Source: Marinobacter sp. C7 | GTDB taxonomy: Bacteria; Pseudomonadota; Gammaproteobacteria; Pseudomonadales; Oleiphilaceae | DNA length: 64,000 nucleotides | Assembly (NCBI RefSeq): GCF_022343555.1 | Contig: NZ_JAKQZH010000001.1 | Span: 1,054,001 to 1,118,000, forward strand | Direction of reading: 5' to 3' | In this document: positions 1-64,000 of the stretch, piece after piece | Layout: the number at the start of each line of letters is the position of its first letter | How positions within the stretch are numbered: position 1 is the first letter of the stretch | The notes under the pieces: model-generated | The model's database searches: none | Told to the model about the DNA's origin: nothing | The model's input: only the letters and a program-made list of their open reading frames with translations | Position numbers and translations under genes: made by a program

Positions 1-272
1 AGGAAAATGATCTCAACCTTGATGCCGGTTGCCTGGAGCTGGTTGTAGAGGTCTTCGAAATTGGCCAGCTCTCCGGACAGATTCCGGGCATCAATGCTGA
101 CGGCCATCTTGTCCAGGCGGCCTGGCGTTTCCTGTGCCGCCGCTTCCCGGGTCAGCGGGAACAGCAACCCGATGGGAAGGTTGTCGATGCAGTAGAAGCC
201 CAGATCTTCCAGTACGTGCAATGCTGTACTCTTGCCCGAGCCTGACCTGCCACTCACGATGATCAACTTCAT
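1..272 (-). CDS. rapZ: RapZ, RNase adapter / nucleotide-binding protein (N-terminal part)
   Basis: The reading frame starts at ATG 272 and runs off the left edge, giving the first 90 residues. It opens [15 protein letters not shown], the RapZ (YvcJ/UPF0042) N terminus, with a Walker A motif GRSGSGKS at residues 8-15. In enterobacteria RapZ binds GlmZ/GlmY small RNAs and guides RNase E, controlling glucosamine-6-phosphate synthase; that role is family knowledge. It lies 28 bp downstream of ptsN in the usual rpoN-hpf-ptsN-rapZ order, which supports the call. The C-terminal RNA-binding domain is outside the window. Confidence 0.93.
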
Positions 273-300
273 GCCCAGCTTGCCTCCGGTACGGTAGGGG

Positions 301-771
301 TCAGCCACTCGCGGCTGTCATACGCTCATACAGCGTTTTCGCGTCCTCGCATTCGCGCAGTCCGTTGCAGAAGGACCGCTCGTTGAACTTCTCGGCCAAC
401 TGGCTCAGTAGCTCAAGGTGCTCGCTGGTTGCCTCCTTGGGCACGATCAGGGCAAAGACGAGGTCGACGGGCTGGTTGTCGATGGCATCGAACTCGACGC
501 TTTCCTCCAGCGTCATCAGTACGCCGATAACCCGGTCCAGGCCTTCCAGGCGGCAGTGGGGGATGGCAATCCCCTGGCCGATTCCGGTGCTACCGAGCCG
601 CTCGCGCGCGATCAGGTTGTTGAAGATCTGGGTATCGCTCAGGGTTTCGTCCTGCTGGTGGATCTTTTCAGCGATGAACTCCAGAACCCGCTTCTTGCTG
701 GAGGCCGGCACCCGGCAGAGTGTCAACTCCGGTACAAGGATGTTGTCTATGGTCAGGGATGTGTCGCTCAT
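301..771 (-). CDS. ptsN: PtsN, nitrogen-regulatory phosphotransferase EIIA(Ntr)
   Basis: The 156-residue product is the cytoplasmic EIIA domain of the nitrogen PTS. It accepts phosphate from NPr and signals to potassium uptake, nitrogen and envelope functions. The phosphorylated histidine is visible as His72 in the motif [11 protein letters not shown]. Length matches the family (about 155-163 aa). It lies between hpf and rapZ on the same strand. A strong intrinsic terminator sits between hpf and ptsN, so ptsN-rapZ may depend on readthrough or their own promoter. Confidence 0.96.
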
Positions 772-791
772 GGATCGACTGCATTTCCGTT

Positions 792-825
792 AAAAAAAAG
801 GCTGCGACACCCGAAGTGCCGCAGC
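792..825 (-). terminator. Intrinsic terminator between hpf and ptsN
   Basis: Read on the minus strand, bases 825-801 form a 10-bp stem (GCTGCGGCAC with GTGTCGCAGC, one G-U pair) around a 5-nt loop. It is followed by C and eight T residues (799-792). This is a textbook Rho-independent terminator and would cut transcripts coming from rpoN-hpf before ptsN. Confidence 0.9.
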
Positions 826-855
826 GCCATTGGATTACTGCATGGAGGCGGACTG

Positions 856-1167
856 TTAACGCTGTCCGTTACCGTGCATCCGGTCTACGTTCTTTTCCTT
901 GTGCTTGAGGACCTGACGATCCAGCTTGTCGATCAGGGCATCGATCGCAGCGTACATGTCCTCGTTCTCGGCCTTTGCATGAATTTCACCGCCACCCGCG
1001 ACATGCAGAGTCCCCTCAGCAATCTGGCGTACCTTCTCGACCTCCAGCGTGACCTGACAATTGGAGATGTGGTCAAAGTGGCGCTCCAGTTTGTCGAACT
1101 TCTCGGTGACATAGTCCTTGAGGGAGGGAGTCAGTTCTACGTGATGGCCTGAAATATTGAGTTGCAT
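856..1167 (-). CDS. hpf: Hpf, short ribosome hibernation promoting factor
   Basis: The 103-residue protein opens MQLNISGHHVELTPSLKDYV, typical of the YfiA/HPF family, and is the short form without the C-terminal dimerisation domain. Family knowledge: it binds the 30S decoding region in stationary phase and helps RMF form 100S ribosomes. It follows rpoN by 15 bp on the same strand, so the two are probably cotranscribed, and it is followed by a strong terminator. Confidence 0.96.
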   Translation of the reverse strand: MQLNISGHHVELTPSLKDYVTEKFDKLERHFDHISNCQVTLEVEKVRQIAEGTLHVAGGGEIHAKAENEDMYAAIDALIDKLDRQVLKHKEKNVDRMHGNGQR

Positions 1168-1182
1168 AGGCGTCTCCTGTTG

Positions 1183-2700
1183 TTACACCAGTCGTTTGCG
1201 TTCATTGGAAGGCGGAATATGCATTGCCTCCCGGTATTTGGCCACGGTGCGTCTTGCCACCTTGATGCCCTGTTCTCCTAGCATGGCTGCAATTTTACTG
1301 TCACTCAATGGCTTTTTGGGAGTTTCCGCGGCAATCAGTTTCTTGATCATCGCGCGAATGGCCGTTGAGGAACATTCACCACCTTCATCCGTGCTGACGT
1401 GGCTGGAGAAAAAGTATTTCAGCTCAAAGATGCCCCGGGGCGTATGCATGTATTTTTGCGTCGTTACCCGGGAGATCGTGGATTCGTGCATCTCCACGGC
1501 CTGGGCAATGTCGGACAGGATCAGCGGCTTCATCGCCTCCTCACCCTGGTCCAGGAAGCCCTGCTGGTGCTCCACGATGCGGGTGGCCACCTTCAGCAGG
1601 GTCTCGTTCCGGCTCTGCAGGCTCTTGATGAACCATTTGGCTTCCTGCAGCTGGTCGCGCAGGTAGGTATTGTCTGCACTGCTGTCCGCACGCTTTATAA
1701 GAGAAGCATAGCTCGCATTGACGCGGATGCGGGGTGCGATTTCGGGATTCAGCTCTACCCGCCAGCGGCCGTTGTGTTTGCTGACAATAACATCGGGGAT
1801 GACATAATCCGGCTCGCCATGGTCTATGACATCACCGGGCCGGGGATTCAGGCCGGTAATCAGGGCCAGCACTTCCCGCAACTGGTCTTCTTTCAGCCGG
1901 CTACGGCGCAGCAACTGGGCGTAATCGCGATTACCCAGAAGGTTGATGTAGTGGGTAATCACCAGCCGTGCCTGGGCCAGCCAGGGGGTCGCCGGCGGTA
2001 ACTGGTTCAGCTGGATCAGCAGGCATTCCTGCAGATCCCGGGCGAACACGCCAGCCGGGTCCAGATGCTGGAGCCGGTGCAGGACCGCTTCCACCTCGTC
2101 CAGTTCCAGGGGGTCCTCGTCGGCGTCGTCCTGCAGCCCGGCATGGATTTCCTCCAGCGGGCTGGTCAGGTAGCCCCGATCATCCACCGCATCGAGCAGG
2201 GCGTGGGCGATGGCCCGGTCCCGTTCGCTCATGGGTGTGAGGTTGATCTGCCATTCCAGGTGATCGTGGAGGGTTTCCGCGGGCGAATTGCGGGTCTCGA
2301 AATCCTGCTCGTTGTCGTCCTCGTTCCGGGCCGCCGGAGCCGGAGCTGACTGGTAGATGTCATCCCAGGCAGTATCCACCGGCAGATCGTCGGGAATGTT
2401 GTCCGGAACCTCGCTCTCGTTGGTCCAGTCCGGGCCGGTATCATCCCAGTCGTCGTTGCTGTCCTGGCTGGCCGCGGAAACCTGATCGTGATCGTTCTCG
2501 TCCCGGCTTTCGGTGTTGTCCGCCGGTGCCTCGGAATGGTCGTCGTCCTCGGAGGTTTCCAGCATGGGATTGGAATCGAGGGCCTGCTGGATTTCCTGTT
2601 GCAGATCGAGGGTAGAGAGCTGCAGAAGCCGGATCGCCTGTTGCAGCTGGGGCGTCATGGTCAGGCTTTGACCCAGCTTTAACTGTAATGAAGCTTTCAT
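1183..2700 (-). CDS. rpoN: RpoN, RNA polymerase sigma-54 factor
   Basis: The protein starts [20 protein letters not shown], the glutamine-rich activator-interacting region I. An acidic region II follows at about residues 50-115, then the core-binding and DNA-binding domains. The RpoN box [10 protein letters not shown], which contacts the -24 element, is near residues 482-491. Length (505 aa) is normal. An in-frame ATG two codons upstream (2706) is possible, but 2700 matches the family start. It recognises GG(N10)GC promoters; one such site lies upstream of pilA in this window. Three palindromic repeats separate it from lptB. Confidence 0.97.
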
Positions 2701-2865
2701 CACCATAAATTCAGGATCCGTTACTCGTCACGCTCTGTCGCCTTGGCATCAGAGAAAAAATGCTTTGTATGCTAGCTAGTTGCCGTAGCAAGCAAGTTCT
2801 TTGCCGAGTTTACTGGAAACGGGGGCCAGATTGAACATGAAAGCTAACTCGGGGGTCTTAACTCA

Positions 2866-3028
2866 GGGGTCTGATGAATACTTTCATCTGACCCCAAGTG
2901 GAGACCCTGACCATGTGCTCAATGTCATACTCAGGGGTCTGATGAAGGCTTTCATCAGACCCCAGCCTGGACCCTTGGCTTGTGCTCAAATCCAACTCGG
3001 GGTCTGAAGAAGGCTTTCTTCAGACCCC
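2866..3028. repeat. Palindromic repeat cluster between lptB and rpoN (3 copies)
   Basis: Three 30-bp copies of the GGGGTCWGAWGAA / TTCWTCWGACCCC palindrome lie at 2866-2895, 2934-2963 and 2999-3028. The first two are the GATGAA type and the third the GAAGAA type. They take up most of the 345-bp gap 2701-3045 between two genes of the same strand; the rest of the gap shows nothing recognisable. Positions outside the arms share the lead-in CTCAGGGG or CTCGGGG. Confidence 0.95.
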
Positions 3029-3045
3029 TGGGGGAGGGCCCACCC

Positions 3046-3771
3046 TTAAAGCCGGAACTCGTTCCCCAGGTACACCTCTTTCACCTGCTGGTTTGCCAGA
3101 ATCTCCTCCGAGCTCCCGGAGGCAATGATGTGCCCCCCGGAGACGATGTAGGCGTTCTCGCAGATATCCAGCGTCTCGCGCACGTTGTGGTCGGTGATCA
3201 GGACACCGATGCCCTTGTCCCGCAGGTGCCGGATGATGTGCTTGATGTCGCTCACCGAGATCGGGTCAACGCCGGCGAAAGGTTCGTCCAGCAGGATGAA
3301 GGCGGGCTCCATGGCCAGGGCCCGGGCGATTTCCACCCGGCGACGTTCGCCACCGGACAGGGCCATGCCGACACTGTCGCGGATGTGGGTGATGTGGAAT
3401 TCCTCAAGCAATTCATCGAGCTTGGCATCCCGCTCGGCGCGGCTGAGGCCCTTGCGGGTTTCCAGAATCGCCATGATGTTGTCCCGCACGCTCAGCTTGC
3501 GGAATACCGAGGCCTCCTGGGGCAGGTAGCCAATGCCCTTGCGGGCGCGACCGTGCATGGGCAGCGGCGTGATGTCCTGGCCGTCGATGGTGATGCGGCC
3601 GCGATCGGCAGGCACCAGGCCCACGATCATGTAAAAGCAGGTGGTCTTGCCGGCGCCGTTGGGACCGAGCAGTCCGACGATTTCGCCACTCTGGATTTCC
3701 AGGGAAACGTCGATTACCACCTTCTTTTGTTTGTAGCTCTTTGCCAGGTTACTGGCTCTCAGTACTGCCAT
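3046..3771 (-). CDS. lptB: LptB, ATPase of the LPS transporter
   Basis: The 241-residue ABC ATPase starts at ATG 3771 ([13 protein letters not shown]); a longer in-frame version would read back into lptA and is unlikely. It shows Walker [10 protein letters not shown] (about 36-44), the signature LSGGERRR and Walker [14 protein letters not shown]. LptB powers LptFG to extract LPS from the inner membrane and push it along the Lpt bridge. It overlaps the end of lptA, placing it in the kdsD-kdsC-lptC-lptA-lptB operon. Confidence 0.97.
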
Positions 3772-4300
3772 CGGATCCCTGTCTGGTGCTGCGGGGCTGG
3801 ATAACCATTTCAACCCGGCCAGTGCCGGATCCCGTGTCTTGTCCGCCCTCGGCGGTAACCACCCGGCGAACCGTATCGTAATGGATCAGGTCGCCACGGA
3901 ACAGGTTGCCATTCTGCTCAATCACCGCCTCCCGTTCAAAGGTCAGCTGCCGGTCGCTGGCGGACCAGGTGATGTTGAGGGCCCGGGCGTCGGTTTCACC
4001 TTCGCCGTTCCGGGTCGGCTGGGTGTAATGGGCCGGGGCGCCGGAGGCCTCGATGCGTTTCAGACCTTCGGTGCTGCGGTACAGCACCACCCGTTCGGCG
4101 GTCAGCCGGGTCTTGCCCTGGGTCAGGATGACATCGCCGCTGTAGGTGGCCACGCCTTTGCTGTCGTCCAGGCGGGCGCTGTCGGCGCTGACCGTGATCG
4201 GCTGGTCGGAGTCCAGGTCGAAGGCCAGCGCAGGGCTGCTGATGGCCAGCGCCAGCAGGGCGGCGAGCACGCCGGAAGGGTGCTTATTGAACGGTTTCAT
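3749..4300 (-). CDS. lptA: LptA, periplasmic LPS transport protein
   Basis: The 183-residue protein begins with a signal peptide (hydrophobic stretch [15 protein letters not shown], cleavage before FDLDSDQP). The OstA/LptA beta-jellyroll follows, including the typical [23 protein letters not shown] start. LptA oligomers bridge LptC and LptD and carry LPS across the periplasm. It overlaps lptC by 17 bp and lptB by 23 bp, consistent with translational coupling. Confidence 0.96.
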
Positions 4301-4889
4301 AACGTCCTTCCACGTCGGAGTTGAGCTCCAGAATTCGGTCGTTGATCCAGGCTTTCATGCCGGTGGCACGGGTGACGCCGATACGATCGGTGATCTCCAC
4401 CGGAGCGTCGGTATAAATGATGCTCTGGTCGTTGTCCAGCGTAAGCTTCGATGTCGTCAGGGTCGCTTCACGCTCGCCAATCTGACGGATGATACGCACG
4501 TTGTCCGTGAGATACAGCAGGTTCTCGTTCTGCAGCAGGCTGCCGTTGTCCGCCTCGATGGTCCAGGGTGGGGTGTCCGGCTCGCCATAGAGGCGTGCAG
4601 TGGGAGAGACCATGGTGGCCACGTTGCCCTCGTCGAATTGTTCGATCCTGGGGCTTGAGAAGTGCACTTCGAGATTGCCGTTCTCGTCATACGAGGTGTA
4701 GGTGCCGTCCACCACAAAACCATCCGGTTCCGCCGGGCCGCGCAGGGCGGCAGCTTCAGGGTCCGGCGCCGCCGGTTCGTCGCTGCGCCAGAGCAGGAAC
4801 AGGGCGGCGGCAATCAGGCTGATCAGCGCGAGCGTCCGCACCAGCGGGCGCTCGGTGATTTGCCAGAGGGACTCCAGGGGGCTGGTCAT
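4284..4889 (-). CDS. lptC: LptC, inner-membrane-anchored LPS transport protein
   Basis: The start chosen is ATG 4889 (MTSPLESLWQ), which overlaps the kdsC stop by 4 bp (ATGA). A longer in-frame reading lies wholly inside kdsC. The 201-residue product has one N-terminal membrane helix (about residues 19-34, TLALISLIAAALFLLW) and a periplasmic LptC domain. It docks LptA onto LptB2FG. The tight overlaps on both sides support the operon. Confidence 0.94.
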   Translation of the reverse strand: MTSPLESLWQITERPLVRTLALISLIAAALFLLWRSDEPAAPDPEAAALRGPAEPDGFVVDGTYTSYDENGNLEVHFSSPRIEQFDEGNVATMVSPTARLYGEPDTPPWTIEADNGSLLQNENLLYLTDNVRIIRQIGEREATLTTSKLTLDNDQSIIYTDAPVEITDRIGVTRATGMKAWINDRILELNSDVEGRYETVQ

Positions 4890-5455
4890 CCGTCTGGCTC
4901 CAGGTAGGGTGCGAGTGCGTCGGTCAGCTTGTTCCGAGCGGTCAGGATCAGATCGCAGGCCTCCCGCACGGCGCCACTTCCGCCGGCCACGCTCGTGCAA
5001 TAATCCGCGTGCTGCTGTACCAGCCAGTAGCCATTGGGCACAGTGATACCCAGGCCGGCATAGCGCAATGCCGGCAGATCGGGCAAGTCATCGCCCATAT
5101 AGGCGATTTCCCCGGGGCTGACGTCCAGGGTGCTGACCAGTTCCTGCAGCGCCACTTTCTTGTCCTCGCGGCCCTGCATCAGGTGCGGGATGCCCAGATC
5201 GTTCATGCGCTTTTCCGTCAGTGGTGAGCGCCGACCGGTGATGACGGCCACAGTGATGCCGGCGGCCATCAGCTGTTTCAGGCCAAGGCCGTCCAGAATG
5301 TTGAAGCCCTTGAGTTCGTCGCCGTTGGCACTGAAATACAGTTTGCCATCGCTCATGATGCCGTCCACGTCCAGCGCGATCAGCCGGATACGGGCTGCCT
5401 TGGCAAGAAGGTCCCCAGGCCAGCGGTCCATGAGCGGGCTGGTCAGTTCGGCCAT
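4886..5455 (-). CDS. kdsC: KdsC, Kdo-8-phosphate phosphatase
   Basis: The 189-residue HAD-superfamily protein carries DVDGIMSDG (motif I, nucleophile Asp), VITGRR (motif II), and MGDDLPDLPAL (motif IV). It lacks a large cap domain, as C0-type KdsC enzymes do. It dephosphorylates Kdo-8-phosphate to Kdo for lipid A core synthesis. The start shares one base with the kdsD stop. Confidence 0.96.
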   Translation of the reverse strand: MAELTSPLMDRWPGDLLAKAARIRLIALDVDGIMSDGKLYFSANGDELKGFNILDGLGLKQLMAAGITVAVITGRRSPLTEKRMNDLGIPHLMQGREDKKVALQELVSTLDVSPGEIAYMGDDLPDLPALRYAGLGITVPNGYWLVQQHADYCTSVAGGSGAVREACDLILTARNKLTDALAPYLEPDG

Positions 5456-6435
5456 CAGATTACCCCCGCCCGCAGCAGGTCATGCATGTTGATGGCGCCG
5501 ACCAGGGTCCCGGTTTCATCCGTCACCGGCAGTGCGTTGATCTTCATCTCTTCCATGATGTTGAGGGCCTCTGCCGCCAGGTGGTCTGCCGCGATGGTCT
5601 TGCCGTGGCGGGTCATCACCTCTTCAATGGCGGTGTTGTGGATGTCCACCGATTTGTCCAGGGTCCTGCGCAGGTCGCCGTCGGTGAAGATGCCGGTCAG
5701 GTCTCCTTTGCCATCCACGACCGTGGTCATGCCCAGGCCCTTGCGCGAGATTTCCAGCAGGGCGCCACTGAGGGTGGTGCCTTCGGTGACCACCGGGATC
5801 TGCTCGCCGGTGTGCATGATGTCGGAAACCTTGAGTAGCAGGCGCCGGCCCAGGCTGCCGCCGGGATGGGAAAAGGCGAAATCCTCTGCACTGAAGCCCC
5901 GGGCTTCCAGCAGCGCCACCGCCAGTGCATCCCCCATCACCAGGGTTGCCGTCGTGCTGGACGTGGGGGCCAGGCCCAGGGGGCAGGCCTCGGCGTCCAC
6001 CCGCACATCCAGGTTGGCCACCGCTTCCCGCGCCAGTACCGAGTCCGGATTGCCGGTCATGCTGATCAGTGGTGCGCCCATGCGCTTGATCAGGGGCAGA
6101 ATGGTCACCACCTCGCTGGTATTGCCGCTATTGGAAATGGCAATCACGACATCCTGGCTGGTGATCATGCCCAGGTCACCATGACTGGCCTCGCCCGGGT
6201 GGACAAAGAAAGAGGGCGTGCCGGTGCTGGCCAGGGTAGCGGCGATCTTGTTGCCGATGTGGCCGGACTTGCCCATGCCGGTGACGACGACCCGGCCCCG
6301 GCAGGCCATGATGGTCTCGCAGGCGCGGAGAAAATGGTCGTCAACGCGCCCCTCGAGGGCCTCGATGGCATCGCGTTCGATGCGGATGGCACGTAAGGCG
6401 GACGTCCGGAAGTCGTGGCTGGTCTGTTCAGTCAT
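5455..6435 (-). CDS. kdsD: KdsD, arabinose-5-phosphate isomerase
   Basis: The start is taken at ATG 6435 (MTEQTSHDFR), giving 326 residues as in E. coli KdsD. An N-terminal SIS domain (GMGKSGHIGNKIAATLAS, then EASHGDLGMI) is followed by two CBS domains in the last 120 residues. The enzyme converts ribulose-5-phosphate to arabinose-5-phosphate, the first committed step to Kdo. It is first in the Kdo/Lpt operon and divergent from mlaF. Confidence 0.96.
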   Translation of the reverse strand: MTEQTSHDFRTSALRAIRIERDAIEALEGRVDDHFLRACETIMACRGRVVVTGMGKSGHIGNKIAATLASTGTPSFFVHPGEASHGDLGMITSQDVVIAISNSGNTSEVVTILPLIKRMGAPLISMTGNPDSVLAREAVANLDVRVDAEACPLGLAPTSSTTATLVMGDALAVALLEARGFSAEDFAFSHPGGSLGRRLLLKVSDIMHTGEQIPVVTEGTTLSGALLEISRKGLGMTTVVDGKGDLTGIFTDGDLRRTLDKSVDIHNTAIEEVMTRHGKTIAADHLAAEALNIMEEMKINALPVTDETGTLVGAINMHDLLRAGVI

Positions 6436-6551
6436 CGGGCTCTGGCCTGGCTTGTCTCGGGGGAAATGGGCAATAAGCGTTGAAAGTCGCGGAAGTATAT
6501 CATTTTCAGTAAATCCGGTGATGACCATCAGGACATTTTACCGGCCAGAGA

Positions 6552-6580
6552 TTGAGGTTAGGCGCCGCATCGCATAATGT
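6552..6580 (+). promoter_or_regulatory. Candidate sigma-70 promoter for mlaF
   Basis: TTGAGG (6552-6557) and TAATGT (6575-6580) are separated by exactly 17 bp, in the divergent gap between kdsD and mlaF. The mlaF ATG is 26 bp downstream, preceded by AAAGGGA. On the opposite strand TATACT (6499-6494) could be a -10 for kdsD, but no good -35 was found. Confidence 0.6.
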
Positions 6581-6605
6581 AGCCCCTCCTCGAAAGGGAC
6601 AGATT

Positions 6606-7415
6606 ATGGGTTCGAATGCATACATATCTCTGAAGGACGTTGTCTTCTCCCGTTCTGGCCGACGGATCTTCGATGGTATCACTCTGGATATCCCCAGGGG
6701 TAAGATCACTGCCATCATGGGCCCCAGTGGCACCGGGAAGACCACGCTGCTGCGCCTGATCGGTGGCCAGCTGCGTCCGGACAGCGGCAGCGTCCAGGTG
6801 GACGGCCACGAAGTGCCGCGGCTGAAGCGGAAGGCGCTGTACACGCTGCGTGAAAAGATGGGCATGCTGTTCCAGAGTGGTGCCCTGTTCACCGATCTGA
6901 GTGTCTTTGAGAACGTGGCCTTCCCGCTGCGGGTGCACACGAAGCTGCCCGACGACATGATCCACGACATCGTGCTGATGAAGCTGGAGGCTGTCGGCCT
7001 GCGCGGCGCGCGACACCTGATGCCCTCGGAGCTGTCGGGTGGCATGACCCGCCGGGTCGCCCTGGCCCGGAGTATTGCCCTGGATCCGGAACTGATCATG
7101 TACGACGAGCCCTTTGCGGGGCAGGATCCGATTGCCATGGGGGTGCTGGTGAAGCTGATCCGGGATCTCAACAGCTCCATGGGGCTGACCAGCGTGCTGG
7201 TCTCCCACGATGTGCCCGAGTCCCTGAGTATCTGCCATTACGCCTGTATCATTGCCGATGGCAAGGTTATTGGCGAGGGGACGCCCGAGGAGCTGAAGGC
7301 CCATCCCTCGGACCAGGTCCAGCAGTTCCTGCAGGGCCAGCCGGACGGCCCCGTGCCTTTCCATTACCCGGCGGACGAAGCCGGTCGTGATTTTGGTCTG
7401 GGAGGCAAGGCCTGA
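6606..7415 (+). CDS. mlaF: MlaF, ATPase of the phospholipid transport system
   Basis: Start ATG 6606 ([15 protein letters not shown]) follows an AAAGGGA ribosome site. The 269-residue ABC ATPase has Walker [10 protein letters not shown], signature [14 protein letters not shown] (the MlaF-type LSGGM) and Walker [14 protein letters not shown]. It drives the MlaFEDB complex that maintains outer-membrane lipid asymmetry. Its stop shares a base with the mlaE start. Confidence 0.96.
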
Positions 7416-8197
7416 TGCTGGATCGTATTGCTTCCTTTGGCCGGCTGGGCCTCGACATTGTTGCTTCCTTGGGACGCTCGGGGCGCTTCCTGATCGGCGT
7501 GCTGGGCGGCGTTCCGCGCCCGGTGACCGGCTTCCCGCTGCTGATCAAACAAATTTATGCGGTCGGGGTCCTGTCCCTGGCCATTGTGGTGGTGTCCGGC
7601 CTGTTCATTGGCATGGTGCTGGGACTGCAGGGGTACACCATACTGTCCGACTACGGTTCCGAGTCCGCCATTGGCCAGATGATCGCGCTGACCCTGGTGC
7701 GGGAGCTCGGGCCGGTGGTGACCGCACTGCTCTTTGCCGGCCGCGCCGGCTCTGCCCTGACCGCCGAGATCGGCCTGATGAAGGCGACCGAGCAGCTTTC
7801 CAGTATGGAAATGATGGGCGTGGATCCGCTGCGCCGGGTGATCGCTCCACGGCTCTGGGCCGGCTTTATCGCCATGCCGGTGCTCGCGGTGATCTTCTCC
7901 GTGGTTGGCATCTGGGGCGGTATGCTGGTCGGCGTGGAATGGCTGGGTGTGTTCGAAGGCTCGTTCTGGGGCAACATGCAGTCGTCCGTGGATTTCCTGG
8001 ATGACGTGATGAACGGCTTTATCAAGAGCGTCGTGTTCGGATTCGTCTGCGCCTGGATCGCGGTGTTCCAGGGCTACGACTGCGTGCCGACGTCCGCCGG
8101 AATCAGTTCCGCGACCACCAAGACCGTGGTTTACTCGTCCCTGGCGGTGCTGGGGCTGGATTTTGTGCTAACCGCCGTAATGTTCGGCGATTTCTGA
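7415..8197 (+). CDS. mlaE: MlaE, permease of the phospholipid transport system
   Basis: This is a 260-residue polytopic membrane protein of the MlaE/DUF140 family, with conserved blocks [20 protein letters not shown] and [10 protein letters not shown]. It forms the membrane core of MlaFEDB. Translation is probably coupled to mlaF (TGATG overlap). Confidence 0.96.
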
Positions 8198-8219
8198 GAT
8201 TGATCAACGGGAGCCGGTA

Positions 8220-8669
8220 ATGGCACAGAGAACCCTGGAAATCATTGTTGGCCTTTTTATGGTTGCGGGCCTCGCTGCCCTGTTGTTCCTGGCGCTTCAG
8301 GTGAGCGGGCTGTCGCCCAAGGCCGCCGAGAGCACCTACACCCTGTACGCCAACTTCAACGACACCGGCGGCCTGACGCCCCGGGGCAAGGTCTCCATGG
8401 CCGGGGTGACGGTGGGCAGCATCGAGTCCATTTCCCTCGACAGGGAAACCTTCCAGGCGAGGGTGGAAATGTCGATCCACTCCGAGGTGGATAACATCCC
8501 GGCCGACAGTTCCGCAGTAATACGTACATCCGGGCTGCTCGGTGAACAGTACATTGATATATCCATTGGTGGAGACATGGAATCGCTGCAAGCGGGCGAT
8601 ACCTTCTATTCCACCCAGTCCGCGATGAACCTTGAGCGGCTGATCAGTAACTTTGCCTCCGGCAAGTGA
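8220..8669 (+). CDS. mlaD: MlaD, MCE-domain phospholipid-binding subunit
   Basis: The 149-residue protein has one N-terminal membrane helix (residues 7-28) and a single MCE domain (YANFNDTGGLTPRGKVSMAG, then SVIRTSGLLGEQYIDI region). MlaD hexamers form the lipid channel above MlaE. A good ribosome site (GGGAG) precedes the ATG. Length fits the family. Confidence 0.96.
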   Translation: MAQRTLEIIVGLFMVAGLAALLFLALQVSGLSPKAAESTYTLYANFNDTGGLTPRGKVSMAGVTVGSIESISLDRETFQARVEMSIHSEVDNIPADSSAVIRTSGLLGEQYIDISIGGDMESLQAGDTFYSTQSAMNLERLISNFASGK

Positions 8670-8710
8670 CCGCCGGAGAATCGACCGAACAGAGATAGCA
8701 GGAGATCCTG

Positions 8711-9364
8711 ATGGTTGCCTTGACTCAACGACTTTTTCTGGCGCTGGTTCTGATGGCAGCTGCGGCTGTCCAGGCACAGGCCGGGCAGGCCGAAGAGCTC
8801 CGTGAATACGTGGATGTGAATACCCAGAAGCTTGTCGAGAGGCTGAATGAGGAGCGCGGCCTGTACGAGAAGGATCCCGAGGCGTTCTACCAGAGCATGA
8901 ACGAGGCCCTGACCGACTTCGTGGATTTTCGTCGCATTGCCGCCCGGGTGATGGGGCGTTATGCCCGCCAGACGACACCTGAGCAGCGCGACGAGTTTGT
9001 CGAGAAGTTCAAGCGCAGCCTGTTCGACAGCTACGCCAAGGCTCTGGTCGATGCCGAGGATTTCCAGATCCGGGTCCGGGAGGCGACGATCCTGCCCCGC
9101 GATGAAAACCGGGCGTCGGTGGATCTTGAGGTGATCAGCTCTTCGGGCAACCGCTACCCGGTGGTCTATTCCATGTATCGGAACGGCGAGGGCCAGTGGC
9201 TGATGGAAAACGTCATTGTTGAAGGTGTGAACATCGGCCTGGCCTTCCGGGACCGGTTCAGCCAGGAAATGGAACAGAATCGCGGCCAGATCCAGGTCGT
9301 GATCGATGGCTGGACCGATACCGCCAAGACCGTAGACCTGGGCGGGGAAGAAGACCAGTCATGA
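8711..9364 (+). CDS. mlaC: MlaC, periplasmic phospholipid carrier
   Basis: The 217-residue protein carries a signal peptide (LFLALVLMAAAAVQAQA) and the Tol-tolerance/MlaC fold (FVDFRRIAARVMGRYARQ). It shuttles phospholipid between the MlaA complex and MlaFEDB. An AGGAGAT ribosome site lies just upstream. The last four bases overlap mlaB. Confidence 0.95.
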   Translation: MVALTQRLFLALVLMAAAAVQAQAGQAEELREYVDVNTQKLVERLNEERGLYEKDPEAFYQSMNEALTDFVDFRRIAARVMGRYARQTTPEQRDEFVEKFKRSLFDSYAKALVDAEDFQIRVREATILPRDENRASVDLEVISSSGNRYPVVYSMYRNGEGQWLMENVIVEGVNIGLAFRDRFSQEMEQNRGQIQVVIDGWTDTAKTVDLGGEEDQS

Positions 9365-9669
9365 GCCCCTCTGCACCTCGTGCCGAACTCCGGGATGGCG
9401 AAATGATCGTGACCGGTGAGGTGGATGCCTCATCGGTGCTCGCCCTGCGCCAGCAGGGGGAAAAACTGATCGGTACCGTCGACGATGGCCTGGTGGTCGA
9501 TATTTCCGGCCTGGAAACCGCCCACAGTGTGGTGCTTTCCATGATGTTGTGCTGGGAGCGCTTTGCCCGCAGGCAGGGCGTTGACCTGAGTTTTCGGGGC
9601 ATCAACGGGCGTCTCGCCTCACTGGCGTCGCTGAGTAATCTGAGTGCCCAGCTGACCCGCGCCGACTAA
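9361..9669 (+). CDS. mlaB: MlaB, STAS-domain subunit of the Mla transporter
   Basis: This small (102 aa) cytoplasmic STAS-domain protein is recognisable from DGLVVDISGLETAHSVVLSMML and from its place at the end of mlaFEDC. MlaB stabilises and activates MlaF. The start overlaps mlaC by 4 bp (ATGA). Confidence 0.9.
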   Translation: MSPSAPRAELRDGEMIVTGEVDASSVLALRQQGEKLIGTVDDGLVVDISGLETAHSVVLSMMLCWERFARRQGVDLSFRGINGRLASLASLSNLSAQLTRAD

Positions 9670-9718
9670 TTGGTTACAATCTCGCCCCTGATTTTTTCAA
9701 AACACCCGAGGATAGTTT

Positions 9719-11252
<1,534 letters not shown>

Positions 11253-11281
11253 CAGACACAGACGGGAAACCGGAAGGACGC

Positions 11282-11929
11282 ATGACAGATTCCATCACCA
11301 TCGCCTTGTCGAAGGGACGAATTCTCGAAGAAACCCTGCCGCTGCTGGCGGAAGCCGGCATCGAGCTGGTGGACGACGTGAAGAAATCCCGCAAGCTGGT
11401 GTTTCCGACCACCGATCCGGACGTTCGCGTACTGATCATCCGCGCTACCGACGTGCCGACCTATGTCCAGTACGGTGGTGCGGATCTTGGTGTGACCGGC
11501 AAGGATGTGCTGATGGAGCATGGTGCGGAGGGCTTGTACGAGCCGCTGGACCTGAACATCTCCCGCTGCCGCCTGATGACCGCCGGACCGAAAGGGCAGA
11601 CACCGCCGAACGGTCGTATCAAGGTGGCCACCAAGTTCGTCAACCTGGCTCGAAGGTACTATTCCGCCCAGGGCCGCCAGGCCGATATCATCAAATTGTA
11701 CGGGGCGATGGAGCTGGCGCCGATCCTTGGCCTGGCCGACGAGATCGTCGACATCGTCGATACCGGCAACACCCTGAAGGCCAACGGCCTTGAGGCCCGG
11801 GACCTGATCGAGCACATCAGCAGCCGTCTGGTGGTCAATCGCGCGTCCATGAAGATGAAACACGGGCGGATTAACCCCATAATCGAAAAGATGGCCGAAG
11901 CCGTAGAGAAGCGCCGAGAAGAAAAGTAG
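11282..11929 (+). CDS. hisG: HisG, ATP phosphoribosyltransferase (short form)
   Basis: The 215-residue enzyme starts [20 protein letters not shown] and contains [10 protein letters not shown]. It is the short form without the C-terminal regulatory domain, which needs HisZ; no hisZ is in the window. It catalyses the first step of histidine synthesis. The TAG stop (11927-11929) provides the first G of a palindromic repeat, so the repeat abuts the gene with no spacer. Confidence 0.96.
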
Positions 11930-12137
11930 GGGTCAGAAGAAAGCCTTCTTCTGACCCCGGGAACCTGGAACCGGCTCTGAAGTGAAATTGGGGTCAGATG
12001 AAAGCTTTCATCTGACCCCGCGTTTCGGCCGCGACTGCAATAGTCAGGGGTCTGAAGAACGCTTTCTTCTGACCCCGGTAAGTAAGAGTTGGCCCTGAAT
12101 TGAAGTTGGGGCCAGATGAAGACGTTCATCTGGCCCC
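11929..12137. repeat. Palindromic repeat cluster between hisG and hisD (4 copies)
   Basis: Copies lie at 11929-11958 (GAAGAA type), 11990-12019 (GATGAA type), 12047-12076 (GAAGAA) and 12108-12137. The last has GGGGCC in the left arm and GGCCCC in the right arm. Both changes keep base pairing, a compensatory pair. The first copy starts on the last base of the hisG stop codon. Confidence 0.95.
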
Positions 12138-12165
12138 TGTGTCCTCCCGAAGCAGGAACGATGAA

Positions 12166-13473
12166 ATGACCGACGTAACCATCAAACGACTGAATGCCTC
12201 CCAGAGCGACTTCGACAGCGCACTGGCCAGACTCCTGGCCTGGGACGACAGTGTTGATCATCAGGTAAACGAATCGGTCCGTCACATCCTGCACGAGGTG
12301 AAAACCCGTGGTGATCAGGCAGTCCTGGAATTCACCGAAAAGTTTGATCGCCTGACAGTCGGCTCCGTAGCCGAGCTGGAAATGGGCAAGGACCGGCTCC
12401 AGAAAAGCCTGGATGCGATCCCGGCGGACCAGCGTGAGGCGCTTGAGAAGGCGGCCGAGCGGATCCGCGATTACCACGAGCGCCAGGACCAGAAATCCTG
12501 GCAGTACCAGGACCAGGACGGCACAGTCCTGGGCCAGAAGGTAACGCCCCTGGACCGCGCCGGCCTCTACGTCCCGGGCGGCAAGGCGGCCTATCCGTCA
12601 TCCGTGCTGATGAACGCGATCCCCGCCAAGGTCGCCGGGGTCAGTGAAGTCATCATGGTCGTGCCGACACCGGATGGTGTGGTCAACGACATGGTACTGG
12701 CGGCAGCAGCAATCGCCGGCGTCGACCGCGTATTCACCATCGGTGGCGCCCAGGCCGTGGCCGCTCTGGCCTATGGCACGGATACCATTCCTTCCGTCGA
12801 CAAGATCGTCGGCCCGGGCAACATTTTCGTGGCCACGGCCAAGCGTGAGGTGTTCGGCGTGGTCGGCATCGACATGATCGCCGGCCCGTCCGAGATCCTG
12901 GTGATCTGTGACGGCAAGACCGATCCGGACTGGATCGCCATGGACCTGTTCTCCCAGGCCGAACATGACGAGCAGGCCCAGAGCATCCTGATCAGCCCGG
13001 ATGCGGAATTCCTGGATGCCGTGGAGGCCAGCATCAACAAGCTGCTGCCGACCATGGAGCGCGCCGACATCATCCGCACCTCCATGGCGGACCGGGCGGC
13101 CCTGATCCAGGTGGCCGATCTCAGGGAAGCTGCCGAAGTATCCAATCGCATCGCCCCGGAGCACCTGGAACTGTCCGTGGAGGATCCGCAGGCCATGCTG
13201 GACGACATCCGCCACGCGGGCGCCATCTTCATGGGCCGCTACACCGCCGAGGCCCTGGGCGACTACTGTGCCGGCCCGAACCACGTGCTGCCCACCAGCG
13301 GCACCGCACGGTTCTCCTCGCCGCTGGGCGTCTACGACTTCCAGAAACGCTCGTCCATCATCGGCTTCAGCGCCAGCGGCGCCGACCGCATGGGCCAGGT
13401 CGCCTCCGTCCTGGCGAGAGGTGAGGGCCTAACCGCCCACGCCCGTTCGGCGGAGTACCGGATCAAAGACTGA
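12166..13473 (+). CDS. hisD: HisD, histidinol dehydrogenase
   Basis: ATG 12166 ([17 protein letters not shown]) gives 435 residues, normal for HisD. An in-frame ATG at 12100 would translate through a palindromic repeat and is less likely. Conserved blocks include [16 protein letters not shown] and ADEHD-like [10 protein letters not shown]. The zinc enzyme oxidises histidinol to histidine in two NAD-dependent steps. Confidence 0.96.
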
Positions 13474-13489
13474 GTAGGGCCCCGAAGAC

Positions 13490-13567
13490 GGGGTCAGATG
13501 AAAGCTTTCATCTGACCCCGGTTTCACCCCCAACTCAGGGGTCAGAAGAACGCCTTCTTCTGACCCC
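13490..13567. repeat. Palindromic repeat pair downstream of hisD (2 copies)
   Basis: A perfect GATGAA-type copy is at 13490-13519 and a GAAGAA-type copy at 13538-13567, both between hisD and hisC. They are followed by an unrelated longer inverted repeat. Confidence 0.95.
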
Positions 13568-13585
13568 ATGTTCAGAATGTTTGCA

Positions 13586-13695
13586 GGCAGGTTGGCGAGG
13601 TTCCGCCCGGGAATGTAGAGGGCCATGGATGGCCCGAAACAAGCGCACATGGATGTGCTCGTAGCGGTTCCCGGACGGAACCTCGCCAACCTGCC
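13586..13695. repeat. Long structured inverted repeat between hisD and hisC
   Basis: Arms 13586-13613 and 13668-13695 are complementary over 28 bp with one mismatch; the outer 20 bp pair perfectly (GGCAGGTTGGCGAGGTTCCG). The 54-nt interior contains two small hairpins with the same loop context: GGCCAT-GG-ATGGCC at 13621-13634 and GCACAT-GG-ATGTGC at 13645-13658. The whole could fold as a cruciform-like three-stem structure. It is unrelated in sequence to the 30-bp family. It ends 18 bp before the hisC ATG. Confidence 0.9.
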
Positions 13696-13713
13696 GTCGA
13701 CTCGGAGTCAAAA

Positions 13714-14766
13714 ATGAGCAAATTCTGGAGCCCCCTGGTAAACGACCTGGTCCCCTACGTTCCGGGCGAGCAGCCCAAGATGGCGAACCTGGTCAAACTC
13801 AACACCAACGAAAACCCCTTCGGCCCGTCGCCCAGGGTGATCGAGGCGATCCAGGCCGAACTGAACGACAACCTCCGCCTCTACCCGGACCCGGAAGGCG
13901 AGGCCCTGCGCCAGACCATCGCCGACTACCACAACGTCCAGCCGGAGCAGGTGTTCCTCGGCAACGGCTCCGACGAAGTCCTGGCCCATATCTTCTACGC
14001 CCTGTTCCAGCACGGCGAGCCGATCCTGTTCCCGGACGTGACCTACAGTTTCTACCCGGTGTACTGCGGCCTGTATAACATCGAGGGCAGGAAAGTACCG
14101 CTGACCGACAGCTTCGAGATCAACCCCGAGGATTACCGGCAGCCCAATGGCGGCGTCATCTTCCCGAACCCCAACGCGCCGACGGGTCGCTACCTGCCCC
14201 TTGAACAGGTGGAGGCGATCATCCGGGCCAATCCGGATCGTGTGGTGGTGGTTGACGAAGCCTACGTGGATTTTGGCGGCGAGAGCGCGATTACCCTGGT
14301 CGACAAATACCCGAACCTGTTGGTCAGCCAGACCCTGTCCAAGGCCCGGTCACTGGCGGGTTTGCGAGTCGGCCTCGCTGTCGGTCACAAGGATTTGATC
14401 GAAGCCTTGAACCGGGTCAAGAACAGCTTCAACAGCTATCCGCTCGACCGGCTGGCACTGGCTGGTGCGAAGGCAGCCTATGAGGATGACGCCTGGTTCC
14501 GGAAGTGTTGTGACGGGGTGATCAGTGAGCGCGAACGTGTAACGGAAGCACTGGAAAGCATGGGCTTCGAAGTCCTGCCATCCAAAGCCAATTTCGTTTT
14601 TGCCCGCCACAAGGAACAATCCGGTGAGGCGCTGGCCAAAGGCCTCAGGGCGCAGGGCATCATCGTCCGGCACTTCGACAAGCCCAGAATCAGTGATTTC
14701 CTGCGGATTACGATCGGTACTGCGGAACAGAATGACGCATTGATCAAGGGCCTTCAGTCCCTCTAG
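13714..14766 (+). CDS. hisC: HisC, histidinol-phosphate aminotransferase
   Basis: The 350-residue fold-type I PLP enzyme has the HisC core [12 protein letters not shown], the aspartate motif [10 protein letters not shown] and the PLP lysine in [16 protein letters not shown]. It makes histidinol phosphate from imidazole acetol phosphate. A GGAG ribosome site lies just before ATG, directly after the long inverted repeat. Confidence 0.96.
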
Positions 14767-14834
14767 CCTTCATGGTCTGCGGGTAGCGCAGGGCAGGGCT
14801 GACGCCAAACTGGCACCGTTTTCAGGAGCAACTC

Positions 14835-15578
14835 ATGGCAGACAGAAACGACATCATTCAGAAAATCAACGAATGGCTCCAGCCCGAAAACTTTCAGGAC
14901 TACAGCCCCAACGGCCTCCAGGTCGAGGGTAAGGACGACATCCGTACCCTCATCACCGGTGTAACCGCGTCCAGGGCGCTGATCGAAGCCGCCATCGACG
15001 CCAATGCCGACATGATCCTCGTCCACCACGGCTACTTCTGGAAAGGCGAGGATCAGCGTATCCGGGGTATGAAGCGCGAGCGCCTGAAGCAACTGCTCGA
15101 TCACGACATCAACCTCGTCGCTTACCACCTGCCATTGGACGATCACCCGGAATACGGCAACAACCGCCAACTCGCCGATGTCCTTGATATCAAAAATCCT
15201 CGCCCATTAGGGGGGCTGGTCTGGGAAGGCGAGCTGCAGGAGGCGATGAGCCCGGAAAAGTTCGGCCTCCACATCGCCCGAAAACTCCACCGCGAACCTC
15301 TCTGGGTTGGAGAGGGCAAGCAGGACATCAAACGGGTAGGCTGGTGCACCGGCGCTGCGCAGGGTTTCATCAACACTGCCCTGGATGCCGGCCTGGATGC
15401 GTATATCAGCGGGGAAATATCAGAGCCGACGACTCATACTGCGCGGGAGTGTGGTATTCACTACTTTGCTGCCGGCCATCATGCGACGGAGCGTTATGGT
15501 GTGCAGGCGCTGGGGAGGGCGTTGGAAAAGGAATTCGGGATCACCCACACCTTCATTGATTGCGATAACCCGGTGTGA
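14835..15578 (+). CDS. Nif3-like / YbgI-family dinuclear metal-centre protein
   Basis: The 247-residue protein shows NIF3/DUF34 motifs: SPNGLQVEGK, ILVHHGYFWKG and a C-terminal AGHHATERYGVQALG, whose histidines and glutamate form the two-metal site of the hexamer. E. coli YbgI is reported to affect GTP cyclohydrolase I-type reactions and envelope stress, but the function is not settled. A strong AGGAG ribosome site precedes ATG. Confidence 0.9.
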   Translation: MADRNDIIQKINEWLQPENFQDYSPNGLQVEGKDDIRTLITGVTASRALIEAAIDANADMILVHHGYFWKGEDQRIRGMKRERLKQLLDHDINLVAYHLPLDDHPEYGNNRQLADVLDIKNPRPLGGLVWEGELQEAMSPEKFGLHIARKLHREPLWVGEGKQDIKRVGWCTGAAQGFINTALDAGLDAYISGEISEPTTHTARECGIHYFAAGHHATERYGVQALGRALEKEFGITHTFIDCDNPV

Positions 15579-15588
15579 ACTCGAAGAC

Positions 15589-15671
15589 GGGGTCAGAAGA
15601 ACGCCTTCTTCTGACCCCATGTTCTGCGCCAACTCAATGCAGGGGTCTGAAGAACACTTTCTTCTGACCCC
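15589..15671. repeat. Palindromic repeat pair between convergent nif3-like and zapG genes (2 copies)
   Basis: GAAGAA-type copies lie at 15589-15618 and 15642-15671, between the stop of the nif3-like gene (+) and the stop of zapG (-). No T-run follows either copy, so they are not standard intrinsic terminators. Confidence 0.95.
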
Positions 15672-15700
15672 AACCTGGACCAACCCCCAGCTCCAAAAAC

Positions 15701-16144
15701 TCAGGCCTCAGAAGCCTTCTTCTCCTTATCCAGCCCAAAGTCCTCGGCAAGGGTCCCTTTGGCCTCAGGATCCTTCTTCGGCGCGTAATCCCGGGGAGGC
15801 TCTGACGGTGCGTCCTCGCGTACTTCCTCGAGGCGCTTCTTGGAGGTCTCCTGCTGGAGTTCCTCCATCCAGTCCTCGTCGTTGCAAAGACGATTCGCGC
15901 CACGGGCCATGTGCTGATTCACGTCGCGGTAGGCATCGTTGAACCGCCGCAACAAATGGGCTGACTCCATGAAGTGCTCATTCACCTGAGCCTGGTAACG
16001 AGTGAACTCGCTGCGCAGCTCGTCAATCTGCTGCTCTGCACGGCGTTGCCGCAGAGTCTGTCCCTGACCGGAGCGGCCAACCAATACCCCGATGACAATG
16101 CCAACAACCAAAGCGGCAATCGCTGCCAGAATCAGGTTCGTCAT
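15701..16144 (-). CDS. zapG: ZapG (YhcB/DUF1043), cell-division and envelope membrane protein
   Basis: The 147-residue protein has one N-terminal membrane helix (residues 4-22, LILAAIAALVVGIVIGVLV). A coiled-coil (QQIDELRSEFTRYQAQVNEH) and the YhcB motif HLLRRFNDAYRDVNQHMA follow. YhcB/ZapG links division, peptidoglycan and LPS synthesis. It is divergent from zapE, the usual neighbour of division genes in this order. Confidence 0.88.
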   Translation of the reverse strand: MTNLILAAIAALVVGIVIGVLVGRSGQGQTLRQRRAEQQIDELRSEFTRYQAQVNEHFMESAHLLRRFNDAYRDVNQHMARGANRLCNDEDWMEELQQETSKKRLEEVREDAPSEPPRDYAPKKDPEAKGTLAEDFGLDKEKKASEA

Positions 16145-16339
16145 ATGCTGTGTCGTCCTTTTAGCTAGAAATGAGCCAAGCCCTCAACGCAGTATAACGC
16201 GCCGGGGTGCTCCCCGCCCACGCTTACTGCCTGCAACAATCGTCGTATTGCCTCTGTGACTGCTGCGAATGGCGAAATATTGCGAAATAAGCGACAATAC
16301 CGCGCCCAAATTTATTGTCCAACTTCCGGGAATACCTTG

Positions 16340-17473
16340 ATGACAGCAGCGATGTCCTCCGAAACCAGTGCGAACCTGAGTCCTTGGCAGCGGTACCTGA
16401 AGGATCTTGAACGCCCGGATTTTCACAAGGACCCGGCCCAGGAAGATGCTGTAAAGCGCCTGCAGGCACTGTACGACAAACTGGTCGAAGCTGAAAGTGA
16501 GCGTAACAAAGCCATGACCAAGCTTCGCCGCAAGCTCAGGAAGGGCAGGGAAGAGCCGGTCAAGGGCCTGTACTTCTGGGGCGGTGTCGGCCGCGGCAAG
16601 ACCTACCTGATGGACACCTTCTACGAGTCCCTGCCGTTTGATCGCAAGATGCGGGTGCATTTCCACCGCTTCATGCAGCGGGTCCATAACGAACTCAAGG
16701 CCCTCAAGGGCGAGAAAAACCCGCTGGAGATGGTCTCAAAGAAGTTTGCCGACGAAACCAGGGTCATCTGTTTTGACGAATTCTTTGTCTCCGATATCGG
16801 TGACGCCATGATCCTTGCCACGCTTATGGATGGCCTGTTCTCCCGTGGTGTGACCCTGGTGTGTACCTCCAACATCGTACCCGACGGCCTTTACAAGGAC
16901 GGCCTCCAGCGCCAGCGTTTCCTGCCGGCGATCGACCTGGTGAAAAAGCACACCGAGGTGGTCAACGTGGACGGTGGAGTGGATTATCGCCTCCGCACCC
17001 TGGAACAGGCAGAGCTCTATCACTGCCCGCTGGACGACCAGGCCGATGTGAGCCTGCGCGAAAGCTTTGACCGCCTGGCAGTGGAAGCTGCCAAGCACAG
17101 CAAGACCATGGAGATCAACGGCCGCAAGATCCCGGCGCAGGCCCACGCCGATGACGTGGTGTGGTTCGATTTCGTCGACGTGTGCGACGGCCCCCGTTCC
17201 CAGAACGACTACATCGAAATGGCCCGTCAGTTCCATGCCATCATCATCAGCAACGTACCGGTTCTCGGCGGCGACAAGGACGACCAGGCCCGTCGGTTCA
17301 TCAACATGATCGACGAATTCTACGACCGCAACGTCAAAGTCATCATATCCGCTGCCGCGCCAATCACCGAACTCTATGCTGGCGGCCGCCTCAGTTTTGA
17401 ATTCGAGCGCACCGAATCCCGGTTGCTCGAGATGCAGTCCCACGAATACCTGGAGGCGCCGCACAAACCGTAG
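16340..17473 (+). CDS. zapE: ZapE, cell-division AFG1-like ATPase
   Basis: Start ATG 16340 gives 377 residues; other in-frame starts lie at 16256 and 16352. The AFG1/ZapE fold is clear: LYFWGGVGRGKTYLMDTFYE (Walker A), CFDEFFVSDIGDAMILA (Walker B) and CTSNIVPDGLYKDGLQRQRF. ZapE is an ATPase that acts on the Z-ring during constriction. It is divergent from zapG. Confidence 0.93.
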   Translation: MTAAMSSETSANLSPWQRYLKDLERPDFHKDPAQEDAVKRLQALYDKLVEAESERNKAMTKLRRKLRKGREEPVKGLYFWGGVGRGKTYLMDTFYESLPFDRKMRVHFHRFMQRVHNELKALKGEKNPLEMVSKKFADETRVICFDEFFVSDIGDAMILATLMDGLFSRGVTLVCTSNIVPDGLYKDGLQRQRFLPAIDLVKKHTEVVNVDGGVDYRLRTLEQAELYHCPLDDQADVSLRESFDRLAVEAAKHSKTMEINGRKIPAQAHADDVVWFDFVDVCDGPRSQNDYIEMARQFHAIIISNVPVLGGDKDDQARRFINMIDEFYDRNVKVIISAAAPITELYAGGRLSFEFERTESRLLEMQSHEYLEAPHKP

Positions 17474-17500
17474 GTTGGCTCAGGGCGCTGAAATACCCCA

Positions 17501-17759
17501 GGGGTCTGAAGAACTTCGTTCTTCTGACCCCATCTTGGAATCAAACTCCGAGCCAAACCGCGAACACGGGGTCAGAAGAAAGCTTTCTTCAGACCCCAAT
17601 GTCGAACCCAACTCAGGGGTCTGAAGAACTCGTTCTTCTGACCCCAACTTCAACCCATACTCAGGGGTCTGATCAACTTATTGATCTGACCCCAAGTTAA
17701 ACCAACCCCCAACATCAAAAACTAAAAAAGGGGTCAGATGAACAAGTTCATCAGACCCC
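17501..17759. repeat. Palindromic repeat cluster between zapE and thiolase (5 copies)
   Basis: Copies are at 17501-17531 (31 bp, 5-nt centre), 17568-17597, 17616-17645, 17664-17693 and 17730-17759. The fourth is the only GATCAA/TTGATC variant, with both arms changed together. The 318-bp gap 17474-17791 is almost filled. An in-frame ATG inside the last copy (17738) reads into the thiolase gene but is not its likely start. Confidence 0.95.
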
Positions 17760-17791
17760 AAACCCAAACAAAATCGAGAGGTCCACAAACC

Positions 17792-18976
17792 ATGAGCAAC
17801 GACAACGTAGTCATCGTCAGCGGCGTGCGCACCCCCATGGGTGGGTTCATGGGTAGCCTGGCGGATGTTCCCGCCACCGAGCTCGGTGCCATCACCATCG
17901 CCGAGGCCGTCAAGCGCGCAGGCCTGCAGCCGGCGGACGTCCAGGAAGTCATCATGGGCAACGTGCTGCCCGCCGGTCTCAAGCAGGGCCCGGCCCGTCA
18001 GGCCATGCGTCAGGCAGGCCTGCCTGACAATACCGGTGCCACCACCATCAACAAACTGTGTGGTTCGGGCATGAAGGCCACCATGTTTGCCCACGACCTG
18101 ATCAAGGCCGGCAGCAACGACATCATGGTCGCCGGCGGTATGGAGAGTATGTCCAATGCGCCTTACGTGCTCCTCGGTGCCCGTAAAGGTTACCGCATGG
18201 GCCCCGGCCAGGCGCCGCAGGATCACATGTTCCTGGACGGTCTGGAGGACGCAGAGACCGGCCGCCTGATGGGGGCTTTCGCCCAGGACATGGCGGACAA
18301 GAAAGGCTACACCCGGGAAGAAATGGACGAATACGCTATCCGCTCCCTGACCCGCGCCAAGAAAGCCATCGAGGAAGGTCTGCTGAAGGACGAGATCATT
18401 CCGGTGACCGTCAAGACCCGCAAGGGCGAGGTCGTGGTCGCGGACGATGAGCAGCCCCACAACGCCAACATCGAGAAAATCCCGAGCCTCCGGCCGGCGT
18501 TCAAGAAAGATGGCACCGTGACCGCTGCCAACTCCTCCTCCATCTCCGACGGCGCCTCCGCGCTGTTGCTGATGCGGGAGTCCGAGGCCGAGAAGCGCGG
18601 CCTCAAGCCGCTGGCCCGGATTGTGGCTCACAGCACCCAGTCCCAGCACCCCTCCGAGTTTACCTGCGCGCCGGTGGGCGCCATCGAAACCCTGCTTGGC
18701 AAGACCGGCTGGAGCAAGAACGATGTCGACCTGTTCGAGATCAACGAAGCCTTCGCCATGGTCGCCATGATGCCGATCAAGGAACTCGGCCTCGACCCGG
18801 AGAAAGTCAACATCCACGGCGGCGCCTGTGCCCAGGGTCACCCCGTTGGTTCCACCGGCTCCCGCCTGCTGGTCACCCTGATGCACTCGCTCAAGCACTA
18901 CGGCAAGAAAAAGGGCATCGCCGCCCTGTGCATCGGCGGAGGCGAAGCCACCGCCATGGCCATCGAAATGCTCTGA
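17792..18976 (+). CDS. Acetyl-CoA C-acetyltransferase (thiolase)
   Basis: ATG 17792 (MSNDNVVIVSGVRTPMGGF) gives 394 residues, the normal thiolase length. The nucleophile Cys lies in NKLCGSGMKA, and the C-terminal catalytic blocks are NEAFAM, HGGACAQGHPVGSTGSR and CIGGGEATAMAIE. It condenses or cleaves acetyl-CoA/acetoacetyl-CoA; the sequence alone does not separate a PHB/ketone-body role from beta-oxidation. A GAGAGG ribosome site lies about 10 bp upstream. No partner genes are next to it. Confidence 0.92.
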   Translation: MSNDNVVIVSGVRTPMGGFMGSLADVPATELGAITIAEAVKRAGLQPADVQEVIMGNVLPAGLKQGPARQAMRQAGLPDNTGATTINKLCGSGMKATMFAHDLIKAGSNDIMVAGGMESMSNAPYVLLGARKGYRMGPGQAPQDHMFLDGLEDAETGRLMGAFAQDMADKKGYTREEMDEYAIRSLTRAKKAIEEGLLKDEIIPVTVKTRKGEVVVADDEQPHNANIEKIPSLRPAFKKDGTVTAANSSSISDGASALLLMRESEAEKRGLKPLARIVAHSTQSQHPSEFTCAPVGAIETLLGKTGWSKNDVDLFEINEAFAMVAMMPIKELGLDPEKVNIHGGACAQGHPVGSTGSRLLVTLMHSLKHYGKKKGIAALCIGGGEATAMAIEML

Positions 18977-19004
18977 GGTGGCCTCGCGGGGGCGATTCGA
19001 AGAC

Positions 19005-19232
19005 GGGTTCAGATGAAAGCCTTCATCTGACCCCATTTTCCCCTCCCGCCCAGGCACGATCCCAAACCGGGGTCAGAAGAACGCTTTCTTCTGACCCCTT
19101 TTTTACCCTCCCACCGAATCAAGACGGCTACCCCGGGGGTCTGAAGAAGCTTTTCTCTTCTGACCCCATGTTCAGCTCGTATGGCGTCAGCGTTCGAATT
19201 CTGGGGTCAGATGAAGGCTTTCATCAGACCCC
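19005..19232. repeat. Palindromic repeat cluster downstream of thiolase (4 copies)
   Basis: Copies lie at 19005-19034 (left arm GGGTTC, one mismatch), 19069-19098, 19136-19167 (32 bp, longer centre) and 19203-19232. The copy at 19069 is followed by six T residues and could also act as a terminator. The rest of the 529-bp gap, 19233-19505, is repeat-free and must hold the promoter of the DUF1302 gene, but no convincing -35/-10 pair was found. Confidence 0.93.
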
Positions 19233-19505
19233 TGTGCATGCCCCCTGGCCAGTATCCGCCCCGGCGCGGGCTCCATCCCTCTCTTTTTTGGTTGCAACCA
19301 AATTTCTTGTCTATAGTGATCACTGTGCGAAGTAACCGGGCGGCCAGCGGGGTGTGATAGCAAAATCATACTTTTGACTGATCAAAGCCCCCAACACCGT
19401 TAGCTATAGTGCCAACATCACGAGCACTGTGCATGAAGCCTCCAATACATCGTGAACACCAATAATCAGAGCAGCGACTCAGAACAACAATGGAGTAGCC
19501 TTCCA

Positions 19506-21338
19506 ATGACAAGAAAAACTCATCAATGGCAGCGTTGGACCAAACTTCCGCTGGCCGTGGCGATTGCCGCCGGTACTGCCGGCCAGGCTTCCGCCTACTC
19601 GTTCTACATGGGAGACGTGGAAGCCCAGTTCAATACAACGCTGTCCGCTGGTGTGGGATGGCGGGTCGAGGATCGGGACAAGCGACTGATTGCCCAGGGT
19701 AACCTGGGGCCCGAGTTCGCCAACACCGACGTAGGCGCATCGACAAACAACTACGATGACGGCAACCTGAACTTCGAGAAGGGCGATACCTACTCCAAGA
19801 TTGTCAAAGGCAACAGTGAGCTGTTCCTCGACTACGCGGTGGATAGCGATACCCTGACCCGGGTCGGGGGCTTCCTCCGTGGCCGTTACTGGTACGATTT
19901 CGAGCTGAAGGACGAGAGCCGCGCCGTCGATTACGTCGGTCAGCAGCGTGAGCTCAACCCGGAAGCCAAAGACAACGCGTCAGGTGGTGAAATCCTGGAC
20001 GCCTACGTCTTCTCCGACTGGTATCTTGGCAACGTTCCCCTGAGCCTCCGTTATGGCAAACAGGTGCTGAGCTGGGGTGAGAGCACGTTCATTCAGGGTG
20101 GTATCAACACCATCAACCCGGTTGACGTCCCCGCTTTCCGGGCGCCGGGCTCGGAGCTGAAGGACGCGCTGCTGCCGGTTGAGATGTTCTACGCTTCTGC
20201 CGGTGTTACCCAGAACATCACACTGGAAACCTTCGTCCAGACGGACTGGGAGCCGGTGCGTCCGGATGACTGCGGCACCTTCTTCTCCACCAACGATTTT
20301 GCGCCTGATGGCTGTGGCCCGGTATTGCTGGCCGGCCAGCTGCCGGATTCCCAGGCCTACGCCCAGGGCTTTATCGCGCCGCGTGAAGGCGACCGTGAGG
20401 CCGATGAAAAAGACCAGTTCGGTGTGGCCATGCGCTGGTACGTGCCGGCCCTGAACGACTCCGAGCTTGGCTTCTACTACATCAAGTACAACAGCCGCCT
20501 GCCGTACGTCAGCGGTGTCGTGAACAACCCGGACGAAGGCGTTTCCTTCCCGTCCTACTTCATCGAGTACCCGGAGAACATCGATCTCTACGGTATCAGC
20601 ATCAACACCACCACCCCGGGTGGCTGGTCCCTGGGTGCGGAATACAGCTTCCGCGAGAACCTGCCACTGCAGTGGAACGCATTCGAGCTGATCTACGGTG
20701 GTCTGCAGCTGACCAACCCGGTCACCGGTGAGAACGCGAGTCTGCTTCAGGACCAGCGTGAGGCGGAAGCCGGTGGTGCTGACCTGTCCGGACTGGACGT
20801 TTCCGGTTGGGACCGGTACAAGGTCTCCCAGGCCCAGTTCACCCTGATCAAGTTCTTTGACCAGGTCATGGGTGCCAGCCGTCTGTCCTTCATCACCGAG
20901 TTCGGTGCGACCTACGTTCACGACCTGCCGGATGAAGACGAAGCCCTCTACGGCCGTTCCGGTACCTTCGGTGTCGGTACCCGCCCGGGTGGTGGGTGTG
21001 AGGAGCTGAACCTCAACGATACCTATTGTACAACTGACGGCTTCACCACCGACTTCTCCTGGGGCTATCGCGCCCGTTTCGTCTGGGACTACCCGAACGT
21101 GTTTGCCGGTATCAACCTGTCTCCGCAGCTGGCCTGGAGCCACGACGTCCAGGGCTACAGCCCGCAGCCGGGTGGCGCCTTCAACGAGGGTAGCAAGGCG
21201 ATCGGCCTGTCCCTGCAGGCGGTGTACCAGAACAAGATTACCGGTAACATCGGTTACACAAACTTTTTCGGCGGGAAGCCGTATAACGAGTTGACTGACC
21301 GAGATTTCGTGAGCGCGAGCGTTTCGTACTCCTTCTGA
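19506..21338 (+). CDS. DUF1302 family outer-membrane-type protein
   Basis: The start is taken at ATG 19506 with GGAG ten bases upstream, giving 610 residues and a clear signal peptide (KLPLAVAIAAGTAGQASA). A GTG at 19452 is the alternative. The mature part is rich in aromatic and glycine-containing beta strands (SLRYGKQVLSWGESTFIQGG, typical of DUF1302) and ends in YSF, as outer-membrane barrels do. Paired DUF1302/DUF1329 genes are found near catabolism of hydrophobic compounds; the function is unproven. It is 34 bp upstream of the DUF1329 gene. Confidence 0.85.
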   Translation: MTRKTHQWQRWTKLPLAVAIAAGTAGQASAYSFYMGDVEAQFNTTLSAGVGWRVEDRDKRLIAQGNLGPEFANTDVGASTNNYDDGNLNFEKGDTYSKIVKGNSELFLDYAVDSDTLTRVGGFLRGRYWYDFELKDESRAVDYVGQQRELNPEAKDNASGGEILDAYVFSDWYLGNVPLSLRYGKQVLSWGESTFIQGGINTINPVDVPAFRAPGSELKDALLPVEMFYASAGVTQNITLETFVQTDWEPVRPDDCGTFFSTNDFAPDGCGPVLLAGQLPDSQAYAQGFIAPREGDREADEKDQFGVAMRWYVPALNDSELGFYYIKYNSRLPYVSGVVNNPDEGVSFPSYFIEYPENIDLYGISINTTTPGGWSLGAEYSFRENLPLQWNAFELIYGGLQLTNPVTGENASLLQDQREAEAGGADLSGLDVSGWDRYKVSQAQFTLIKFFDQVMGASRLSFITEFGATYVHDLPDEDEALYGRSGTFGVGTRPGGGCEELNLNDTYCTTDGFTTDFSWGYRARFVWDYPNVFAGINLSPQLAWSHDVQGYSPQPGGAFNEGSKAIGLSLQAVYQNKITGNIGYTNFFGGKPYNELTDRDFVSASVSYSF

Positions 21339-21372
21339 ACCGGAAAACAATTCGTCTGACGAGGAAACCTAA

Positions 21373-22734
21373 ATGAGACTGAACAAGAAACTACTGACCA
21401 CAGGTGTCCTGGCTGCCAGTCTGTGTGCCGGCCAGGCCTGGGGTGCGGTTTCTGCAGCCGAGGCTGCCAAGCTGGGCGATTCACTGACGCCCATGGGCGC
21501 CGAGAAAGCCGGTAACGGTGGTGCCATTCCGGCCTGGACGGGCGGACTGACCACGCCGCCGGCGGGTTACAAAGGGGACGGCATCTACGTCAATCCGTTC
21601 CCCGACGAGAAGCCCAAGTTCGTGATCGACCAGAGCAACGTCGACCAGTACACCGACAACCTGTCACCTGGCCAGGTTGCGATGATCAAGAAGTACGACA
21701 ACTACTTCATGCCCGTGTACGAGACCCACCGGACTGCGGCCTACCCGGATCACGTCATGGAGCAGACCGTCGAGAATGCCACCAAGACCGAGCTGATCAA
21801 GGATGGTAACGGTCTGGGCAACTACCAGAGTGCGACACCGTTCCCGATTCCTCAGAACGGCCTGGAAGTGATCTGGAACCACATCACCCGTTACCGGGGT
21901 GGCTCCGTTCAGCGCAACGTCGGCCAGGTCACTCCGACGGCCGGTGGTGACTTCTCCGTGGTGCGTTTCGAGGACGAGCTGACCTGGAGGACGTACCTGC
22001 AGGACTACGAGCCGGGTGATGACCCGAACGTGCTGTTCTACTTCAAGCAGGCTATCACCGCTCCGGCCCGTCTGGCTGGTAACGTGCTGCTGGTTCACGA
22101 AACCATCGACCAGGTGGCGGAGCCCCGCCGTGCCTGGATCTACAACGCCGGCCAGCGTCGTGTACGTCGCGCACCCCAGGTTGCATACGACGGCCCGGGT
22201 ACTGCAGCCGATGGCATGCGGACCTCGGACAACTTCGACATGTTCAACGGTGCCCCGGACAAGTACAACTGGGAGCTGGTGGGCAAGAAGGAAATGTACA
22301 TTCCGTACAACTCCTACAAGCTCATGGACCCGAGCCTGAACTATGACCAGATCATCAAGGCCGGTCATATCAACCAGGACTACACCCGCTATGAGCTGCA
22401 CCGCGTATGGCACGTGCGTGCAACCCTGAAGAGCGGCGAGCGCCACATCTACGCACAGCGTGACTTCTTCATCGATGAAGACACCTGGCAGGCCTCCGTC
22501 ATCGACCACTTCGATGGTCGTGGCGAGCTCTGGCGTGTGGCCGAAGCCCATGCGGTCCAGTTCTACGATCAGGTCGTGCCCTGGTACGCCATCGAAACCC
22601 TGTACGATCTCCTCTCCGGTCGCTACCTGGCCCTGGGCCTGACCAACGAGGAAGAGAACCCGTACACCTTCGGTATCGACCGCCGCTCACGCGACTACAC
22701 CCCGGCCGCCCTGCGCCGCGCGGGTACCCGCTAA
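21373..22734 (+). CDS. DUF1329 family periplasmic protein
   Basis: The 453-residue protein has a signal peptide (LLTTGVLAASLCAGQAWGAV) followed by AAKLGDSLTPMGAEKAGN, the diagnostic DUF1329 opening. It ends with RRAGTR. The family has a LolB-like fold and is almost always beside DUF1302, so the two are likely an envelope pair for export or uptake of a hydrophobic compound (inference). A GAGGAAAC ribosome site precedes ATG. Confidence 0.87.
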   Translation: MRLNKKLLTTGVLAASLCAGQAWGAVSAAEAAKLGDSLTPMGAEKAGNGGAIPAWTGGLTTPPAGYKGDGIYVNPFPDEKPKFVIDQSNVDQYTDNLSPGQVAMIKKYDNYFMPVYETHRTAAYPDHVMEQTVENATKTELIKDGNGLGNYQSATPFPIPQNGLEVIWNHITRYRGGSVQRNVGQVTPTAGGDFSVVRFEDELTWRTYLQDYEPGDDPNVLFYFKQAITAPARLAGNVLLVHETIDQVAEPRRAWIYNAGQRRVRRAPQVAYDGPGTAADGMRTSDNFDMFNGAPDKYNWELVGKKEMYIPYNSYKLMDPSLNYDQIIKAGHINQDYTRYELHRVWHVRATLKSGERHIYAQRDFFIDEDTWQASVIDHFDGRGELWRVAEAHAVQFYDQVVPWYAIETLYDLLSGRYLALGLTNEEENPYTFGIDRRSRDYTPAALRRAGTR

Positions 22735-22755
22735 GCCAACTCCGGGGTCTCCCCA

Positions 22756-22943
22756 GGGGTCTGATGAAAGCCTTCATCTGACCCCGTCTTTGATCTAAAC
22801 CCGGGGTCAGAAGAAAGCGTTCTTCTGACCCCACCCTGAAAGTCTTCACCCCAGGGGGCTCACCCCAGGGGTCTGATGAAAACCTTCATCTGACCCCATC
22901 TTTGACCTGACTCCGAGTCAGAAGAACAAGTTCTTCAGACCCC
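22756..22943. repeat. Palindromic repeat cluster between DUF1329 and LuxR genes (4 copies)
   Basis: Copies are at 22756-22785, 22803-22832, 22868-22897 and a decayed one at 22914-22943, whose left arm begins CGAGTC instead of GGGGTC. The remaining gap 22944-23103 upstream of the LuxR gene shows nothing clear. Confidence 0.93.
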
Positions 22944-23103
22944 ACCCTCACCGCAAACTTTTGCAGCCCAACCCCCTCTTGGTTTAACCTTCCTCTCATA
23001 CTAAAGGCGTACCCAAAGCCGGTCGCCACTCAAAAGTCATTGGGTTCTTCCAATTGCGGCTCAGGACGTTTCGCCGTCCAGCCGGTTGTCAGCGGGGCAG
23101 TGT

Positions 23104-25794
23104 GTGAAACCATTCAGTGACGGCAAGGCCGCCAACGACGAATTTCAGTCTGCCAATAACGGCCTTCAGCGTGGGGAGCTGGTGCGGGATCTGCTTCGCC
23201 AGCGGGTAAGGGTGCCATCCTTGCCGGGCGATAAACTTGCCCGGCCGGTGGTCGATGAATGGATAGGTCAGGCCATAGCGCCCAGCCATGCGGTGCTCGT
23301 TGAGGCACCGAGCGGGTATGGCAAATCCCATTCTGTGGCCAGCGCCCTGGTCAACCGCTATGGCAGTGACAACGCACTTCGCTGGATCTCGCTGACCCCC
23401 CAGGACAACGCGCCCACCCGGTTCCTGACTCTGCTCTCCATGGCCTTCGACATGCCCGAGGCAGTGGAGAGTGCCCTGCAGGGCGGCGCCGGCTTCTCTG
23501 ACGCCCTCGCCATGATGCTTGTGGCCCACACCCGCGGGTCCAACAGCAACATGCAGGTCCTGGTGATGGATAACCTGCATACCCTGACCAATCCATCGGT
23601 GACGCCGCTGTTGCAACAGCTGGCGAAGGAACTGCCGGATAACCTGTGCGTGGTGCTGATTTCCCGCTGTGGCCTGCCGTTCGAAACCCACGCCCTCGAG
23701 CTGGAGAACCGGTTCACGCGTCTTGGCCCCTCAGTCTTTGAGTTCTCCCGGCCGGAAACCTTTGAATTCTTCAGCCGGGAGCTGGCGGCCAACAAGCTGA
23801 CCAGTGTCGCCGTTGATAACCTGTACGACCTCACCGAAGGCTGGGCCACGCCGCTGGCTCTGTATCGCCGTGAGGTGCAGCGCGAGCTTGAACGTAAACC
23901 CATCCAGGAAAGTCCGAGTGTTGAACGTTTTCTGAAAGACTCGGTCCTGGCGGGTCTTACCCCGGGGCAGGTCCGCTCGATTCGGGCCATTGCCGAGCTT
24001 GAACTCTGTTCGGACGAGCTGCTGTTGGCGCTTCAGTCGGCACTTCCGGAGGTCGCGTTATTACCCTCGCGGGTGTACGAGTGGGGCTTGCCGATCCGGC
24101 CCATGCCGGGCCGGGGTCGCTGGTACCGGTTGAACCCGCTGATGCAGGAATGGCTGCGCACTGCGCCGATGAGCGGTTACGAAGCCCGAATGACCATCGC
24201 CAGCCGCTGGTTCGGCGAACGCCAGCAATTCCCCGAGGCCCTGCGTTATGCCCTGTTGGCGGGGGATGGCGATGAAGTCATCCGGATCGCCTCCGAAGGC
24301 TCTGAAGCCTTGTTGTTGGGGCAGGATACTGCCTCCCTGCTGCGGTTGCGCAAAAGCCTGCCGGTAACCCTGCTCGAGCGCAGTGCCCGCCTGAGGATCG
24401 TGTATAGCTGGGTCCACGCCATTGGTGGCCAGTTCCGGCAGGCGAGGGCCCTGTTGGACGATCTCTCCGGGGAGGATCGCCGGGAACACAGTGCCCGCAT
24501 TGCTGCGCTCCAGGCCTTCATCCTGCGGGGTGAGGGCAAGGTCGAGCCGGCATTGCAGATGGCCGACCAAGCGTTGGCGGGCGGAGAGCTGTCTCCCCAG
24601 GGCCAACTGATCACCCAGATTGTCCGGTCCAGTGCCCTGTGCGCCGCCGGAAACTTTACGGAAGCCCGGGAAGCCAACCGCGCCGCGGCACGCCTTGCCA
24701 GGGAAGCGGGAGATTCCGGTTCCGAGGCTCTGGCCGTGTACTCCCACGCGCGCATCGAGCTGGGCAAGGGCGCCCTTCGGCATGCGGAACAACTGTTGAG
24801 AACCGGGCTGGATACCGCCATGCAGGAGCTGGCACGGCCGGCGCGTATTGGCGAGACCCGCCTGCAGCTCAATCTGGTGCTGGTGCTCTGGCATCAGGGC
24901 CGGCTTGCCGAGGCCGATCGGCTGCTGGTGCTCTGTGGCCGGCACGCCGAGCAGACCCGGGATCTGGGCCTGCTGCTGGCCATGGCCATCCGGGTACTGA
25001 TCTGCCGGAGCGAGAACCGTCTGGAAGATGCGTTCGTCTGGATCGGTCGCGCCGAGCGCACCATGCATGCCTGGCAGGTGGACGAATCCCTGTTCGTGCC
25101 GGTGCTCGAGGCCCTCAAAGCGACCTGCTGGCTGGCCCAGAACCAGATCGAGAGCGCGGTTCAGGCACTTCAGAAACTCCAGCCCTACCGCGATGCCGGC
25201 TGCGTGCCGGAACTGTTCCCGATGATGCCGGGCCTGCTCGACTGCCTGCAGGTACGGGTGGACCTGGCCCGAGGCGACGGAATCCGCGCCCGGGAAACCC
25301 TCCAGGGCATCCGCGATCGATACGGCAAAACCATCCCCTGGGGCGTGGAGCTGCATATCCGGTTGCTCGAGGCCGTGTTGCTGAATGAAGAAAAGGGCCT
25401 TGCCCCGGCCCGCAAGATGCTGGCCTCGGCCGTCGACGACGCCGCCACCGAACACTTCATCAGCCCTTTCACCGAACTGCGGGCAGAGCTGCAGGAACTG
25501 ATGGAGAAGAGTTACGGCCAGCTGGAAGACGGCAAGTTCAAGGATGCGCTCGGCAACCTGTTCGGCATCAAAGCCACCAGCGCCGGCGCCGATACCCTGG
25601 CCGAACCCATCAGCGACCGGGAACAGTCGGTCCTGGAACTCATCGCCAAAGGGCTCTCCAACCAGGAGATCGCCGACAAGCTGCACATCTCCCTGCACAC
25701 CGTGAAAACACACGCCAGGCGGATCAACGCCAAACTGGAAGTGAAGTCCCGGACCCAGGCCATCGTGAGGGCGCGGGAGCTCGGGTTGCTGTAA
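23104..25794 (+). CDS. MalT-type (LAL) LuxR-family transcriptional regulator
   Basis: This large ATP-dependent regulator has about 896 residues from GTG 23104 (a TTG at 23086 is the alternative). An N-terminal STAND/AAA-type NTPase domain carries Walker A EAPSGYGKSHSV. A long helical, TPR-like middle follows, then a C-terminal GerE HTH (SDREQSVLELIAKGLSNQEI, HISLHTVKTHARRINAKL). Such MalT-like proteins are triggered by small ligands. It sits just behind the DUF1302/DUF1329 pair and probably controls it (inference). Confidence 0.9.
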   Translation: MKPFSDGKAANDEFQSANNGLQRGELVRDLLRQRVRVPSLPGDKLARPVVDEWIGQAIAPSHAVLVEAPSGYGKSHSVASALVNRYGSDNALRWISLTPQDNAPTRFLTLLSMAFDMPEAVESALQGGAGFSDALAMMLVAHTRGSNSNMQVLVMDNLHTLTNPSVTPLLQQLAKELPDNLCVVLISRCGLPFETHALELENRFTRLGPSVFEFSRPETFEFFSRELAANKLTSVAVDNLYDLTEGWATPLALYRREVQRELERKPIQESPSVERFLKDSVLAGLTPGQVRSIRAIAELELCSDELLLALQSALPEVALLPSRVYEWGLPIRPMPGRGRWYRLNPLMQEWLRTAPMSGYEARMTIASRWFGERQQFPEALRYALLAGDGDEVIRIASEGSEALLLGQDTASLLRLRKSLPVTLLERSARLRIVYSWVHAIGGQFRQARALLDDLSGEDRREHSARIAALQAFILRGEGKVEPALQMADQALAGGELSPQGQLITQIVRSSALCAAGNFTEAREANRAAARLAREAGDSGSEALAVYSHARIELGKGALRHAEQLLRTGLDTAMQELARPARIGETRLQLNLVLVLWHQGRLAEADRLLVLCGRHAEQTRDLGLLLAMAIRVLICRSENRLEDAFVWIGRAERTMHAWQVDESLFVPVLEALKATCWLAQNQIESAVQALQKLQPYRDAGCVPELFPMMPGLLDCLQVRVDLARGDGIRARETLQGIRDRYGKTIPWGVELHIRLLEAVLLNEEKGLAPARKMLASAVDDAATEHFISPFTELRAELQELMEKSYGQLEDGKFKDALGNLFGIKATSAGADTLAEPISDREQSVLELIAKGLSNQEIADKLHISLHTVKTHARRINAKLEVKSRTQAIVRARELGLL

Positions 25795-25822
25795 CTGATC
25801 CCGGGGGTTCGCCGGTGAAGAC

Positions 25823-26120
25823 GGGGTCAGAAGAACGCTTTCTTCTGACCCCAACTTAGGCCCCCAACTCCTCAGTCAGACCTGAAAATGGGGTCAGATG
25901 AACGCTTTCATCTGACCCCAACTTAGGACCCCAACGCCTCAGTCAGACCTGAAACCGGGGTCAGATGAACGCTTTCATCTGACCCCAACTTAGGCACCCA
26001 ACTCCTCAGTCAGATCTGAAACCGGGGTCAGATGAACGCTTTCATCTGACCCCAACTTAGGCACCCAGCTCCTCAGTCAGATCTGAAACCGGGGTCAGAT
26101 GAAGGCCTTCATCTGACCCC
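25823..26120. repeat. 67-bp tandem array of the palindromic repeat (5 copies)
   Basis: Palindromes start at 25823, 25890, 25957, 26024 and 26091, exactly 67 bp apart. The 37-bp spacers are nearly identical (AACTTAGG...CTCAGTCAGA.CTGAAA). The first copy is the GAAGAA type and the other four the GATGAA type. The array fills the gap between the convergent LuxR-type and acyltransferase genes. Spacer identity argues for local duplication, and excludes a CRISPR array. Confidence 0.96.
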
Positions 26121-26138
26121 ACCTTGGCGCCCACCCCC

Positions 26139-27032
26139 TCACTCCGCCTTCAACTCCGAAATCCGCGCATCCTTCTCCGCCCAGATCTCGCTGACCCAGC
26201 GCTGAAACGCAGCCCGCGTCTCCCGGTCGTTCTCATAATCCATGCCCAGGAACTGCTCCGGCACTTCCCGTGTCCGCACATCGATCACGATACGGCGGAT
26301 ACGCCCGCACAGGTAATCCCAGAACCCCTTACGGCCATCCGGATACACGATCGTCACGTCCAGCATGGTGTGTATCATCTCCCCCATGGCGCCAAACACG
26401 AACGCGGTGCCGCCGGCCCGGGGCTTGAGCAGGTGTTTATAGGGGGAATTCTGGCGCTGGTGCTTCTCCGGAGTAAACCGCGTGCCTTCCATAAAGTTGA
26501 AAATGGTCACCGGCGTATAGCGGAACTTCTCGCACGCGGCCTGGGTGGCGGCGATGTCCTTGCCCTTGAGTTCCGGGCGCTTGGCGATCTGCTCCTTGGT
26601 GTGGCGATGCATGAACGGGAAGTCCAGGGCCCACCAGGCGACGCCGAGCAGGGGCACCCAGATCAGCTGTTTTTTCAGGAAGAACTTGAGCAGGGGAATG
26701 CGGCTGTTAAGCACGTACTGGATGGCAGGAATGTCGGCCCAGCTCTGGTGATTACAGGTAACGAAATACCAGTGTTCCCGGCTCAGGTTCGCCACCCCGC
26801 GCACGTCCCACTCCACCTTGTGCAGCACGTCCATCAGCAGGTTGTTGAAGCCAATCCACACCCAGGCGATGTTGTTGAGCACCACCGTACAGGCCTTGCG
26901 CACGGCTGTGACCGGTATGATCAGCTTGACGAGGGCAAACAGCAGCAGGAAGGGAAACAGAATCAGGGTGTTCAGCAAAATCGACAAGGCCGCGAGGATT
27001 CCCTTCAGCGGCGCGGGCAGAAAATCAAGCAT
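26139..27032 (-). CDS. PlsC-type acyltransferase (YihG-like)
   Basis: The 297-residue inner-membrane protein has hydrophobic segments in the first 45 residues and the LPLAT motif NHQSWADIPAIQ (HX4D) at about residues 94-105. The second block EGTRFTP is also present. Closest in layout to E. coli YihG-type lysophosphatidic acid acyltransferases; it would make or remodel phosphatidic acid. It is 40 bp downstream of the Bax-like gene on the same strand. Confidence 0.88.
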   Translation of the reverse strand: MLDFLPAPLKGILAALSILLNTLILFPFLLLFALVKLIIPVTAVRKACTVVLNNIAWVWIGFNNLLMDVLHKVEWDVRGVANLSREHWYFVTCNHQSWADIPAIQYVLNSRIPLLKFFLKKQLIWVPLLGVAWWALDFPFMHRHTKEQIAKRPELKGKDIAATQAACEKFRYTPVTIFNFMEGTRFTPEKHQRQNSPYKHLLKPRAGGTAFVFGAMGEMIHTMLDVTIVYPDGRKGFWDYLCGRIRRIVIDVRTREVPEQFLGMDYENDRETRAAFQRWVSEIWAEKDARISELKAE

Positions 27033-27072
27033 TCCGTTTTTTCTCTGGTTTTTTGCGGGTTAGCGGTGTCTG

Positions 27073-27993
27073 TCAGCCTTCTGCGGCGTTTTCTGTGTTA
27101 TCGGTCCTGCCTGGCAGCAACTGGGTTTCGGAGCGGGTGGCGGCCAGCTGCTGCAGATCTTCCAGGGCCCGGTTTCTGACGGAGTCGCGGAAATCATCGT
27201 CATAAAAGCCCAGGTTGTTGTAATGGATCAGGGACCGGATCTCTTTTACGTAGTCTTCGCCCCGTTCGGAATAGCCGAGCAGGCCTTCCGCCATTTCCAG
27301 GCCGGACAGGGGGTCGCCGGCGCGGCGGTCCTGCATGCGGATATCCCGCAGGCTCTGATAGGTTTCATGCCGGTTCAGGTTCTGCACATAGGCCCGCACC
27401 GAGCGGTAGGGCGAAACAAACCTGGCGACCTCGTGGCTGGCGCCTTCCACCCGGTTCTTCGGAACCAGGCCGCAACCCTTGGAGAAACACCACTGGCCGA
27501 ACAGGTTGTTGCCCTGACGGGCAAAGCGGGACGTGCCCCAGGCCGATTCGTTGGCAGCCTGGGCCAGCACCAGCGAGGGGGGAATCACATCCAGCCGTTT
27601 CTTCAGGAGTCTGAACTGATCCTCACTGCCGGTCGGCGCATCGATCCTGAGCCGATCGGCTTGCGCGTTCAACCAGCGCTTCTCAGACGACGACAGCTCG
27701 GCCTTTTGCTCCAGTCGTAACAGATAACTCCGCTCCAGCAGGATCCGGGAATTGGCCAGTACGATGCGGGGGTACAGGAACGAGAAGAACGCCGCCTTTT
27801 TCTCGGTGGTGTCCTGGTAGGCGGAGAAGTCCGGCAGAGGATCGTCAGCCCAGTCAGGCAGCGCGGGAAGGTCCCGCAGCGCGAGTTCGGAGCCGTTATC
27901 ACCATAGTTCCCCGATGGCATATAAAATCCGCCGCCAATTGCAAAGGCAATCATCGGTATAAGGAACAGCAGGGCCCGGCGACCTTGAGACAT
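27073..27993 (-). CDS. Bax-like periplasmic glucosaminidase
   Basis: The 306-residue protein has an N-terminal membrane anchor/signal (LLFLIPMIAFAIGGGFY) and a glucosaminidase domain (SLVLAQAANESAWGTSRFAR, GNNLFGQWCF) with the catalytic-type glutamate in AANESAWG. It matches the E. coli Bax family of peptidoglycan hydrolases, whose exact role is not known. A GAGAGG ribosome site precedes ATG. Confidence 0.9.
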   Translation of the reverse strand: MSQGRRALLFLIPMIAFAIGGGFYMPSGNYGDNGSELALRDLPALPDWADDPLPDFSAYQDTTEKKAAFFSFLYPRIVLANSRILLERSYLLRLEQKAELSSSEKRWLNAQADRLRIDAPTGSEDQFRLLKKRLDVIPPSLVLAQAANESAWGTSRFARQGNNLFGQWCFSKGCGLVPKNRVEGASHEVARFVSPYRSVRAYVQNLNRHETYQSLRDIRMQDRRAGDPLSGLEMAEGLLGYSERGEDYVKEIRSLIHYNNLGFYDDDFRDSVRNRALEDLQQLAATRSETQLLPGRTDNTENAAEG

Positions 27994-28082
27994 ACAACCT
28001 CTCGCGAATTCGGATATGCCAACGATTATAACAGGTTATACGTACGGGACTCTCGTCGGGTTTGCCGAACCCCGGGGTGACC

Positions 28083-30260
28083 TCAGGGAATGCGGGTCGC
28101 CAGCAGCAGTCCCGCGGCCTGCGAGCCTGTTCCCGAGCGGTTCAGCCGGAGGTACAGCTGGGTGTGGTCGTCGGTGTAGAAACCGTCAATCACCAGGTTG
28201 CCGCTGGTGAGGGAGACGGTGCCGGCGCCGGACTGGGCGTAGGCAAAGGTGGTGTCGATGGCAGCCTCCGCTGGCGTCGAGACCTCATTACCGTTCACGG
28301 TGTTGACCACCGAGAGTGCCGCACCGGTCAGGGTCGCGGTGCTGCCGTTGATGACCAGCTCGGCGTTGTCAAAGTGACGCAGTTCGTTGGTACCGCCGGT
28401 GATCCCCATGGACACTCCCTGAACCCGGTACCGCCCGCTATCCGGGGCCCTCGAGGTGGCCTGTTCGGCGCCGATCAGCAGACCGTCCCCGAGCGGGCTG
28501 TCATCCAGGTTGAATGCCAGGAAGGAACCATCGGGTACGCTTGCCCCGACGCCCACGTCCGGTTGTTCCTCGTTTCCGGAAGCCGTGGCAATGTCCAGGT
28601 TGAGCCGGCCGATATCCCGGTTGCCGGAACTGAGCACGGAGGTACGGGGGCTGACCAGCCAGTCCGTCGCAACAGCCGCTGCCGGTGCCCGGGACACCGC
28701 GCCCGAGCTATCACGGCTTACCGTCTCCACCTCCAGCACCTGGGTCACATTGCCATCGGCATCGATCGCCCAGGTGCCAAGGCCGCTTTCCAGTTCGAGC
28801 GGCGTCGTGTCATCGGCAAACCGGGCAGCCAGGTACAGCACGTTGTAGCCCCGGTTATCCAGCACGTCCGGATCAAACTCCGCCTCCCCGGCGGGCCGCC
28901 GCAGGTTCAGCTCCAGAGCCGAGAGGTAATGGTGCTCCAGCATCGATCCCCGCTTCAGGGCGTCGCCGTCGCTTTCCAGCTCGATCGCCTTGCCGGCAGT
29001 GAAGTAGCCGGCCACGACCCGGTCTGGCCCCTGGCTGTCGTCCACGGCCGGGCTGGTGTACGCGTCCAGGTAGTAGGGATTACGGGTCCAACCGGTAATC
29101 CGGGCGCTGTCCCGGCCGGTAATACTCTGGTACAGGGCGCGGCCGGCCAGCAGGCGGGTGTCGCCCTGCAACGTCGCCGCTCCGGGGGAGGAGGAATGCG
29201 TGTTCTGTTCCCAGAACTCTGAGCCGCGCAGGAAGAACTCGTTTCCCTCGGAATGCAGCAGCACCTCCCGATCATAGGGGATGTCTGTGGCCAGGGACGT
29301 CACCTTGATGTTGAACGCATCAAAGCTGGTGAGGGTGAGTGCCGGGTAGACATAGCCAACCCCGTTGCTGTCTTCCAGTCGCTCCTCATAAGCCGTTCTC
29401 ACGCCCCAGAGCCCGGTACCACTGATGCTCGGCTCGGCAAAACTCTGGCCCAGTTCCACTCCGAGGAATACCGAATTGTAGTCCGCGGACGCGGCGCTGA
29501 TCTTGCCGGATGAGCTTCCATCCAGCAGGGCGTAGTTACCCATGGCGGCAACGTAGCGGGCAAAATCGGCCCGGCCTTCCAGCAGCGACAAGGCACCTGG
29601 CACATCCAGGTTCTCCGGAATATCGATCTCGAAGTCATGCACCTGGTCAGCGAGGGTGGACCAGACGTACTTGTTCAGGCAGAGCGCGCCACCGGCATCA
29701 TTCACACAGTCCCTGATGGTTGCCAGCTCGCCCGGGGTGTAACCGGCCAGGGTGTTCCGCACCAGGTATTCGGAGAACGGATTGATCTTCACGTCCCGGT
29801 CGGCATCGGCCGCGAAGGCGCGCATCCGGGCGTTGCCATAGGTGGCTTCAATCACCACATCCGGCGCCAGCGGCTGACCGTCCGGGAACGCCAGGATGGT
29901 AAAGCCCGCGGAGTCCTGCCGCGTGGAGACCTCCACACTTCCAAGGTTCTGCAGGGAAGTATTGGTGGCGTACACGCTGAGGGTATCGGGCTGGACAATC
30001 CGGAGGTTGCGTCGGGTGACCTCGGCATCGGGGGCTACCGCACCCGGTACTTCGAGAGTAATCCTGACTTCGTTCTGCGCCAGATCGCCGGCGTTATTGG
30101 AGTCGCCGGTGCTGCCCGAATTGAAGTCGTCCAACGGGTTCTTCGCCGCGGCAAAGTCGTTGGTCTGGGCGCGTGCGCCCTCAATGGCATCTTCGCCACT
30201 GCCGCAGCCGGCCAGGACCAGCGCCGAGAGTGAAATCCAGAGTCCGTACTTGAAAAGCAT
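28083..30260 (-). CDS. Large lipoprotein of unknown function
   Basis: ATG 30260 gives 725 residues beginning with a signal peptide and lipobox LVLAGC; TTG 30269 is an alternative. The mature protein is acidic with many short beta-type segments and Gly/Asp/Ser-rich loops, with no domain I recognise. It is single, flanked by Bax-like and YfaZ genes on the same strand. A secreted or surface role is inferred from the lipobox only. Confidence 0.75.
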   Translation of the reverse strand: MLFKYGLWISLSALVLAGCGSGEDAIEGARAQTNDFAAAKNPLDDFNSGSTGDSNNAGDLAQNEVRITLEVPGAVAPDAEVTRRNLRIVQPDTLSVYATNTSLQNLGSVEVSTRQDSAGFTILAFPDGQPLAPDVVIEATYGNARMRAFAADADRDVKINPFSEYLVRNTLAGYTPGELATIRDCVNDAGGALCLNKYVWSTLADQVHDFEIDIPENLDVPGALSLLEGRADFARYVAAMGNYALLDGSSSGKISAASADYNSVFLGVELGQSFAEPSISGTGLWGVRTAYEERLEDSNGVGYVYPALTLTSFDAFNIKVTSLATDIPYDREVLLHSEGNEFFLRGSEFWEQNTHSSSPGAATLQGDTRLLAGRALYQSITGRDSARITGWTRNPYYLDAYTSPAVDDSQGPDRVVAGYFTAGKAIELESDGDALKRGSMLEHHYLSALELNLRRPAGEAEFDPDVLDNRGYNVLYLAARFADDTTPLELESGLGTWAIDADGNVTQVLEVETVSRDSSGAVSRAPAAAVATDWLVSPRTSVLSSGNRDIGRLNLDIATASGNEEQPDVGVGASVPDGSFLAFNLDDSPLGDGLLIGAEQATSRAPDSGRYRVQGVSMGITGGTNELRHFDNAELVINGSTATLTGAALSVVNTVNGNEVSTPAEAAIDTTFAYAQSGAGTVSLTSGNLVIDGFYTDDHTQLYLRLNRSGTGSQAAGLLLATRIP

Positions 30261-30341
30261 GTCTGACAATCCGTGCAGAAGATTCAGGTTGTCAGTCTAG
30301 CAGCGGTGAAGGAGGGAAATCGTGAGGGAAGGCACGAAACA

Positions 30342-30363
30342 GGCGCCCGGGAACCCGGACGCC
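30342..30363 (-). terminator. Hairpin after yfaZ
   Basis: GGCGCCCGGG (30342-30351) pairs with CCCGGACGCC (30354-30363), one mismatch, around AA. On the minus strand the T content after it is weak (TGTTTC), so it is a possible terminator for yfaZ rather than a certain one. Confidence 0.5.
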
Positions 30364-30379
30364 CGAAAGGGCAGGGCGA

Positions 30380-30940
30380 TCAGTAGTAGATCTTGATACC
30401 TGCCATCACACCTTCATCCAGATTGACGTCGCCACGGTAGGGCGCGTCCAGATCGGTGTTCAGGTAGCGGTAGCCGGCAAACACCTCGGCGTTGCGGATC
30501 ACGCGGTAGCTGCCGCGCAGCTCCAGGCTGGTCATATCCTCCGAGTCGCCGAAGGCGAGAATGTCCGGGGCGTAGTGCAGGCCACCGGTGAAGGACAGGC
30601 CCGGAACCCGGGGCACGTTGACGGTGGCGAAACCACCGATGCCGATGGCGCCGCCATCCAGCCAGTCGTCATCCCAGCCGATGCCGCGCACGCCGATGCC
30701 GGCGGTGGTCGGCAGGTTACCCAGTGCAGTGCGGCCCTGGGCGTGGAAGTCCACGTTCATGATGTGGCGGCTGCCTTCGTGGTAGGTGTAGCCGGCGCCC
30801 AGCTGGGTATCGTTGTTGTTGCCGAAGAAGTTGACCTGGCCCTTCACGGAATCGTTGGTCAGACTCAGGTCCACATCGCCTGCGAATGCCGGTGCGGCTG
30901 CCAGGGTCAGTGCCATCAGGGAAACTCTCGAGATTCTCAT
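30380..30940 (-). CDS. YfaZ family outer-membrane protein
   Basis: The 186-residue protein has a signal peptide ([20 protein letters not shown]) and the repeated amphipathic beta strands of the YfaZ family, ending in KIYY, an aromatic C terminus typical of small barrels. The function is unknown. It overlaps yacG by 4 bp, so the two are probably cotranscribed. Confidence 0.82.
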
Positions 30941-31134
30941 TCTTCTACCTTCTTGCTGTCGGTTAATTGGTACGCGTCGGATAAAGAATCTTCATCTTCA
31001 GCCGGCACCCGGTATTCCTCGTTGGCCCAGGCGCCCAGGTCAATCAGTTTGCAGCGCTCCGAGCAGAATGGCCGGTACCGGTTATCTTCCGACCATTCTA
31101 CGGATTGCTTGCAGGTAGGGCATTGCACAAACAT
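30937..31134 (-). CDS. yacG: YacG, zinc-binding DNA gyrase inhibitor
   Basis: The 65-residue protein has the four-cysteine zinc motif [10 protein letters not shown] and [14 protein letters not shown], characteristic of YacG. In E. coli YacG binds GyrB and blocks DNA binding. In many gammaproteobacteria it directly follows coaE; here four genes (kinase, trmO, a secreted protein and coaE itself at the far end) separate the usual pilD-coaE block from it. Confidence 0.94.
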
Positions 31135-31179
31135 GGCGATTTTTTCAGATTGGTGACGAAGTTGCCGGCAGCCGTGTCC

Positions 31180-33531
31180 TCAGGTGGCCGCCGATGCGGT
31201 GCAGTATTGTTCCAGCACTGCCCGCAGCATTTCAATATTGACAGGCTTGGCGACAAAAGAATCCATGCCGGCCTCCCGGCACCGTTCCTCGTCCTCTTCC
31301 ATGGCGCTGGCGGTCAGGGCAACCACCGGCACCCGGGCCCGGTTGTGGGTCTTTTCCCATTCCCGCAGGCGGCGGGTGGCTTCGAAGCCATCCACCCGGG
31401 GCATCACGCAATCCATGAACACCAGGTCGAACGGATGCCACTGCCACAGGCTGGCGGCGGCCTCGCCGTCGTTCGCTGTCATCACGTCGCAGCCCAGTTT
31501 CTCCAGCAGTCGGCGGGTGAGGGTGCGATTCACGGGATTATCCTCCACCAGCAACACCTTCATGCGGCCACAGGGCAGCTCCCGGCGCTTGGTGGTGTCG
31601 CTGACGGTCTGCAGGGAGAAGCGGGTGAGAAACCGGCGTTCCCGCTTTTCTGCTTCCGTGAACAGCTGGTTCAGGATGGGCATCAGGCAGGATTCGCGCA
31701 GGGACTTGCTCAGGAAGGCATCGGCGCCGGCCTGGCGGAAATGCTCGGCATCGCCCCGTTGCGGATTGGAGGACAGGATCAGCAGGCGCAGATGAGTCCA
31801 GGTCGGGTTGCTGCGGATCTGGCGGCACAGCAGGTCGCTGTCCATATCCGGCACAAAACCATCGAGAATGATGGCGTCGAACGGCTGCTGGCTGTCAAAG
31901 GCCTGGCGCAGTGAGGTCAGGGCCTCGCCGGCGGACTTCACCGCCTCGATCTGGACGTCGTAGCGGGACAGCATCTCCAGGGTAATCTTGCGGGACAGCT
32001 CGTAGGAGTCCACCACCAGGATATGCTTGCCGGTGACCTTGCGGGTGTCCGGGCGTACCCGGGTGGCACTTTCCGGCGCAACCGGCAGGGTCAGTTCCAC
32101 CCAGAAGGTGGAGCCTTCACCGGGCCGGCTTTCCAGATCCAGCGATCCGTCCATCAGGGTGACCAGCTGCCGGCAGATGGTCAGGCCCAGGCCGGCGCCG
32201 GGCAACTGCCGCTGGAACTGCTGGCCCAGCTGCACGTAGGGCTCGTACACCAGCGGAATGTCCTCCGGATTGATGCCCACCCCGGTATCCTCCACCGCGA
32301 GGCGCAACCGGGCCTGGTCATCCCGGCGGCCCAGCACCTCGATGCTGATCAGCACGTGGCCGGAATCGGTAAACTTGATGGCGTTGGAGACCAGGTTGAG
32401 CAGGATCTGCCGGATCCGCACCGGATCGCCCTTCAGGGCCCAGGGCAGGTTCTCGTCAATACGCAGCTCCAGCGCCAGGCCTTTCTCCCGGGCGCGGCTG
32501 CCGAGCATGTGCACCAGATCGTTCAGGGTCTCCCGCAGATCAAACGGAATCTCCTCCAGTACCAGCTTGCCGGCCTCCATGCTGGAAATGTCCAGCAGGT
32601 CATTGATGATGGCGGACAGGCTCTGGGAGGCGTTGAGCAGGGTGCTCACGTACTCCCGCTGCTCCTGGTCCAGCGGCGTGTCCGTCAGCAGGTTGGCATA
32701 GCCCAGGACCGACTGGAGCGGAATGCGCAACTCGTGGCTGACATTGGCGAGAAACTGGTTCTTGGCATGGTTGGCACGAACGGCCTCGTCCCGCTCACCC
32801 TGGGACTGGATCGTGGTTTGCCGGAGCGAGCGGGTGTCCTCGAGAATCTGCAGCCGCATCTTGTTCAGGGCCTGCTCCAGCTCCGACAGCTCGTCCGGGG
32901 TCCTGGGGGGCTTCCGGCGCAGCTGCAGCGGATCCACCAGGGCATCCAGGTTCAGCTGGGCGGCATAGTCGGCCATGGCCTCGAGATGGCGGGAGAGGGT
33001 ACCCCGAACAATCAACAGCAGCCCGAAGGTGCCGAGCATCACGACCACGGTCACAAACAGGAGCGTCAGCAGGGCCGTCTTCCAGAGTTCATCATGGATC
33101 TGCTGAACGGAAGACACCACCGTGAGGCTGCCCACTTCCTGGGGCGGCTGGAAACTGGAGCGGTCGAAAATCAGGGGGATGGACTGGGAGATCACCCGGC
33201 CCTCGGGGTGGGTGCCGGTGGTGAACTCCTCCCCGGTCGTCGTGGTCACCCGGGCAAACTGGATGGCCGGCACCGCTTTCATGTCATCCAGGCTGTTGGC
33301 CACCTCGCTGTAATTCATCAGCCAGAGGTTGTTGCTCATACCGCCTGCAACCAGCTCGGCGGCTTTCTCCTGGGTGCTGATCAGGTCATTCTTCCGGCGC
33401 TCGAACTCGCCGATCATCTGCAGCCCGGTGGCAAAGAGGGAAAGCGCGAGGCTGAACAGCAGTACATACACCAGCAGCCGTGCTGCCAGCGGTCGGACGC
33501 CAAATCGCTTGAATAACCCGTATGGATGCAA
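31180..33531 (-). CDS. Hybrid sensor histidine kinase with two receiver domains
   Basis: The start is TTG 33531 with AGGGA nine bases upstream; no closer ATG gives the first membrane helix. The 783-residue protein has two membrane helices (about residues 18-38 and 160-180) around a periplasmic domain, then a HAMP-like linker. The HisKA H-box NVSHELRIPLQS is near residue 265, followed by the HATPase domain. Receiver domains start near residues 504 and 657 (DGFVPDMD and DCVMPRVD aspartates). No HPt domain is visible, so a separate phosphotransfer protein is needed. The signal is unknown. Confidence 0.9.
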   Translation of the reverse strand: MHPYGLFKRFGVRPLAARLLVYVLLFSLALSLFATGLQMIGEFERRKNDLISTQEKAAELVAGGMSNNLWLMNYSEVANSLDDMKAVPAIQFARVTTTTGEEFTTGTHPEGRVISQSIPLIFDRSSFQPPQEVGSLTVVSSVQQIHDELWKTALLTLLFVTVVVMLGTFGLLLIVRGTLSRHLEAMADYAAQLNLDALVDPLQLRRKPPRTPDELSELEQALNKMRLQILEDTRSLRQTTIQSQGERDEAVRANHAKNQFLANVSHELRIPLQSVLGYANLLTDTPLDQEQREYVSTLLNASQSLSAIINDLLDISSMEAGKLVLEEIPFDLRETLNDLVHMLGSRAREKGLALELRIDENLPWALKGDPVRIRQILLNLVSNAIKFTDSGHVLISIEVLGRRDDQARLRLAVEDTGVGINPEDIPLVYEPYVQLGQQFQRQLPGAGLGLTICRQLVTLMDGSLDLESRPGEGSTFWVELTLPVAPESATRVRPDTRKVTGKHILVVDSYELSRKITLEMLSRYDVQIEAVKSAGEALTSLRQAFDSQQPFDAIILDGFVPDMDSDLLCRQIRSNPTWTHLRLLILSSNPQRGDAEHFRQAGADAFLSKSLRESCLMPILNQLFTEAEKRERRFLTRFSLQTVSDTTKRRELPCGRMKVLLVEDNPVNRTLTRRLLEKLGCDVMTANDGEAAASLWQWHPFDLVFMDCVMPRVDGFEATRRLREWEKTHNRARVPVVALTASAMEEDEERCREAGMDSFVAKPVNIEMLRAVLEQYCTASAAT

Positions 33532-33573
33532 GATGCGACTTCCCTGTGTCGACTACAAATCAATCATCGAAGT

Positions 33574-34299
33574 TTAACAGACGGTTAGAACTTCGACACG
33601 CTTCTCCCCGTGCTCTGTTACAAACCGGAACCGGACGTTCACATCGTACAGGTGCGCCCCGTAAATCCGTTCCTCATCCCGCCCGCGCCGGAACGATGGC
33701 CGGGGATCATAGCTCACCACATCCTCGATCAACGCCCGGAAGTCCGGGTAGTCCTCCGGGGCCAGATCAGCCAGCTGCCGCTCCGCCTCCGGCAAAAACA
33801 CCACCGCCAGCTTCTCGGTCGGTGGCGAATCCGCCCAACCCAGACTCGCCTCCGGCACCGAATCCGCAAACGGCAGGTAAGGCTTGATATCCAGAATCGG
33901 TGTACCCTCGATCAGATCGTGGTTGCTGATCCGCAACACCAGCCGCCCATCCCGACGCGCCAGCCCCTCGTTCCGCACCACCGACAACCCCAGACTGTTC
34001 GGCCGAAACGGCGACCGGCTGGCAAACACCCCCATCTTCCTGTTGCCCCCGAGCCGCGGTGGACGAACCACCGGCTTCCACTCCGCCCGAACCGCCTCAT
34101 GGAACTGGAAAATCACCCAAAGGTGAGACGCCGTCTCCAGCCCCCGAAACGCATCCTCACGGTCGTAAGGGGGCTGAATCACCAACTCCGCATACGCATG
34201 CCGGGTCAGCCCCGGCTGCCGAGGCACCCCGAACTTGTCCTTGAAGCAGGACCTGGTGATAGCAACAGGGGTCAGAAGAACGCTTTCTTCTGACCCCAA
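33574..34299 (-). CDS. trmO: TrmO, tRNA m6t6A37 methyltransferase
   Basis: The core ITRSCFKDKFGVPRQPGL and HLWVIFQFHEAV, RPPRLGGNRKMGVFA, RSPFRPN and DIKPYLPFADS match TrmO (YaeB). It N6-methylates t6A37 of tRNA(Thr). The core needs residues before ITRS, but the only in-frame starts there are TTG 34299, inside the end of a palindromic repeat, or GTG/TTG further up. From TTG the product is 241 residues, like the E. coli protein, with residues 2-10 encoded by the repeat. The frame could also extend to GTG 34380. Confidence 0.9.
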   Translation of the reverse strand: MGSEESVLLTPVAITRSCFKDKFGVPRQPGLTRHAYAELVIQPPYDREDAFRGLETASHLWVIFQFHEAVRAEWKPVVRPPRLGGNRKMGVFASRSPFRPNSLGLSVVRNEGLARRDGRLVLRISNHDLIEGTPILDIKPYLPFADSVPEASLGWADSPPTEKLAVVFLPEAERQLADLAPEDYPDFRALIEDVVSYDPRPSFRRGRDEERIYGAHLYDVNVRFRFVTEHGEKRVEVLTVC

Positions 34300-34462
34300 T
34301 CCAGCGCCAACCCCGGGGTCTGAAGAACGCGTTCTTCTGACCCCATTTTCAGATTCATCTCCCAAACCCAACTCCACCACAGGGGTCTGAAGAAATCTTT
34401 TCTTCTTCTGCCCCCGAGTTAAAAATCAAATTGGGGTCAGATGAAAGCCTTCATCAGACCCC
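34268..34462. repeat. Palindromic repeat cluster upstream of trmO (4 copies)
   Basis: Copies lie at 34268-34297, 34315-34344, a decayed copy at 34382-34415 and 34433-34462. The first lies within the trmO reading frame. In the minus-strand frame the repeat reads G-S-E-E-S-V-L-L-T-P and leads straight into the conserved TrmO core. Confidence 0.93.
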
Positions 34463-34470
34463 TGAGTTAC

Positions 34471-35556
34471 CTACCGCCGATCAATAGTCCCGGAAAAATA
34501 CATCTCAACCCGCAAAACCACCGAAGCCCGATCCTTGAACCGGTAATCCCGCGGAAACTCCACCGCCGGAATCACCTCCCCGAACAACCAGTCACTGTGC
34601 AACCGGTACCGCCAGGTCAGATCCACAAACGCCGATGTCGTCCGCCACCCGGGCTTGCTCTCGCCCAGCACCCCCATCCGGGGAATCAACGTCGAGCGGT
34701 TATCCAGCGCCTTCCGCGCACTGAAAATCTGCGCCGCCAGAAACTTCTCGTCCTTATGCACCCACTCCAGCTCTGACGAGGACTGCAAACGCCAGCCACT
34801 CCCCACATACCGGCTGGCCCCGAACCAGGTGCGCGCACCCCAGCCTTCCTGGTGGTAGTAATAAATCCGCTGTTGAAGAGTCCCGGCCCAGTCCTCATCC
34901 AACTGCCAGCCCTTGCCGGCCGTGACCCGCCAGAAGGCATCCGGCGGAAACCTTAGCCGTCCGCCGATATCCGTGGAAAGATTGATGGCATCCCCGATCT
35001 GGGTCAGGTAGCGCAACGCACCGGTGGTCTCCGTCTCCGTCCGTTCCGGCTCCGTCAACTGGCGATCCCGCTGCCGCTCCTCAAGCGGAATCAGCTCCTC
35101 GCTCTCACTCTCGATTACGATCCGAAGCTTGCGCTTGGCAGTGGGAATATCCAGCCGAAACCGCGCCTCCGGCTCGAACGACGCCACATTGCTGTACTCG
35201 GATTCGGCAGCCAACCCTAGGCGCAGATAACTCTCGTTGTTAGGCAATGCCTGTTGGGAACCGGATAACGTCCGATCCGCCCAGGCACCCAGCGACTGCA
35301 CCCGAGGCCCCTGAATCCGCTCCTGTCGCAACACCCAGTTGGTAAAGGACAACCAATAGCCTTCCTCGGGCTCGGCCCAATACTCATCTGGCGAAAAGGT
35401 ATAGAACGACGGCTCCAGACGCTCGGGCGCCAGCAGCTCGGGAATGGAACGCTGATGTACCTCAAACACCGGCTCCGCAGCACGGCCCGGAACAGAGGCA
35501 AAAACCAGAAGTGACAGAACCCAGGCCGGGTGCCAGCGGCGCAAACAGTCAGCCAA
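34471..35556 (-). CDS. Secreted protein of unknown function
   Basis: An open frame of about 361 residues starts at TTG 35556 (next candidate 35544), just after or overlapping the coaE stop. A longer in-frame version inside coaE is an artefact. The start region has a signal-peptide-like stretch (AWVLSLLVFASVPGRAA). The rest has alternating aromatic/charged beta-like strands (YLRLGLAAESEYSNV, RFRLDIPT) and ends MYFSGTIDRR. No domain was recognised. A possible outer-membrane or periplasmic protein. Confidence 0.6.
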   Translation of the reverse strand: MADCLRRWHPAWVLSLLVFASVPGRAAEPVFEVHQRSIPELLAPERLEPSFYTFSPDEYWAEPEEGYWLSFTNWVLRQERIQGPRVQSLGAWADRTLSGSQQALPNNESYLRLGLAAESEYSNVASFEPEARFRLDIPTAKRKLRIVIESESEELIPLEERQRDRQLTEPERTETETTGALRYLTQIGDAINLSTDIGGRLRFPPDAFWRVTAGKGWQLDEDWAGTLQQRIYYYHQEGWGARTWFGASRYVGSGWRLQSSSELEWVHKDEKFLAAQIFSARKALDNRSTLIPRMGVLGESKPGWRTTSAFVDLTWRYRLHSDWLFGEVIPAVEFPRDYRFKDRASVVLRVEMYFSGTIDRR

Positions 35557-36262
35557 AATCCACCAGGAACTTCTCGTGCAATTCACGAACCTGACGCTCC
35601 ACATCATCCATGGGCCGATTATTATCAATAATAGCGTCCGCTCGCTCCCTGCGCTTCTCCCGAGGCATCTGAGCCGCAATAATCCTCTCCACCTGATCCC
35701 GCTCATTGGTATCCCGGGCCATCGTCCGCTCAATCTGCGTCTCCACCGGGACATCCACAACAACGATCTTGCTGACCAGGTTATGCTGATCCGTCTCCAG
35801 CAGCAGGGGAGAAACCAGAAGCACATAGGGCAGGGCATAGCCCCCAGGTCTGAGCTGGCGGATCAGCTCTTCCCGAATCATGGGATGGAGCAGGGCTTCC
35901 AGCCAGGTGCGCTCTTCAGGATTGGCAAACACAATCTGGCGCAATTGCGCCCGATCCAAGGTGCCTTCATCGGTGAGGATATCCTCACCAAAGTGCTCAA
36001 CAATTTCCGCAAGGCCAGGGGTGCCGGGTTCAACCACCTCGCGAGCCACATCATCGGCGTCCACCCAGTGGACCCCAAGCTCACCAAACATACGAACCAC
36101 GGTAGATTTCCCGGAGCCAATCCCCCCTGTAAGACCCACGACCACGGGGGCAGACGCCGAAGACGGGGTCAGATGAACGCTTTCATCTGACCCCACTTTC
36201 ACGTCATCCCCCGAGGTCTGGCCCACCCCAGGGGGCGGATGAACTCGTTCATCTGACCCCAT
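35549..36262 (-). CDS. coaE: CoaE, dephospho-CoA kinase, with repeat-encoded N-terminal extension
   Basis: The kinase core is intact: VVVGLTGGIGSGKSTVVRMF (P-loop), DADDVAREVVEPG, LLHPMIR and VVDVPVETQIERT. It phosphorylates dephospho-CoA, the last step of CoA synthesis. In front of the P-loop are about 40 extra residues encoded by two palindromic repeats. ATG 36262 follows AAGGA by 7 bases and is used here (237 aa); ATG 36280 (AGGG 7 upstream) and GTG 36196 (215 aa, closer to the usual 206) are alternatives. All of them translate at least one repeat. Confidence 0.9.
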   Translation of the reverse strand: MGSDERVHPPPGVGQTSGDDVKVGSDESVHLTPSSASAPVVVGLTGGIGSGKSTVVRMFGELGVHWVDADDVAREVVEPGTPGLAEIVEHFGEDILTDEGTLDRAQLRQIVFANPEERTWLEALLHPMIREELIRQLRPGGYALPYVLLVSPLLLETDQHNLVSKIVVVDVPVETQIERTMARDTNERDQVERIIAAQMPREKRRERADAIIDNNRPMDDVERQVRELHEKFLVDFG

Positions 36263-36375
36263 GTTGATTTCCTTACTCATGCTCAAACCCTAAAAACGGG
36301 GTCAGAAGAAAGCCTTCTTCTGACCCCAATTTCACGCCCACCCCAGGGGTCTGATGAACTTGTTCATCTGACCCC
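36165..36375. repeat. Palindromic repeat cluster at the coaE/pilD junction (4 copies)
   Basis: Copies lie at 36165-36194, 36231-36260 (left arm GGGGGCGGAT, partly decayed), 36298-36327 and 36346-36375. The first two are read through in the coaE frame on the minus strand, giving G-S-D-E-S-V-H-L-T-P and G-S-D-E-R-V-H-P-P-P. The last two lie in the gap before the pilD stop. Confidence 0.94.
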
Positions 36376-36384
36376 AACTTATTT

Positions 36385-37260
36385 TCACACTCCCAAATAA
36401 GCAAACCAGGCAGCCTGAATAGCCTCCCCAAACCACAAACAAAGCACCCCAGCCGCCGCCAGATACGGCCCAAACGGAATCGGCACCTCCCGCCCATGCT
36501 TCCGGAACACCATCAAACTAATCCCGACAACCGCCCCAACCACGGAGGACAGCAAAATCACCGCCGGCAACAACTGCCACCCCAGCCAGGCCCCAAGCGC
36601 CGCCAGCAGTTTGAAATCCCCATGCCCCATGCCTTCCTTACCAGTCACAATCTTGAACAACCAGTAAACCGACCAGAGCGACAGATAACCAACCACCGCC
36701 CCCCAGAAGGCACTGGTAAAGTCCGTCAAAACCCCGAAGAAATTCAGCACCAGCCCAAGCCAGAGCAGTGGCAGCGTGATGCTGTCCGGCAACAGTTGGG
36801 TATCGAAATCAATCACCGTCAACGCCACCAATGCCCAGACCAGCAGCAATGCCCAAAGCGCCGCCTCAGTCGGCCCCAGCAGGTACACCGTCACCACCGA
36901 GAACAGAGCCGTCACCGCCTCGATGATTGGATACCGTGGCGAAATCCGCGTCTTGCACGAAGCACACTTGCCGCCCAGCACCAGATAACTGATGACCGGG
37001 ATGTTCTCCCAGGCGCGGATCCTGTGGCCGCAGGAAGGGCAGGTGGAGGCCGGCTTCGAGAGAGTAACCGGCTCTTCGTTTTTACGATCTTTCTCCGGTA
37101 CCTCCAGAAACTCCTCGCACTGACAACGCCAGTCCTGATGCATCATCTTCGGCAGGCGCAGGATGACCACGTTCAGGAAGCTGCCGATGCAGAGGGAAAC
37201 GAAAGTGACAGTGAGGTAGAGAAGCCAGGGGGTGTTGAGGTAGACGTCTAGGAACTGCAT
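36385..37260 (-). CDS. pilD: PilD, prepilin peptidase / N-methyltransferase
   Basis: ATG 37260 (MQFLDVYLNTPWLLYL) gives 291 residues, as in Pseudomonas. It carries the two aspartates of the aspartic protease in DFDTQLLPD (residues 151, 153) and GMGHGD (215). The zinc cysteines are in CPSC (74, 77) and CASC (99, 102). Eight or so membrane helices. It cleaves and N-methylates type IV prepilins such as the pilA product nearby. It is in the pilB-pilC-pilD-coaE order. Confidence 0.95.
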   Translation of the reverse strand: MQFLDVYLNTPWLLYLTVTFVSLCIGSFLNVVILRLPKMMHQDWRCQCEEFLEVPEKDRKNEEPVTLSKPASTCPSCGHRIRAWENIPVISYLVLGGKCASCKTRISPRYPIIEAVTALFSVVTVYLLGPTEAALWALLLVWALVALTVIDFDTQLLPDSITLPLLWLGLVLNFFGVLTDFTSAFWGAVVGYLSLWSVYWLFKIVTGKEGMGHGDFKLLAALGAWLGWQLLPAVILLSSVVGAVVGISLMVFRKHGREVPIPFGPYLAAAGVLCLWFGEAIQAAWFAYLGV

Positions 37261-37287
37261 TGGATGCCTTGGGTGCTGAATGAACAA

Positions 37288-37365
37288 GGGGTCAGATGAA
37301 GGTTTTCATCTGACCCCGGTTTTGAGGTCTAACCAAGGGTCAGAAGAACGCTTTCTTCTGACCCC
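37288..37365. repeat. Palindromic repeat pair between pilD and pilC (2 copies)
   Basis: Copies lie at 37288-37317 and 37336-37365 (first base A, so the last pair is lost). They fill the 125-bp gap between pilC and pilD. Confidence 0.94.
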
Positions 37366-37385
37366 ATCTTCATACATTCAAGCTG

Positions 37386-38603
37386 TTAAACAACCTGACC
37401 CATCTGGAAGATCGGCAGATACATGGCAATGATCAAACCACCGACCAGTACGCCCAAAACAGCCATGATCATCGGCTCCATAAGGGCAGTCAGGTTGTCG
37501 ACCATGTCATCAACGACACCCTCATAATGATCCGCAACCTTTTCAAGCATCTCGTCCAGGTTACCGGACTCCTCACCGATCGCTGTCAGTTGGACTGCCA
37601 TGACAGGAAAAATATCCTGTTGTTTCATAGATGCCTGCAGTTGCGTGCCGCTCGACACATCATTCTTGATTCTGAGAACAGCGTCCCGGTATACAGCATT
37701 ACCGGTTGCGCCGGCGACCGAGTCTAAAGCGTCAACCAAAGGAACGCCGGAAGCAAAAGTTGTCGATAGAACTCGTCCAAACTTGGCTACTGCTGATTTG
37801 TCAAGAATTTCACCGACGATGGGGATTTTAAGGACGTATTTGTCGACCAAATCGGAAAACTTTTGAGACCTTCTCCGAGATTCTCGAAAAAGGAAAATTA
37901 CGCCCACAATTCCAAGCAAAACAATAAACCACCAAGCCTGTAGCCACTCAGATATATTAATCACGAACTGAGTAAACACCGGGAGATCGGCACCAAATCC
38001 CTTGAATAGGCTTTCGAACTGCGGCACTACTTTGACCAGAAGAATCGCAGTTACTACGATCGCCACGACGATAACCGCGATCGGATAGGTCATCGCTTTT
38101 TTGACTTTTTTCTTAAGATTCTCTGTTTTCTCAAGATAAGTAGCGATCCGGTCTAACATTTGCTCCAGAGCGCCAGCCTTTTCCCCGGAGTCCACAAGGT
38201 TGCAGTAAAGATCATCGAAGTGCCGCGGGTGCTTTCTCAATGCGCCTGCGAAATTGGTGCCGGACGATATATCGTTGCGAATGGTGATCACCAATTCCTG
38301 AAGCCCTTTATTCTCGAGGCCATCAGCAACGATATCGAAGCTCTGAACAAGTGGTACTCCGGCTTTCATCATGGTTGCAAGCTGGCGAGTAAGCATCGCA
38401 ATGTCGAAAGGAGTGATTTTTTTGCTACCACTAAACAGGGGTTTGGGTTTTTTCTTTACCTTGTCGGGAACAATCCCCTGCTTCCTCAGTTGAGCTTTAA
38501 CCAAGGCCAGGTTGGGGCCAGTCAGCTCGCCCTTGGATTTGTTGCCTTTACGGTCTTTCCCTTCCCAGATGTACGATTCCAGCTTTTGCGCTTTCTCTGC
38601 CAT
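37386..38603 (-). CDS. pilC: PilC, type IV pilus inner-membrane platform protein
   Basis: The 405-residue protein has the two repeated T2SF domains (LARQLATMMKAGVPL and the matching VLSTTFASGVPL) and three membrane helices, including FIVLLGIVGVIFLF and a C-terminal helix. It forms the platform on which PilB drives pilus assembly. It abuts pilB (2 bp gap). Confidence 0.96.
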   Translation of the reverse strand: MAEKAQKLESYIWEGKDRKGNKSKGELTGPNLALVKAQLRKQGIVPDKVKKKPKPLFSGSKKITPFDIAMLTRQLATMMKAGVPLVQSFDIVADGLENKGLQELVITIRNDISSGTNFAGALRKHPRHFDDLYCNLVDSGEKAGALEQMLDRIATYLEKTENLKKKVKKAMTYPIAVIVVAIVVTAILLVKVVPQFESLFKGFGADLPVFTQFVINISEWLQAWWFIVLLGIVGVIFLFRESRRRSQKFSDLVDKYVLKIPIVGEILDKSAVAKFGRVLSTTFASGVPLVDALDSVAGATGNAVYRDAVLRIKNDVSSGTQLQASMKQQDIFPVMAVQLTAIGEESGNLDEMLEKVADHYEGVVDDMVDNLTALMEPMIMAVLGVLVGGLIIAMYLPIFQMGQVV

Positions 38604-38605
38604 GC

Positions 38606-40324
38606 TTAATCCTTCGTCACGCGGTTGGCTTCTTCAAGACTGGTCACTCCCTGAATTACTTTCAGGAGCGCCGACTGCCGCAGATTTTGGAAGCCTTCAG
38701 CCTGAGCCTGTTTTGCAATTTGGATAGAGCTGGCTTCTTCCATAATCATGTTTGCCAGCTCATCAGTAATCCTGACCACCTCGTAGATACCGACGCGGCC
38801 CTTATATCCTCCATTGCATTTATCACAGCCCTTAGGTCGGTACAACGTGAAGCCTGTATCAATTTGTTCCTGTGTGAACCCTTCCTTCAAAAGCACATCT
38901 TTCGGTACATCCGCAGGCTGCTTGCAGCTGTTGCATAATCGGCGGCCGAGTCGCTGTGCAATAATTAGGCTAACAGAGGTAGCGATGTTGAACGCGGGCA
39001 CGCCCATGTTCATCATGCGTGTGAGGGTTTCGGCTGCACTATTGGTGTGGAGAGTCGAGAGCACGAGGTGCCCTGTTTGGGCAGCCTTGATGGCAATGTT
39101 GGCGGTTTCCAGGTCCCGTATCTCACCAACCATGATGACGTCTGGATCCTGTCGCAGGAATGCTCGCAATGCCTCGGCGAATCCAAGGCCAACTTTGTTG
39201 TTTACGTTGACCTGGTTAATGCCCTCCAGGTTTATTTCGGCCGGATCCTCCGCTGTGGATATATTTCTTTCTGCGGTGTTTAGAATGTTGAGGCCTGTGT
39301 ACAACGATACTGTCTTACCTGAACCGGTTGGCCCTGTGACCAAAATCATGCCCTGCGGCTGTTCCAGGGCTTCGAGGTACATTTGCTTCTGATCTTCTTC
39401 ATAGCCCAGTACGTCTATACCAAGCTTTGCTTGACTGGGATCAAGAATCCGGAGAACAATCTTCTCCCCCCAGAGTGTTGGAAGGGTATTCACGCGAAAG
39501 TCAATGGCTTTGGTCTTGGACAGCTTCATCTTGATCCGGCCATCCTGGGGGATCCTACGCTCAGAGATATCGAGCTGGGCCATAATTTTCACCCGTGCCG
39601 AAATCTTTGGCGCGAGTTTTATCGATGGGCGCGAGACTTCCTTCAAAATCCCGTCCGTTCTATACCTGACGCGATAGGTTTTCTCGTACGGCTCAAAGTG
39701 AATGTCTGATGCACCTCCCCGAATTGCGTCGAGAAGCATCTTGTTGACATATTTGACGATAGGGGCATCGTCAACCTCCGTAGGACTTACTGCGGTATCG
39801 TCGTCGTCTGGCTCTCCTGCCTCTGTCTCAACGCCCTCCAGATCCGCGTCATCGAGATCTCCCATCGAGGTGTCCTGAGACTCAAGGTATCTTTCGATAG
39901 CGCTACGAAGCTTGGCGTCATCTACCAGAATTGCATCAGTGCTCAGTCCGGTGTTGAACTTGATTTCATCCAACGCCTGAATGTTCGTCGGATCGGAAAC
40001 AGCTATAAAAAGACGGTTACCACGCTTATAGAGAGGCAGTGCGTTGTGTTTTCGGATCAGTTTCTCGTCAACCGATTTTTCGGGCATCATTTCTGGAACG
40101 AATGCATCGAGCTCCAGCACCGACATTCCAAATTCCATTGCTGCCGAAAATGCCAGCTTGGCGCTGTTCGCCAGTTCATTTTGGGTCAGGTATGTAATTA
40201 GTGGAATGCGGTTCTGCGAAGCTTGGAGAAAGGCATCTTTAGCAGTCGCCTCGTCCAGAAGCCCGTCTTCCACAAACCGGCGGGCCAAGCCCGTCAGCGT
40301 TACGTTTCGGTTGCTACTCGCCAT
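38606..40324 (-). CDS. pilB: PilB, type IV pilus assembly ATPase
   Basis: The 572-residue ATPase has an N-terminal MshEN-type domain (first 145 residues), Walker A GPTGSGKT at 331-338, the Asp-box/His-box region, and a zinc tetracysteine (CNSCKQ, CDKCNGG) near the C terminus. It powers pilus extension. It is the promoter-proximal gene of pilBCD on the minus strand, divergent from pilA. Confidence 0.97.
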   Translation of the reverse strand: MASSNRNVTLTGLARRFVEDGLLDEATAKDAFLQASQNRIPLITYLTQNELANSAKLAFSAAMEFGMSVLELDAFVPEMMPEKSVDEKLIRKHNALPLYKRGNRLFIAVSDPTNIQALDEIKFNTGLSTDAILVDDAKLRSAIERYLESQDTSMGDLDDADLEGVETEAGEPDDDDTAVSPTEVDDAPIVKYVNKMLLDAIRGGASDIHFEPYEKTYRVRYRTDGILKEVSRPSIKLAPKISARVKIMAQLDISERRIPQDGRIKMKLSKTKAIDFRVNTLPTLWGEKIVLRILDPSQAKLGIDVLGYEEDQKQMYLEALEQPQGMILVTGPTGSGKTVSLYTGLNILNTAERNISTAEDPAEINLEGINQVNVNNKVGLGFAEALRAFLRQDPDVIMVGEIRDLETANIAIKAAQTGHLVLSTLHTNSAAETLTRMMNMGVPAFNIATSVSLIIAQRLGRRLCNSCKQPADVPKDVLLKEGFTQEQIDTGFTLYRPKGCDKCNGGYKGRVGIYEVVRITDELANMIMEEASSIQIAKQAQAEGFQNLRQSALLKVIQGVTSLEEANRVTKD

Positions 40325-40467
40325 AAGTGCTCTGAGAAGGTTGTTATAAGTCGCTGAATCGTAAATTTATGAAAAAAGAGTTTAGATGTATGGGATGGGT
40401 TTGGAAAGCATCGTGGTTCTCAATCTGCTGCTGTAGGTCTCAGTCACCAGACTTCGACGTCAAACCC

Positions 40468-40497
40468 AGGGTCAGATGAAAGCTTTCATCTGACCCA
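40468..40497. repeat. Single palindromic repeat upstream of pilA
   Basis: GATGAA-type copy with terminal bases A at both ends in place of G/C, so 28 bp are palindromic. It is the last copy before a 9-kb region free of the repeat. Confidence 0.9.
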
Positions 40498-40647
40498 ACT
40501 TCATATTCACAATCAGTACTTGACTGACAAAATTTGTCACCACGTGACGTCATCCGGCACCAATGTTAGCTAAAAGCGCATTTGTGACGTAGTTCAAATG
40601 CTCGCGCAACTCCCTGAACGCTGGTCTTTTTTAACATTATCTTGCAA

Positions 40648-40664
40648 TTGGCATGATGCCTGCT
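40648..40664 (+). promoter_or_regulatory. Sigma-54 (-24/-12) promoter for pilA
   Basis: TTGGCATGATGCCTGCT has GG at 40650-40651 and GC at 40662-40663, the required GG-N10-GC spacing. The start site would be near 40675, about 78 bases before the pilA ATG. PilA in Pseudomonas-type systems depends on sigma-54 and PilR, which fits; no pilS/pilR is in the window. Confidence 0.75.
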
Positions 40665-40752
40665 TAATCTCCCTTACGCTAAGCGCGTTGCCGAAGGGCC
40701 GGTGTCCTTCGGAGCTATGGAAACGAAAACGACAACTCTAGAGGTCGATAAC

Positions 40753-41196
40753 ATGAAAGATGTTCAAATGAAGCGTGGCCAGCAGGGCTTTACTCTCATT
40801 GAATTGATGATTGTGGTTGCAATCATCGGTATTCTGGCCGCGGTGGCTATTCCTGCCTATCAGGACTACACCATTCGGGCCCAGGTGTCCGAGGGTATGA
40901 ACCTTGCTGGTGGAGCTAAGACCGCAGTTGCAGAGTTCTACACCCAGCGCGGAACCATGCCGACCAATAACTCCCAAGCTGGTCTGGCTGCTAACTCCGA
41001 TATTAGCGGTACTTACGTCTCCGCTGTAACAGTAAGCGCCGGTTTGATTACTGTAGAATATGGTAATGACGCGAACACTATCATCAAAGCCGAAACCCTG
41101 CTCGTTTCTCCGGTTACCAATGCTGGCTCTGTCGCTTGGAACTGTAAGCCGGGCACTCTGGCTACCAAGTACCTGCCATCAGACTGCAGGCAGTAA
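40753..41196 (+). CDS. pilA: PilA, type IV major pilin
   Basis: ATG 40753 gives a 12-residue basic leader (MKDVQMKRGQQG), then the mature start FTLIELMIVVAI with the conserved Glu5. The hydrophobic N-terminal helix is followed by a globular C-terminal domain closed by two cysteines (CKPG...SDC), a D-region disulfide. Mature length is 135 aa. It is cleaved by PilD and assembled by PilB/PilC, all encoded next door. A terminator follows. Confidence 0.95.
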   Translation: MKDVQMKRGQQGFTLIELMIVVAIIGILAAVAIPAYQDYTIRAQVSEGMNLAGGAKTAVAEFYTQRGTMPTNNSQAGLAANSDISGTYVSAVTVSAGLITVEYGNDANTIIKAETLLVSPVTNAGSVAWNCKPGTLATKYLPSDCRQ

Positions 41197-41230
41197 TACA
41201 GCAGCTAGAAAAGCTGTCGTATTTAGTGAT

Positions 41231-41255
41231 AAGGCCCGCGTATGCGGGCCTTTTG
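41231..41255 (+). terminator. Intrinsic terminator after pilA
   Basis: GGCCCGC (41233-41239) and GCGGGCC (41244-41250) form a 7-bp stem with a 4-nt loop, followed by TTTTGTG. It separates pilA from the GT-C gene, whose ATG is at 41281, so the latter is read by readthrough or from its own start. Confidence 0.85.
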
Positions 41256-41280
41256 TGTTTGATGATGCTTTGGGTTAATT

Positions 41281-43212
41281 ATGCAATTAGAGCGCAAACA
41301 ATTAGTTTTGGTCGGTCTTTGGTATTTGCTTCTAGTTGCTGCTTACTTGGTCTATGAGCAGGGGATAAATAACAGGTTTTATTTCGATGATTACGCTAAT
41401 CTTCCTGCGTTAGGTGAAACAGGGGAGGTAGATAGTTTTGAGGACCTAAAGGTCTATGTCCAGAGTAACGCTGCTGGTCCTACCGGCCGACCTATATCTG
41501 TATTGTCTTTTCTAATTGACGATAATACGTGGCCTAGTAATGCTTCTGAGTTCAAAGAGACCAATCTTTTAATTCATTTGCTCATTGGTTGCTTAGTGTT
41601 TTGGGCAAGCATTTTGATCATAGAGGCCCTTACAAAGATTAGGCCTGAATTTGGTCTTCCATGGTGGTCTTCGATCTTGGTCGCGGGATTTTGGCTGGTT
41701 AACCCTTTACATGTCTCGACTGTATTGTACCCCGTCCAGCGGATGGCGCAGCTGTCTACTCTTTTCACAGTGGCGGGCATTCTGGCTTTTCTAAAGATCC
41801 GGCCATTGATATCTCGGAAGGCAAAAGCCGGTGTGCCGCTTCTTTTCGCCTGTCTAACGCCGCTTTATTTTTTGGCTGTCTTTTCTAAAGAAAATGGCGT
41901 GTTGCTACCGTTGTTTTTGCTAGTTTTAGAAGTGTTCGTTCTCCGCAAAGCTTATCCGATGAATCCGAAATTGGATTTGGTGTTTCGAGTCTGCGTATGG
42001 GGGGTACTCGCCTGTATTCTTGGCATTATTCTCTATAAGGCTAGCGTGAATGGGTGGTTCACGGCCTACCCGGGACGAGATTTTACTCCTCTTGAGCGAT
42101 TGATTACTCAGCCGTTGGTTTTGTTTCTTTACCTTAGGGAGCTTTTTATTCCAGGGCTTTACACGCCAGCCCTTTATTACGATGATTTTCAGCATTTGAC
42201 CCTGTCGAATTATGGTCAAGTTCTTTTCTACTTGGTTGGCTTGCTGGGATTAGCTTTCTTCGGGTTCAAAGGTCTCAAGCAATCGAAGCCATATGGAATC
42301 GCTTTTTCATTCTTTTTGGTTGGCCATCTGCTGGAGTCAACGGCGCTGAATCTCGAGCTCGTTTTCGAACATAGAAATTATCTAGCGTCAGCTTTTATAG
42401 GATTCGTTCTGCTATCGATTGTGATGCTTCTCCGTCGAACTCGAATTCCTGCTGTCCTTGTGCCTCTGTTGGTACTGCTCCTTTATCCGTTGCCCACTTT
42501 GACCCGTGCTCAACTCTGGGGCGAGCCACTTGAGTTTGGCGCTGTTTTGGCAAAACTCTCGCCGCATTCTATCAGGTCGCAAATCGAGCTGAATAACGCA
42601 CTCGTTGACTATGGGATGATAGAAAAGGCGAGGAGCCATATGCGGCAGGCAACCATGACAAATCCTGAATCGCTTTACCTTGCTATTCATATGGTGCTTC
42701 TGGATTGTATGGAGAGCATTGATCAATCGGATAGTTACGAGAAGTTGATTGCCCTGGCAAGTGAGCAATCATTCGATGGAAGGAACCGGCTCGCGATTGA
42801 CGCCCTTTGGAAATTTATGGAGAGAAAGCAGTGTAACCGTATCAATCCGGAGTTCTTTAATGAGCTGATTGATGCTTTTCACATCGGGGAAACCGTGGGG
42901 AAGACTCAAAGTGAGGCCTCGCGCCGAGGGCTGAGAATCATAACCCAGCGCTTCTATCTCCGTTATCCAGAGTTTGCTCCTGGAGAGATACAGCCGTTAT
43001 CTCGTGTTTTGGAGAGCAGAAATCCTGAATATCTTATGCTCTCAGCCGCTACTGTCGCCTCCGTTGGCCGTTACAGGGAGGCGTTAATGCTGGCGGATCG
43101 GGCGAGAGAGCTAGTTCTTGAGGGAGAGCTGGGAACCTCCAATCGAAGCAAGCAGAGTTTCTTGATGGAAATTGAGAAATTTCAGGATACTGTCCGAGCT
43201 GACCTTGACTAA
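41281..43212 (+). CDS. GT-C membrane glycosyltransferase, TMTC-like, candidate pilin O-glycosyltransferase
   Basis: The 643-residue protein has about ten membrane helices in the first 420 residues, then a hydrophilic helical tail that may be TPR-like. Early motifs YFDDYANL (Asp36/Asp37), TGRPISVLSF and the loop VFEHRNYLAS match the GT-C fold of TMTC/ArnT-type mannosyl- and glycosyltransferases, which use polyprenyl-phosphate sugars. It follows pilA directly and is followed by a polyprenyl-phosphate GT2, like pilin glycosyltransferases in Pseudomonas (TfpW, PilO). Role inferred from context. Confidence 0.72.
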   Translation: MQLERKQLVLVGLWYLLLVAAYLVYEQGINNRFYFDDYANLPALGETGEVDSFEDLKVYVQSNAAGPTGRPISVLSFLIDDNTWPSNASEFKETNLLIHLLIGCLVFWASILIIEALTKIRPEFGLPWWSSILVAGFWLVNPLHVSTVLYPVQRMAQLSTLFTVAGILAFLKIRPLISRKAKAGVPLLFACLTPLYFLAVFSKENGVLLPLFLLVLEVFVLRKAYPMNPKLDLVFRVCVWGVLACILGIILYKASVNGWFTAYPGRDFTPLERLITQPLVLFLYLRELFIPGLYTPALYYDDFQHLTLSNYGQVLFYLVGLLGLAFFGFKGLKQSKPYGIAFSFFLVGHLLESTALNLELVFEHRNYLASAFIGFVLLSIVMLLRRTRIPAVLVPLLVLLLYPLPTLTRAQLWGEPLEFGAVLAKLSPHSIRSQIELNNALVDYGMIEKARSHMRQATMTNPESLYLAIHMVLLDCMESIDQSDSYEKLIALASEQSFDGRNRLAIDALWKFMERKQCNRINPEFFNELIDAFHIGETVGKTQSEASRRGLRIITQRFYLRYPEFAPGEIQPLSRVLESRNPEYLMLSAATVASVGRYREALMLADRARELVLEGELGTSNRSKQSFLMEIEKFQDTVRADLD

Positions 43213-43239
43213 ACTTTTACTCACGAACAGGGCACTGTC

Positions 43240-44094
43240 ATGACTACCTTGTCGGTTGTAATTCCCGCGAAAAATGAAGCTACCAGCCTTGTAAGCCTGC
43301 TACCGAGACTCAAGGAGGCGGTACCAGACTCGGAAATAATAATTGTCAATGACGGCTCCACGGACGAGACCGCACAAATTCTGACTCCGTTTGAAGTTAA
43401 GGTAATCACCCACAGTGATAGCAGGGGTAACGGGGCGGCAATCAAGTCGGGCGCTAGAGCCGCTTCAGGCGACATAATTGTTTTTATGGACGCTGACGGT
43501 CAGCACGATCCTAAGCATATTCCCCTGCTAGTAGAGCGGATCAGACAAGGAGATGACTTGGTGGTCGGGGCCAGGAACAAAAAGGGTCAGGCGAGCGTGG
43601 GCAGGGGATTAGCAAATGCTTTTTATAACTGGTTCGCGTCTAAAGTTACCGGGTTTCGGATTCAGGATTTGACGTCCGGTTTTAGGGCTGCAAGGGCAGA
43701 AAAGTTCCGCGAATTTCTGCATCTTCTCCCAAATGGGTTTTCTTACCCAACGACAAGCACCATGGCATTCCTTCGGAGTGGCTTCCAAGTTTCATATATT
43801 CCGATTGAGGTAAGTCGCAGAGAAGGAAAGAGCCACATTAAACCAGTAAAAGATGGAATCAGATTTCTCATAATTATTTTTAAAATTGCGACACTTTATG
43901 CGCCTCTCAAAGTATTTCTTCCTATATCGGCTGTTAGCTTTGGTTTAGGGTTAGCGCGTTATATTTACACGTATATGACGATGGGCACCTTTACTAATAT
44001 GTCTGCTTTGCTTTTTGTGACAAGTGTTCAAATATTTTTGATCGGCTTAGTGTCAGAGCAAATTACGTCTCTAATATACAAAGACGTTAAATAA
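43240..44094 (+). CDS. Polyprenyl-phosphate glycosyltransferase (DPM1/ArnC-like GT2)
   Basis: The 284-residue enzyme has the GT2 N-terminal fold SVVIPAKNEA, the DXD motif MDADGQHDPKHI and conserved SGFRAARAEKF. Two C-terminal hydrophobic segments (KVFLPISAVSFGLGLARYIY and ALLFVTSVQIFLIGLVSE) fit membrane anchoring. Relatives transfer a sugar from a nucleotide donor to polyprenyl phosphate. Placed after the GT-C gene, it would supply that enzyme's lipid-linked sugar (inference). Confidence 0.82.
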   Translation: MTTLSVVIPAKNEATSLVSLLPRLKEAVPDSEIIIVNDGSTDETAQILTPFEVKVITHSDSRGNGAAIKSGARAASGDIIVFMDADGQHDPKHIPLLVERIRQGDDLVVGARNKKGQASVGRGLANAFYNWFASKVTGFRIQDLTSGFRAARAEKFREFLHLLPNGFSYPTTSTMAFLRSGFQVSYIPIEVSRREGKSHIKPVKDGIRFLIIIFKIATLYAPLKVFLPISAVSFGLGLARYIYTYMTMGTFTNMSALLFVTSVQIFLIGLVSEQITSLIYKDVK

Positions 44095-44149
44095 ATGTTA
44101 ATAATCGGTGTGTTTGCCTTGATTAAGTTTACTAGCGGTGGGGTAGCGC

Positions 44150-44845
44150 ATGATTAAATCTCCAAAACTAAGGCGAATTTATACGTACGTGGTCCCGCAT
44201 TTCATAAGAGGGCGCCTAGAAGTTTGGATTGCCGGGAGATATCCAAAGATTTTCGATGAGAAGAAATTTGTTTTTATTCACATTCCGAAGACAGCGGGAA
44301 AATCAATAGGCAAACTGATCGGCTTGCGTGGAGCGTGTCATCTCACAATGGCTGAATATGAAGAAATTATTGGGAGGGAGCGATTAAAGGAGTATTTTTT
44401 ATTCAGTGTTGTTCGTGATCCGGCTGAGAAAATAGTCTCTGCCTGGAATTACATTATGACCGGTGGGAATCAATCGAAAGAGGATATCGAACTTAGAGGT
44501 GAGCTTCTTAGCGTTTCAAGTAATTTAGAGGATTTTATTACAGATCAGCTAGGTCGAAACAGATATTTGAATCATCGGCTGTTCAAATCGCAAAAAGACT
44601 ATCTGAGTTTTTCGGACGGGCATATTCCTGAAAACCTTTACCTAATTCATATTAACCACCTGTCAGAAGGGCTGGAGGCTTTGCCTGAAAGGGTTTTAAG
44701 AGCCTGTGTAAAGCTGCCTCATGAAAATCGTTCCCGTACTGCGGTTCCCGGTTTGTCTGCGAATGCTCGACAGATTCTTGTGGAGGTATACAGACAAGAC
44801 TATGAGATGATTGAGCGTCTGCAGTCTGAATCCAAATTTTTATGA
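44150..44845 (+). CDS. Sulfotransferase family protein
   Basis: The 231-residue protein has the 5'-phosphosulfate-binding loop HIPKTAGKSIG near residue 43 and the 3'-phosphate motif FSVVRDPAEKIVSAWN near residue 83, as in PAPS-dependent Sulfotransfer_2 enzymes. It would sulfate a carbohydrate hydroxyl. It is read in the same direction as the GT-C/GT2 genes and is AT-rich. Confidence 0.82.
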   Translation: MIKSPKLRRIYTYVVPHFIRGRLEVWIAGRYPKIFDEKKFVFIHIPKTAGKSIGKLIGLRGACHLTMAEYEEIIGRERLKEYFLFSVVRDPAEKIVSAWNYIMTGGNQSKEDIELRGELLSVSSNLEDFITDQLGRNRYLNHRLFKSQKDYLSFSDGHIPENLYLIHINHLSEGLEALPERVLRACVKLPHENRSRTAVPGLSANARQILVEVYRQDYEMIERLQSESKFL

Positions 44846-44865
44846 CCGTAAAATTACTGAGATTT

Positions 44866-46134
44866 TTAGTGGCAGTCCCGTTTTAAAAAGCAAAAAGTAA
44901 AGAAACCTAATTTTTTCCAAACTTGTAATGTGAGCGTCAAGTTTAAAATTATTATGGATACTGCAGTTGCAACAGCGCTGCCCCACAAACCGAAAGATTG
45001 CGTCATATACAGACAAAGCACGATGGAAAACGCTGCAACTATCGCGGTAGTCTTCAAGACGGCCTTTTCATTCCCCGTCATTGTGAGAATGTTCTGGACG
45101 GAGCCACACATAACGCTTATGAGCTGAGAGAATGCGAGTATTATTAGAATACCGCTGCTGGTAGTGAAACCTTCGCCGAACAATGACATGATTTGCTTTG
45201 GAAGCATCGATATGAGCAGGAAAATAATTAATGATAATGCGCCAGAGTATTTGATTGATCTGTCGCTAAGCCTGATCAGTCCTTTTAAGTTTGACTGTTT
45301 GTAAAGGGTCGCAAATCTAGGGGCAAGAAACGCATTTGCTACGACTAACGAAAAGGCTGTTATCATCGCTGCACGCTGGGCGACGTTAAGTGTAGCAACC
45401 TCATCTGGGGCGAGTAGCGCTCCTGCGATGAGTGTGCTGCTCCAAATTAAAAGTTGAGTAAAGAGAGTGGAGAGCCACAAAGAACCGAAGCTGGATAAGG
45501 AAATCTGGTAATCACCGGTTGTTTTGTCAGTTGTGGAGGATGCGCTGCCAGATCTCGCAATAATTCGCAGTGCGAAAATAAGTAATGCTCCGGTCGCTAG
45601 GGTCAGAGCATTAGAGAGTTCGATGCTTGTTTTAATGCCCATGCCCATTATAGTGATTAAGAGCAATATGCTCCAAGAGCTGGTAGCGAATAGCTCAGAC
45701 GTAAAAATCATTCTTAGGCCCTGAAAATATTTTCCAGCTAACCATAGGCATGATAGAAAAATCGTTGCCGGACTCATGGCTTGGAGCGTGGCGAAAAGCT
45801 GTGGTTTTGCAAACAATGAAATAGCAATTGGCTCAGCAAACAGGTAGCAAATCAAGGCGAATAGGGACGACAAAGAAAACGATACAGCTGTATATTTAAA
45901 AAATATCTTCCGGGAGTTTCCGTTCTCAGCCGCAGATAGCGCAGTGTTTTTCAGAAGCAGAACGTCGAGTCCTGCCCTTGAGCCGGTAACAAGCAGCATG
46001 ATGAGAGTGAAGGATAGAAAAAAGTATCCAGATTCGGTTGGTCCGAGTGCCCTCGCTGCTATAAGGTAGAATAGATAGGTTGCGAGTACACTTCCGCCTT
46101 TACCCAGCGCTGCGAGTAATGGACCTTTAAGCAT
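44866..46134 (-). CDS. Wzx-type polysaccharide flippase
   Basis: Start ATG 46134 (MLKGPLLAALGKGG) gives 422 residues with about 12 membrane helices of the MOP/Wzx superfamily; a longer in-frame version would overlap the GT4 gene. It would flip lipid-linked oligosaccharide across the inner membrane. It overlaps the end of the GT4 gene by 8 bp, an operon pair. Confidence 0.82.
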   Translation of the reverse strand: MLKGPLLAALGKGGSVLATYLFYLIAARALGPTESGYFFLSFTLIMLLVTGSRAGLDVLLLKNTALSAAENGNSRKIFFKYTAVSFSLSSLFALICYLFAEPIAISLFAKPQLFATLQAMSPATIFLSCLWLAGKYFQGLRMIFTSELFATSSWSILLLITIMGMGIKTSIELSNALTLATGALLIFALRIIARSGSASSTTDKTTGDYQISLSSFGSLWLSTLFTQLLIWSSTLIAGALLAPDEVATLNVAQRAAMITAFSLVVANAFLAPRFATLYKQSNLKGLIRLSDRSIKYSGALSLIIFLLISMLPKQIMSLFGEGFTTSSGILIILAFSQLISVMCGSVQNILTMTGNEKAVLKTTAIVAAFSIVLCLYMTQSFGLWGSAVATAVSIIILNLTLTLQVWKKLGFFTFCFLKRDCH

Positions 46135-47302
46135 TATCGAAAACACACTCGGAAACCTGCTTTCCGAATACCTCCCACCTGAATTCATCGGCGAAAGACT
46201 TCATTTGATCTGCAGGAAAAACAACCTTACCGTCAAGTATATCGCATACCCTGCATGAAAATTGCGTATAATTTCCGGAGGCGATTAAAAGACCAGATAC
46301 CCCCTCGGAAACTGCGTCGACCACTCCACCTTCGGCGAAAGCAACCGTGGGAACCCCCCAGGCTGCTGACTCAATGGCGACCATGCCAAATCCCTCCATA
46401 TCACCCTCGATGGGAATCAGCGGAAATACATGCACGTCTGCTGCCCGATAAAGTGAGGCTAGTTCCTCTTCTGAGATTGGACCCATAAGCCTTACATTAT
46501 GAGAGACTCCCGCAGTGCGAGCGGCGTTTTCAATTTCTTCTTTTGTGACATGGTTTTTCAGCAAGGCGTGCTTAGGAACCGATCCGGCCACCAGAAACAT
46601 AGTTTCCGGGTGTCGGGCGACGATTTGAGGCAGCGAATGCTGAATGAATTCTTTAACACCTTTGCGCCGTGTAAGTCTTCCAACTGATATTAAAATCGGA
46701 TGGCCAGGCAGACTCTTCTCCGTTGCCAGCTGTGTTACGGATGAAGATCTTAGGTCTGTTTCTGGTATGTCGACTCCGGGATGTATTACAGAGATCTTCT
46801 CACCGGGCATCCCGGCATCGATACAATGGCGCTTTGTGGCAGTGCTGTTGGCAATCCAAAAATCCGCGCGTCGAATGAGAGGTAGAAAGATTGCTCGATA
46901 AAGGGGGCTCTTTACTACGACATCCAATCCATGAAGATATACCCCCAATCGCGCTCCGGAGAGTTTTGCCAGAACGAAAGCAGGCGGTGCGGTTACTCCG
47001 CTGCCCGCCAAAACCACATCTATGCGAATGCTAAACCGGGCTTTTAAAGCCAAAATAAAGGATTTTGCGATTGCGCATGCCAAAAACAGTGATGCCGATG
47101 AGGGGCAGGTCAGCACCTTGTCTGCTTGTGGCGCGAAGTCCTCCGCACCACGCGGAGCAAGAATCTTCACCTTGAAATAGCGGGCTACCTCTTTTGCCAG
47201 GTTTTGATTCAGTCTCTCCATCCCTCCCCGTACCGGAGGGAAGTTTCGAGTTATAAGAACCAGCGTTTTTGTTTGTTCTGTGGCCTGCTTCGTGGTTTTC
47301 AA
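46127..47302 (-). CDS. Family GT4 glycosyltransferase
   Basis: The 391-residue protein starts at TTG 47302, preceded by GAGG at seven bases, with no earlier ATG. It has the two Rossmann halves of GT-B enzymes: LVLITRNFPPVRGGMERLNQ, then ISVGRLTRRKGV and EGFGMVAIESAAWGVPTVAF (E-x7-E motif). It transfers a sugar to a glycan intermediate; the donor is not predictable from the sequence. It is paired with a flippase. Confidence 0.87.
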   Translation of the reverse strand: MKTTKQATEQTKTLVLITRNFPPVRGGMERLNQNLAKEVARYFKVKILAPRGAEDFAPQADKVLTCPSSASLFLACAIAKSFILALKARFSIRIDVVLAGSGVTAPPAFVLAKLSGARLGVYLHGLDVVVKSPLYRAIFLPLIRRADFWIANSTATKRHCIDAGMPGEKISVIHPGVDIPETDLRSSSVTQLATEKSLPGHPILISVGRLTRRKGVKEFIQHSLPQIVARHPETMFLVAGSVPKHALLKNHVTKEEIENAARTAGVSHNVRLMGPISEEELASLYRAADVHVFPLIPIEGDMEGFGMVAIESAAWGVPTVAFAEGGVVDAVSEGVSGLLIASGNYTQFSCRVCDILDGKVVFPADQMKSFADEFRWEVFGKQVSECVFDNA

Positions 47303-47515
47303 GCTACAACCTCGTGGTGCTTGCGTTAGGGTGTGACAATACGGCCTATTCTACTCTTTTGGGGACTTGTTTGAGAGAATGGTGTCTCGACAAAGCTGGC
47401 CAGTATGTTACCGAATTTTGGCGATCTCCGTGCACTCTGGAGCGCTGGTAAGCTATGACAACGTTTTTCCGGAATCATTTTTTGATTGGTGGGGCGTGTA
47501 ATTAAGGATTAAGCA

Positions 47516-48232
47516 ATGATATCTCATAAACATAAATGTATTTTTGTCCATATTCCGAAATGTGGCGGGCAAAGTATTGAGGATATTTTTATTCGAGAAA
47601 ATGGTTTGACCTGGAAAACCAGGGCACCCTTGCTGCTGAGAAAAAATCGGGATCAAAAAAAAGGGCCTCCTAGGCTAGCTCATCTCACATACGTTGAGTA
47701 CATTTCTCTAGGCTATATATCACCCAAAATGATGAAAGAATATACCAAGTTCTCGATTGTAAGAGACCCTTATAAGCGTGTCGAGTCGCTATACAAGTTT
47801 TTGGGCTACGATGCTGCCATACCGTTCGAACGCTTTATTTGTGAAATTTTTCGGCCTCAGATGGAAAATAAGGGTAAGCTCCACTGGTTTTTAAAGCCAC
47901 AAGTAGACTACCTTCGGGATGAGTATGGTGTGATTAAGGTTGATCATGTTGTAAAACTCGAGCAGCTGTCGGAGGAGATGCCTAAAGTTTTGGAAGAAAT
48001 CGGCTTAAAAGTAGATAAGATTCCACATATCAATAAGAGTTCCGCAAGGGGGAAACTAAAGACCCTGGCTTTTAGGCTTTTTCACGCTATTAACGGCTGC
48101 TTTACGTGGGCATTAAACGTAGATAGTGAGATAGCGTGGACTGAAGATTTGCTGACCGTCGTTAATGAATATTATGCTGATGACTTCGATCAGTTCGATT
48201 ATAGCCGCCGCCTTCAGATAACGACTTCCTGA
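47516..48232 (+). CDS. Sulfotransferase family protein
   Basis: The 238-residue protein begins with FVHIPKCGGQSIEDIFI (PAPS-binding loop) and has FSIVRDPYKRVESLYKF, the 3'-phosphate motif. It is the second such enzyme in 3.4 kb. Its 3' end overlaps the 3' end of the convergent metallo-beta-lactamase gene by 19 bp. The base composition is lower in G+C than the flanking housekeeping genes. Confidence 0.83.
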   Translation: MISHKHKCIFVHIPKCGGQSIEDIFIRENGLTWKTRAPLLLRKNRDQKKGPPRLAHLTYVEYISLGYISPKMMKEYTKFSIVRDPYKRVESLYKFLGYDAAIPFERFICEIFRPQMENKGKLHWFLKPQVDYLRDEYGVIKVDHVVKLEQLSEEMPKVLEEIGLKVDKIPHINKSSARGKLKTLAFRLFHAINGCFTWALNVDSEIAWTEDLLTVVNEYYADDFDQFDYSRRLQITTS

Positions 48233-49575
48233 AATAATTCCGGGACCTCAGCATCCCACCCAAACTTCTCACAAATCCGCTTCCTCATCACATCACTTGC
48301 CACAATCTCTCCATGGGTCACATAAACCTTTGCCGGTCTTAGTGACCCTTGACCCAGCCACTCCAGAATCTCGTTATAGTCGCCATGCGCCGAAAGCGAA
48401 TCGATGTTGTGAATGTCCGCCTTAACCGGCCAGTACTCGCCATGGATCTTCACGGATTCCGCGCCGTTGACCAACGCATCTCCCCGGGTGCCTGGTGCCT
48501 GGAATCCTGCAAACACAATGCTGTTTCTGGGATTGGGCAGTAACGTCTTGAGGTGGTGCAACACCCGGCCACCACTGGCCATACCGCTAGCCGAAATAAT
48601 GATGCAGGGATATCGCACAGAATCGAGCTCAATGGATTGCTCCACGGTACGCACAAACTCGGTCTTATTATCGATCAGCTCGCACTGGCTTGCGTCCAGC
48701 TTGTGCTCCTTGTGGTGCTTGCAAAAGATCTCGGTGGCTTTGATTGCCATCGGGCTATTCAGATAAACGGGTAGTTTCGGAATCCGCTTCTGGCTCATCA
48801 GCTTGTGCACAACATAAAGCAGCATTTGCGCGCGGCCTACGGCAAAGGCAGGCACGAGCACAATGCCTCCACGCCCGGCGGTTCGGGTGATGATCTCCTC
48901 GAGCTCACTCTCGGGATCGACTTCACTGTGCGCACGATCGCCATAGGTTGATTCGCAAACCAGGACATCGGCCTTTTTTAATGGCTCGGGTGGACGCATG
49001 ATCAGATCATGTTGGCGACCCACATCGCCGCTGAATACTACCGTCCGGTCGTCAACCTTGTGGTGAACGTGTACGCAAGAAGAGCCGAGAATGTGTCCAG
49101 CAGGCGTAAAGGTCACCTCAAAGCCTTTCACCGGTTCAAACGATTCGTGGTAATGCAGGGACTCAAAGTGCTTAAGAGCCTCCCGGGCGTCTTTCTCGGT
49201 AAACAAAGGTTCAGGATGCTCATGCTTCGAGAACTTTTTGCGATAGGCGTATTTGGCGTCCTCCTCCTGCAGGAAACCGGCATCTGGTAGCAAGACCTTA
49301 CAGAGCTCGTGAGTAGCCTTGGTGCAGTAAACCTTGCCTTTGAATCCGTTCTTGACCAACGCCGGCAGATAGCCTGAGTGGTCAATGTGCGCGTGCGTCA
49401 GAACCACGGCGTTGATGCTGCTCGGATCCACCGGAAACTTCGCCCAGTTCCGCCGACGCAGGGTTTTCACACCCTGGTACATCCCGCAATCCACCAGCAG
49501 GCGATGCTTGTCGTCCGAGAGCAGGTAACGGGAGCCGGTGACAGTGCCTGTGCCGCCGAGGAAGCGAAGTTTCAT
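48214..49575 (-). CDS. Metallo-beta-lactamase / beta-CASP RNA-processing-type hydrolase
   Basis: The 453-residue protein shows HAHIDHSGYLPALVKNG (metal ligands), FSGDVGRQHDLI, the beta-CASP block VLVPAFAVGRAQMLLYV, and a C-terminal RMMBL part (VNGAESVKIHGEYWPVKADIHNI, HGDYNEILEWLG). Relatives include CPSF-like ribonucleases and YhfI-type enzymes. A role in RNA 3'-end processing or turnover is probable, but the substrate is not known. Confidence 0.88.
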   Translation of the reverse strand: MKLRFLGGTGTVTGSRYLLSDDKHRLLVDCGMYQGVKTLRRRNWAKFPVDPSSINAVVLTHAHIDHSGYLPALVKNGFKGKVYCTKATHELCKVLLPDAGFLQEEDAKYAYRKKFSKHEHPEPLFTEKDAREALKHFESLHYHESFEPVKGFEVTFTPAGHILGSSCVHVHHKVDDRTVVFSGDVGRQHDLIMRPPEPLKKADVLVCESTYGDRAHSEVDPESELEEIITRTAGRGGIVLVPAFAVGRAQMLLYVVHKLMSQKRIPKLPVYLNSPMAIKATEIFCKHHKEHKLDASQCELIDNKTEFVRTVEQSIELDSVRYPCIIISASGMASGGRVLHHLKTLLPNPRNSIVFAGFQAPGTRGDALVNGAESVKIHGEYWPVKADIHNIDSLSAHGDYNEILEWLGQGSLRPAKVYVTHGEIVASDVMRKRICEKFGWDAEVPELFQEVVI

Positions 49576-49622
49576 CTAAATGGCATCCTTGTGTCTGGTG
49601 GTAAAGCCGGGGTCACGGCTCT

Positions 49623-49803
49623 GGGGTCAGATGAAAACCTTCATCTGACCCCATTTTCAAGTCTAGCGCGGGGTCAGAAGAACGCTTTCTTCTGACCCCT
49701 GTTTTAATAATGGTACTATGGCGTAAAAACGGGGTCAGATGAAAGCGTTCATCAGACCCCAGAGTTAAGAATAGGGGTCTGAAGAACGCCTTCTTCTGAC
49801 CCC
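49623..49803. repeat. Palindromic repeat cluster upstream of cysQ (4 copies)
   Basis: Copies lie at 49623-49652, 49670-49699, 49731-49760 and 49774-49803, within the 258-bp gap between the metallo-beta-lactamase gene and cysQ. Confidence 0.95.
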
Positions 49804-49833
49804 AGGTTCACGTTCACCCCCAGGGACACCCCC

Positions 49834-50601
49834 ATGCACTACAGCTCCATACTCCCCGATGTCCTGAAAATCGCTGACGAAGCCAGCGAAAAAGTCCGCC
49901 ACATCTACGAATCCGACTTCAAGGTTCGTTACAAGGAGGACAATTCCCCCATCACCGCGGCCGACGAAGCCGCGCACGAGATCATCTATCGGGGCCTGCG
50001 CAACATCAGCCGGGACATCCCGATCCTGTCGGAAGAGGGCCAGAGCATCTCCTGGGAGGAACGCAAACACTGGCGTCGTTTCTGGCTCATCGACCCCATC
50101 GATGGCACCAAAGACTTCACCCAGCGTAACGGCGAATTCACCGTCAACATCGCCATGATCGAGGATGGTCAGCCAGTGATGGGCGTCGTCACCGCCCCGG
50201 CACTCAAAACAGCCTACTGGGGCATCGTAGGCGAGGGCGCTCACATGCGGGACCGCACCGGCAAGATTCATCGCATTCGCGTTGCCGAACCGAAAGACAC
50301 CAAGCGCGTGGTGGCCAGCAAAAACCACATGAACGACGAAACCCTCGCCTTCATCGACAAGCTCGGTGACCACGAACTCGTCCAGGCCGGCAGCTCGCTC
50401 AAATTCTGCCGCATCGCCGAAGGCCACGCCGATATCTACCCGCGCTTGGGGCCGACCAGTGAGTGGGATACGGCGGCGGCGCATGCGATTCTGGTGGCTG
50501 CTGGTGGGCAAGTGCAAACGCTGGAAGGTGAGCCGCTGCGGTATGGGAAAGAGGATATTCTGAATCCCTGGTTCGTGGCGGCGGGAAGCTGGTATTTTTG
50601 A
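49834..50601 (+). CDS. cysQ: CysQ, 3'(2'),5'-bisphosphate nucleotidase
   Basis: The 255-residue protein has the inositol-monophosphatase-type metal site: DNSPITAADEAAHE, WLIDPIDGTKDFTQRN and GPTSEWDTAAAHAIL. CysQ removes the 3'-phosphate from PAP, the by-product of PAPS-dependent sulfotransferases. Standing between two groups of sulfotransferase genes, its placement is telling, though cysQ is also widespread alone. Confidence 0.94.
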   Translation: MHYSSILPDVLKIADEASEKVRHIYESDFKVRYKEDNSPITAADEAAHEIIYRGLRNISRDIPILSEEGQSISWEERKHWRRFWLIDPIDGTKDFTQRNGEFTVNIAMIEDGQPVMGVVTAPALKTAYWGIVGEGAHMRDRTGKIHRIRVAEPKDTKRVVASKNHMNDETLAFIDKLGDHELVQAGSSLKFCRIAEGHADIYPRLGPTSEWDTAAAHAILVAAGGQVQTLEGEPLRYGKEDILNPWFVAAGSWYF

Positions 50602-50614
50602 TGCGGATAACTCA

Positions 50615-50757
50615 GGGGTCCGATGAACTCGTTCATCTGACCCCAGCTTAGCGCCAAACCAAAGAATCTGGCGGAACTCAGGGGTCTGATGAAAGCTTTC
50701 ATCAGACCCCAACTTAATGCCCAAAACGGGGTCAGAAGAAGGCTTTCTTCAGACCCC
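50615..50757. repeat. Palindromic repeat cluster between cysQ and rfaH (3 copies)
   Basis: Copies are at 50615-50644 (left arm GGGGTCCGATGAA), 50681-50710 and 50728-50757. Confidence 0.95.
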
Positions 50758-50789
50758 TCGTTAGTTCCACCCAACCAAACGGATTTGAA

Positions 50790-51269
50790 ATGACCTGGTA
50801 CGCCGTCCAACACAAACCCGCCCAAGGCGATCGAGCCCTCCAACACCTCCAGAACCAGGACATCCCCTGCTTCTACCCGAAAATCGAGGTAGAGAAAATC
50901 AGGGCGGGAAAGCGCATCAAAAAGCTGGAGCCTTTGTTCCCCGGCTATCTCTTCGTCAACCTCGAGCAAACCGACCCCGTCTGGGCCAAGCTCCGCTCCA
51001 CTCGCGGCGTTATCCGCGTCGTCGGCTTCGCCAACAAGCCGGCACCCATCGAAGATGACGTCATCCAGCACATCAAAGACAGCTTGGACAAAGTGGCCGA
51101 AAAAGGCGGCATCAAAGCCGGCGAGCCAGTCGAGCTGGACGATGGCCCCTTCAAAGGCCTCAGCGCCATCTTCCAGTCCTACGATGGAGAGGAGAGGGCG
51201 ATCGTGCTCATCAACTTCATGCAGAAGCAGCAGATGGTGAAGGTGCCAGTCGCATCGATTCGGCGGTAG
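50790..51269 (+). CDS. rfaH: RfaH, operon-specific transcription antiterminator
   Basis: The 159-residue NusG-family protein starts MTWYAVQHKPAQGDRALQHL and has the RfaH-like FPGYLFVNLE and a C-terminal KOW domain. RfaH is recruited to RNA polymerase at ops sites and suppresses termination in long surface-glycan operons. A perfect ops site lies 403 bp past its stop, inside the first gene of the polysaccharide operon, making the target obvious. Confidence 0.9.
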   Translation: MTWYAVQHKPAQGDRALQHLQNQDIPCFYPKIEVEKIRAGKRIKKLEPLFPGYLFVNLEQTDPVWAKLRSTRGVIRVVGFANKPAPIEDDVIQHIKDSLDKVAEKGGIKAGEPVELDDGPFKGLSAIFQSYDGEERAIVLINFMQKQQMVKVPVASIRR

Positions 51270-51278
51270 GTCAAACAT

Positions 51279-51418
51279 GGGGTCAGAAGAACGCCTTCTT
51301 CTGACCCCCTTTTTAAAACTCAGGGGTCTGATGAACTCCGTTCATCTGACCCCAACTTCAACAAACCCCGGAGAATAACTCCAAGCGCGGGGTCAGAAGA
51401 AAGCGTTCTTCAGCCCCC
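51279..51418. repeat. Palindromic repeat cluster downstream of rfaH (3 copies)
   Basis: Copies lie at 51279-51308 (followed by CTTTTT, terminator-like), 51323-51353 (31 bp) and a decayed 51389-51418. These are the last copies in the window. The rest of the 370-bp gap, 51419-51639, holds the promoter and leader of the polysaccharide operon; no confident promoter was found. Confidence 0.93.
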
Positions 51419-51639
51419 CCATATAATTCACATTCTCACCCTTTAACAAAGCTTTACGTCCCCAATCATCTGAATCACCGTTTCTCCCCAAACTGTCACT
51501 TGTCTGCAATCACACATCACGTAGAATTGCGTCACAAATTCGAAATATATCCAAATAACGAAAATCACCTGACAGGGACTAAGTCGGGGCATCTCTTCGC
51601 TCCCGCCCTCGCTTTGCCCCTGCAAAATTGACGAATCTC

Positions 51640-53718
51640 ATGACCTCAAAACACTGGACCCTGGTCGGTGGGGCGGTAGCGTGCCTGAAACCTGCCTTCG
51701 TGACTGGCCTCGCACTGGCCGGCAATCAGGCGTTTGCCTCAGATCTCGCGTTCCCCGGCTACAGCGGTTACCTCAACGTACCCTCTGCAACGGTGCTCGA
51801 TCACGGTAAGGCGGCAGTCCAGTATTCGGATCAGGCCCTGGAAACACGTGCGAATTCCGGCGATACCTACGGCTACTACAACAACGTCAGTGGTCTGTTC
51901 GGTATCTTTCCCAATGTGGAAGTCGGCGGCCGGTTGACCTGGGACCGCACCCAGGCCAACTGTTACACCGAAGGTTGCGGCATCCGGGACCTCTCCGCGA
52001 ACATCAAGATCCAGGCCCCGTTTATCCCGGAAGAGTGGTTCACCCTGTCCGCCGGCGTTCAGGACCTCGGTGGTGAGACCGACGATTTCGAATCGGTGTA
52101 CGTTGTTGCCGGTCGCCGGTTCGGCCCCGTGGAGATTTCCGCAGGCTACGGCGACCCGAAAACGCCCGACCGCTATCTCGATGGCCCTTTCGGTGGTGTG
52201 TCCTACCGGCCTTTGCCCTGGCTGAACGTGATGGCCGAGTACGACAGCCAGGATGTCCGGCTGGGGCTTGGCGCCAGCACGCCCGACGGTCTGCTGCCAC
52301 TGGGCATGCAGATCAACGGCAAAGTCCTGGCTTACGACGAGGGAGATACCGAGAACGATCGCAATTTCTTCTCCCTTGGTCTGTCGATTCCCTTCGGCAA
52401 TAAAGCCAGAAAACAGCACTTGGTACTGCCGGACGAAAACGCCGTTACAGCTCCGAAGCCGACCGCGATTTCCTCCAATGCCGCCAGTTCGTCAGAGCGT
52501 CAGGCGCAGTCACCGGCGGCCGTCGAGTCGGCAGTGTCAGGAGCGCGGTCGCAGAGCAACGAAGCAGGCAAAAGCGAGGGCCAAGAATTCGCACGTAACA
52601 TCGGGCAGAAGCTGGTTGCTGCCGGCTATGACCGCGTCTCCGTCGCCAGTACAGATGCAGTCCTCCACATCCAGTGGGAAAACAACATCTACACCCGCGA
52701 CGAACGCGATGCCATCGCCGATGTTGCCAGAAAGGCACAAGCCCTGGGTGGCCCACACCGAACGGCCAAGCTCACCCTGCTGAATCAGAACATCCCGGTC
52801 GTCGAACGCACCATCAGCCTCGGCAATCCAGAGCAGGGCACCCAAGCCCAAATTCTGGTCGCCGACTACGCTCCGGGCACCCTGTTCCATACAGACGATC
52901 CCCAGTGGGACTTCCAGGGCAGCTACGGCCCAACCTGGAAACCCCGCATCACCCTGAGCCCCACCATCAGCTCAGGTATCGCCACCGAATACGGCGTATG
53001 GGACGCCTCCGTGGGTCTCAGCGCAGAAACCTCCGTCTCCCTGTGGACCGGTGCTTTGGCGTCCGCCACCTACAACGCCGAAGTCTACGCCACCGAGGAT
53101 TTCGAGAAGGGCGGTGTGTTCTACCAGGATCGACAACGCACCGACCTGACCGAAGCCGAAATCCAGCAAACCCTCAAGCTTCACCCGCAGCTGTACACCA
53201 GCGTCCACGCCGGTCGTTACGCCATAGACTGGAACGGGCTCCTGAACGAAACCCTGCTGCTTGGCCCAAACGGCCGACACAGCCTCGCGTATGTCGGCGG
53301 TGCTTTCGAGCATGCGGATTACGACAACGTCGAACGCAACCAGATGCTGGCCCGCTACAGCTACTACAACCCGACCCTGGATACCCAGGTGGACGTGTAC
53401 GGCGGCCAGTTCTTTGAAGAAGACACCGGCGTTCGCATCGACAGCCGCTTCTGGTTCGGTGATTACGCCCTGCGCCTGTCTTACAAGAATACCGATGCCG
53501 AATTCATCAGCCTGGGCTGGGTGATCCCCTTAACGCCGGAGAAAACCCGGCAATTCCGTTACGTTCAGATCCGGGGCGATGCCGACTGGAACTACAGCGT
53601 CCAGACCCGGATCAACGAGGACCAGAACCTGACCTCGTTCGGAGGCGCCAGGGTCATCGAATCGGCCAACCCGATCCGGTCGGTCTACTTCAACCGGGGG
53701 CGTTTAACCAACCGGTAG
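51640..53718 (+). CDS. YjbH-like exopolysaccharide outer-membrane protein
   Basis: ATG 51640 (MTSKHWTLVGGAVACLK) gives 692 residues, close to the E. coli protein; TTG 51628 is an alternative. There is a signal peptide-like start (LAGNQAFAS cleavage region). The YjbH/DUF940 domain is recognised from SGYLNVPSATVLDHGKAAV, the repeated beta-strand body and the C-terminal PLTPEKTRQFRYVQIRGDAD. YjbH belongs to exopolysaccharide secretion loci (yjbEFGH). It is the first gene of the wza-wzb-wzc operon and carries an ops site in its 5' coding end. Confidence 0.88.
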   Translation: MTSKHWTLVGGAVACLKPAFVTGLALAGNQAFASDLAFPGYSGYLNVPSATVLDHGKAAVQYSDQALETRANSGDTYGYYNNVSGLFGIFPNVEVGGRLTWDRTQANCYTEGCGIRDLSANIKIQAPFIPEEWFTLSAGVQDLGGETDDFESVYVVAGRRFGPVEISAGYGDPKTPDRYLDGPFGGVSYRPLPWLNVMAEYDSQDVRLGLGASTPDGLLPLGMQINGKVLAYDEGDTENDRNFFSLGLSIPFGNKARKQHLVLPDENAVTAPKPTAISSNAASSSERQAQSPAAVESAVSGARSQSNEAGKSEGQEFARNIGQKLVAAGYDRVSVASTDAVLHIQWENNIYTRDERDAIADVARKAQALGGPHRTAKLTLLNQNIPVVERTISLGNPEQGTQAQILVADYAPGTLFHTDDPQWDFQGSYGPTWKPRITLSPTISSGIATEYGVWDASVGLSAETSVSLWTGALASATYNAEVYATEDFEKGGVFYQDRQRTDLTEAEIQQTLKLHPQLYTSVHAGRYAIDWNGLLNETLLLGPNGRHSLAYVGGAFEHADYDNVERNQMLARYSYYNPTLDTQVDVYGGQFFEEDTGVRIDSRFWFGDYALRLSYKNTDAEFISLGWVIPLTPEKTRQFRYVQIRGDADWNYSVQTRINEDQNLTSFGGARVIESANPIRSVYFNRGRLTNR
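51672..51684 (+). promoter_or_regulatory. ops element, RfaH recruitment site
   Basis: GGCGGTAGCGTGC is a perfect match to the E. coli ops core. It lies 33-45 bases into the yjbH-like gene (codons for G-G-A-V-A-C-L region), downstream of rfaH, at the start of a polysaccharide operon. Only a partial look-alike (GGCGGTAG at 51262-51269, the rfaH stop) was seen elsewhere. Confidence 0.85.
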
Positions 53719-53761
53719 ATGAAAGCGGAAAACGCAAGCGAACCCTATGCATCTGTAAACA

Positions 53762-53789
53762 TTGCGTTTCCGGCTCGCTTCTCTATAGT
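53762..53789 (+). promoter_or_regulatory. Candidate sigma-70 promoter for the lipoprotein gene
   Basis: TTGCGT (53762-53767) and TATAGT (53784-53789) are 16 bp apart, in the 149-bp gap before the lipoprotein gene. This would give the downstream genes an internal promoter inside the polysaccharide operon. Confidence 0.5.
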
Positions 53790-53867
53790 GAAGGGCACTG
53801 AGCCCTTCGATAAAAAGCAACACAAGAAAGACGTGCTAACGCTCATTCAGGAGATTAAGAGGCTACT

Positions 53868-54830
53868 ATGACTCAGTTCAAAAAAGGATTGTTCACGCGT
53901 AATATGCTGGCGACAGCCATCCTGGCCCCGATGATGATGGTTGCGGGCTGTTCCGATAACGACGGCTCCCCGCTGCCTTCGGGCCAGACGCCCAGCGGCG
54001 TATCTGACGGCGTTGTATACGACGGTTATCTGGTGGGTGCCACCGTGTGTGTGGACGAGAACCTGAACAAAACGTGTGATGCCGGTGAGCCAAGCACCAC
54101 CACCGGTGCGGGTGGTGAATTCAGCCTCGTGGGCCTGACCGACGCCCAGCTGCTGACACCGCTGGTGCTGGAAGCGAACGAAAACACCGTTGACGAGGAT
54201 ACCGGCCAGCCGGCTGACCCGAACCTCAAGTTCCTGGCTCCGGCAGGCAGTACCGCAATCAGTGGATTCAGCACGATTATTCAAATGAAGGTCGAGAGCG
54301 CCCTCGCTGCCGGCTCCACCGCGACCCTGGCGGAGCTCAAAGCGGCTGCGGCGGCAGACCTGGCTAACGAACTGGGTGTGTCGGTTGATTTGACCACCTA
54401 TGATCCCATCGCAGCCTTCAGCAGCACTTCCGGCGCCGACAGACGCACTGCGGCCGAGCTGCATCTGATCAACCAGGTGCTGAGCGCCCAGATTGTCGAC
54501 CTGATTGCCGATGTGGACGTGGTGCTGGAATCCAATCCGGATCTCAGCGAAACTGCAGCATTTGGTGCACTGGTTGAGAGCCTGAATCCAGCCAACGTAG
54601 CGGCTGTCGTCCAGGAGTTCTCTGATGGCGGTACCGTGAATGATCTGGACAGCTACAACGCCGATACGATTATCAGCTCCGGCTCTGCAACCTATGAAGC
54701 GCCGGTTGCTCCCGATGCAACAGTGATCGAGGAGCAGGCGGTTCAGGACGAGCTTGCCCAGGCGGAACTTGAGGACGCCATTGCTACCGAAGAGCCGCCG
54801 ACTGGTGCCACCGGCGGAACAGGTGCATAG
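53868..54830 (+). CDS. Lipoprotein with a transthyretin-like domain, unknown function
   Basis: The 320-residue protein has a lipobox MVAGC at residue 28. An early domain, VVYDGYLVGATVCVDENLNK and CDAGEPSTTTGAGGEFSL, resembles a prealbumin-like beta fold. The acidic, Ala-rich C terminus ends in TGATGGTGA. A good AAGAGG ribosome site precedes ATG. It lies between yjbH-like and wza, so it may be a secreted or outer-membrane partner in export (inference). A terminator follows it. Confidence 0.7.
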   Translation: MTQFKKGLFTRNMLATAILAPMMMVAGCSDNDGSPLPSGQTPSGVSDGVVYDGYLVGATVCVDENLNKTCDAGEPSTTTGAGGEFSLVGLTDAQLLTPLVLEANENTVDEDTGQPADPNLKFLAPAGSTAISGFSTIIQMKVESALAAGSTATLAELKAAAAADLANELGVSVDLTTYDPIAAFSSTSGADRRTAAELHLINQVLSAQIVDLIADVDVVLESNPDLSETAAFGALVESLNPANVAAVVQEFSDGGTVNDLDSYNADTIISSGSATYEAPVAPDATVIEEQAVQDELAQAELEDAIATEEPPTGATGGTGA

Positions 54831-54852
54831 GTAATAAAGCCAGCGCAAGGCA

Positions 54853-54880
54853 AAAGGGGCTGGCAGTACCAGCCCCTTTC
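54853..54880 (+). terminator. Intrinsic terminator between lipoprotein gene and wza
   Basis: GGGGCTGG (54856-54863) and CCAGCCCC (54869-54876) form an 8-bp perfect stem with a 5-nt loop, with AAA before and TTTCTT after. It is bidirectional in shape. It lies inside the predicted RfaH-controlled operon, exactly what antitermination would overcome. Confidence 0.85.
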
Positions 54881-54925
54881 TTAATTCTGTAAACCCAAAA
54901 TCCTAATACGGAACATCAATCCCGG

Positions 54926-56032
54926 ATGAAAGCCCTATTTTCCCTGCTCATAATTCTCAGTCTCTCCGGTTGCGCCGTCATACCCGGAGCCCACATCCCC
55001 TACGATAAGGATGAAGACGAGAGCATGGATCTGGAGAAAATGGTGAACATATATACCATCACTCCCAAGCTTTTGCGGGAAAAGATGGCGAAGCCTGCCT
55101 CGAACCCGGTCCTCAACAGGAAGTTGGAATCAGAGATCAACAGCTACGATTACGAGGTAAACCGGGGTGACGTTCTGAGCATTACCGTGTGGGACCATCC
55201 TGAACTCACCATTCCCGCAGGTGGAGATCGCAGCCCTTCCGAAGCCGGCAACTGGGTTCACAGCGATGGCACCATCTTTTACCCCTACGTCGGCGAAGTC
55301 AAAGTCGCTGGCCTGAGAGTCACTGAAATTCGCGAAATCCTGCGTGAACGACTGGCGGAATACATTGAATCCCCGCAGGTAGACGTTACCGTAGCCTCCT
55401 TCCGCTCCAAGCGTGTCTACCTGACTGGCGAAGTAAAACAGCCCGGCACGCAACCAATCACCAACGTACCTCTGACACTCCTTCAAGCTGTCAGCAACGC
55501 CGGCGGTCTCACCGAAGTAGCGGACTGGACCAATGTCACGCTCACCCGCAACGGCGAAACCAAACGCTATTCGCTGCGGGAACTCTACAGGCAGGGCGAC
55601 ACCCGAGAAAATGTATTGCTCCGCCCCAACGATATTATTCACGTAGCCCGGAATGACGCAGCGAAGGTCTTCGTTCTGGGCGAAGTTGGCCAGCCCAGCA
55701 GCCTCAACATTGGCCGCTCAGACATCACTTTGGCGGAAGCCCTGGCAGATGCAGGCGGTTTCGCCCAAGCCACGGCAGACGCTAGTGGCGTATTCGTAAT
55801 TCGTAAGGCGCCTGAGGAAACCGGCAAAATCGCTGAGGTATTCCAGCTACACGCCCGAAACGCGACGGCACTGGTGCTGGCAGACCAATTTACTCTGCAG
55901 CCACGGGATATCGTTTACGTAACAGCAGCACCAATTGCCCGCTGGAACCGCCTGATTGCACAGATTGTACCGACCGCCCAGGCAGTTTACTTCTTCGCTC
56001 GGGCAGAGGACGAAGTGACTACAACCGACTAG
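54926..56032 (+). CDS. wza: Wza-like outer-membrane polysaccharide export protein
   Basis: The 368-residue lipoprotein (lipobox LSLSGC, Cys16) has the Poly_export domain (NRGDVLSITVWDHPELTIP) and two SLBB-type repeats (VYLTGEVKQPGTQPITNVPL and VFVLGEVGQPSSLNIGRS). It ends in a hydrophobic C terminus (NRLIAQIVPTAQAVYFF), as the outer-membrane helix of Wza octamers. It forms the export channel. Confidence 0.93.
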   Translation: MKALFSLLIILSLSGCAVIPGAHIPYDKDEDESMDLEKMVNIYTITPKLLREKMAKPASNPVLNRKLESEINSYDYEVNRGDVLSITVWDHPELTIPAGGDRSPSEAGNWVHSDGTIFYPYVGEVKVAGLRVTEIREILRERLAEYIESPQVDVTVASFRSKRVYLTGEVKQPGTQPITNVPLTLLQAVSNAGGLTEVADWTNVTLTRNGETKRYSLRELYRQGDTRENVLLRPNDIIHVARNDAAKVFVLGEVGQPSSLNIGRSDITLAEALADAGGFAQATADASGVFVIRKAPEETGKIAEVFQLHARNATALVLADQFTLQPRDIVYVTAAPIARWNRLIAQIVPTAQAVYFFARAEDEVTTTD

Positions 56033-56036
56033 CACC

Positions 56037-56480
56037 ATGTTCAACAACATCCTGATCATCTGCGTGGGCAATATTTGCCGCAGCCCGATGGCAGAGTACC
56101 TGCTGAAGACCAAGCTGGCGCACCGCTCGGAAAAATCCATTGAATCGGCGGGCATTGGCGCATTGGTAGGTAAGCCTGCAGACGAAACTGCTTTGATGAT
56201 CCTAAGTGAGCAGGGTATTGACGCTACCAGCCACCGGGCCCGCCAGGTCACAACCGAAATGCTAGCCAACGCAGACCTGATCCTTGCTATGGAAGAAAAG
56301 CATCTGAAAAGGCTGCATGAACTGGCACCACAAATACGGGGGCGGGCTTTTTTACTGGGTAAATGGCAAGATGACCAATCGGTCCCGGACCCTCATAGGC
56401 AACAACGCTTGGCCTTTGAATACGCTTTCAAATTGATCGATGAAGCCACGAACAGCTGGCTCAAGTACCTGGATAAATAA
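56037..56480 (+). CDS. wzb: Wzb-like low-molecular-weight tyrosine phosphatase
   Basis: The 147-residue enzyme has the CX5R P-loop (ICVGNICRSPMAEYL) and the late acid DPH in place of the more common DPY (SVPDPHRQQ). It dephosphorylates the tyrosine tail of the neighbouring Wzc kinase. It is 4 bp after wza and 5 bp before wzc. Confidence 0.92.
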   Translation: MFNNILIICVGNICRSPMAEYLLKTKLAHRSEKSIESAGIGALVGKPADETALMILSEQGIDATSHRARQVTTEMLANADLILAMEEKHLKRLHELAPQIRGRAFLLGKWQDDQSVPDPHRQQRLAFEYAFKLIDEATNSWLKYLDK

Positions 56481-56485
56481 CCGCA

Positions 56486-58711
56486 ATGACCAACGGCTCG
56501 TATAGCACCCCAAAACCGTCAGAAATAAATGAAAGCAGGGACAATGACGAAATTGATCTTCTGGCACTTTTCGGAATCTTGTGGGACGGGCGCTGGCTGA
56601 TTATTGGAGTCACGTTTGCATTCACGTTAATAGGTGTCGCCTATGCGTTACTCCAGCCTCCAATCTATCGGGCAAATTCCCTCATCCAGGTAGAAGAGAA
56701 GCAGGGCGCGCTTCCCGGCATGGAGAATCTCTCGGGATTTCTTGAATCTCCTTCTAACGCCGAAACAGAAATCCAGCTGATTAAGAGCCGGAGAGTATTG
56801 GGAAAGGTTGTAGATAACCTCAATCTGGATATTGTAGTTACCCCAAACTACTTTCCGGTAGTCGGTGAGGCTATTGCTAGGCGTTTTAGTGGTGCCCCAG
56901 GGGAGTTGGCGGAGCCGTTATGGGGCGACAAATACGCTTGGGGGGGCGAGAAACTCAAGATCACGCGCATGGACGTTCCAGGGCAAACAGGAACCTTTCT
57001 GTTGAGAGCAACAGGAAGTGGTTGGGAGCTTCTAGATGGGGAACTGCGGCCTATCCTGGAAGGAAGGCCAAACGAACCAGCGAGTAATGGACGCTATTCC
57101 CTGATGGTGACTGAATTGGTTGCCAGGCCAGGCACCTTGTTCAACGTCACCAGGCGCTCCAGCTACAGTGCCATGAGTGAATTACAAAGTGGCATCAACG
57201 CCAGCGAAAAGGGCAGAGGCTCGGGCATTATCGCTTTGACCTATGAACACCCGAACCCAGCCACGGCCAAAGCTGTTCTGGACGAAGCGGGCAAGAATTA
57301 TGTACGCCAGAATGTAGAGCGCAGCAGCGCAGAGGCTGCTCAGTCACTGGAGTTTTTGCGTAGCCAGTTGCCAGAGGTAAAGAAAGAGCTGGAGGCTGCG
57401 GAAAAGAAGCTGAACGAATATCAGGTCACAGCGGAAACCATCGATATCACCGCTGAGGGTAGTACTTTACTCCAGCAGATTGTGGAGCTTGAAACCCGGA
57501 TCTCGGAGCTGGAGATACAGCGCGCAGAGATTGAACAGCGATTCCAGCCTACTCATCCCCGTTATAAAGCTTGGGCCTCGCAAATGGCTCAACTCAAACA
57601 GCGCCGGGCCGAACTTGATCGAAGAATCGGTAGCTTGCCGGAAACCCAACAGGAACTGGTGAGACTTCGCAGGGATGTTGAAGTCGGAAATGAGATTTAT
57701 CTTCAAATGCTGTCCAACATCCAGCAGCTGGACATTGCACGTGCGGGTACAGTTGGTAACGTGCGGGTCGTGGATGAGGCTGCGGTAAACACTGCCGCTC
57801 CGGTAAAGCCAAGGCGCTCCTTTATTGCTCTTGTCGCCCTGATGCTGGGCGGCGTGATTGGCGTAGGGATCGTATTACTGAGATCTCTCCTTAACCGAGG
57901 CGTGGAAAACCCCGAGGATATCGAAAACCTCGGACTACCGGTATATGCAAGTATTCCACTTTCGGAAACACAATCAGAGCTGGCCAAGAAGAAAAACAAG
58001 ACGCGGTTGCGTAATCAGGATCGTACCTCCGGACTACTCGCAGTCGCGAATCCAGCTGATCTCGCTGTTGAATCCCTTCGTAGCCTGCGCACCAGTCTCC
58101 ACTTTGGAATGATGGACGCCAAAAACAACGTCCTGATGATTTCCGGCCCGAGCCCGGAAGTGGGTAAAACCTTCGTTTCAGTCAACCTTGCCGCTGTAAT
58201 GGCCTTGGCGGACCAAAGAGTGCTGTTGGTTGACGGCGATATGCGCCGGGGTTTTTCGCACGATGTATTCAGGGTGAGGAACGAAAAAGGCCTTTCTGAC
58301 CTACTCGCAGGAAAGGCACAGATTGATGACGTTTTGCAGCATTCGGATCTGGAGGGTCTCGATTTCATTTCACGAGGAACGATTCCCCCGAATCCGTCGG
58401 AATTGTTGATGAGCAAGCGATTCGACGAATTCGTGGCTGGTATTTCCTCAAAATATGATCTGGTGATCATAGATACGCCACCAATCCTGGCAGTGACGGA
58501 TGCCGCCGTAGTTGGCAAACATGCGGGGACTACCATGTTGGTGACACGCTTTGGCATGAATCCGGCGAAAGAGATAGAGCTGACGAAGCGTCGCTTTGAA
58601 CAGAACGGTGTTGATGTGAAGGGCGTTGTTTTCAACGCTGTGGTCAGAAAGGCTTCGTCTTCAGGTTACGGTAATTATGGCTATTACCAATATGCCTACA
58701 AGTCTGAGTGA
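56486..58711 (+). CDS. wzc: Wzc-like BY tyrosine autokinase and chain-length regulator
   Basis: The 741-residue protein has an N-terminal Wzz domain with membrane helices (about 30-50 and 450-470) and periplasmic coiled coil. The cytoplasmic BY-kinase domain has Walker A (ISGPSPEVGKTF, near 552), Walker A' (LLVDGDMRRG) and Walker B (DLVIIDTPP, near 660). The tail has a tyrosine cluster (GYGNYGYYQYAYKSE). It controls polysaccharide polymerisation and export with Wza and Wzb. Confidence 0.94.
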   Translation: MTNGSYSTPKPSEINESRDNDEIDLLALFGILWDGRWLIIGVTFAFTLIGVAYALLQPPIYRANSLIQVEEKQGALPGMENLSGFLESPSNAETEIQLIKSRRVLGKVVDNLNLDIVVTPNYFPVVGEAIARRFSGAPGELAEPLWGDKYAWGGEKLKITRMDVPGQTGTFLLRATGSGWELLDGELRPILEGRPNEPASNGRYSLMVTELVARPGTLFNVTRRSSYSAMSELQSGINASEKGRGSGIIALTYEHPNPATAKAVLDEAGKNYVRQNVERSSAEAAQSLEFLRSQLPEVKKELEAAEKKLNEYQVTAETIDITAEGSTLLQQIVELETRISELEIQRAEIEQRFQPTHPRYKAWASQMAQLKQRRAELDRRIGSLPETQQELVRLRRDVEVGNEIYLQMLSNIQQLDIARAGTVGNVRVVDEAAVNTAAPVKPRRSFIALVALMLGGVIGVGIVLLRSLLNRGVENPEDIENLGLPVYASIPLSETQSELAKKKNKTRLRNQDRTSGLLAVANPADLAVESLRSLRTSLHFGMMDAKNNVLMISGPSPEVGKTFVSVNLAAVMALADQRVLLVDGDMRRGFSHDVFRVRNEKGLSDLLAGKAQIDDVLQHSDLEGLDFISRGTIPPNPSELLMSKRFDEFVAGISSKYDLVIIDTPPILAVTDAAVVGKHAGTTMLVTRFGMNPAKEIELTKRRFEQNGVDVKGVVFNAVVRKASSSGYGNYGYYQYAYKSE

Positions 58712-58768
58712 TGGTTCCAGAATCTTCAGATTTCGTTGAATCATTCCCCTTCCTCCAAAAGTCTAACA

Positions 58769-60088
58769 ATGATCGCTAACGCTCGGGAATCAATACGCCG
58801 GGGGCTTTCCCGGCTTACCTCTAGCCAATTTGTTCGTAGCGTGGCCGTAGTGGGTGGAGGGATCGCAGCGGCGCAGGCGATTACCTTGGCGTTTACTCCC
58901 TTTCTCACCCGTCTTTACGGCCCTGAAGCCTTTGGAGTTTCGGCAGCATTTACGGCAGTGATGAGCATCATCACTCCACTGGCTACACTTGGATACGCGA
59001 CCGCCATCGTTATACCCGAAGGCGATAAAGAGGCAGCAGCAATTGCCCGTTTGTCGATCCTCTGTGCATTGATTCTTGCTCCTATATCGCTATTGGCTGT
59101 CCATTTGGGGCAACCTTGGATCGCGATATTGACAGGGCTGCAAGATACCCCCCAGATTCTTTACTTGATCCCGCTATCACTAATAATTACTGCGTTTCTG
59201 TCTGTTGCTAATCAGTCCGCCATTAGGAAGGGGCTTTTCAAGGCAAAGGCAAGGGCATATGTGGAAAGTGCATTGGGAACAAATTTGGGCAAGTTAGGAG
59301 GGGGGCTCGTCGCACCCTCGGGCCTGGTTTTGATTCTTCTTACACAAGCCGGACAGATGCTTAACCTCTTCATGCAGTTGCTTCGAGTCCCTCGCCAAGG
59401 AGTCCTTAAACCAAGTAACTGGATAGGTGTGCGAGGGGTTGGCGAAGCAGCAAAGGCGCAACGGGATTTTGCAGTTTACCGGATGCCTCAGAGCATAATA
59501 AGAGCGATGGCAATGGGCTTGCCAGTAATCGTTCTTACGGCATTGTTCGGTTCTGCGGAGGCTGGACAATATTCCCTTACCCTTCTGATTCTGGGCGCCC
59601 CGGCGATGCTATTGGGGGATTCTGTTGGCGAGGTTTTTTACCCAAAAATCACGCGCGCCATTACGGGAAATAAGCCGAAAGCACAGGTTCTTATAGTGAA
59701 AGCAATTGCTGTGCTGGGGTTAGTTGGGGTGGCGACCTTTGGCTTAATTGTCATCTTCGGCGATGTACTTGTGCCTTGGTTATTTGGAGCCGAATGGGGA
59801 AGGGCGGGCGAATACTCTCAGTGGGTCGCTGTCTGGATGACAGCAATGCTTGCTACTCGCCCCGCTGTAGCGTCAATGCCTGCCTTGGAACTCCAATCTG
59901 TTTTGCTTTTGTATGAGATTGTCGTTACCGCCGCTAGGGCGGCTGCTCTTTATGTAGGTTTTCTATTCGGGGACGATTTGGTGTCGATCGCAATATTTTC
60001 ACTAATTAATGTGGCAGGTTACGTTGGACTTTCGGCCGTAGTTTTGTTTAAGGCCTATAGAAGGAACTCAGAGGTTTTAAATGTATAG
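58769..60088 (+). CDS. Wzx-type oligosaccharide flippase
   Basis: ATG 58769 gives about 439 residues; TTG 58736 is an alternative. The protein has about 12-14 membrane helices in MOP/Wzx arrangement, beginning SVAVVGGGIAAAQAITLAFT. It flips undecaprenyl-linked repeat units to the periplasm. It is the second flippase in this window (the other is at 44866), which suggests two glycan systems. Confidence 0.85.
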   Translation: MIANARESIRRGLSRLTSSQFVRSVAVVGGGIAAAQAITLAFTPFLTRLYGPEAFGVSAAFTAVMSIITPLATLGYATAIVIPEGDKEAAAIARLSILCALILAPISLLAVHLGQPWIAILTGLQDTPQILYLIPLSLIITAFLSVANQSAIRKGLFKAKARAYVESALGTNLGKLGGGLVAPSGLVLILLTQAGQMLNLFMQLLRVPRQGVLKPSNWIGVRGVGEAAKAQRDFAVYRMPQSIIRAMAMGLPVIVLTALFGSAEAGQYSLTLLILGAPAMLLGDSVGEVFYPKITRAITGNKPKAQVLIVKAIAVLGLVGVATFGLIVIFGDVLVPWLFGAEWGRAGEYSQWVAVWMTAMLATRPAVASMPALELQSVLLLYEIVVTAARAAALYVGFLFGDDLVSIAIFSLINVAGYVGLSAVVLFKAYRRNSEVLNV

Positions 60089-61160
60089 CTTGATCAAAAA
60101 GATGCTTCCGTTGAGTGTCAAGCGTGAGGTGGTCACGGCGCTTAAGCGAGAAAATGTTGTTCTTCCGGATTCCAGGCGGGCGTTCATCTTTCTCGCAGCC
60201 GACTATGGCAATATCGGCGACTTGGCCATCACTGCCGCTCAGGAAGAGTTTATACGTAGTACTCTCAAAAACCATGCCTTAGTTCGGGTGCCAATTAGCA
60301 GAACACGTACGCAGCTGAGTTCAATAAAAAATCAGATTAATGATACGGACCTGGTCACTATTATTGGTGGCGGCAACATGGGCTCGTTATATCTGGACAT
60401 TGAAGAACTGCGTCAGCTGGTGATCCGCACTTTCCCTAACAACAGGATCGTCTGCTTTCCGCAAACCCTGGATTGGGACGATTCCTATCAATCCCTGCAA
60501 GCCTTGGAGCGAATCGTAAAAGTCTATTCCTCGCACCCAGATATTCACATCTTTGCGCGGGAATCTATTACCCGTAAAAAACTGGTTTCGCTATTTGCTG
60601 AATTTCCCAATGTGAAGCTTGGTTACGCGCCAGATATTGTTCTAAGTGCAAGTGGAACCGTTCTTGGGGGCAACGACGAGTCTTCGCCCTCGGGTATTCT
60701 TCGTTGCCTCCGAAACGACAAAGAGCGTTCGCTGGATGTAGAGCGAGATAGAATGTTGGAAGAAGCTCTTGCCAGTACGGGCGAGGCAGTGGAAGAAACA
60801 GACACACATACTGGTGGTGCACGTTTGTCGAAGGAAGAGTGCGCCAAGTTGCTGGCAAGCAAGGTGAATCAGTTCCGCTCGGCAAGAGTTGTCGTAACAG
60901 ACAGACTACATGGAATGATTCTCTCCACTCTTGCTGGCACTCCCTGCCTAGCGTTACCCAACGCCAACCATAAAGTACGGCAAACCTATTTGGATTGGTT
61001 AAGTCAGCATACTAGAGTCGCCTTTATTGAGCCCGAATGCTTCGAGGAGCTCCAGGAGACGCTTGATGGGCTTTTATTGGCACCGCAAGGTAATCCGAAA
61101 ATCTCGCCCTTGGACCCTAAGCTTTTCAGTCAGTTGCAGAAAGCTTTGACGGCTTCATAG
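60081..61160 (+). CDS. Polysaccharide pyruvyl transferase family protein
   Basis: The 359-residue protein has the family blocks GNIGDLAITAAQEEFI, IIGGGNMGSLYLDIEELRQL and VTDRLHGMILSTLAGTPCL. The enzyme adds pyruvate ketals from PEP to sugars, giving acidic polysaccharide. It overlaps the wzx stop by 8 bp. The substrate is not predictable here. Confidence 0.87.
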   Translation: MYSLIKKMLPLSVKREVVTALKRENVVLPDSRRAFIFLAADYGNIGDLAITAAQEEFIRSTLKNHALVRVPISRTRTQLSSIKNQINDTDLVTIIGGGNMGSLYLDIEELRQLVIRTFPNNRIVCFPQTLDWDDSYQSLQALERIVKVYSSHPDIHIFARESITRKKLVSLFAEFPNVKLGYAPDIVLSASGTVLGGNDESSPSGILRCLRNDKERSLDVERDRMLEEALASTGEAVEETDTHTGGARLSKEECAKLLASKVNQFRSARVVVTDRLHGMILSTLAGTPCLALPNANHKVRQTYLDWLSQHTRVAFIEPECFEELQETLDGLLLAPQGNPKISPLDPKLFSQLQKALTAS

Positions 61161-61255
61161 GGTCGACCCGAAGAATAAATTCATTCAAGCCTGATTTATC
61201 GAGAAATTGTTAATCGAATTAGGCTGAAATTTATATTTTGATCTGGAAGTGGTTT

Positions 61256-61879
61256 ATGAAAGTTTTTGGTATAGGTTGGGCTAAAACTGGAACAACCAGT
61301 CTCGGTACTGCGTTGTCAAGGCTTGGGTTCAATCATAAAACCCAAGACTTCGATTTCGTTGATGCGTTTTATGAGAAGGATTTTAACCGAATTTTTGATC
61401 TAACGGATAAATATGATTCGTTCGAAGACTGGCCATGGCTGCTCCTTTATGAGGAGTTCTTCGCTAGGTATCCGGACGCAAAGTTTATCCTCACCATTCG
61501 GGAGGAAATCTCTTGGATCAAGAGCTATCAAAGCATGCTCGCCGATCAGGGCAAAGCAAGTCCCAGAATGAACGAGATCCGGCAAAAACTTTATGGCTTA
61601 CCATTCCCGAATGTTACTGAGCAGCAACTAATTGCTCGTTACCGTAAACACAACGAGGACATTCTGTCTTTTTTCTCAGATAAACCTGAAAAACTACTCG
61701 TGGTAGACTGGTCAAAAGGGGATGGATATAAAGAGCTTTGTGAGTTCCTCGGAGTCGGTTTGATAGACGAGCCGTTTCCCCATGCGAATAAGGCGACCGA
61801 ACGAAAGAAAAGTAATTTATTAAGTCGCATTACAAGAAGACTTTCCCAGAAAAGCCTACTACCCGATGTCTCGAAATAA
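61256..61879 (+). CDS. P-loop sulfotransferase-like protein
   Basis: Start ATG 61256 (MKVFGIGWAKTGTTSL) gives 207 residues and follows GGAAGTGG. GWAKTGTTSLGTALSRLG is the PAPS-binding loop of Sulfotransfer_4-type proteins, and ILTIREEISWIKSYQSM the second motif region. Likely sulfates the exopolysaccharide or another glycan. It overlaps the GT2 gene by 14 bp. Confidence 0.78.
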   Translation: MKVFGIGWAKTGTTSLGTALSRLGFNHKTQDFDFVDAFYEKDFNRIFDLTDKYDSFEDWPWLLLYEEFFARYPDAKFILTIREEISWIKSYQSMLADQGKASPRMNEIRQKLYGLPFPNVTEQQLIARYRKHNEDILSFFSDKPEKLLVVDWSKGDGYKELCEFLGVGLIDEPFPHANKATERKKSNLLSRITRRLSQKSLLPDVSK

Positions 61880-62927
61880 CATGTCTACTCGGCCCGGCTT
61901 CGGTAGTGATTCGAGTTCGGAGATCACACGAGAATCGAAAGTAAGCATCGTTATTCCGGTGTACAACGTAGAGCAGTATGTTGGCGAGTGCCTTGAGTCT
62001 GTTCGGCAGCAGACCTATGAGAACGTCGAGATCATCGTGGTGGAGGACTGTTCCACTGATGACTCTTTGAAGGCGCTTGAGCCACACTTGGCGGATGAGC
62101 GGGTTCGGTTAGTTCGGCATGAGCAAAATGGTGGTTTATCAGCCGCCCGTAACACGGGTATCGAGGCAGCATCCGGTGACTTCATCGTGTTCGTGGATTC
62201 CGATGATGTTGTGGATCATCGGCTCGTCGAATGTTGTGTAAGCGAAGCGTCTAAGTCTGGTGCGGAAATTGTACTTTATGGCTTCGTGCCGTTTCAGGAT
62301 GGGGAAGATGTTAGCTTGCTCCGGAACGATGCCTCATCGACTAACATGCCTGTAGTCATCGAAGGTGTGGAGTACTTTCGTTATCACCATTTCGCATGGT
62401 TAAAATTCATTCGCTTAGATTTGCTTGATAACGACAGGATGAGATTTCCGGTCGGTCAGTATTATGAAGACTGGCCTTTTCATTGGCAGGCGGGGTTTCA
62501 AGCACAGACAATAGTTCTACTACCGGAAAATCTATATTTTTATCGCCAAAGAGGAGATTCCATTACTGGTTCGGGTGGGAAAAAGCTGTTTCATATTTTC
62601 TCTTCACAGCGACTGGTGGCGGATGTCGAGAAACAGTCATCCTCGTCAAATAGCGTTAAAAGAGTGCTAGCGAAAAAAATATATAGTGGTATTTGGTTTG
62701 TGCTTACTAATATCGATGATAGCTTGCTTCCTGAGGCGATCGCTCGGGCAAAAGAACACCTTCGTTTGATGAATCGCGAACGAAAATTCTCCACTCCTGG
62801 CTTTAAGGTTAGAGTTTTGGTTCTAGCGATGCACTTACCAGCCACGGGCTCAAAAATCGTGATTCGTATGATTCGAAAGGTTCTTCCTATGCTTTCAAAG
62901 CACCGTAGAGCCATTCGAAGAAATTGA
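61866..62927 (+). CDS. Family GT2 glycosyltransferase
   Basis: The 353-residue enzyme has a GT2 N terminus (SIVIPVYNVEQYVGECLESV) with the ligand aspartate EDCSTDDS and DXD-type VDSDDVVDH. Near residue 195 the acceptor-region ED appears (YYEDWPFHW). It transfers a sugar onto the growing repeat unit. ATG 61866 overlaps the sulfotransferase gene; ATG 61881 is an alternative. Confidence 0.88.
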   Translation: MSRNNMSTRPGFGSDSSSEITRESKVSIVIPVYNVEQYVGECLESVRQQTYENVEIIVVEDCSTDDSLKALEPHLADERVRLVRHEQNGGLSAARNTGIEAASGDFIVFVDSDDVVDHRLVECCVSEASKSGAEIVLYGFVPFQDGEDVSLLRNDASSTNMPVVIEGVEYFRYHHFAWLKFIRLDLLDNDRMRFPVGQYYEDWPFHWQAGFQAQTIVLLPENLYFYRQRGDSITGSGGKKLFHIFSSQRLVADVEKQSSSSNSVKRVLAKKIYSGIWFVLTNIDDSLLPEAIARAKEHLRLMNRERKFSTPGFKVRVLVLAMHLPATGSKIVIRMIRKVLPMLSKHRRAIRRN

Positions 62928-62966
62928 GTTGTTGGCCTCTCCCTTGTACGAGAGTTATTTAAAACT

Positions 62967-64000
62967 ATGGCCCATTATATCTTTGTAAAAAGTCGGAACC
63001 CTTCGGATTCTGAGCTTTGGATTAACCGACTTAGAGCAGTTTGCGATAATATTTCTCCTGATTTGATCAGAGGAAATGTTAAGAACAAAGTCGCGGCTTG
63101 GCCTAACATCAATGACGCCTATTATGCGGTTCAAAATAGCGATAGTGTAAAGGGTGTAGACGATGGCGTTTTAGCAATTGGCTGGATAGAACCAAATTCA
63201 GAAGATTTGGGAGGTTGTATTGGGGTCAATTCTGAATCTGATGGTTCATATGCAGTAATTAGCTCATGTGACAACAAGCTGTCATTTTATACGGATCAGT
63301 TCGGTTCCCGTACTCTTTGGTATTATCAAGATGAAAGTATTGTTGTTGTGTCGACGTCTCAAAGAGCAATTGTCAGTATTAAAGGCAGTTTTAATTTAAA
63401 TGAACAATCAGTTGCTTGGTTTCTATCCTCCGGATGTCAAGGCCCCTTTATGTCTTGGGATCAGGACATTAGGCAGGTGTTGCCGAAATATGAATATTTC
63501 TTTGATTATGAATATTGGAGAATGTCGCGTTACATTAAGCCAGGCTTAGATAGCCCGTTCCCGGGGTCAACACAGTTTGGAAATTTCTTACCATTATTCA
63601 AGAGTGCGCTATCTGGTTCAGTCCGGAAGATAGCTCGCAATTGTGGCTTAGAAAAGGTATTGCTTCCTATTTCGGGTGGCCTAGATAGTCGGACTTTATT
63701 AGGGATTTTCGAGTCAGAGGGCATATGCGATAAAATTAAGCTCGTAAATTGGGGTGTGCCAGCAAAAACAGAGGTCTTTGATGACAAAGCAGCAGCACGT
63801 CGTGTGGCAAAGTCCTTTGGTAGAGATCTCCTCGACATTGGTTTGCCATTAAATTCAACTAATTTCGATGAAGTCCTTAATAGATTCATTGAAGCTAGTG
63901 AGGGACGAATAGACCACTTCAATGCATATACGGACGGATATTTGATGTGGTCAAGGTTTTACTCTCAGGGGTATCGTTTTATTCTAAGAGGAGATCAGCC
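62967..64000 (+). CDS. Asparagine-synthase-like protein (C terminus beyond window)
   Basis: An open frame from ATG 62967 to the edge, with no stop, codes for 344 residues. An N-terminal class II amidotransferase-like half (YTDQFGSRTLWYY) is followed by the PP-loop motif PISGGLDSRTLLG. The residue after Met is Ala (MAHYIF), not the Cys nucleophile of glutamine amidotransferases, so glutamine hydrolysis is unlikely and ammonia or another nucleophile may be used. Found in polysaccharide loci for amide formation (inference). Confidence 0.75.
   Translation, partial: MAHYIFVKSRNPSDSELWINRLRAVCDNISPDLIRGNVKNKVAAWPNINDAYYAVQNSDSVKGVDDGVLAIGWIEPNSEDLGGCIGVNSESDGSYAVISSCDNKLSFYTDQFGSRTLWYYQDESIVVVSTSQRAIVSIKGSFNLNEQSVAWFLSSGCQGPFMSWDQDIRQVLPKYEYFFDYEYWRMSRYIKPGLDSPFPGSTQFGNFLPLFKSALSGSVRKIARNCGLEKVLLPISGGLDSRTLLGIFESEGICDKIKLVNWGVPAKTEVFDDKAAARRVAKSFGRDLLDIGLPLNSTNFDEVLNRFIEASEGRIDHFNAYTDGYLMWSRFYSQGYRFILRGDQ

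Follow-up and report, generated by a model that had tools for sequence, protein, structure and literature searches.

What are the short palindromes that recur in the gaps between genes in this part of the Marinobacter sp. C7 genome (hereafter G000), and what put them there? A first-pass annotation of the 64-kb window (the whole stretch of DNA analysed here) had counted by eye 50 copies in 15 clusters of one to five, with centres of 4–5 nt, about half of them carrying GAAGAA, half GATGAA, and one GATCAA. Our pattern scan, allowing up to five mismatches, reproduced the count exactly: 50 palindromes span positions 2866–51418, in clusters of 3, 4, 2, 2, 5, 4, 4, 5, 4, 4, 2, 1, 4, 3, and 3 copies. 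The palindrome is 30 nt long and would form a stable 13-bp hairpin stem with a GGGG/CCCC foot, and the arrays are predicted to fold into strong hairpins as both DNA and RNA. The centre is mostly 4 nt, with 5 nt in two exact copies and 6 and 8 nt in two diverged copies. The even split of the arms also held, at 71 GAAGAA and 59 GATGAA copies among 131 in 304 kb of G000, and the sole GATCAA copy in the window is at position 17664. Exact matches to GGGGTCWGAWGAA-N(3-7)-TTCWTCWGACCCC numbered 39 in the window versus 0.00 in 100 dinucleotide-preserving shuffles. No Rfam family reached its gathering score within the window. The arrays, none of which is assigned a strand, are as follows.

2866..3028, array 1, three palindromes (2866, 2934, 2999), from the pattern scan
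11929..12137, array 2, four palindromes (11929, 11990, 12047, 12108), between an ORF that ends at 11929 and the histidinol dehydrogenase gene
13490..13567, array 3, two palindromes, histidinol dehydrogenase/aminotransferase gap
15589..15671, array 4, two palindromes, convergent gap 3' of a NIF3-family gene
17501..17759, array 5, five palindromes with the GATCAA type at 17664, AFG1-like ATPase/thiolase gap
19005..19232, array 6, four palindromes, thiolase/DUF1302 gene gap
22756..22943, array 7, four palindromes, 3' of a DUF1329 gene
25823..26120, array 8, five palindromes that recur exactly every 67 bp, in the convergent gap separating a MalT-like regulator from an acyltransferase
34268..34462, array 9, four palindromes, from the pattern scan
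36165..36375, array 10, four palindromes, from the pattern scan
37288..37365, array 11, two palindromes, from the pattern scan
40468..40497, cluster 12, a single diverged palindrome at the border of a low-GC pilin/glycosyltransferase island
49623..49803, array 13, four palindromes, from the pattern scan
50615..50757, array 14, three palindromes, from the pattern scan
51279..51418, array 15, three palindromes, from the pattern scan

The opening G of array 2 is also the final base of the preceding ORF's stop codon (position 11929).

We used a home-made gene finder on 304 kb around the window and scored the position of each copy's centre. The centres of 130 of the 131 copies are extragenic, as the first reading had proposed, in a stretch of which predicted genes make up 82%. 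Copies are held by 12 of 22 convergent gaps, 25 of 124 co-directional gaps, and 6 of 28 divergent gaps. Orientation was read from an orienting mismatch, an approach that applies to copies other than the perfectly symmetric ones (62 of the 131 in G000 are perfectly symmetric). Neighbouring copies mostly alternate: among 93 mismatch-carrying neighbour pairs, 75 are inverted and 18 direct, and the inverted pair seen most often is spaced by 35 nt. The array at 25823–26120 is in direct orientation, as judged by its flanks. The consensus reads C-N-C-A at one flank and A-W-N-T-T at the opposite one. The GTAG/GTGG tag, in its GTAG form the hallmark of most REPs, is absent 5' of the palindrome; of the 57 G000 copies that were oriented, 5 have a G at -4.

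Next to which gene do these palindromes belong? The G000 genome contains 336 exact copies and none of the reversed pattern, and the density in the window is 8.2-fold that of the rest of the genome. The first-pass annotation had tentatively related the repeats to GGGGTCAG palindromes near RAYTs (REP-associated tyrosine transposases), had correctly listed no RAYT within the window, and had named as a check a RAYT whose flanks carry the same arms. Such a gene was found. The only RAYT (Y1_Tnp) gene of G000 lies at C25:1160204-1160848 on the minus strand, 42.2 kb beyond the end of the window, with exact palindromes on either side, which supports the suggested kinship. The same palindrome is found to either side of the RAYT in G000, G039, G115, G114, G101, G103, G121, and G127; in G002, the RAYT is split, and palindromes adjoin each part. 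Furthermore, the copies pile up around the enzyme gene. The 304 kb around the RAYT holds 108 of the 336 G000 copies, the RAYT-bearing 40-kb stretch has 45 copies in G039 and 40 in G115, and 28 of 101 copies in G101 lie within 150 kb of the RAYT, with 7 expected. The pile-up in G000 is patchy: counted in 20-kb bins, the one with the RAYT contains 29 copies and the adjacent ones 2 and 6, and a second broad peak of 60 copies in five bins lies 57–137 kb from the RAYT. A pile-up near the RAYT is reported for three marine gammaproteobacteria (PMC2817692).

High copy numbers track this RAYT clade across the genus. The clade (at least 68% identity) is present in 9 of 120 Marinobacter genomes, all 9 with 38–376 copies, while 110 of the 111 genomes lacking it have 0–20; the exception is G139 (167 copies, RAYT not found), a genome that is 88% complete. 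Exact copies are absent in 94 of the 120. In a tree of RAYTs, the seven unbroken palindrome-flanked genes form one clade with support of 98/95; this tree was built without E. coli RayT and leaves out G030, G120, and G043, which gave no ORF, along with the truncated RAYT of G000 and the interrupted one of G002. When E. coli RayT served as outgroup and only reference, its branch had a length of 10, too long for placement.

The RAYT protein of G039 matches PF01797 at 64.3 bits (cut-off 23) and NF047646 REP_Tyr_transpos at 72.9 bits, under the cut-off of 80. Reading the sequence places the HuH motif at H60-V-H62 and the catalytic tyrosine at Y120-IEL-NP, features of an IS200/IS605-like Y1 (HuH) transposase. 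A solved-structure search gave no match at E 0.001. None of the four E. coli RayT residues Q95, E100, H101, and R104 is kept in an alignment of E. coli RayT with the G039 protein; Trp94 is excepted from this loss of GTAG-reading residues.

We conclude, with a probability of about 0.88, that the palindromes are a Marinobacter REP/REPIN-like family, most likely made by the RAYT that they flank. By analogy with TnpAREP/RAYT enzymes that have been studied, we infer that recognition of the 30-nt hairpin in single-stranded DNA would lead the RAYT to cut next to it and to join in copies, with a preference for sites close to the RAYT gene; the enzyme would thereby have spread the family. The REP, BIME, and REPIN elements of E. 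coli, Pseudomonas, and Stenotrophomonas RAYTs (PMC2817692, PMC3116915, PMC8266576) are likewise extragenic palindromes of 20–50 nt in hundreds of copies, which flank the RAYT, alternate between neighbours, and track it in copy number. The Marinobacter palindrome differs in having no GTAG/GTGG and in its 13-bp stem with GGGG/CCCC foot. Thus, these are RAYT-associated repeats but not standard GTAG-tagged REPs.

Comparison of relatives bears on how recently the family has moved. Orthologous array sites are common to the relatives' assemblies, and copy number at them mostly differs. The copies are not a single transposon's ends. Between G039 and G115 (94% identity), all 15 comparable sites (of 21) bear arrays in both; these 15 gave no sign of transposition or excision and included no clean empty site. 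Therefore, insertion at new sites is old or rare, and recombination alone could alter array length. One apparent clean empty site between these two genomes was rejected, as half a palindrome is still present. Against the 14 genomes, out of 17 compared, that are 77–79% identical, several gaps are empty, with junctions too diverged for the target bases to be read.

The enzyme itself is broken in some copy-rich genomes. In the five most copy-rich genomes with the RAYT clade, one gene has a stop codon (G000), one is interrupted (G002), and three are intact. Intact RAYTs of the clade include those of G039 and of M. pelagius CGMCC 1.6775. G000 and G002 each carry more than 330 copies despite the broken RAYT. 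In G000 the stop, at codon 99, precedes the catalytic tyrosine, and this RAYT is therefore predicted to have ceased spreading the family in its genome. Together with the interrupted gene of the relative, this suggests that the arrays outlast the enzyme.

A sister clade of RAYTs, 44–55% identical, has a different palindrome. Seventeen of its 21 genes have GGGGTCAGACCCC...GGGGTCTGACCCC (up to four mismatches) within 450 bp, and none of the 21 has the window-type palindrome within that distance. The sister palindrome, GGGGTCAGACCCC-N27-GGGGTCTGACCCC, is ~53 bp and GGGGTCAGA-based. It shares the GGGGTCAGA start with the window palindrome, but it is longer and its inner stem differs. Of the sister-clade genomes, 14 contain 1–27 exact copies and the other 7 of the 21 contain none; G122 has five without such a RAYT. 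The chromosomal neighbourhood of the sister RAYTs with the other palindrome is largely shared.

Instead of REPs, the palindromes may be terminal inverted repeats (TIRs) that belong to a TIRYT-type element, in the usage of De Nocera et al. (2013), and that multiplied as solo ends. PMC3733652 reports a GGGGWSAS motif in the terminal repeats of TIRYT genes, and the GGGGTCAG arm fits it; the GGGGTCTG variant does not. As with TIRYT elements, a RAYT-like gene sits between inverted copies and the repeats occur as dimers and clusters, and longer GGGGTCAGACCCC repeats are found at the sister RAYTs. Additionally, the loss of Q95, E100, H101, and R104 is consistent with subclass 2.1, to which PMC6006769 ascribes different motifs; our protein is compared to this subclass by description only. 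However, every Marinobacter copy makes up a whole hairpin of 30 bp, and the copies run to hundreds, mostly in arrays, with the alternation known from REPs and BIMEs, whereas TIR families are described as only moderately abundant, and subclass 2.1 is reported to lack REP-like sequences nearby. We therefore consider this reading unlikely, though it deserves some weight. The choice between TIR and REP is partly one of naming, and the same mechanism is expected under both.

Far less probable is a reading in which the host retains these elements to terminate transcripts or to protect mRNA 3' ends, with the RAYT a mere neighbour. Such a role would fit the strong RNA hairpins and the heavier loading of convergent gaps, yet divergent gaps also hold copies, and a T-run after the palindrome is not the rule (flank AWNTT). 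In the gap 3' of the DUF1329 gene, an intrinsic-terminator-like hairpin is present in 14 of 14 copy-free relatives and in none of four array-bearing genomes, G000 included; in another gap, a terminator-like site occurs in three of five array-bearing genomes and in none of 13 others. This swap was seen at only one of seven compared gaps, and terminators at gene ends with and without arrays came to 4/24 versus 6/45 for co-directional and 4/20 versus 0/8 for convergent ends. Terminator replacement as a general rule was thus rejected, being clean only after the DUF1329 gene. Furthermore, a host role leaves unexplained the pile-up around the RAYT and sits poorly with the many genomes of the genus that have no exact copy. 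Any effect of the arrays on transcript ends is likely a side effect rather than a function. Lastly, chance or an assembly artefact is already refuted by the shuffles, by orthologous sites that carry arrays in other assemblies, and by palindromes in named public Marinobacter records.

In line with the first-pass annotation, no published family with this exact sequence was found in the papers searchable; the closest are REPs/REPINs and the GGGGWSAS TIRs of PMC3733652. No description of the family in Marinobacter was found in the literature searched, which has most subscription journals outside its coverage. The genus is unmentioned in the main text of PMC3733652, PMC8266576, PMC6006769, and PMC8049555, and has no occurrence in other RAYT papers among the matches listed. 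A search for the string GGGGTCAGA gave, among the matches listed, papers unrelated by title.

The finding contributes a large repeat family with a clear RAYT link and no GTAG tag. A more tentative idea, to which we give slightly less than even odds, is that a GGGG-footed hairpin took the place of the GTAG guide, with a joint change in the repeat's tag and in the residues by which the enzyme reads the guide, and that, within a single genus, sister enzymes diverged along with palindromes of their own. If true, Marinobacter would be a natural series for the change of specificity of a domesticated transposase and its repeat, including lineages with a dead enzyme and surviving arrays. The sister RAYTs with differing palindromes would make it possible to test directly which protein residues read which repeat, and the family allows a test of the fate of a REP population once its RAYT is lost.

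The 30-bp, REP-like palindrome GGGGTCWGAWGAA-N(3-7)-TTCWTCWGACCCC occurs 39 times in exact form in the window and never in 100 shuffles. The first-pass annotation had counted 50 copies in 15 clusters of 1-5, and the same count was reached when up to 5 mismatches were allowed. Genome-wide, the Marinobacter sp. C7 assembly (G000; 4.06 Mb in 108 contigs) contains the exact palindrome 336 times and the reversed pattern not once.

Each unit is a 13-bp stem around a centre of mostly 4 nt. Perfect stems have folding energies of about -22 (RNA) and -13.7 kcal/mol (DNA), and stems mismatched at position 7 of about -17 and about -10, respectively (energies from five and three folded copies). Copies with T...T at position 7 are the reverse complement of those with A...A, and this mismatch therefore reveals copy orientation. 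Copies oriented in this way have C-N-C-A at one end and A-W-N-T-T at the opposite end. Three genomes supply 93 neighbor pairs in which both members are mismatched; the orientation is inverted in 75 of them and direct in 18. The commonest spacer in T...T then A...A pairs is 35 nt (11/20 in G039, 7/15 in G115, and 5/16 in G000, where a 17-nt spacer is equally frequent). The perfect A...T form accounts for 62 of 131 copies in G000 versus 10 of 60 in G115 and 4 of 67 in G039; the array (copies clustered in one intergenic gap) at window 25823-26120 consists of five such copies in direct tandem with a 67-bp period.

G000 has a single PF01797 gene, a REP-associated tyrosine transposase (RAYT), 42 kb beyond the window end.

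RAYT gene of G000
C25:1160480-1160809, minus strand: extent by PF01797 domain
C25:1160204-1160848, minus strand: extent by full-protein match

A RAYT flanked by the same arms had been named in the first-pass annotation as one thing to look for, and exact copies do lie on both sides of this gene: within about 300 bp there are two on the downstream side and three on the upstream side. Beside it are what we take to be a small H-NS/MvaT-like gene and a nucleotide-sugar dehydrogenase. The frame is interrupted by one TAG at codon 99, after 98 open codons. This TAG, which may be a sequencing error, replaces the Trp of the relatives' LWEGRF, upstream of the catalytic Tyr120 (residues numbered on the G039 protein). 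The RAYT of G002 is split over two contigs, each part close to a contig end (C8:1-100 and the end of C42) and entering other DNA, after about residue 103-107 in one case and before residue 98 in the other. The adjoining sequence at both parts shares GTTGTCCA in inverted orientation, and the gene was probably split by an insertion sequence. The intact RAYTs of G039, G115, and G114 carry the same palindromes in their flanks. In the RAYT flanks of G101, G103, G121, and G127, the palindrome is often enclosed by a longer palindrome, GGGGTCAGATGAA-NTT-GGGGTCAGATGAA..., which may be an older form of the repeat.

We surveyed 120 Marinobacter genomes, one per species. Exact copies are absent from 94, number 1-20 in 16, and number 38-376 in 10. 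Nine genomes, all within the last group, have a RAYT with 68% identity or more (G039, 376 copies; G115, 370; G002, 343; G000, 336; G114, 237; G101, 101; G103, 87; G127, 63; G121, 38). No such RAYT was found in the tenth, G139 (167 copies), whose genome is 88% complete. The seven unbroken RAYTs with the palindrome in their flanks form one clade (support 98/95) in a tree that leaves out the broken genes of G000 and G002. None of 36 genomes that belong to the order but not to Marinobacter has the exact palindrome. Named genome contigs among the matches listed came from Marinobacter, except for one MAG that is labelled Halomonas sp. SAT58 and is perhaps mislabelled.

The 30-bp palindrome is absent within 450 bp of all 21 RAYTs of 44-55% identity. 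A 53-bp palindrome, GGGGTCAGACCCC...GGGGTCTGACCCC (4 mismatches allowed), accompanies 17 of these 21 on one or both sides, a count in which the G117 entry rests on a wrong ORF; an exact copy lies 68 bp from the G117 RAYT. Exact 53-bp copies (1-27 per genome) occur in 23 of the 120 genomes: 14 of the 21 genomes of this sister clade, G005, G122 (5 copies), G152, G153, and five first-clade genomes (one copy each in G000, G002, G039, and G115; two in G101). The inner part is unrelated in the first-clade matches that were readable (G002, G101, and G115). Neither palindrome was present at the four RAYTs examined from a third set of about 35% identity.

Copies concentrate near the RAYT. The surrounding 304 kb of G000 hold 108 of the 336 exact copies, and copy density in the window is 8.2-fold that of the rest of the genome. 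The pile-up is patchy, with 29 copies in the RAYT's own 20-kb bin, 2 and 6 in the adjacent bins, and a second peak of 60 copies in five bins whose centres lie 57-137 kb away on one side (the window and before it); almost none lie outward from the bins centred at +63 kb and -157 kb. The 40-kb stretch with the RAYT holds 45 copies in G039 and 40 in G115. In the single contig of G101, the 150 kb to either side of the RAYT contain 28 of the 101 copies, versus 7 expected. Among the places listed, copies peak twice in G103: 14 of 87 are within 60 kb of the RAYT (2.3 expected), and a second group of 15 lies 637 kb from it, in the region around a NIF3-family gene homologous to the window (C1:1907039-1986186), probably left there by rearrangement. 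A repeat pile-up within 200 kb of a RAYT is reported for three marine gammaproteobacteria (PMC2817692).

RAYT and NIF3 share a contig in 5 of 9 first-clade genomes, at distances of 57, 80, 91, 98, and (G103) 637 kb. They also do so in 17 of the 21 sister-clade genomes, where the distance is 20-60 kb in 15, 183 kb in G026, and 199 kb in G099. Therefore, this is probably an old locus that was inherited mostly by vertical descent, with the window as its neighborhood. The pilus and exopolysaccharide genes between RAYT and NIF3 are likely later arrivals.

Stretches of the window with few or no palindromes
40702-48232: low-GC island (43-47%), almost without palindromes; type IV pilin, 643-aa protein without Pfam match, glycosyltransferases, two sulfotransferases
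56486-62927: exopolysaccharide genes, without palindromes; Wzz/Wzc-like tyrosine kinase, pyruvyl transferase, glycosyltransferase

Genes in the 304 kb that include the window were predicted with a custom gene finder, trained on genes with Pfam support; it called 242, covering 82%. Relative to these, 130 of 131 copy centres (up to 4 mismatches) are extragenic. Convergent gaps bear the heaviest load (copies in 12/22; 38 copies in 5.2 kb), followed by divergent gaps (6/28; 15 copies in 7.2 kb). Co-directional gaps have copies in 25/124, with 77 copies in 41.4 kb, a length overestimated because the gene finder misses genes of low-GC stretches. In the gap after a DUF1329 gene (window 22734-23086), all 14 array-free genomes have an intrinsic-terminator-like hairpin with a T-run; all four high-copy genomes have an array, and none has the terminator-like site.

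Within 20 kb around NIF3, ten of the 11 genomes compared that have no first-clade RAYT are copy-free and G056 has one copy. The three high-copy relatives compared have 20-28 copies there, G101 and G103 four each, and G121 two. Two of seven gaps compared, at 11.9 and 25.8 kb, are far shorter in many copy-free genomes; others, such as that at 19.0 kb, are not much shorter. Every comparable site bears an array in both partners, and few are equal in copy number, the closest pair compared being 94% identical.

Array sites in genome pairs
G000/G039: 17 of 44 comparable, 5 equal in copy number
G000/G115: 20 of 44 comparable, 6 equal in copy number
G039/G115: 15 of 21 comparable, 4 equal in copy number

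Shared sites with differing lengths suggest that arrays were probably seeded before the high-copy clade split and that their lengths keep changing, driven by either the enzyme or plain recombination.

The palindrome family works like a REP/REPIN system, and we infer that the RAYT spreads it. Unlike in REPs, the defining GTAG tag is absent from the flanks tested. Escherichia coli RayT is described as recognizing GTAG through Trp94, Gln95, Glu100, His101, and Arg104 (PMC6006769). By alignment, Trp94 is retained in the Marinobacter RAYT, but none of the other four is kept (Glu, Ser, Cys, and Asp, respectively). The arm GGGGTCAG instead matches GGGGWSAS, given as the motif of TIRs adjoining TIRYT genes (PMC3733652); PMC6006769 places TIRYT genes mostly in subclass 2.1 and reports them without REP-like sequences nearby. 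Judged from these sequence features, the Marinobacter family would not be a GTAG REP but a case on the border of REPs and TIRs.
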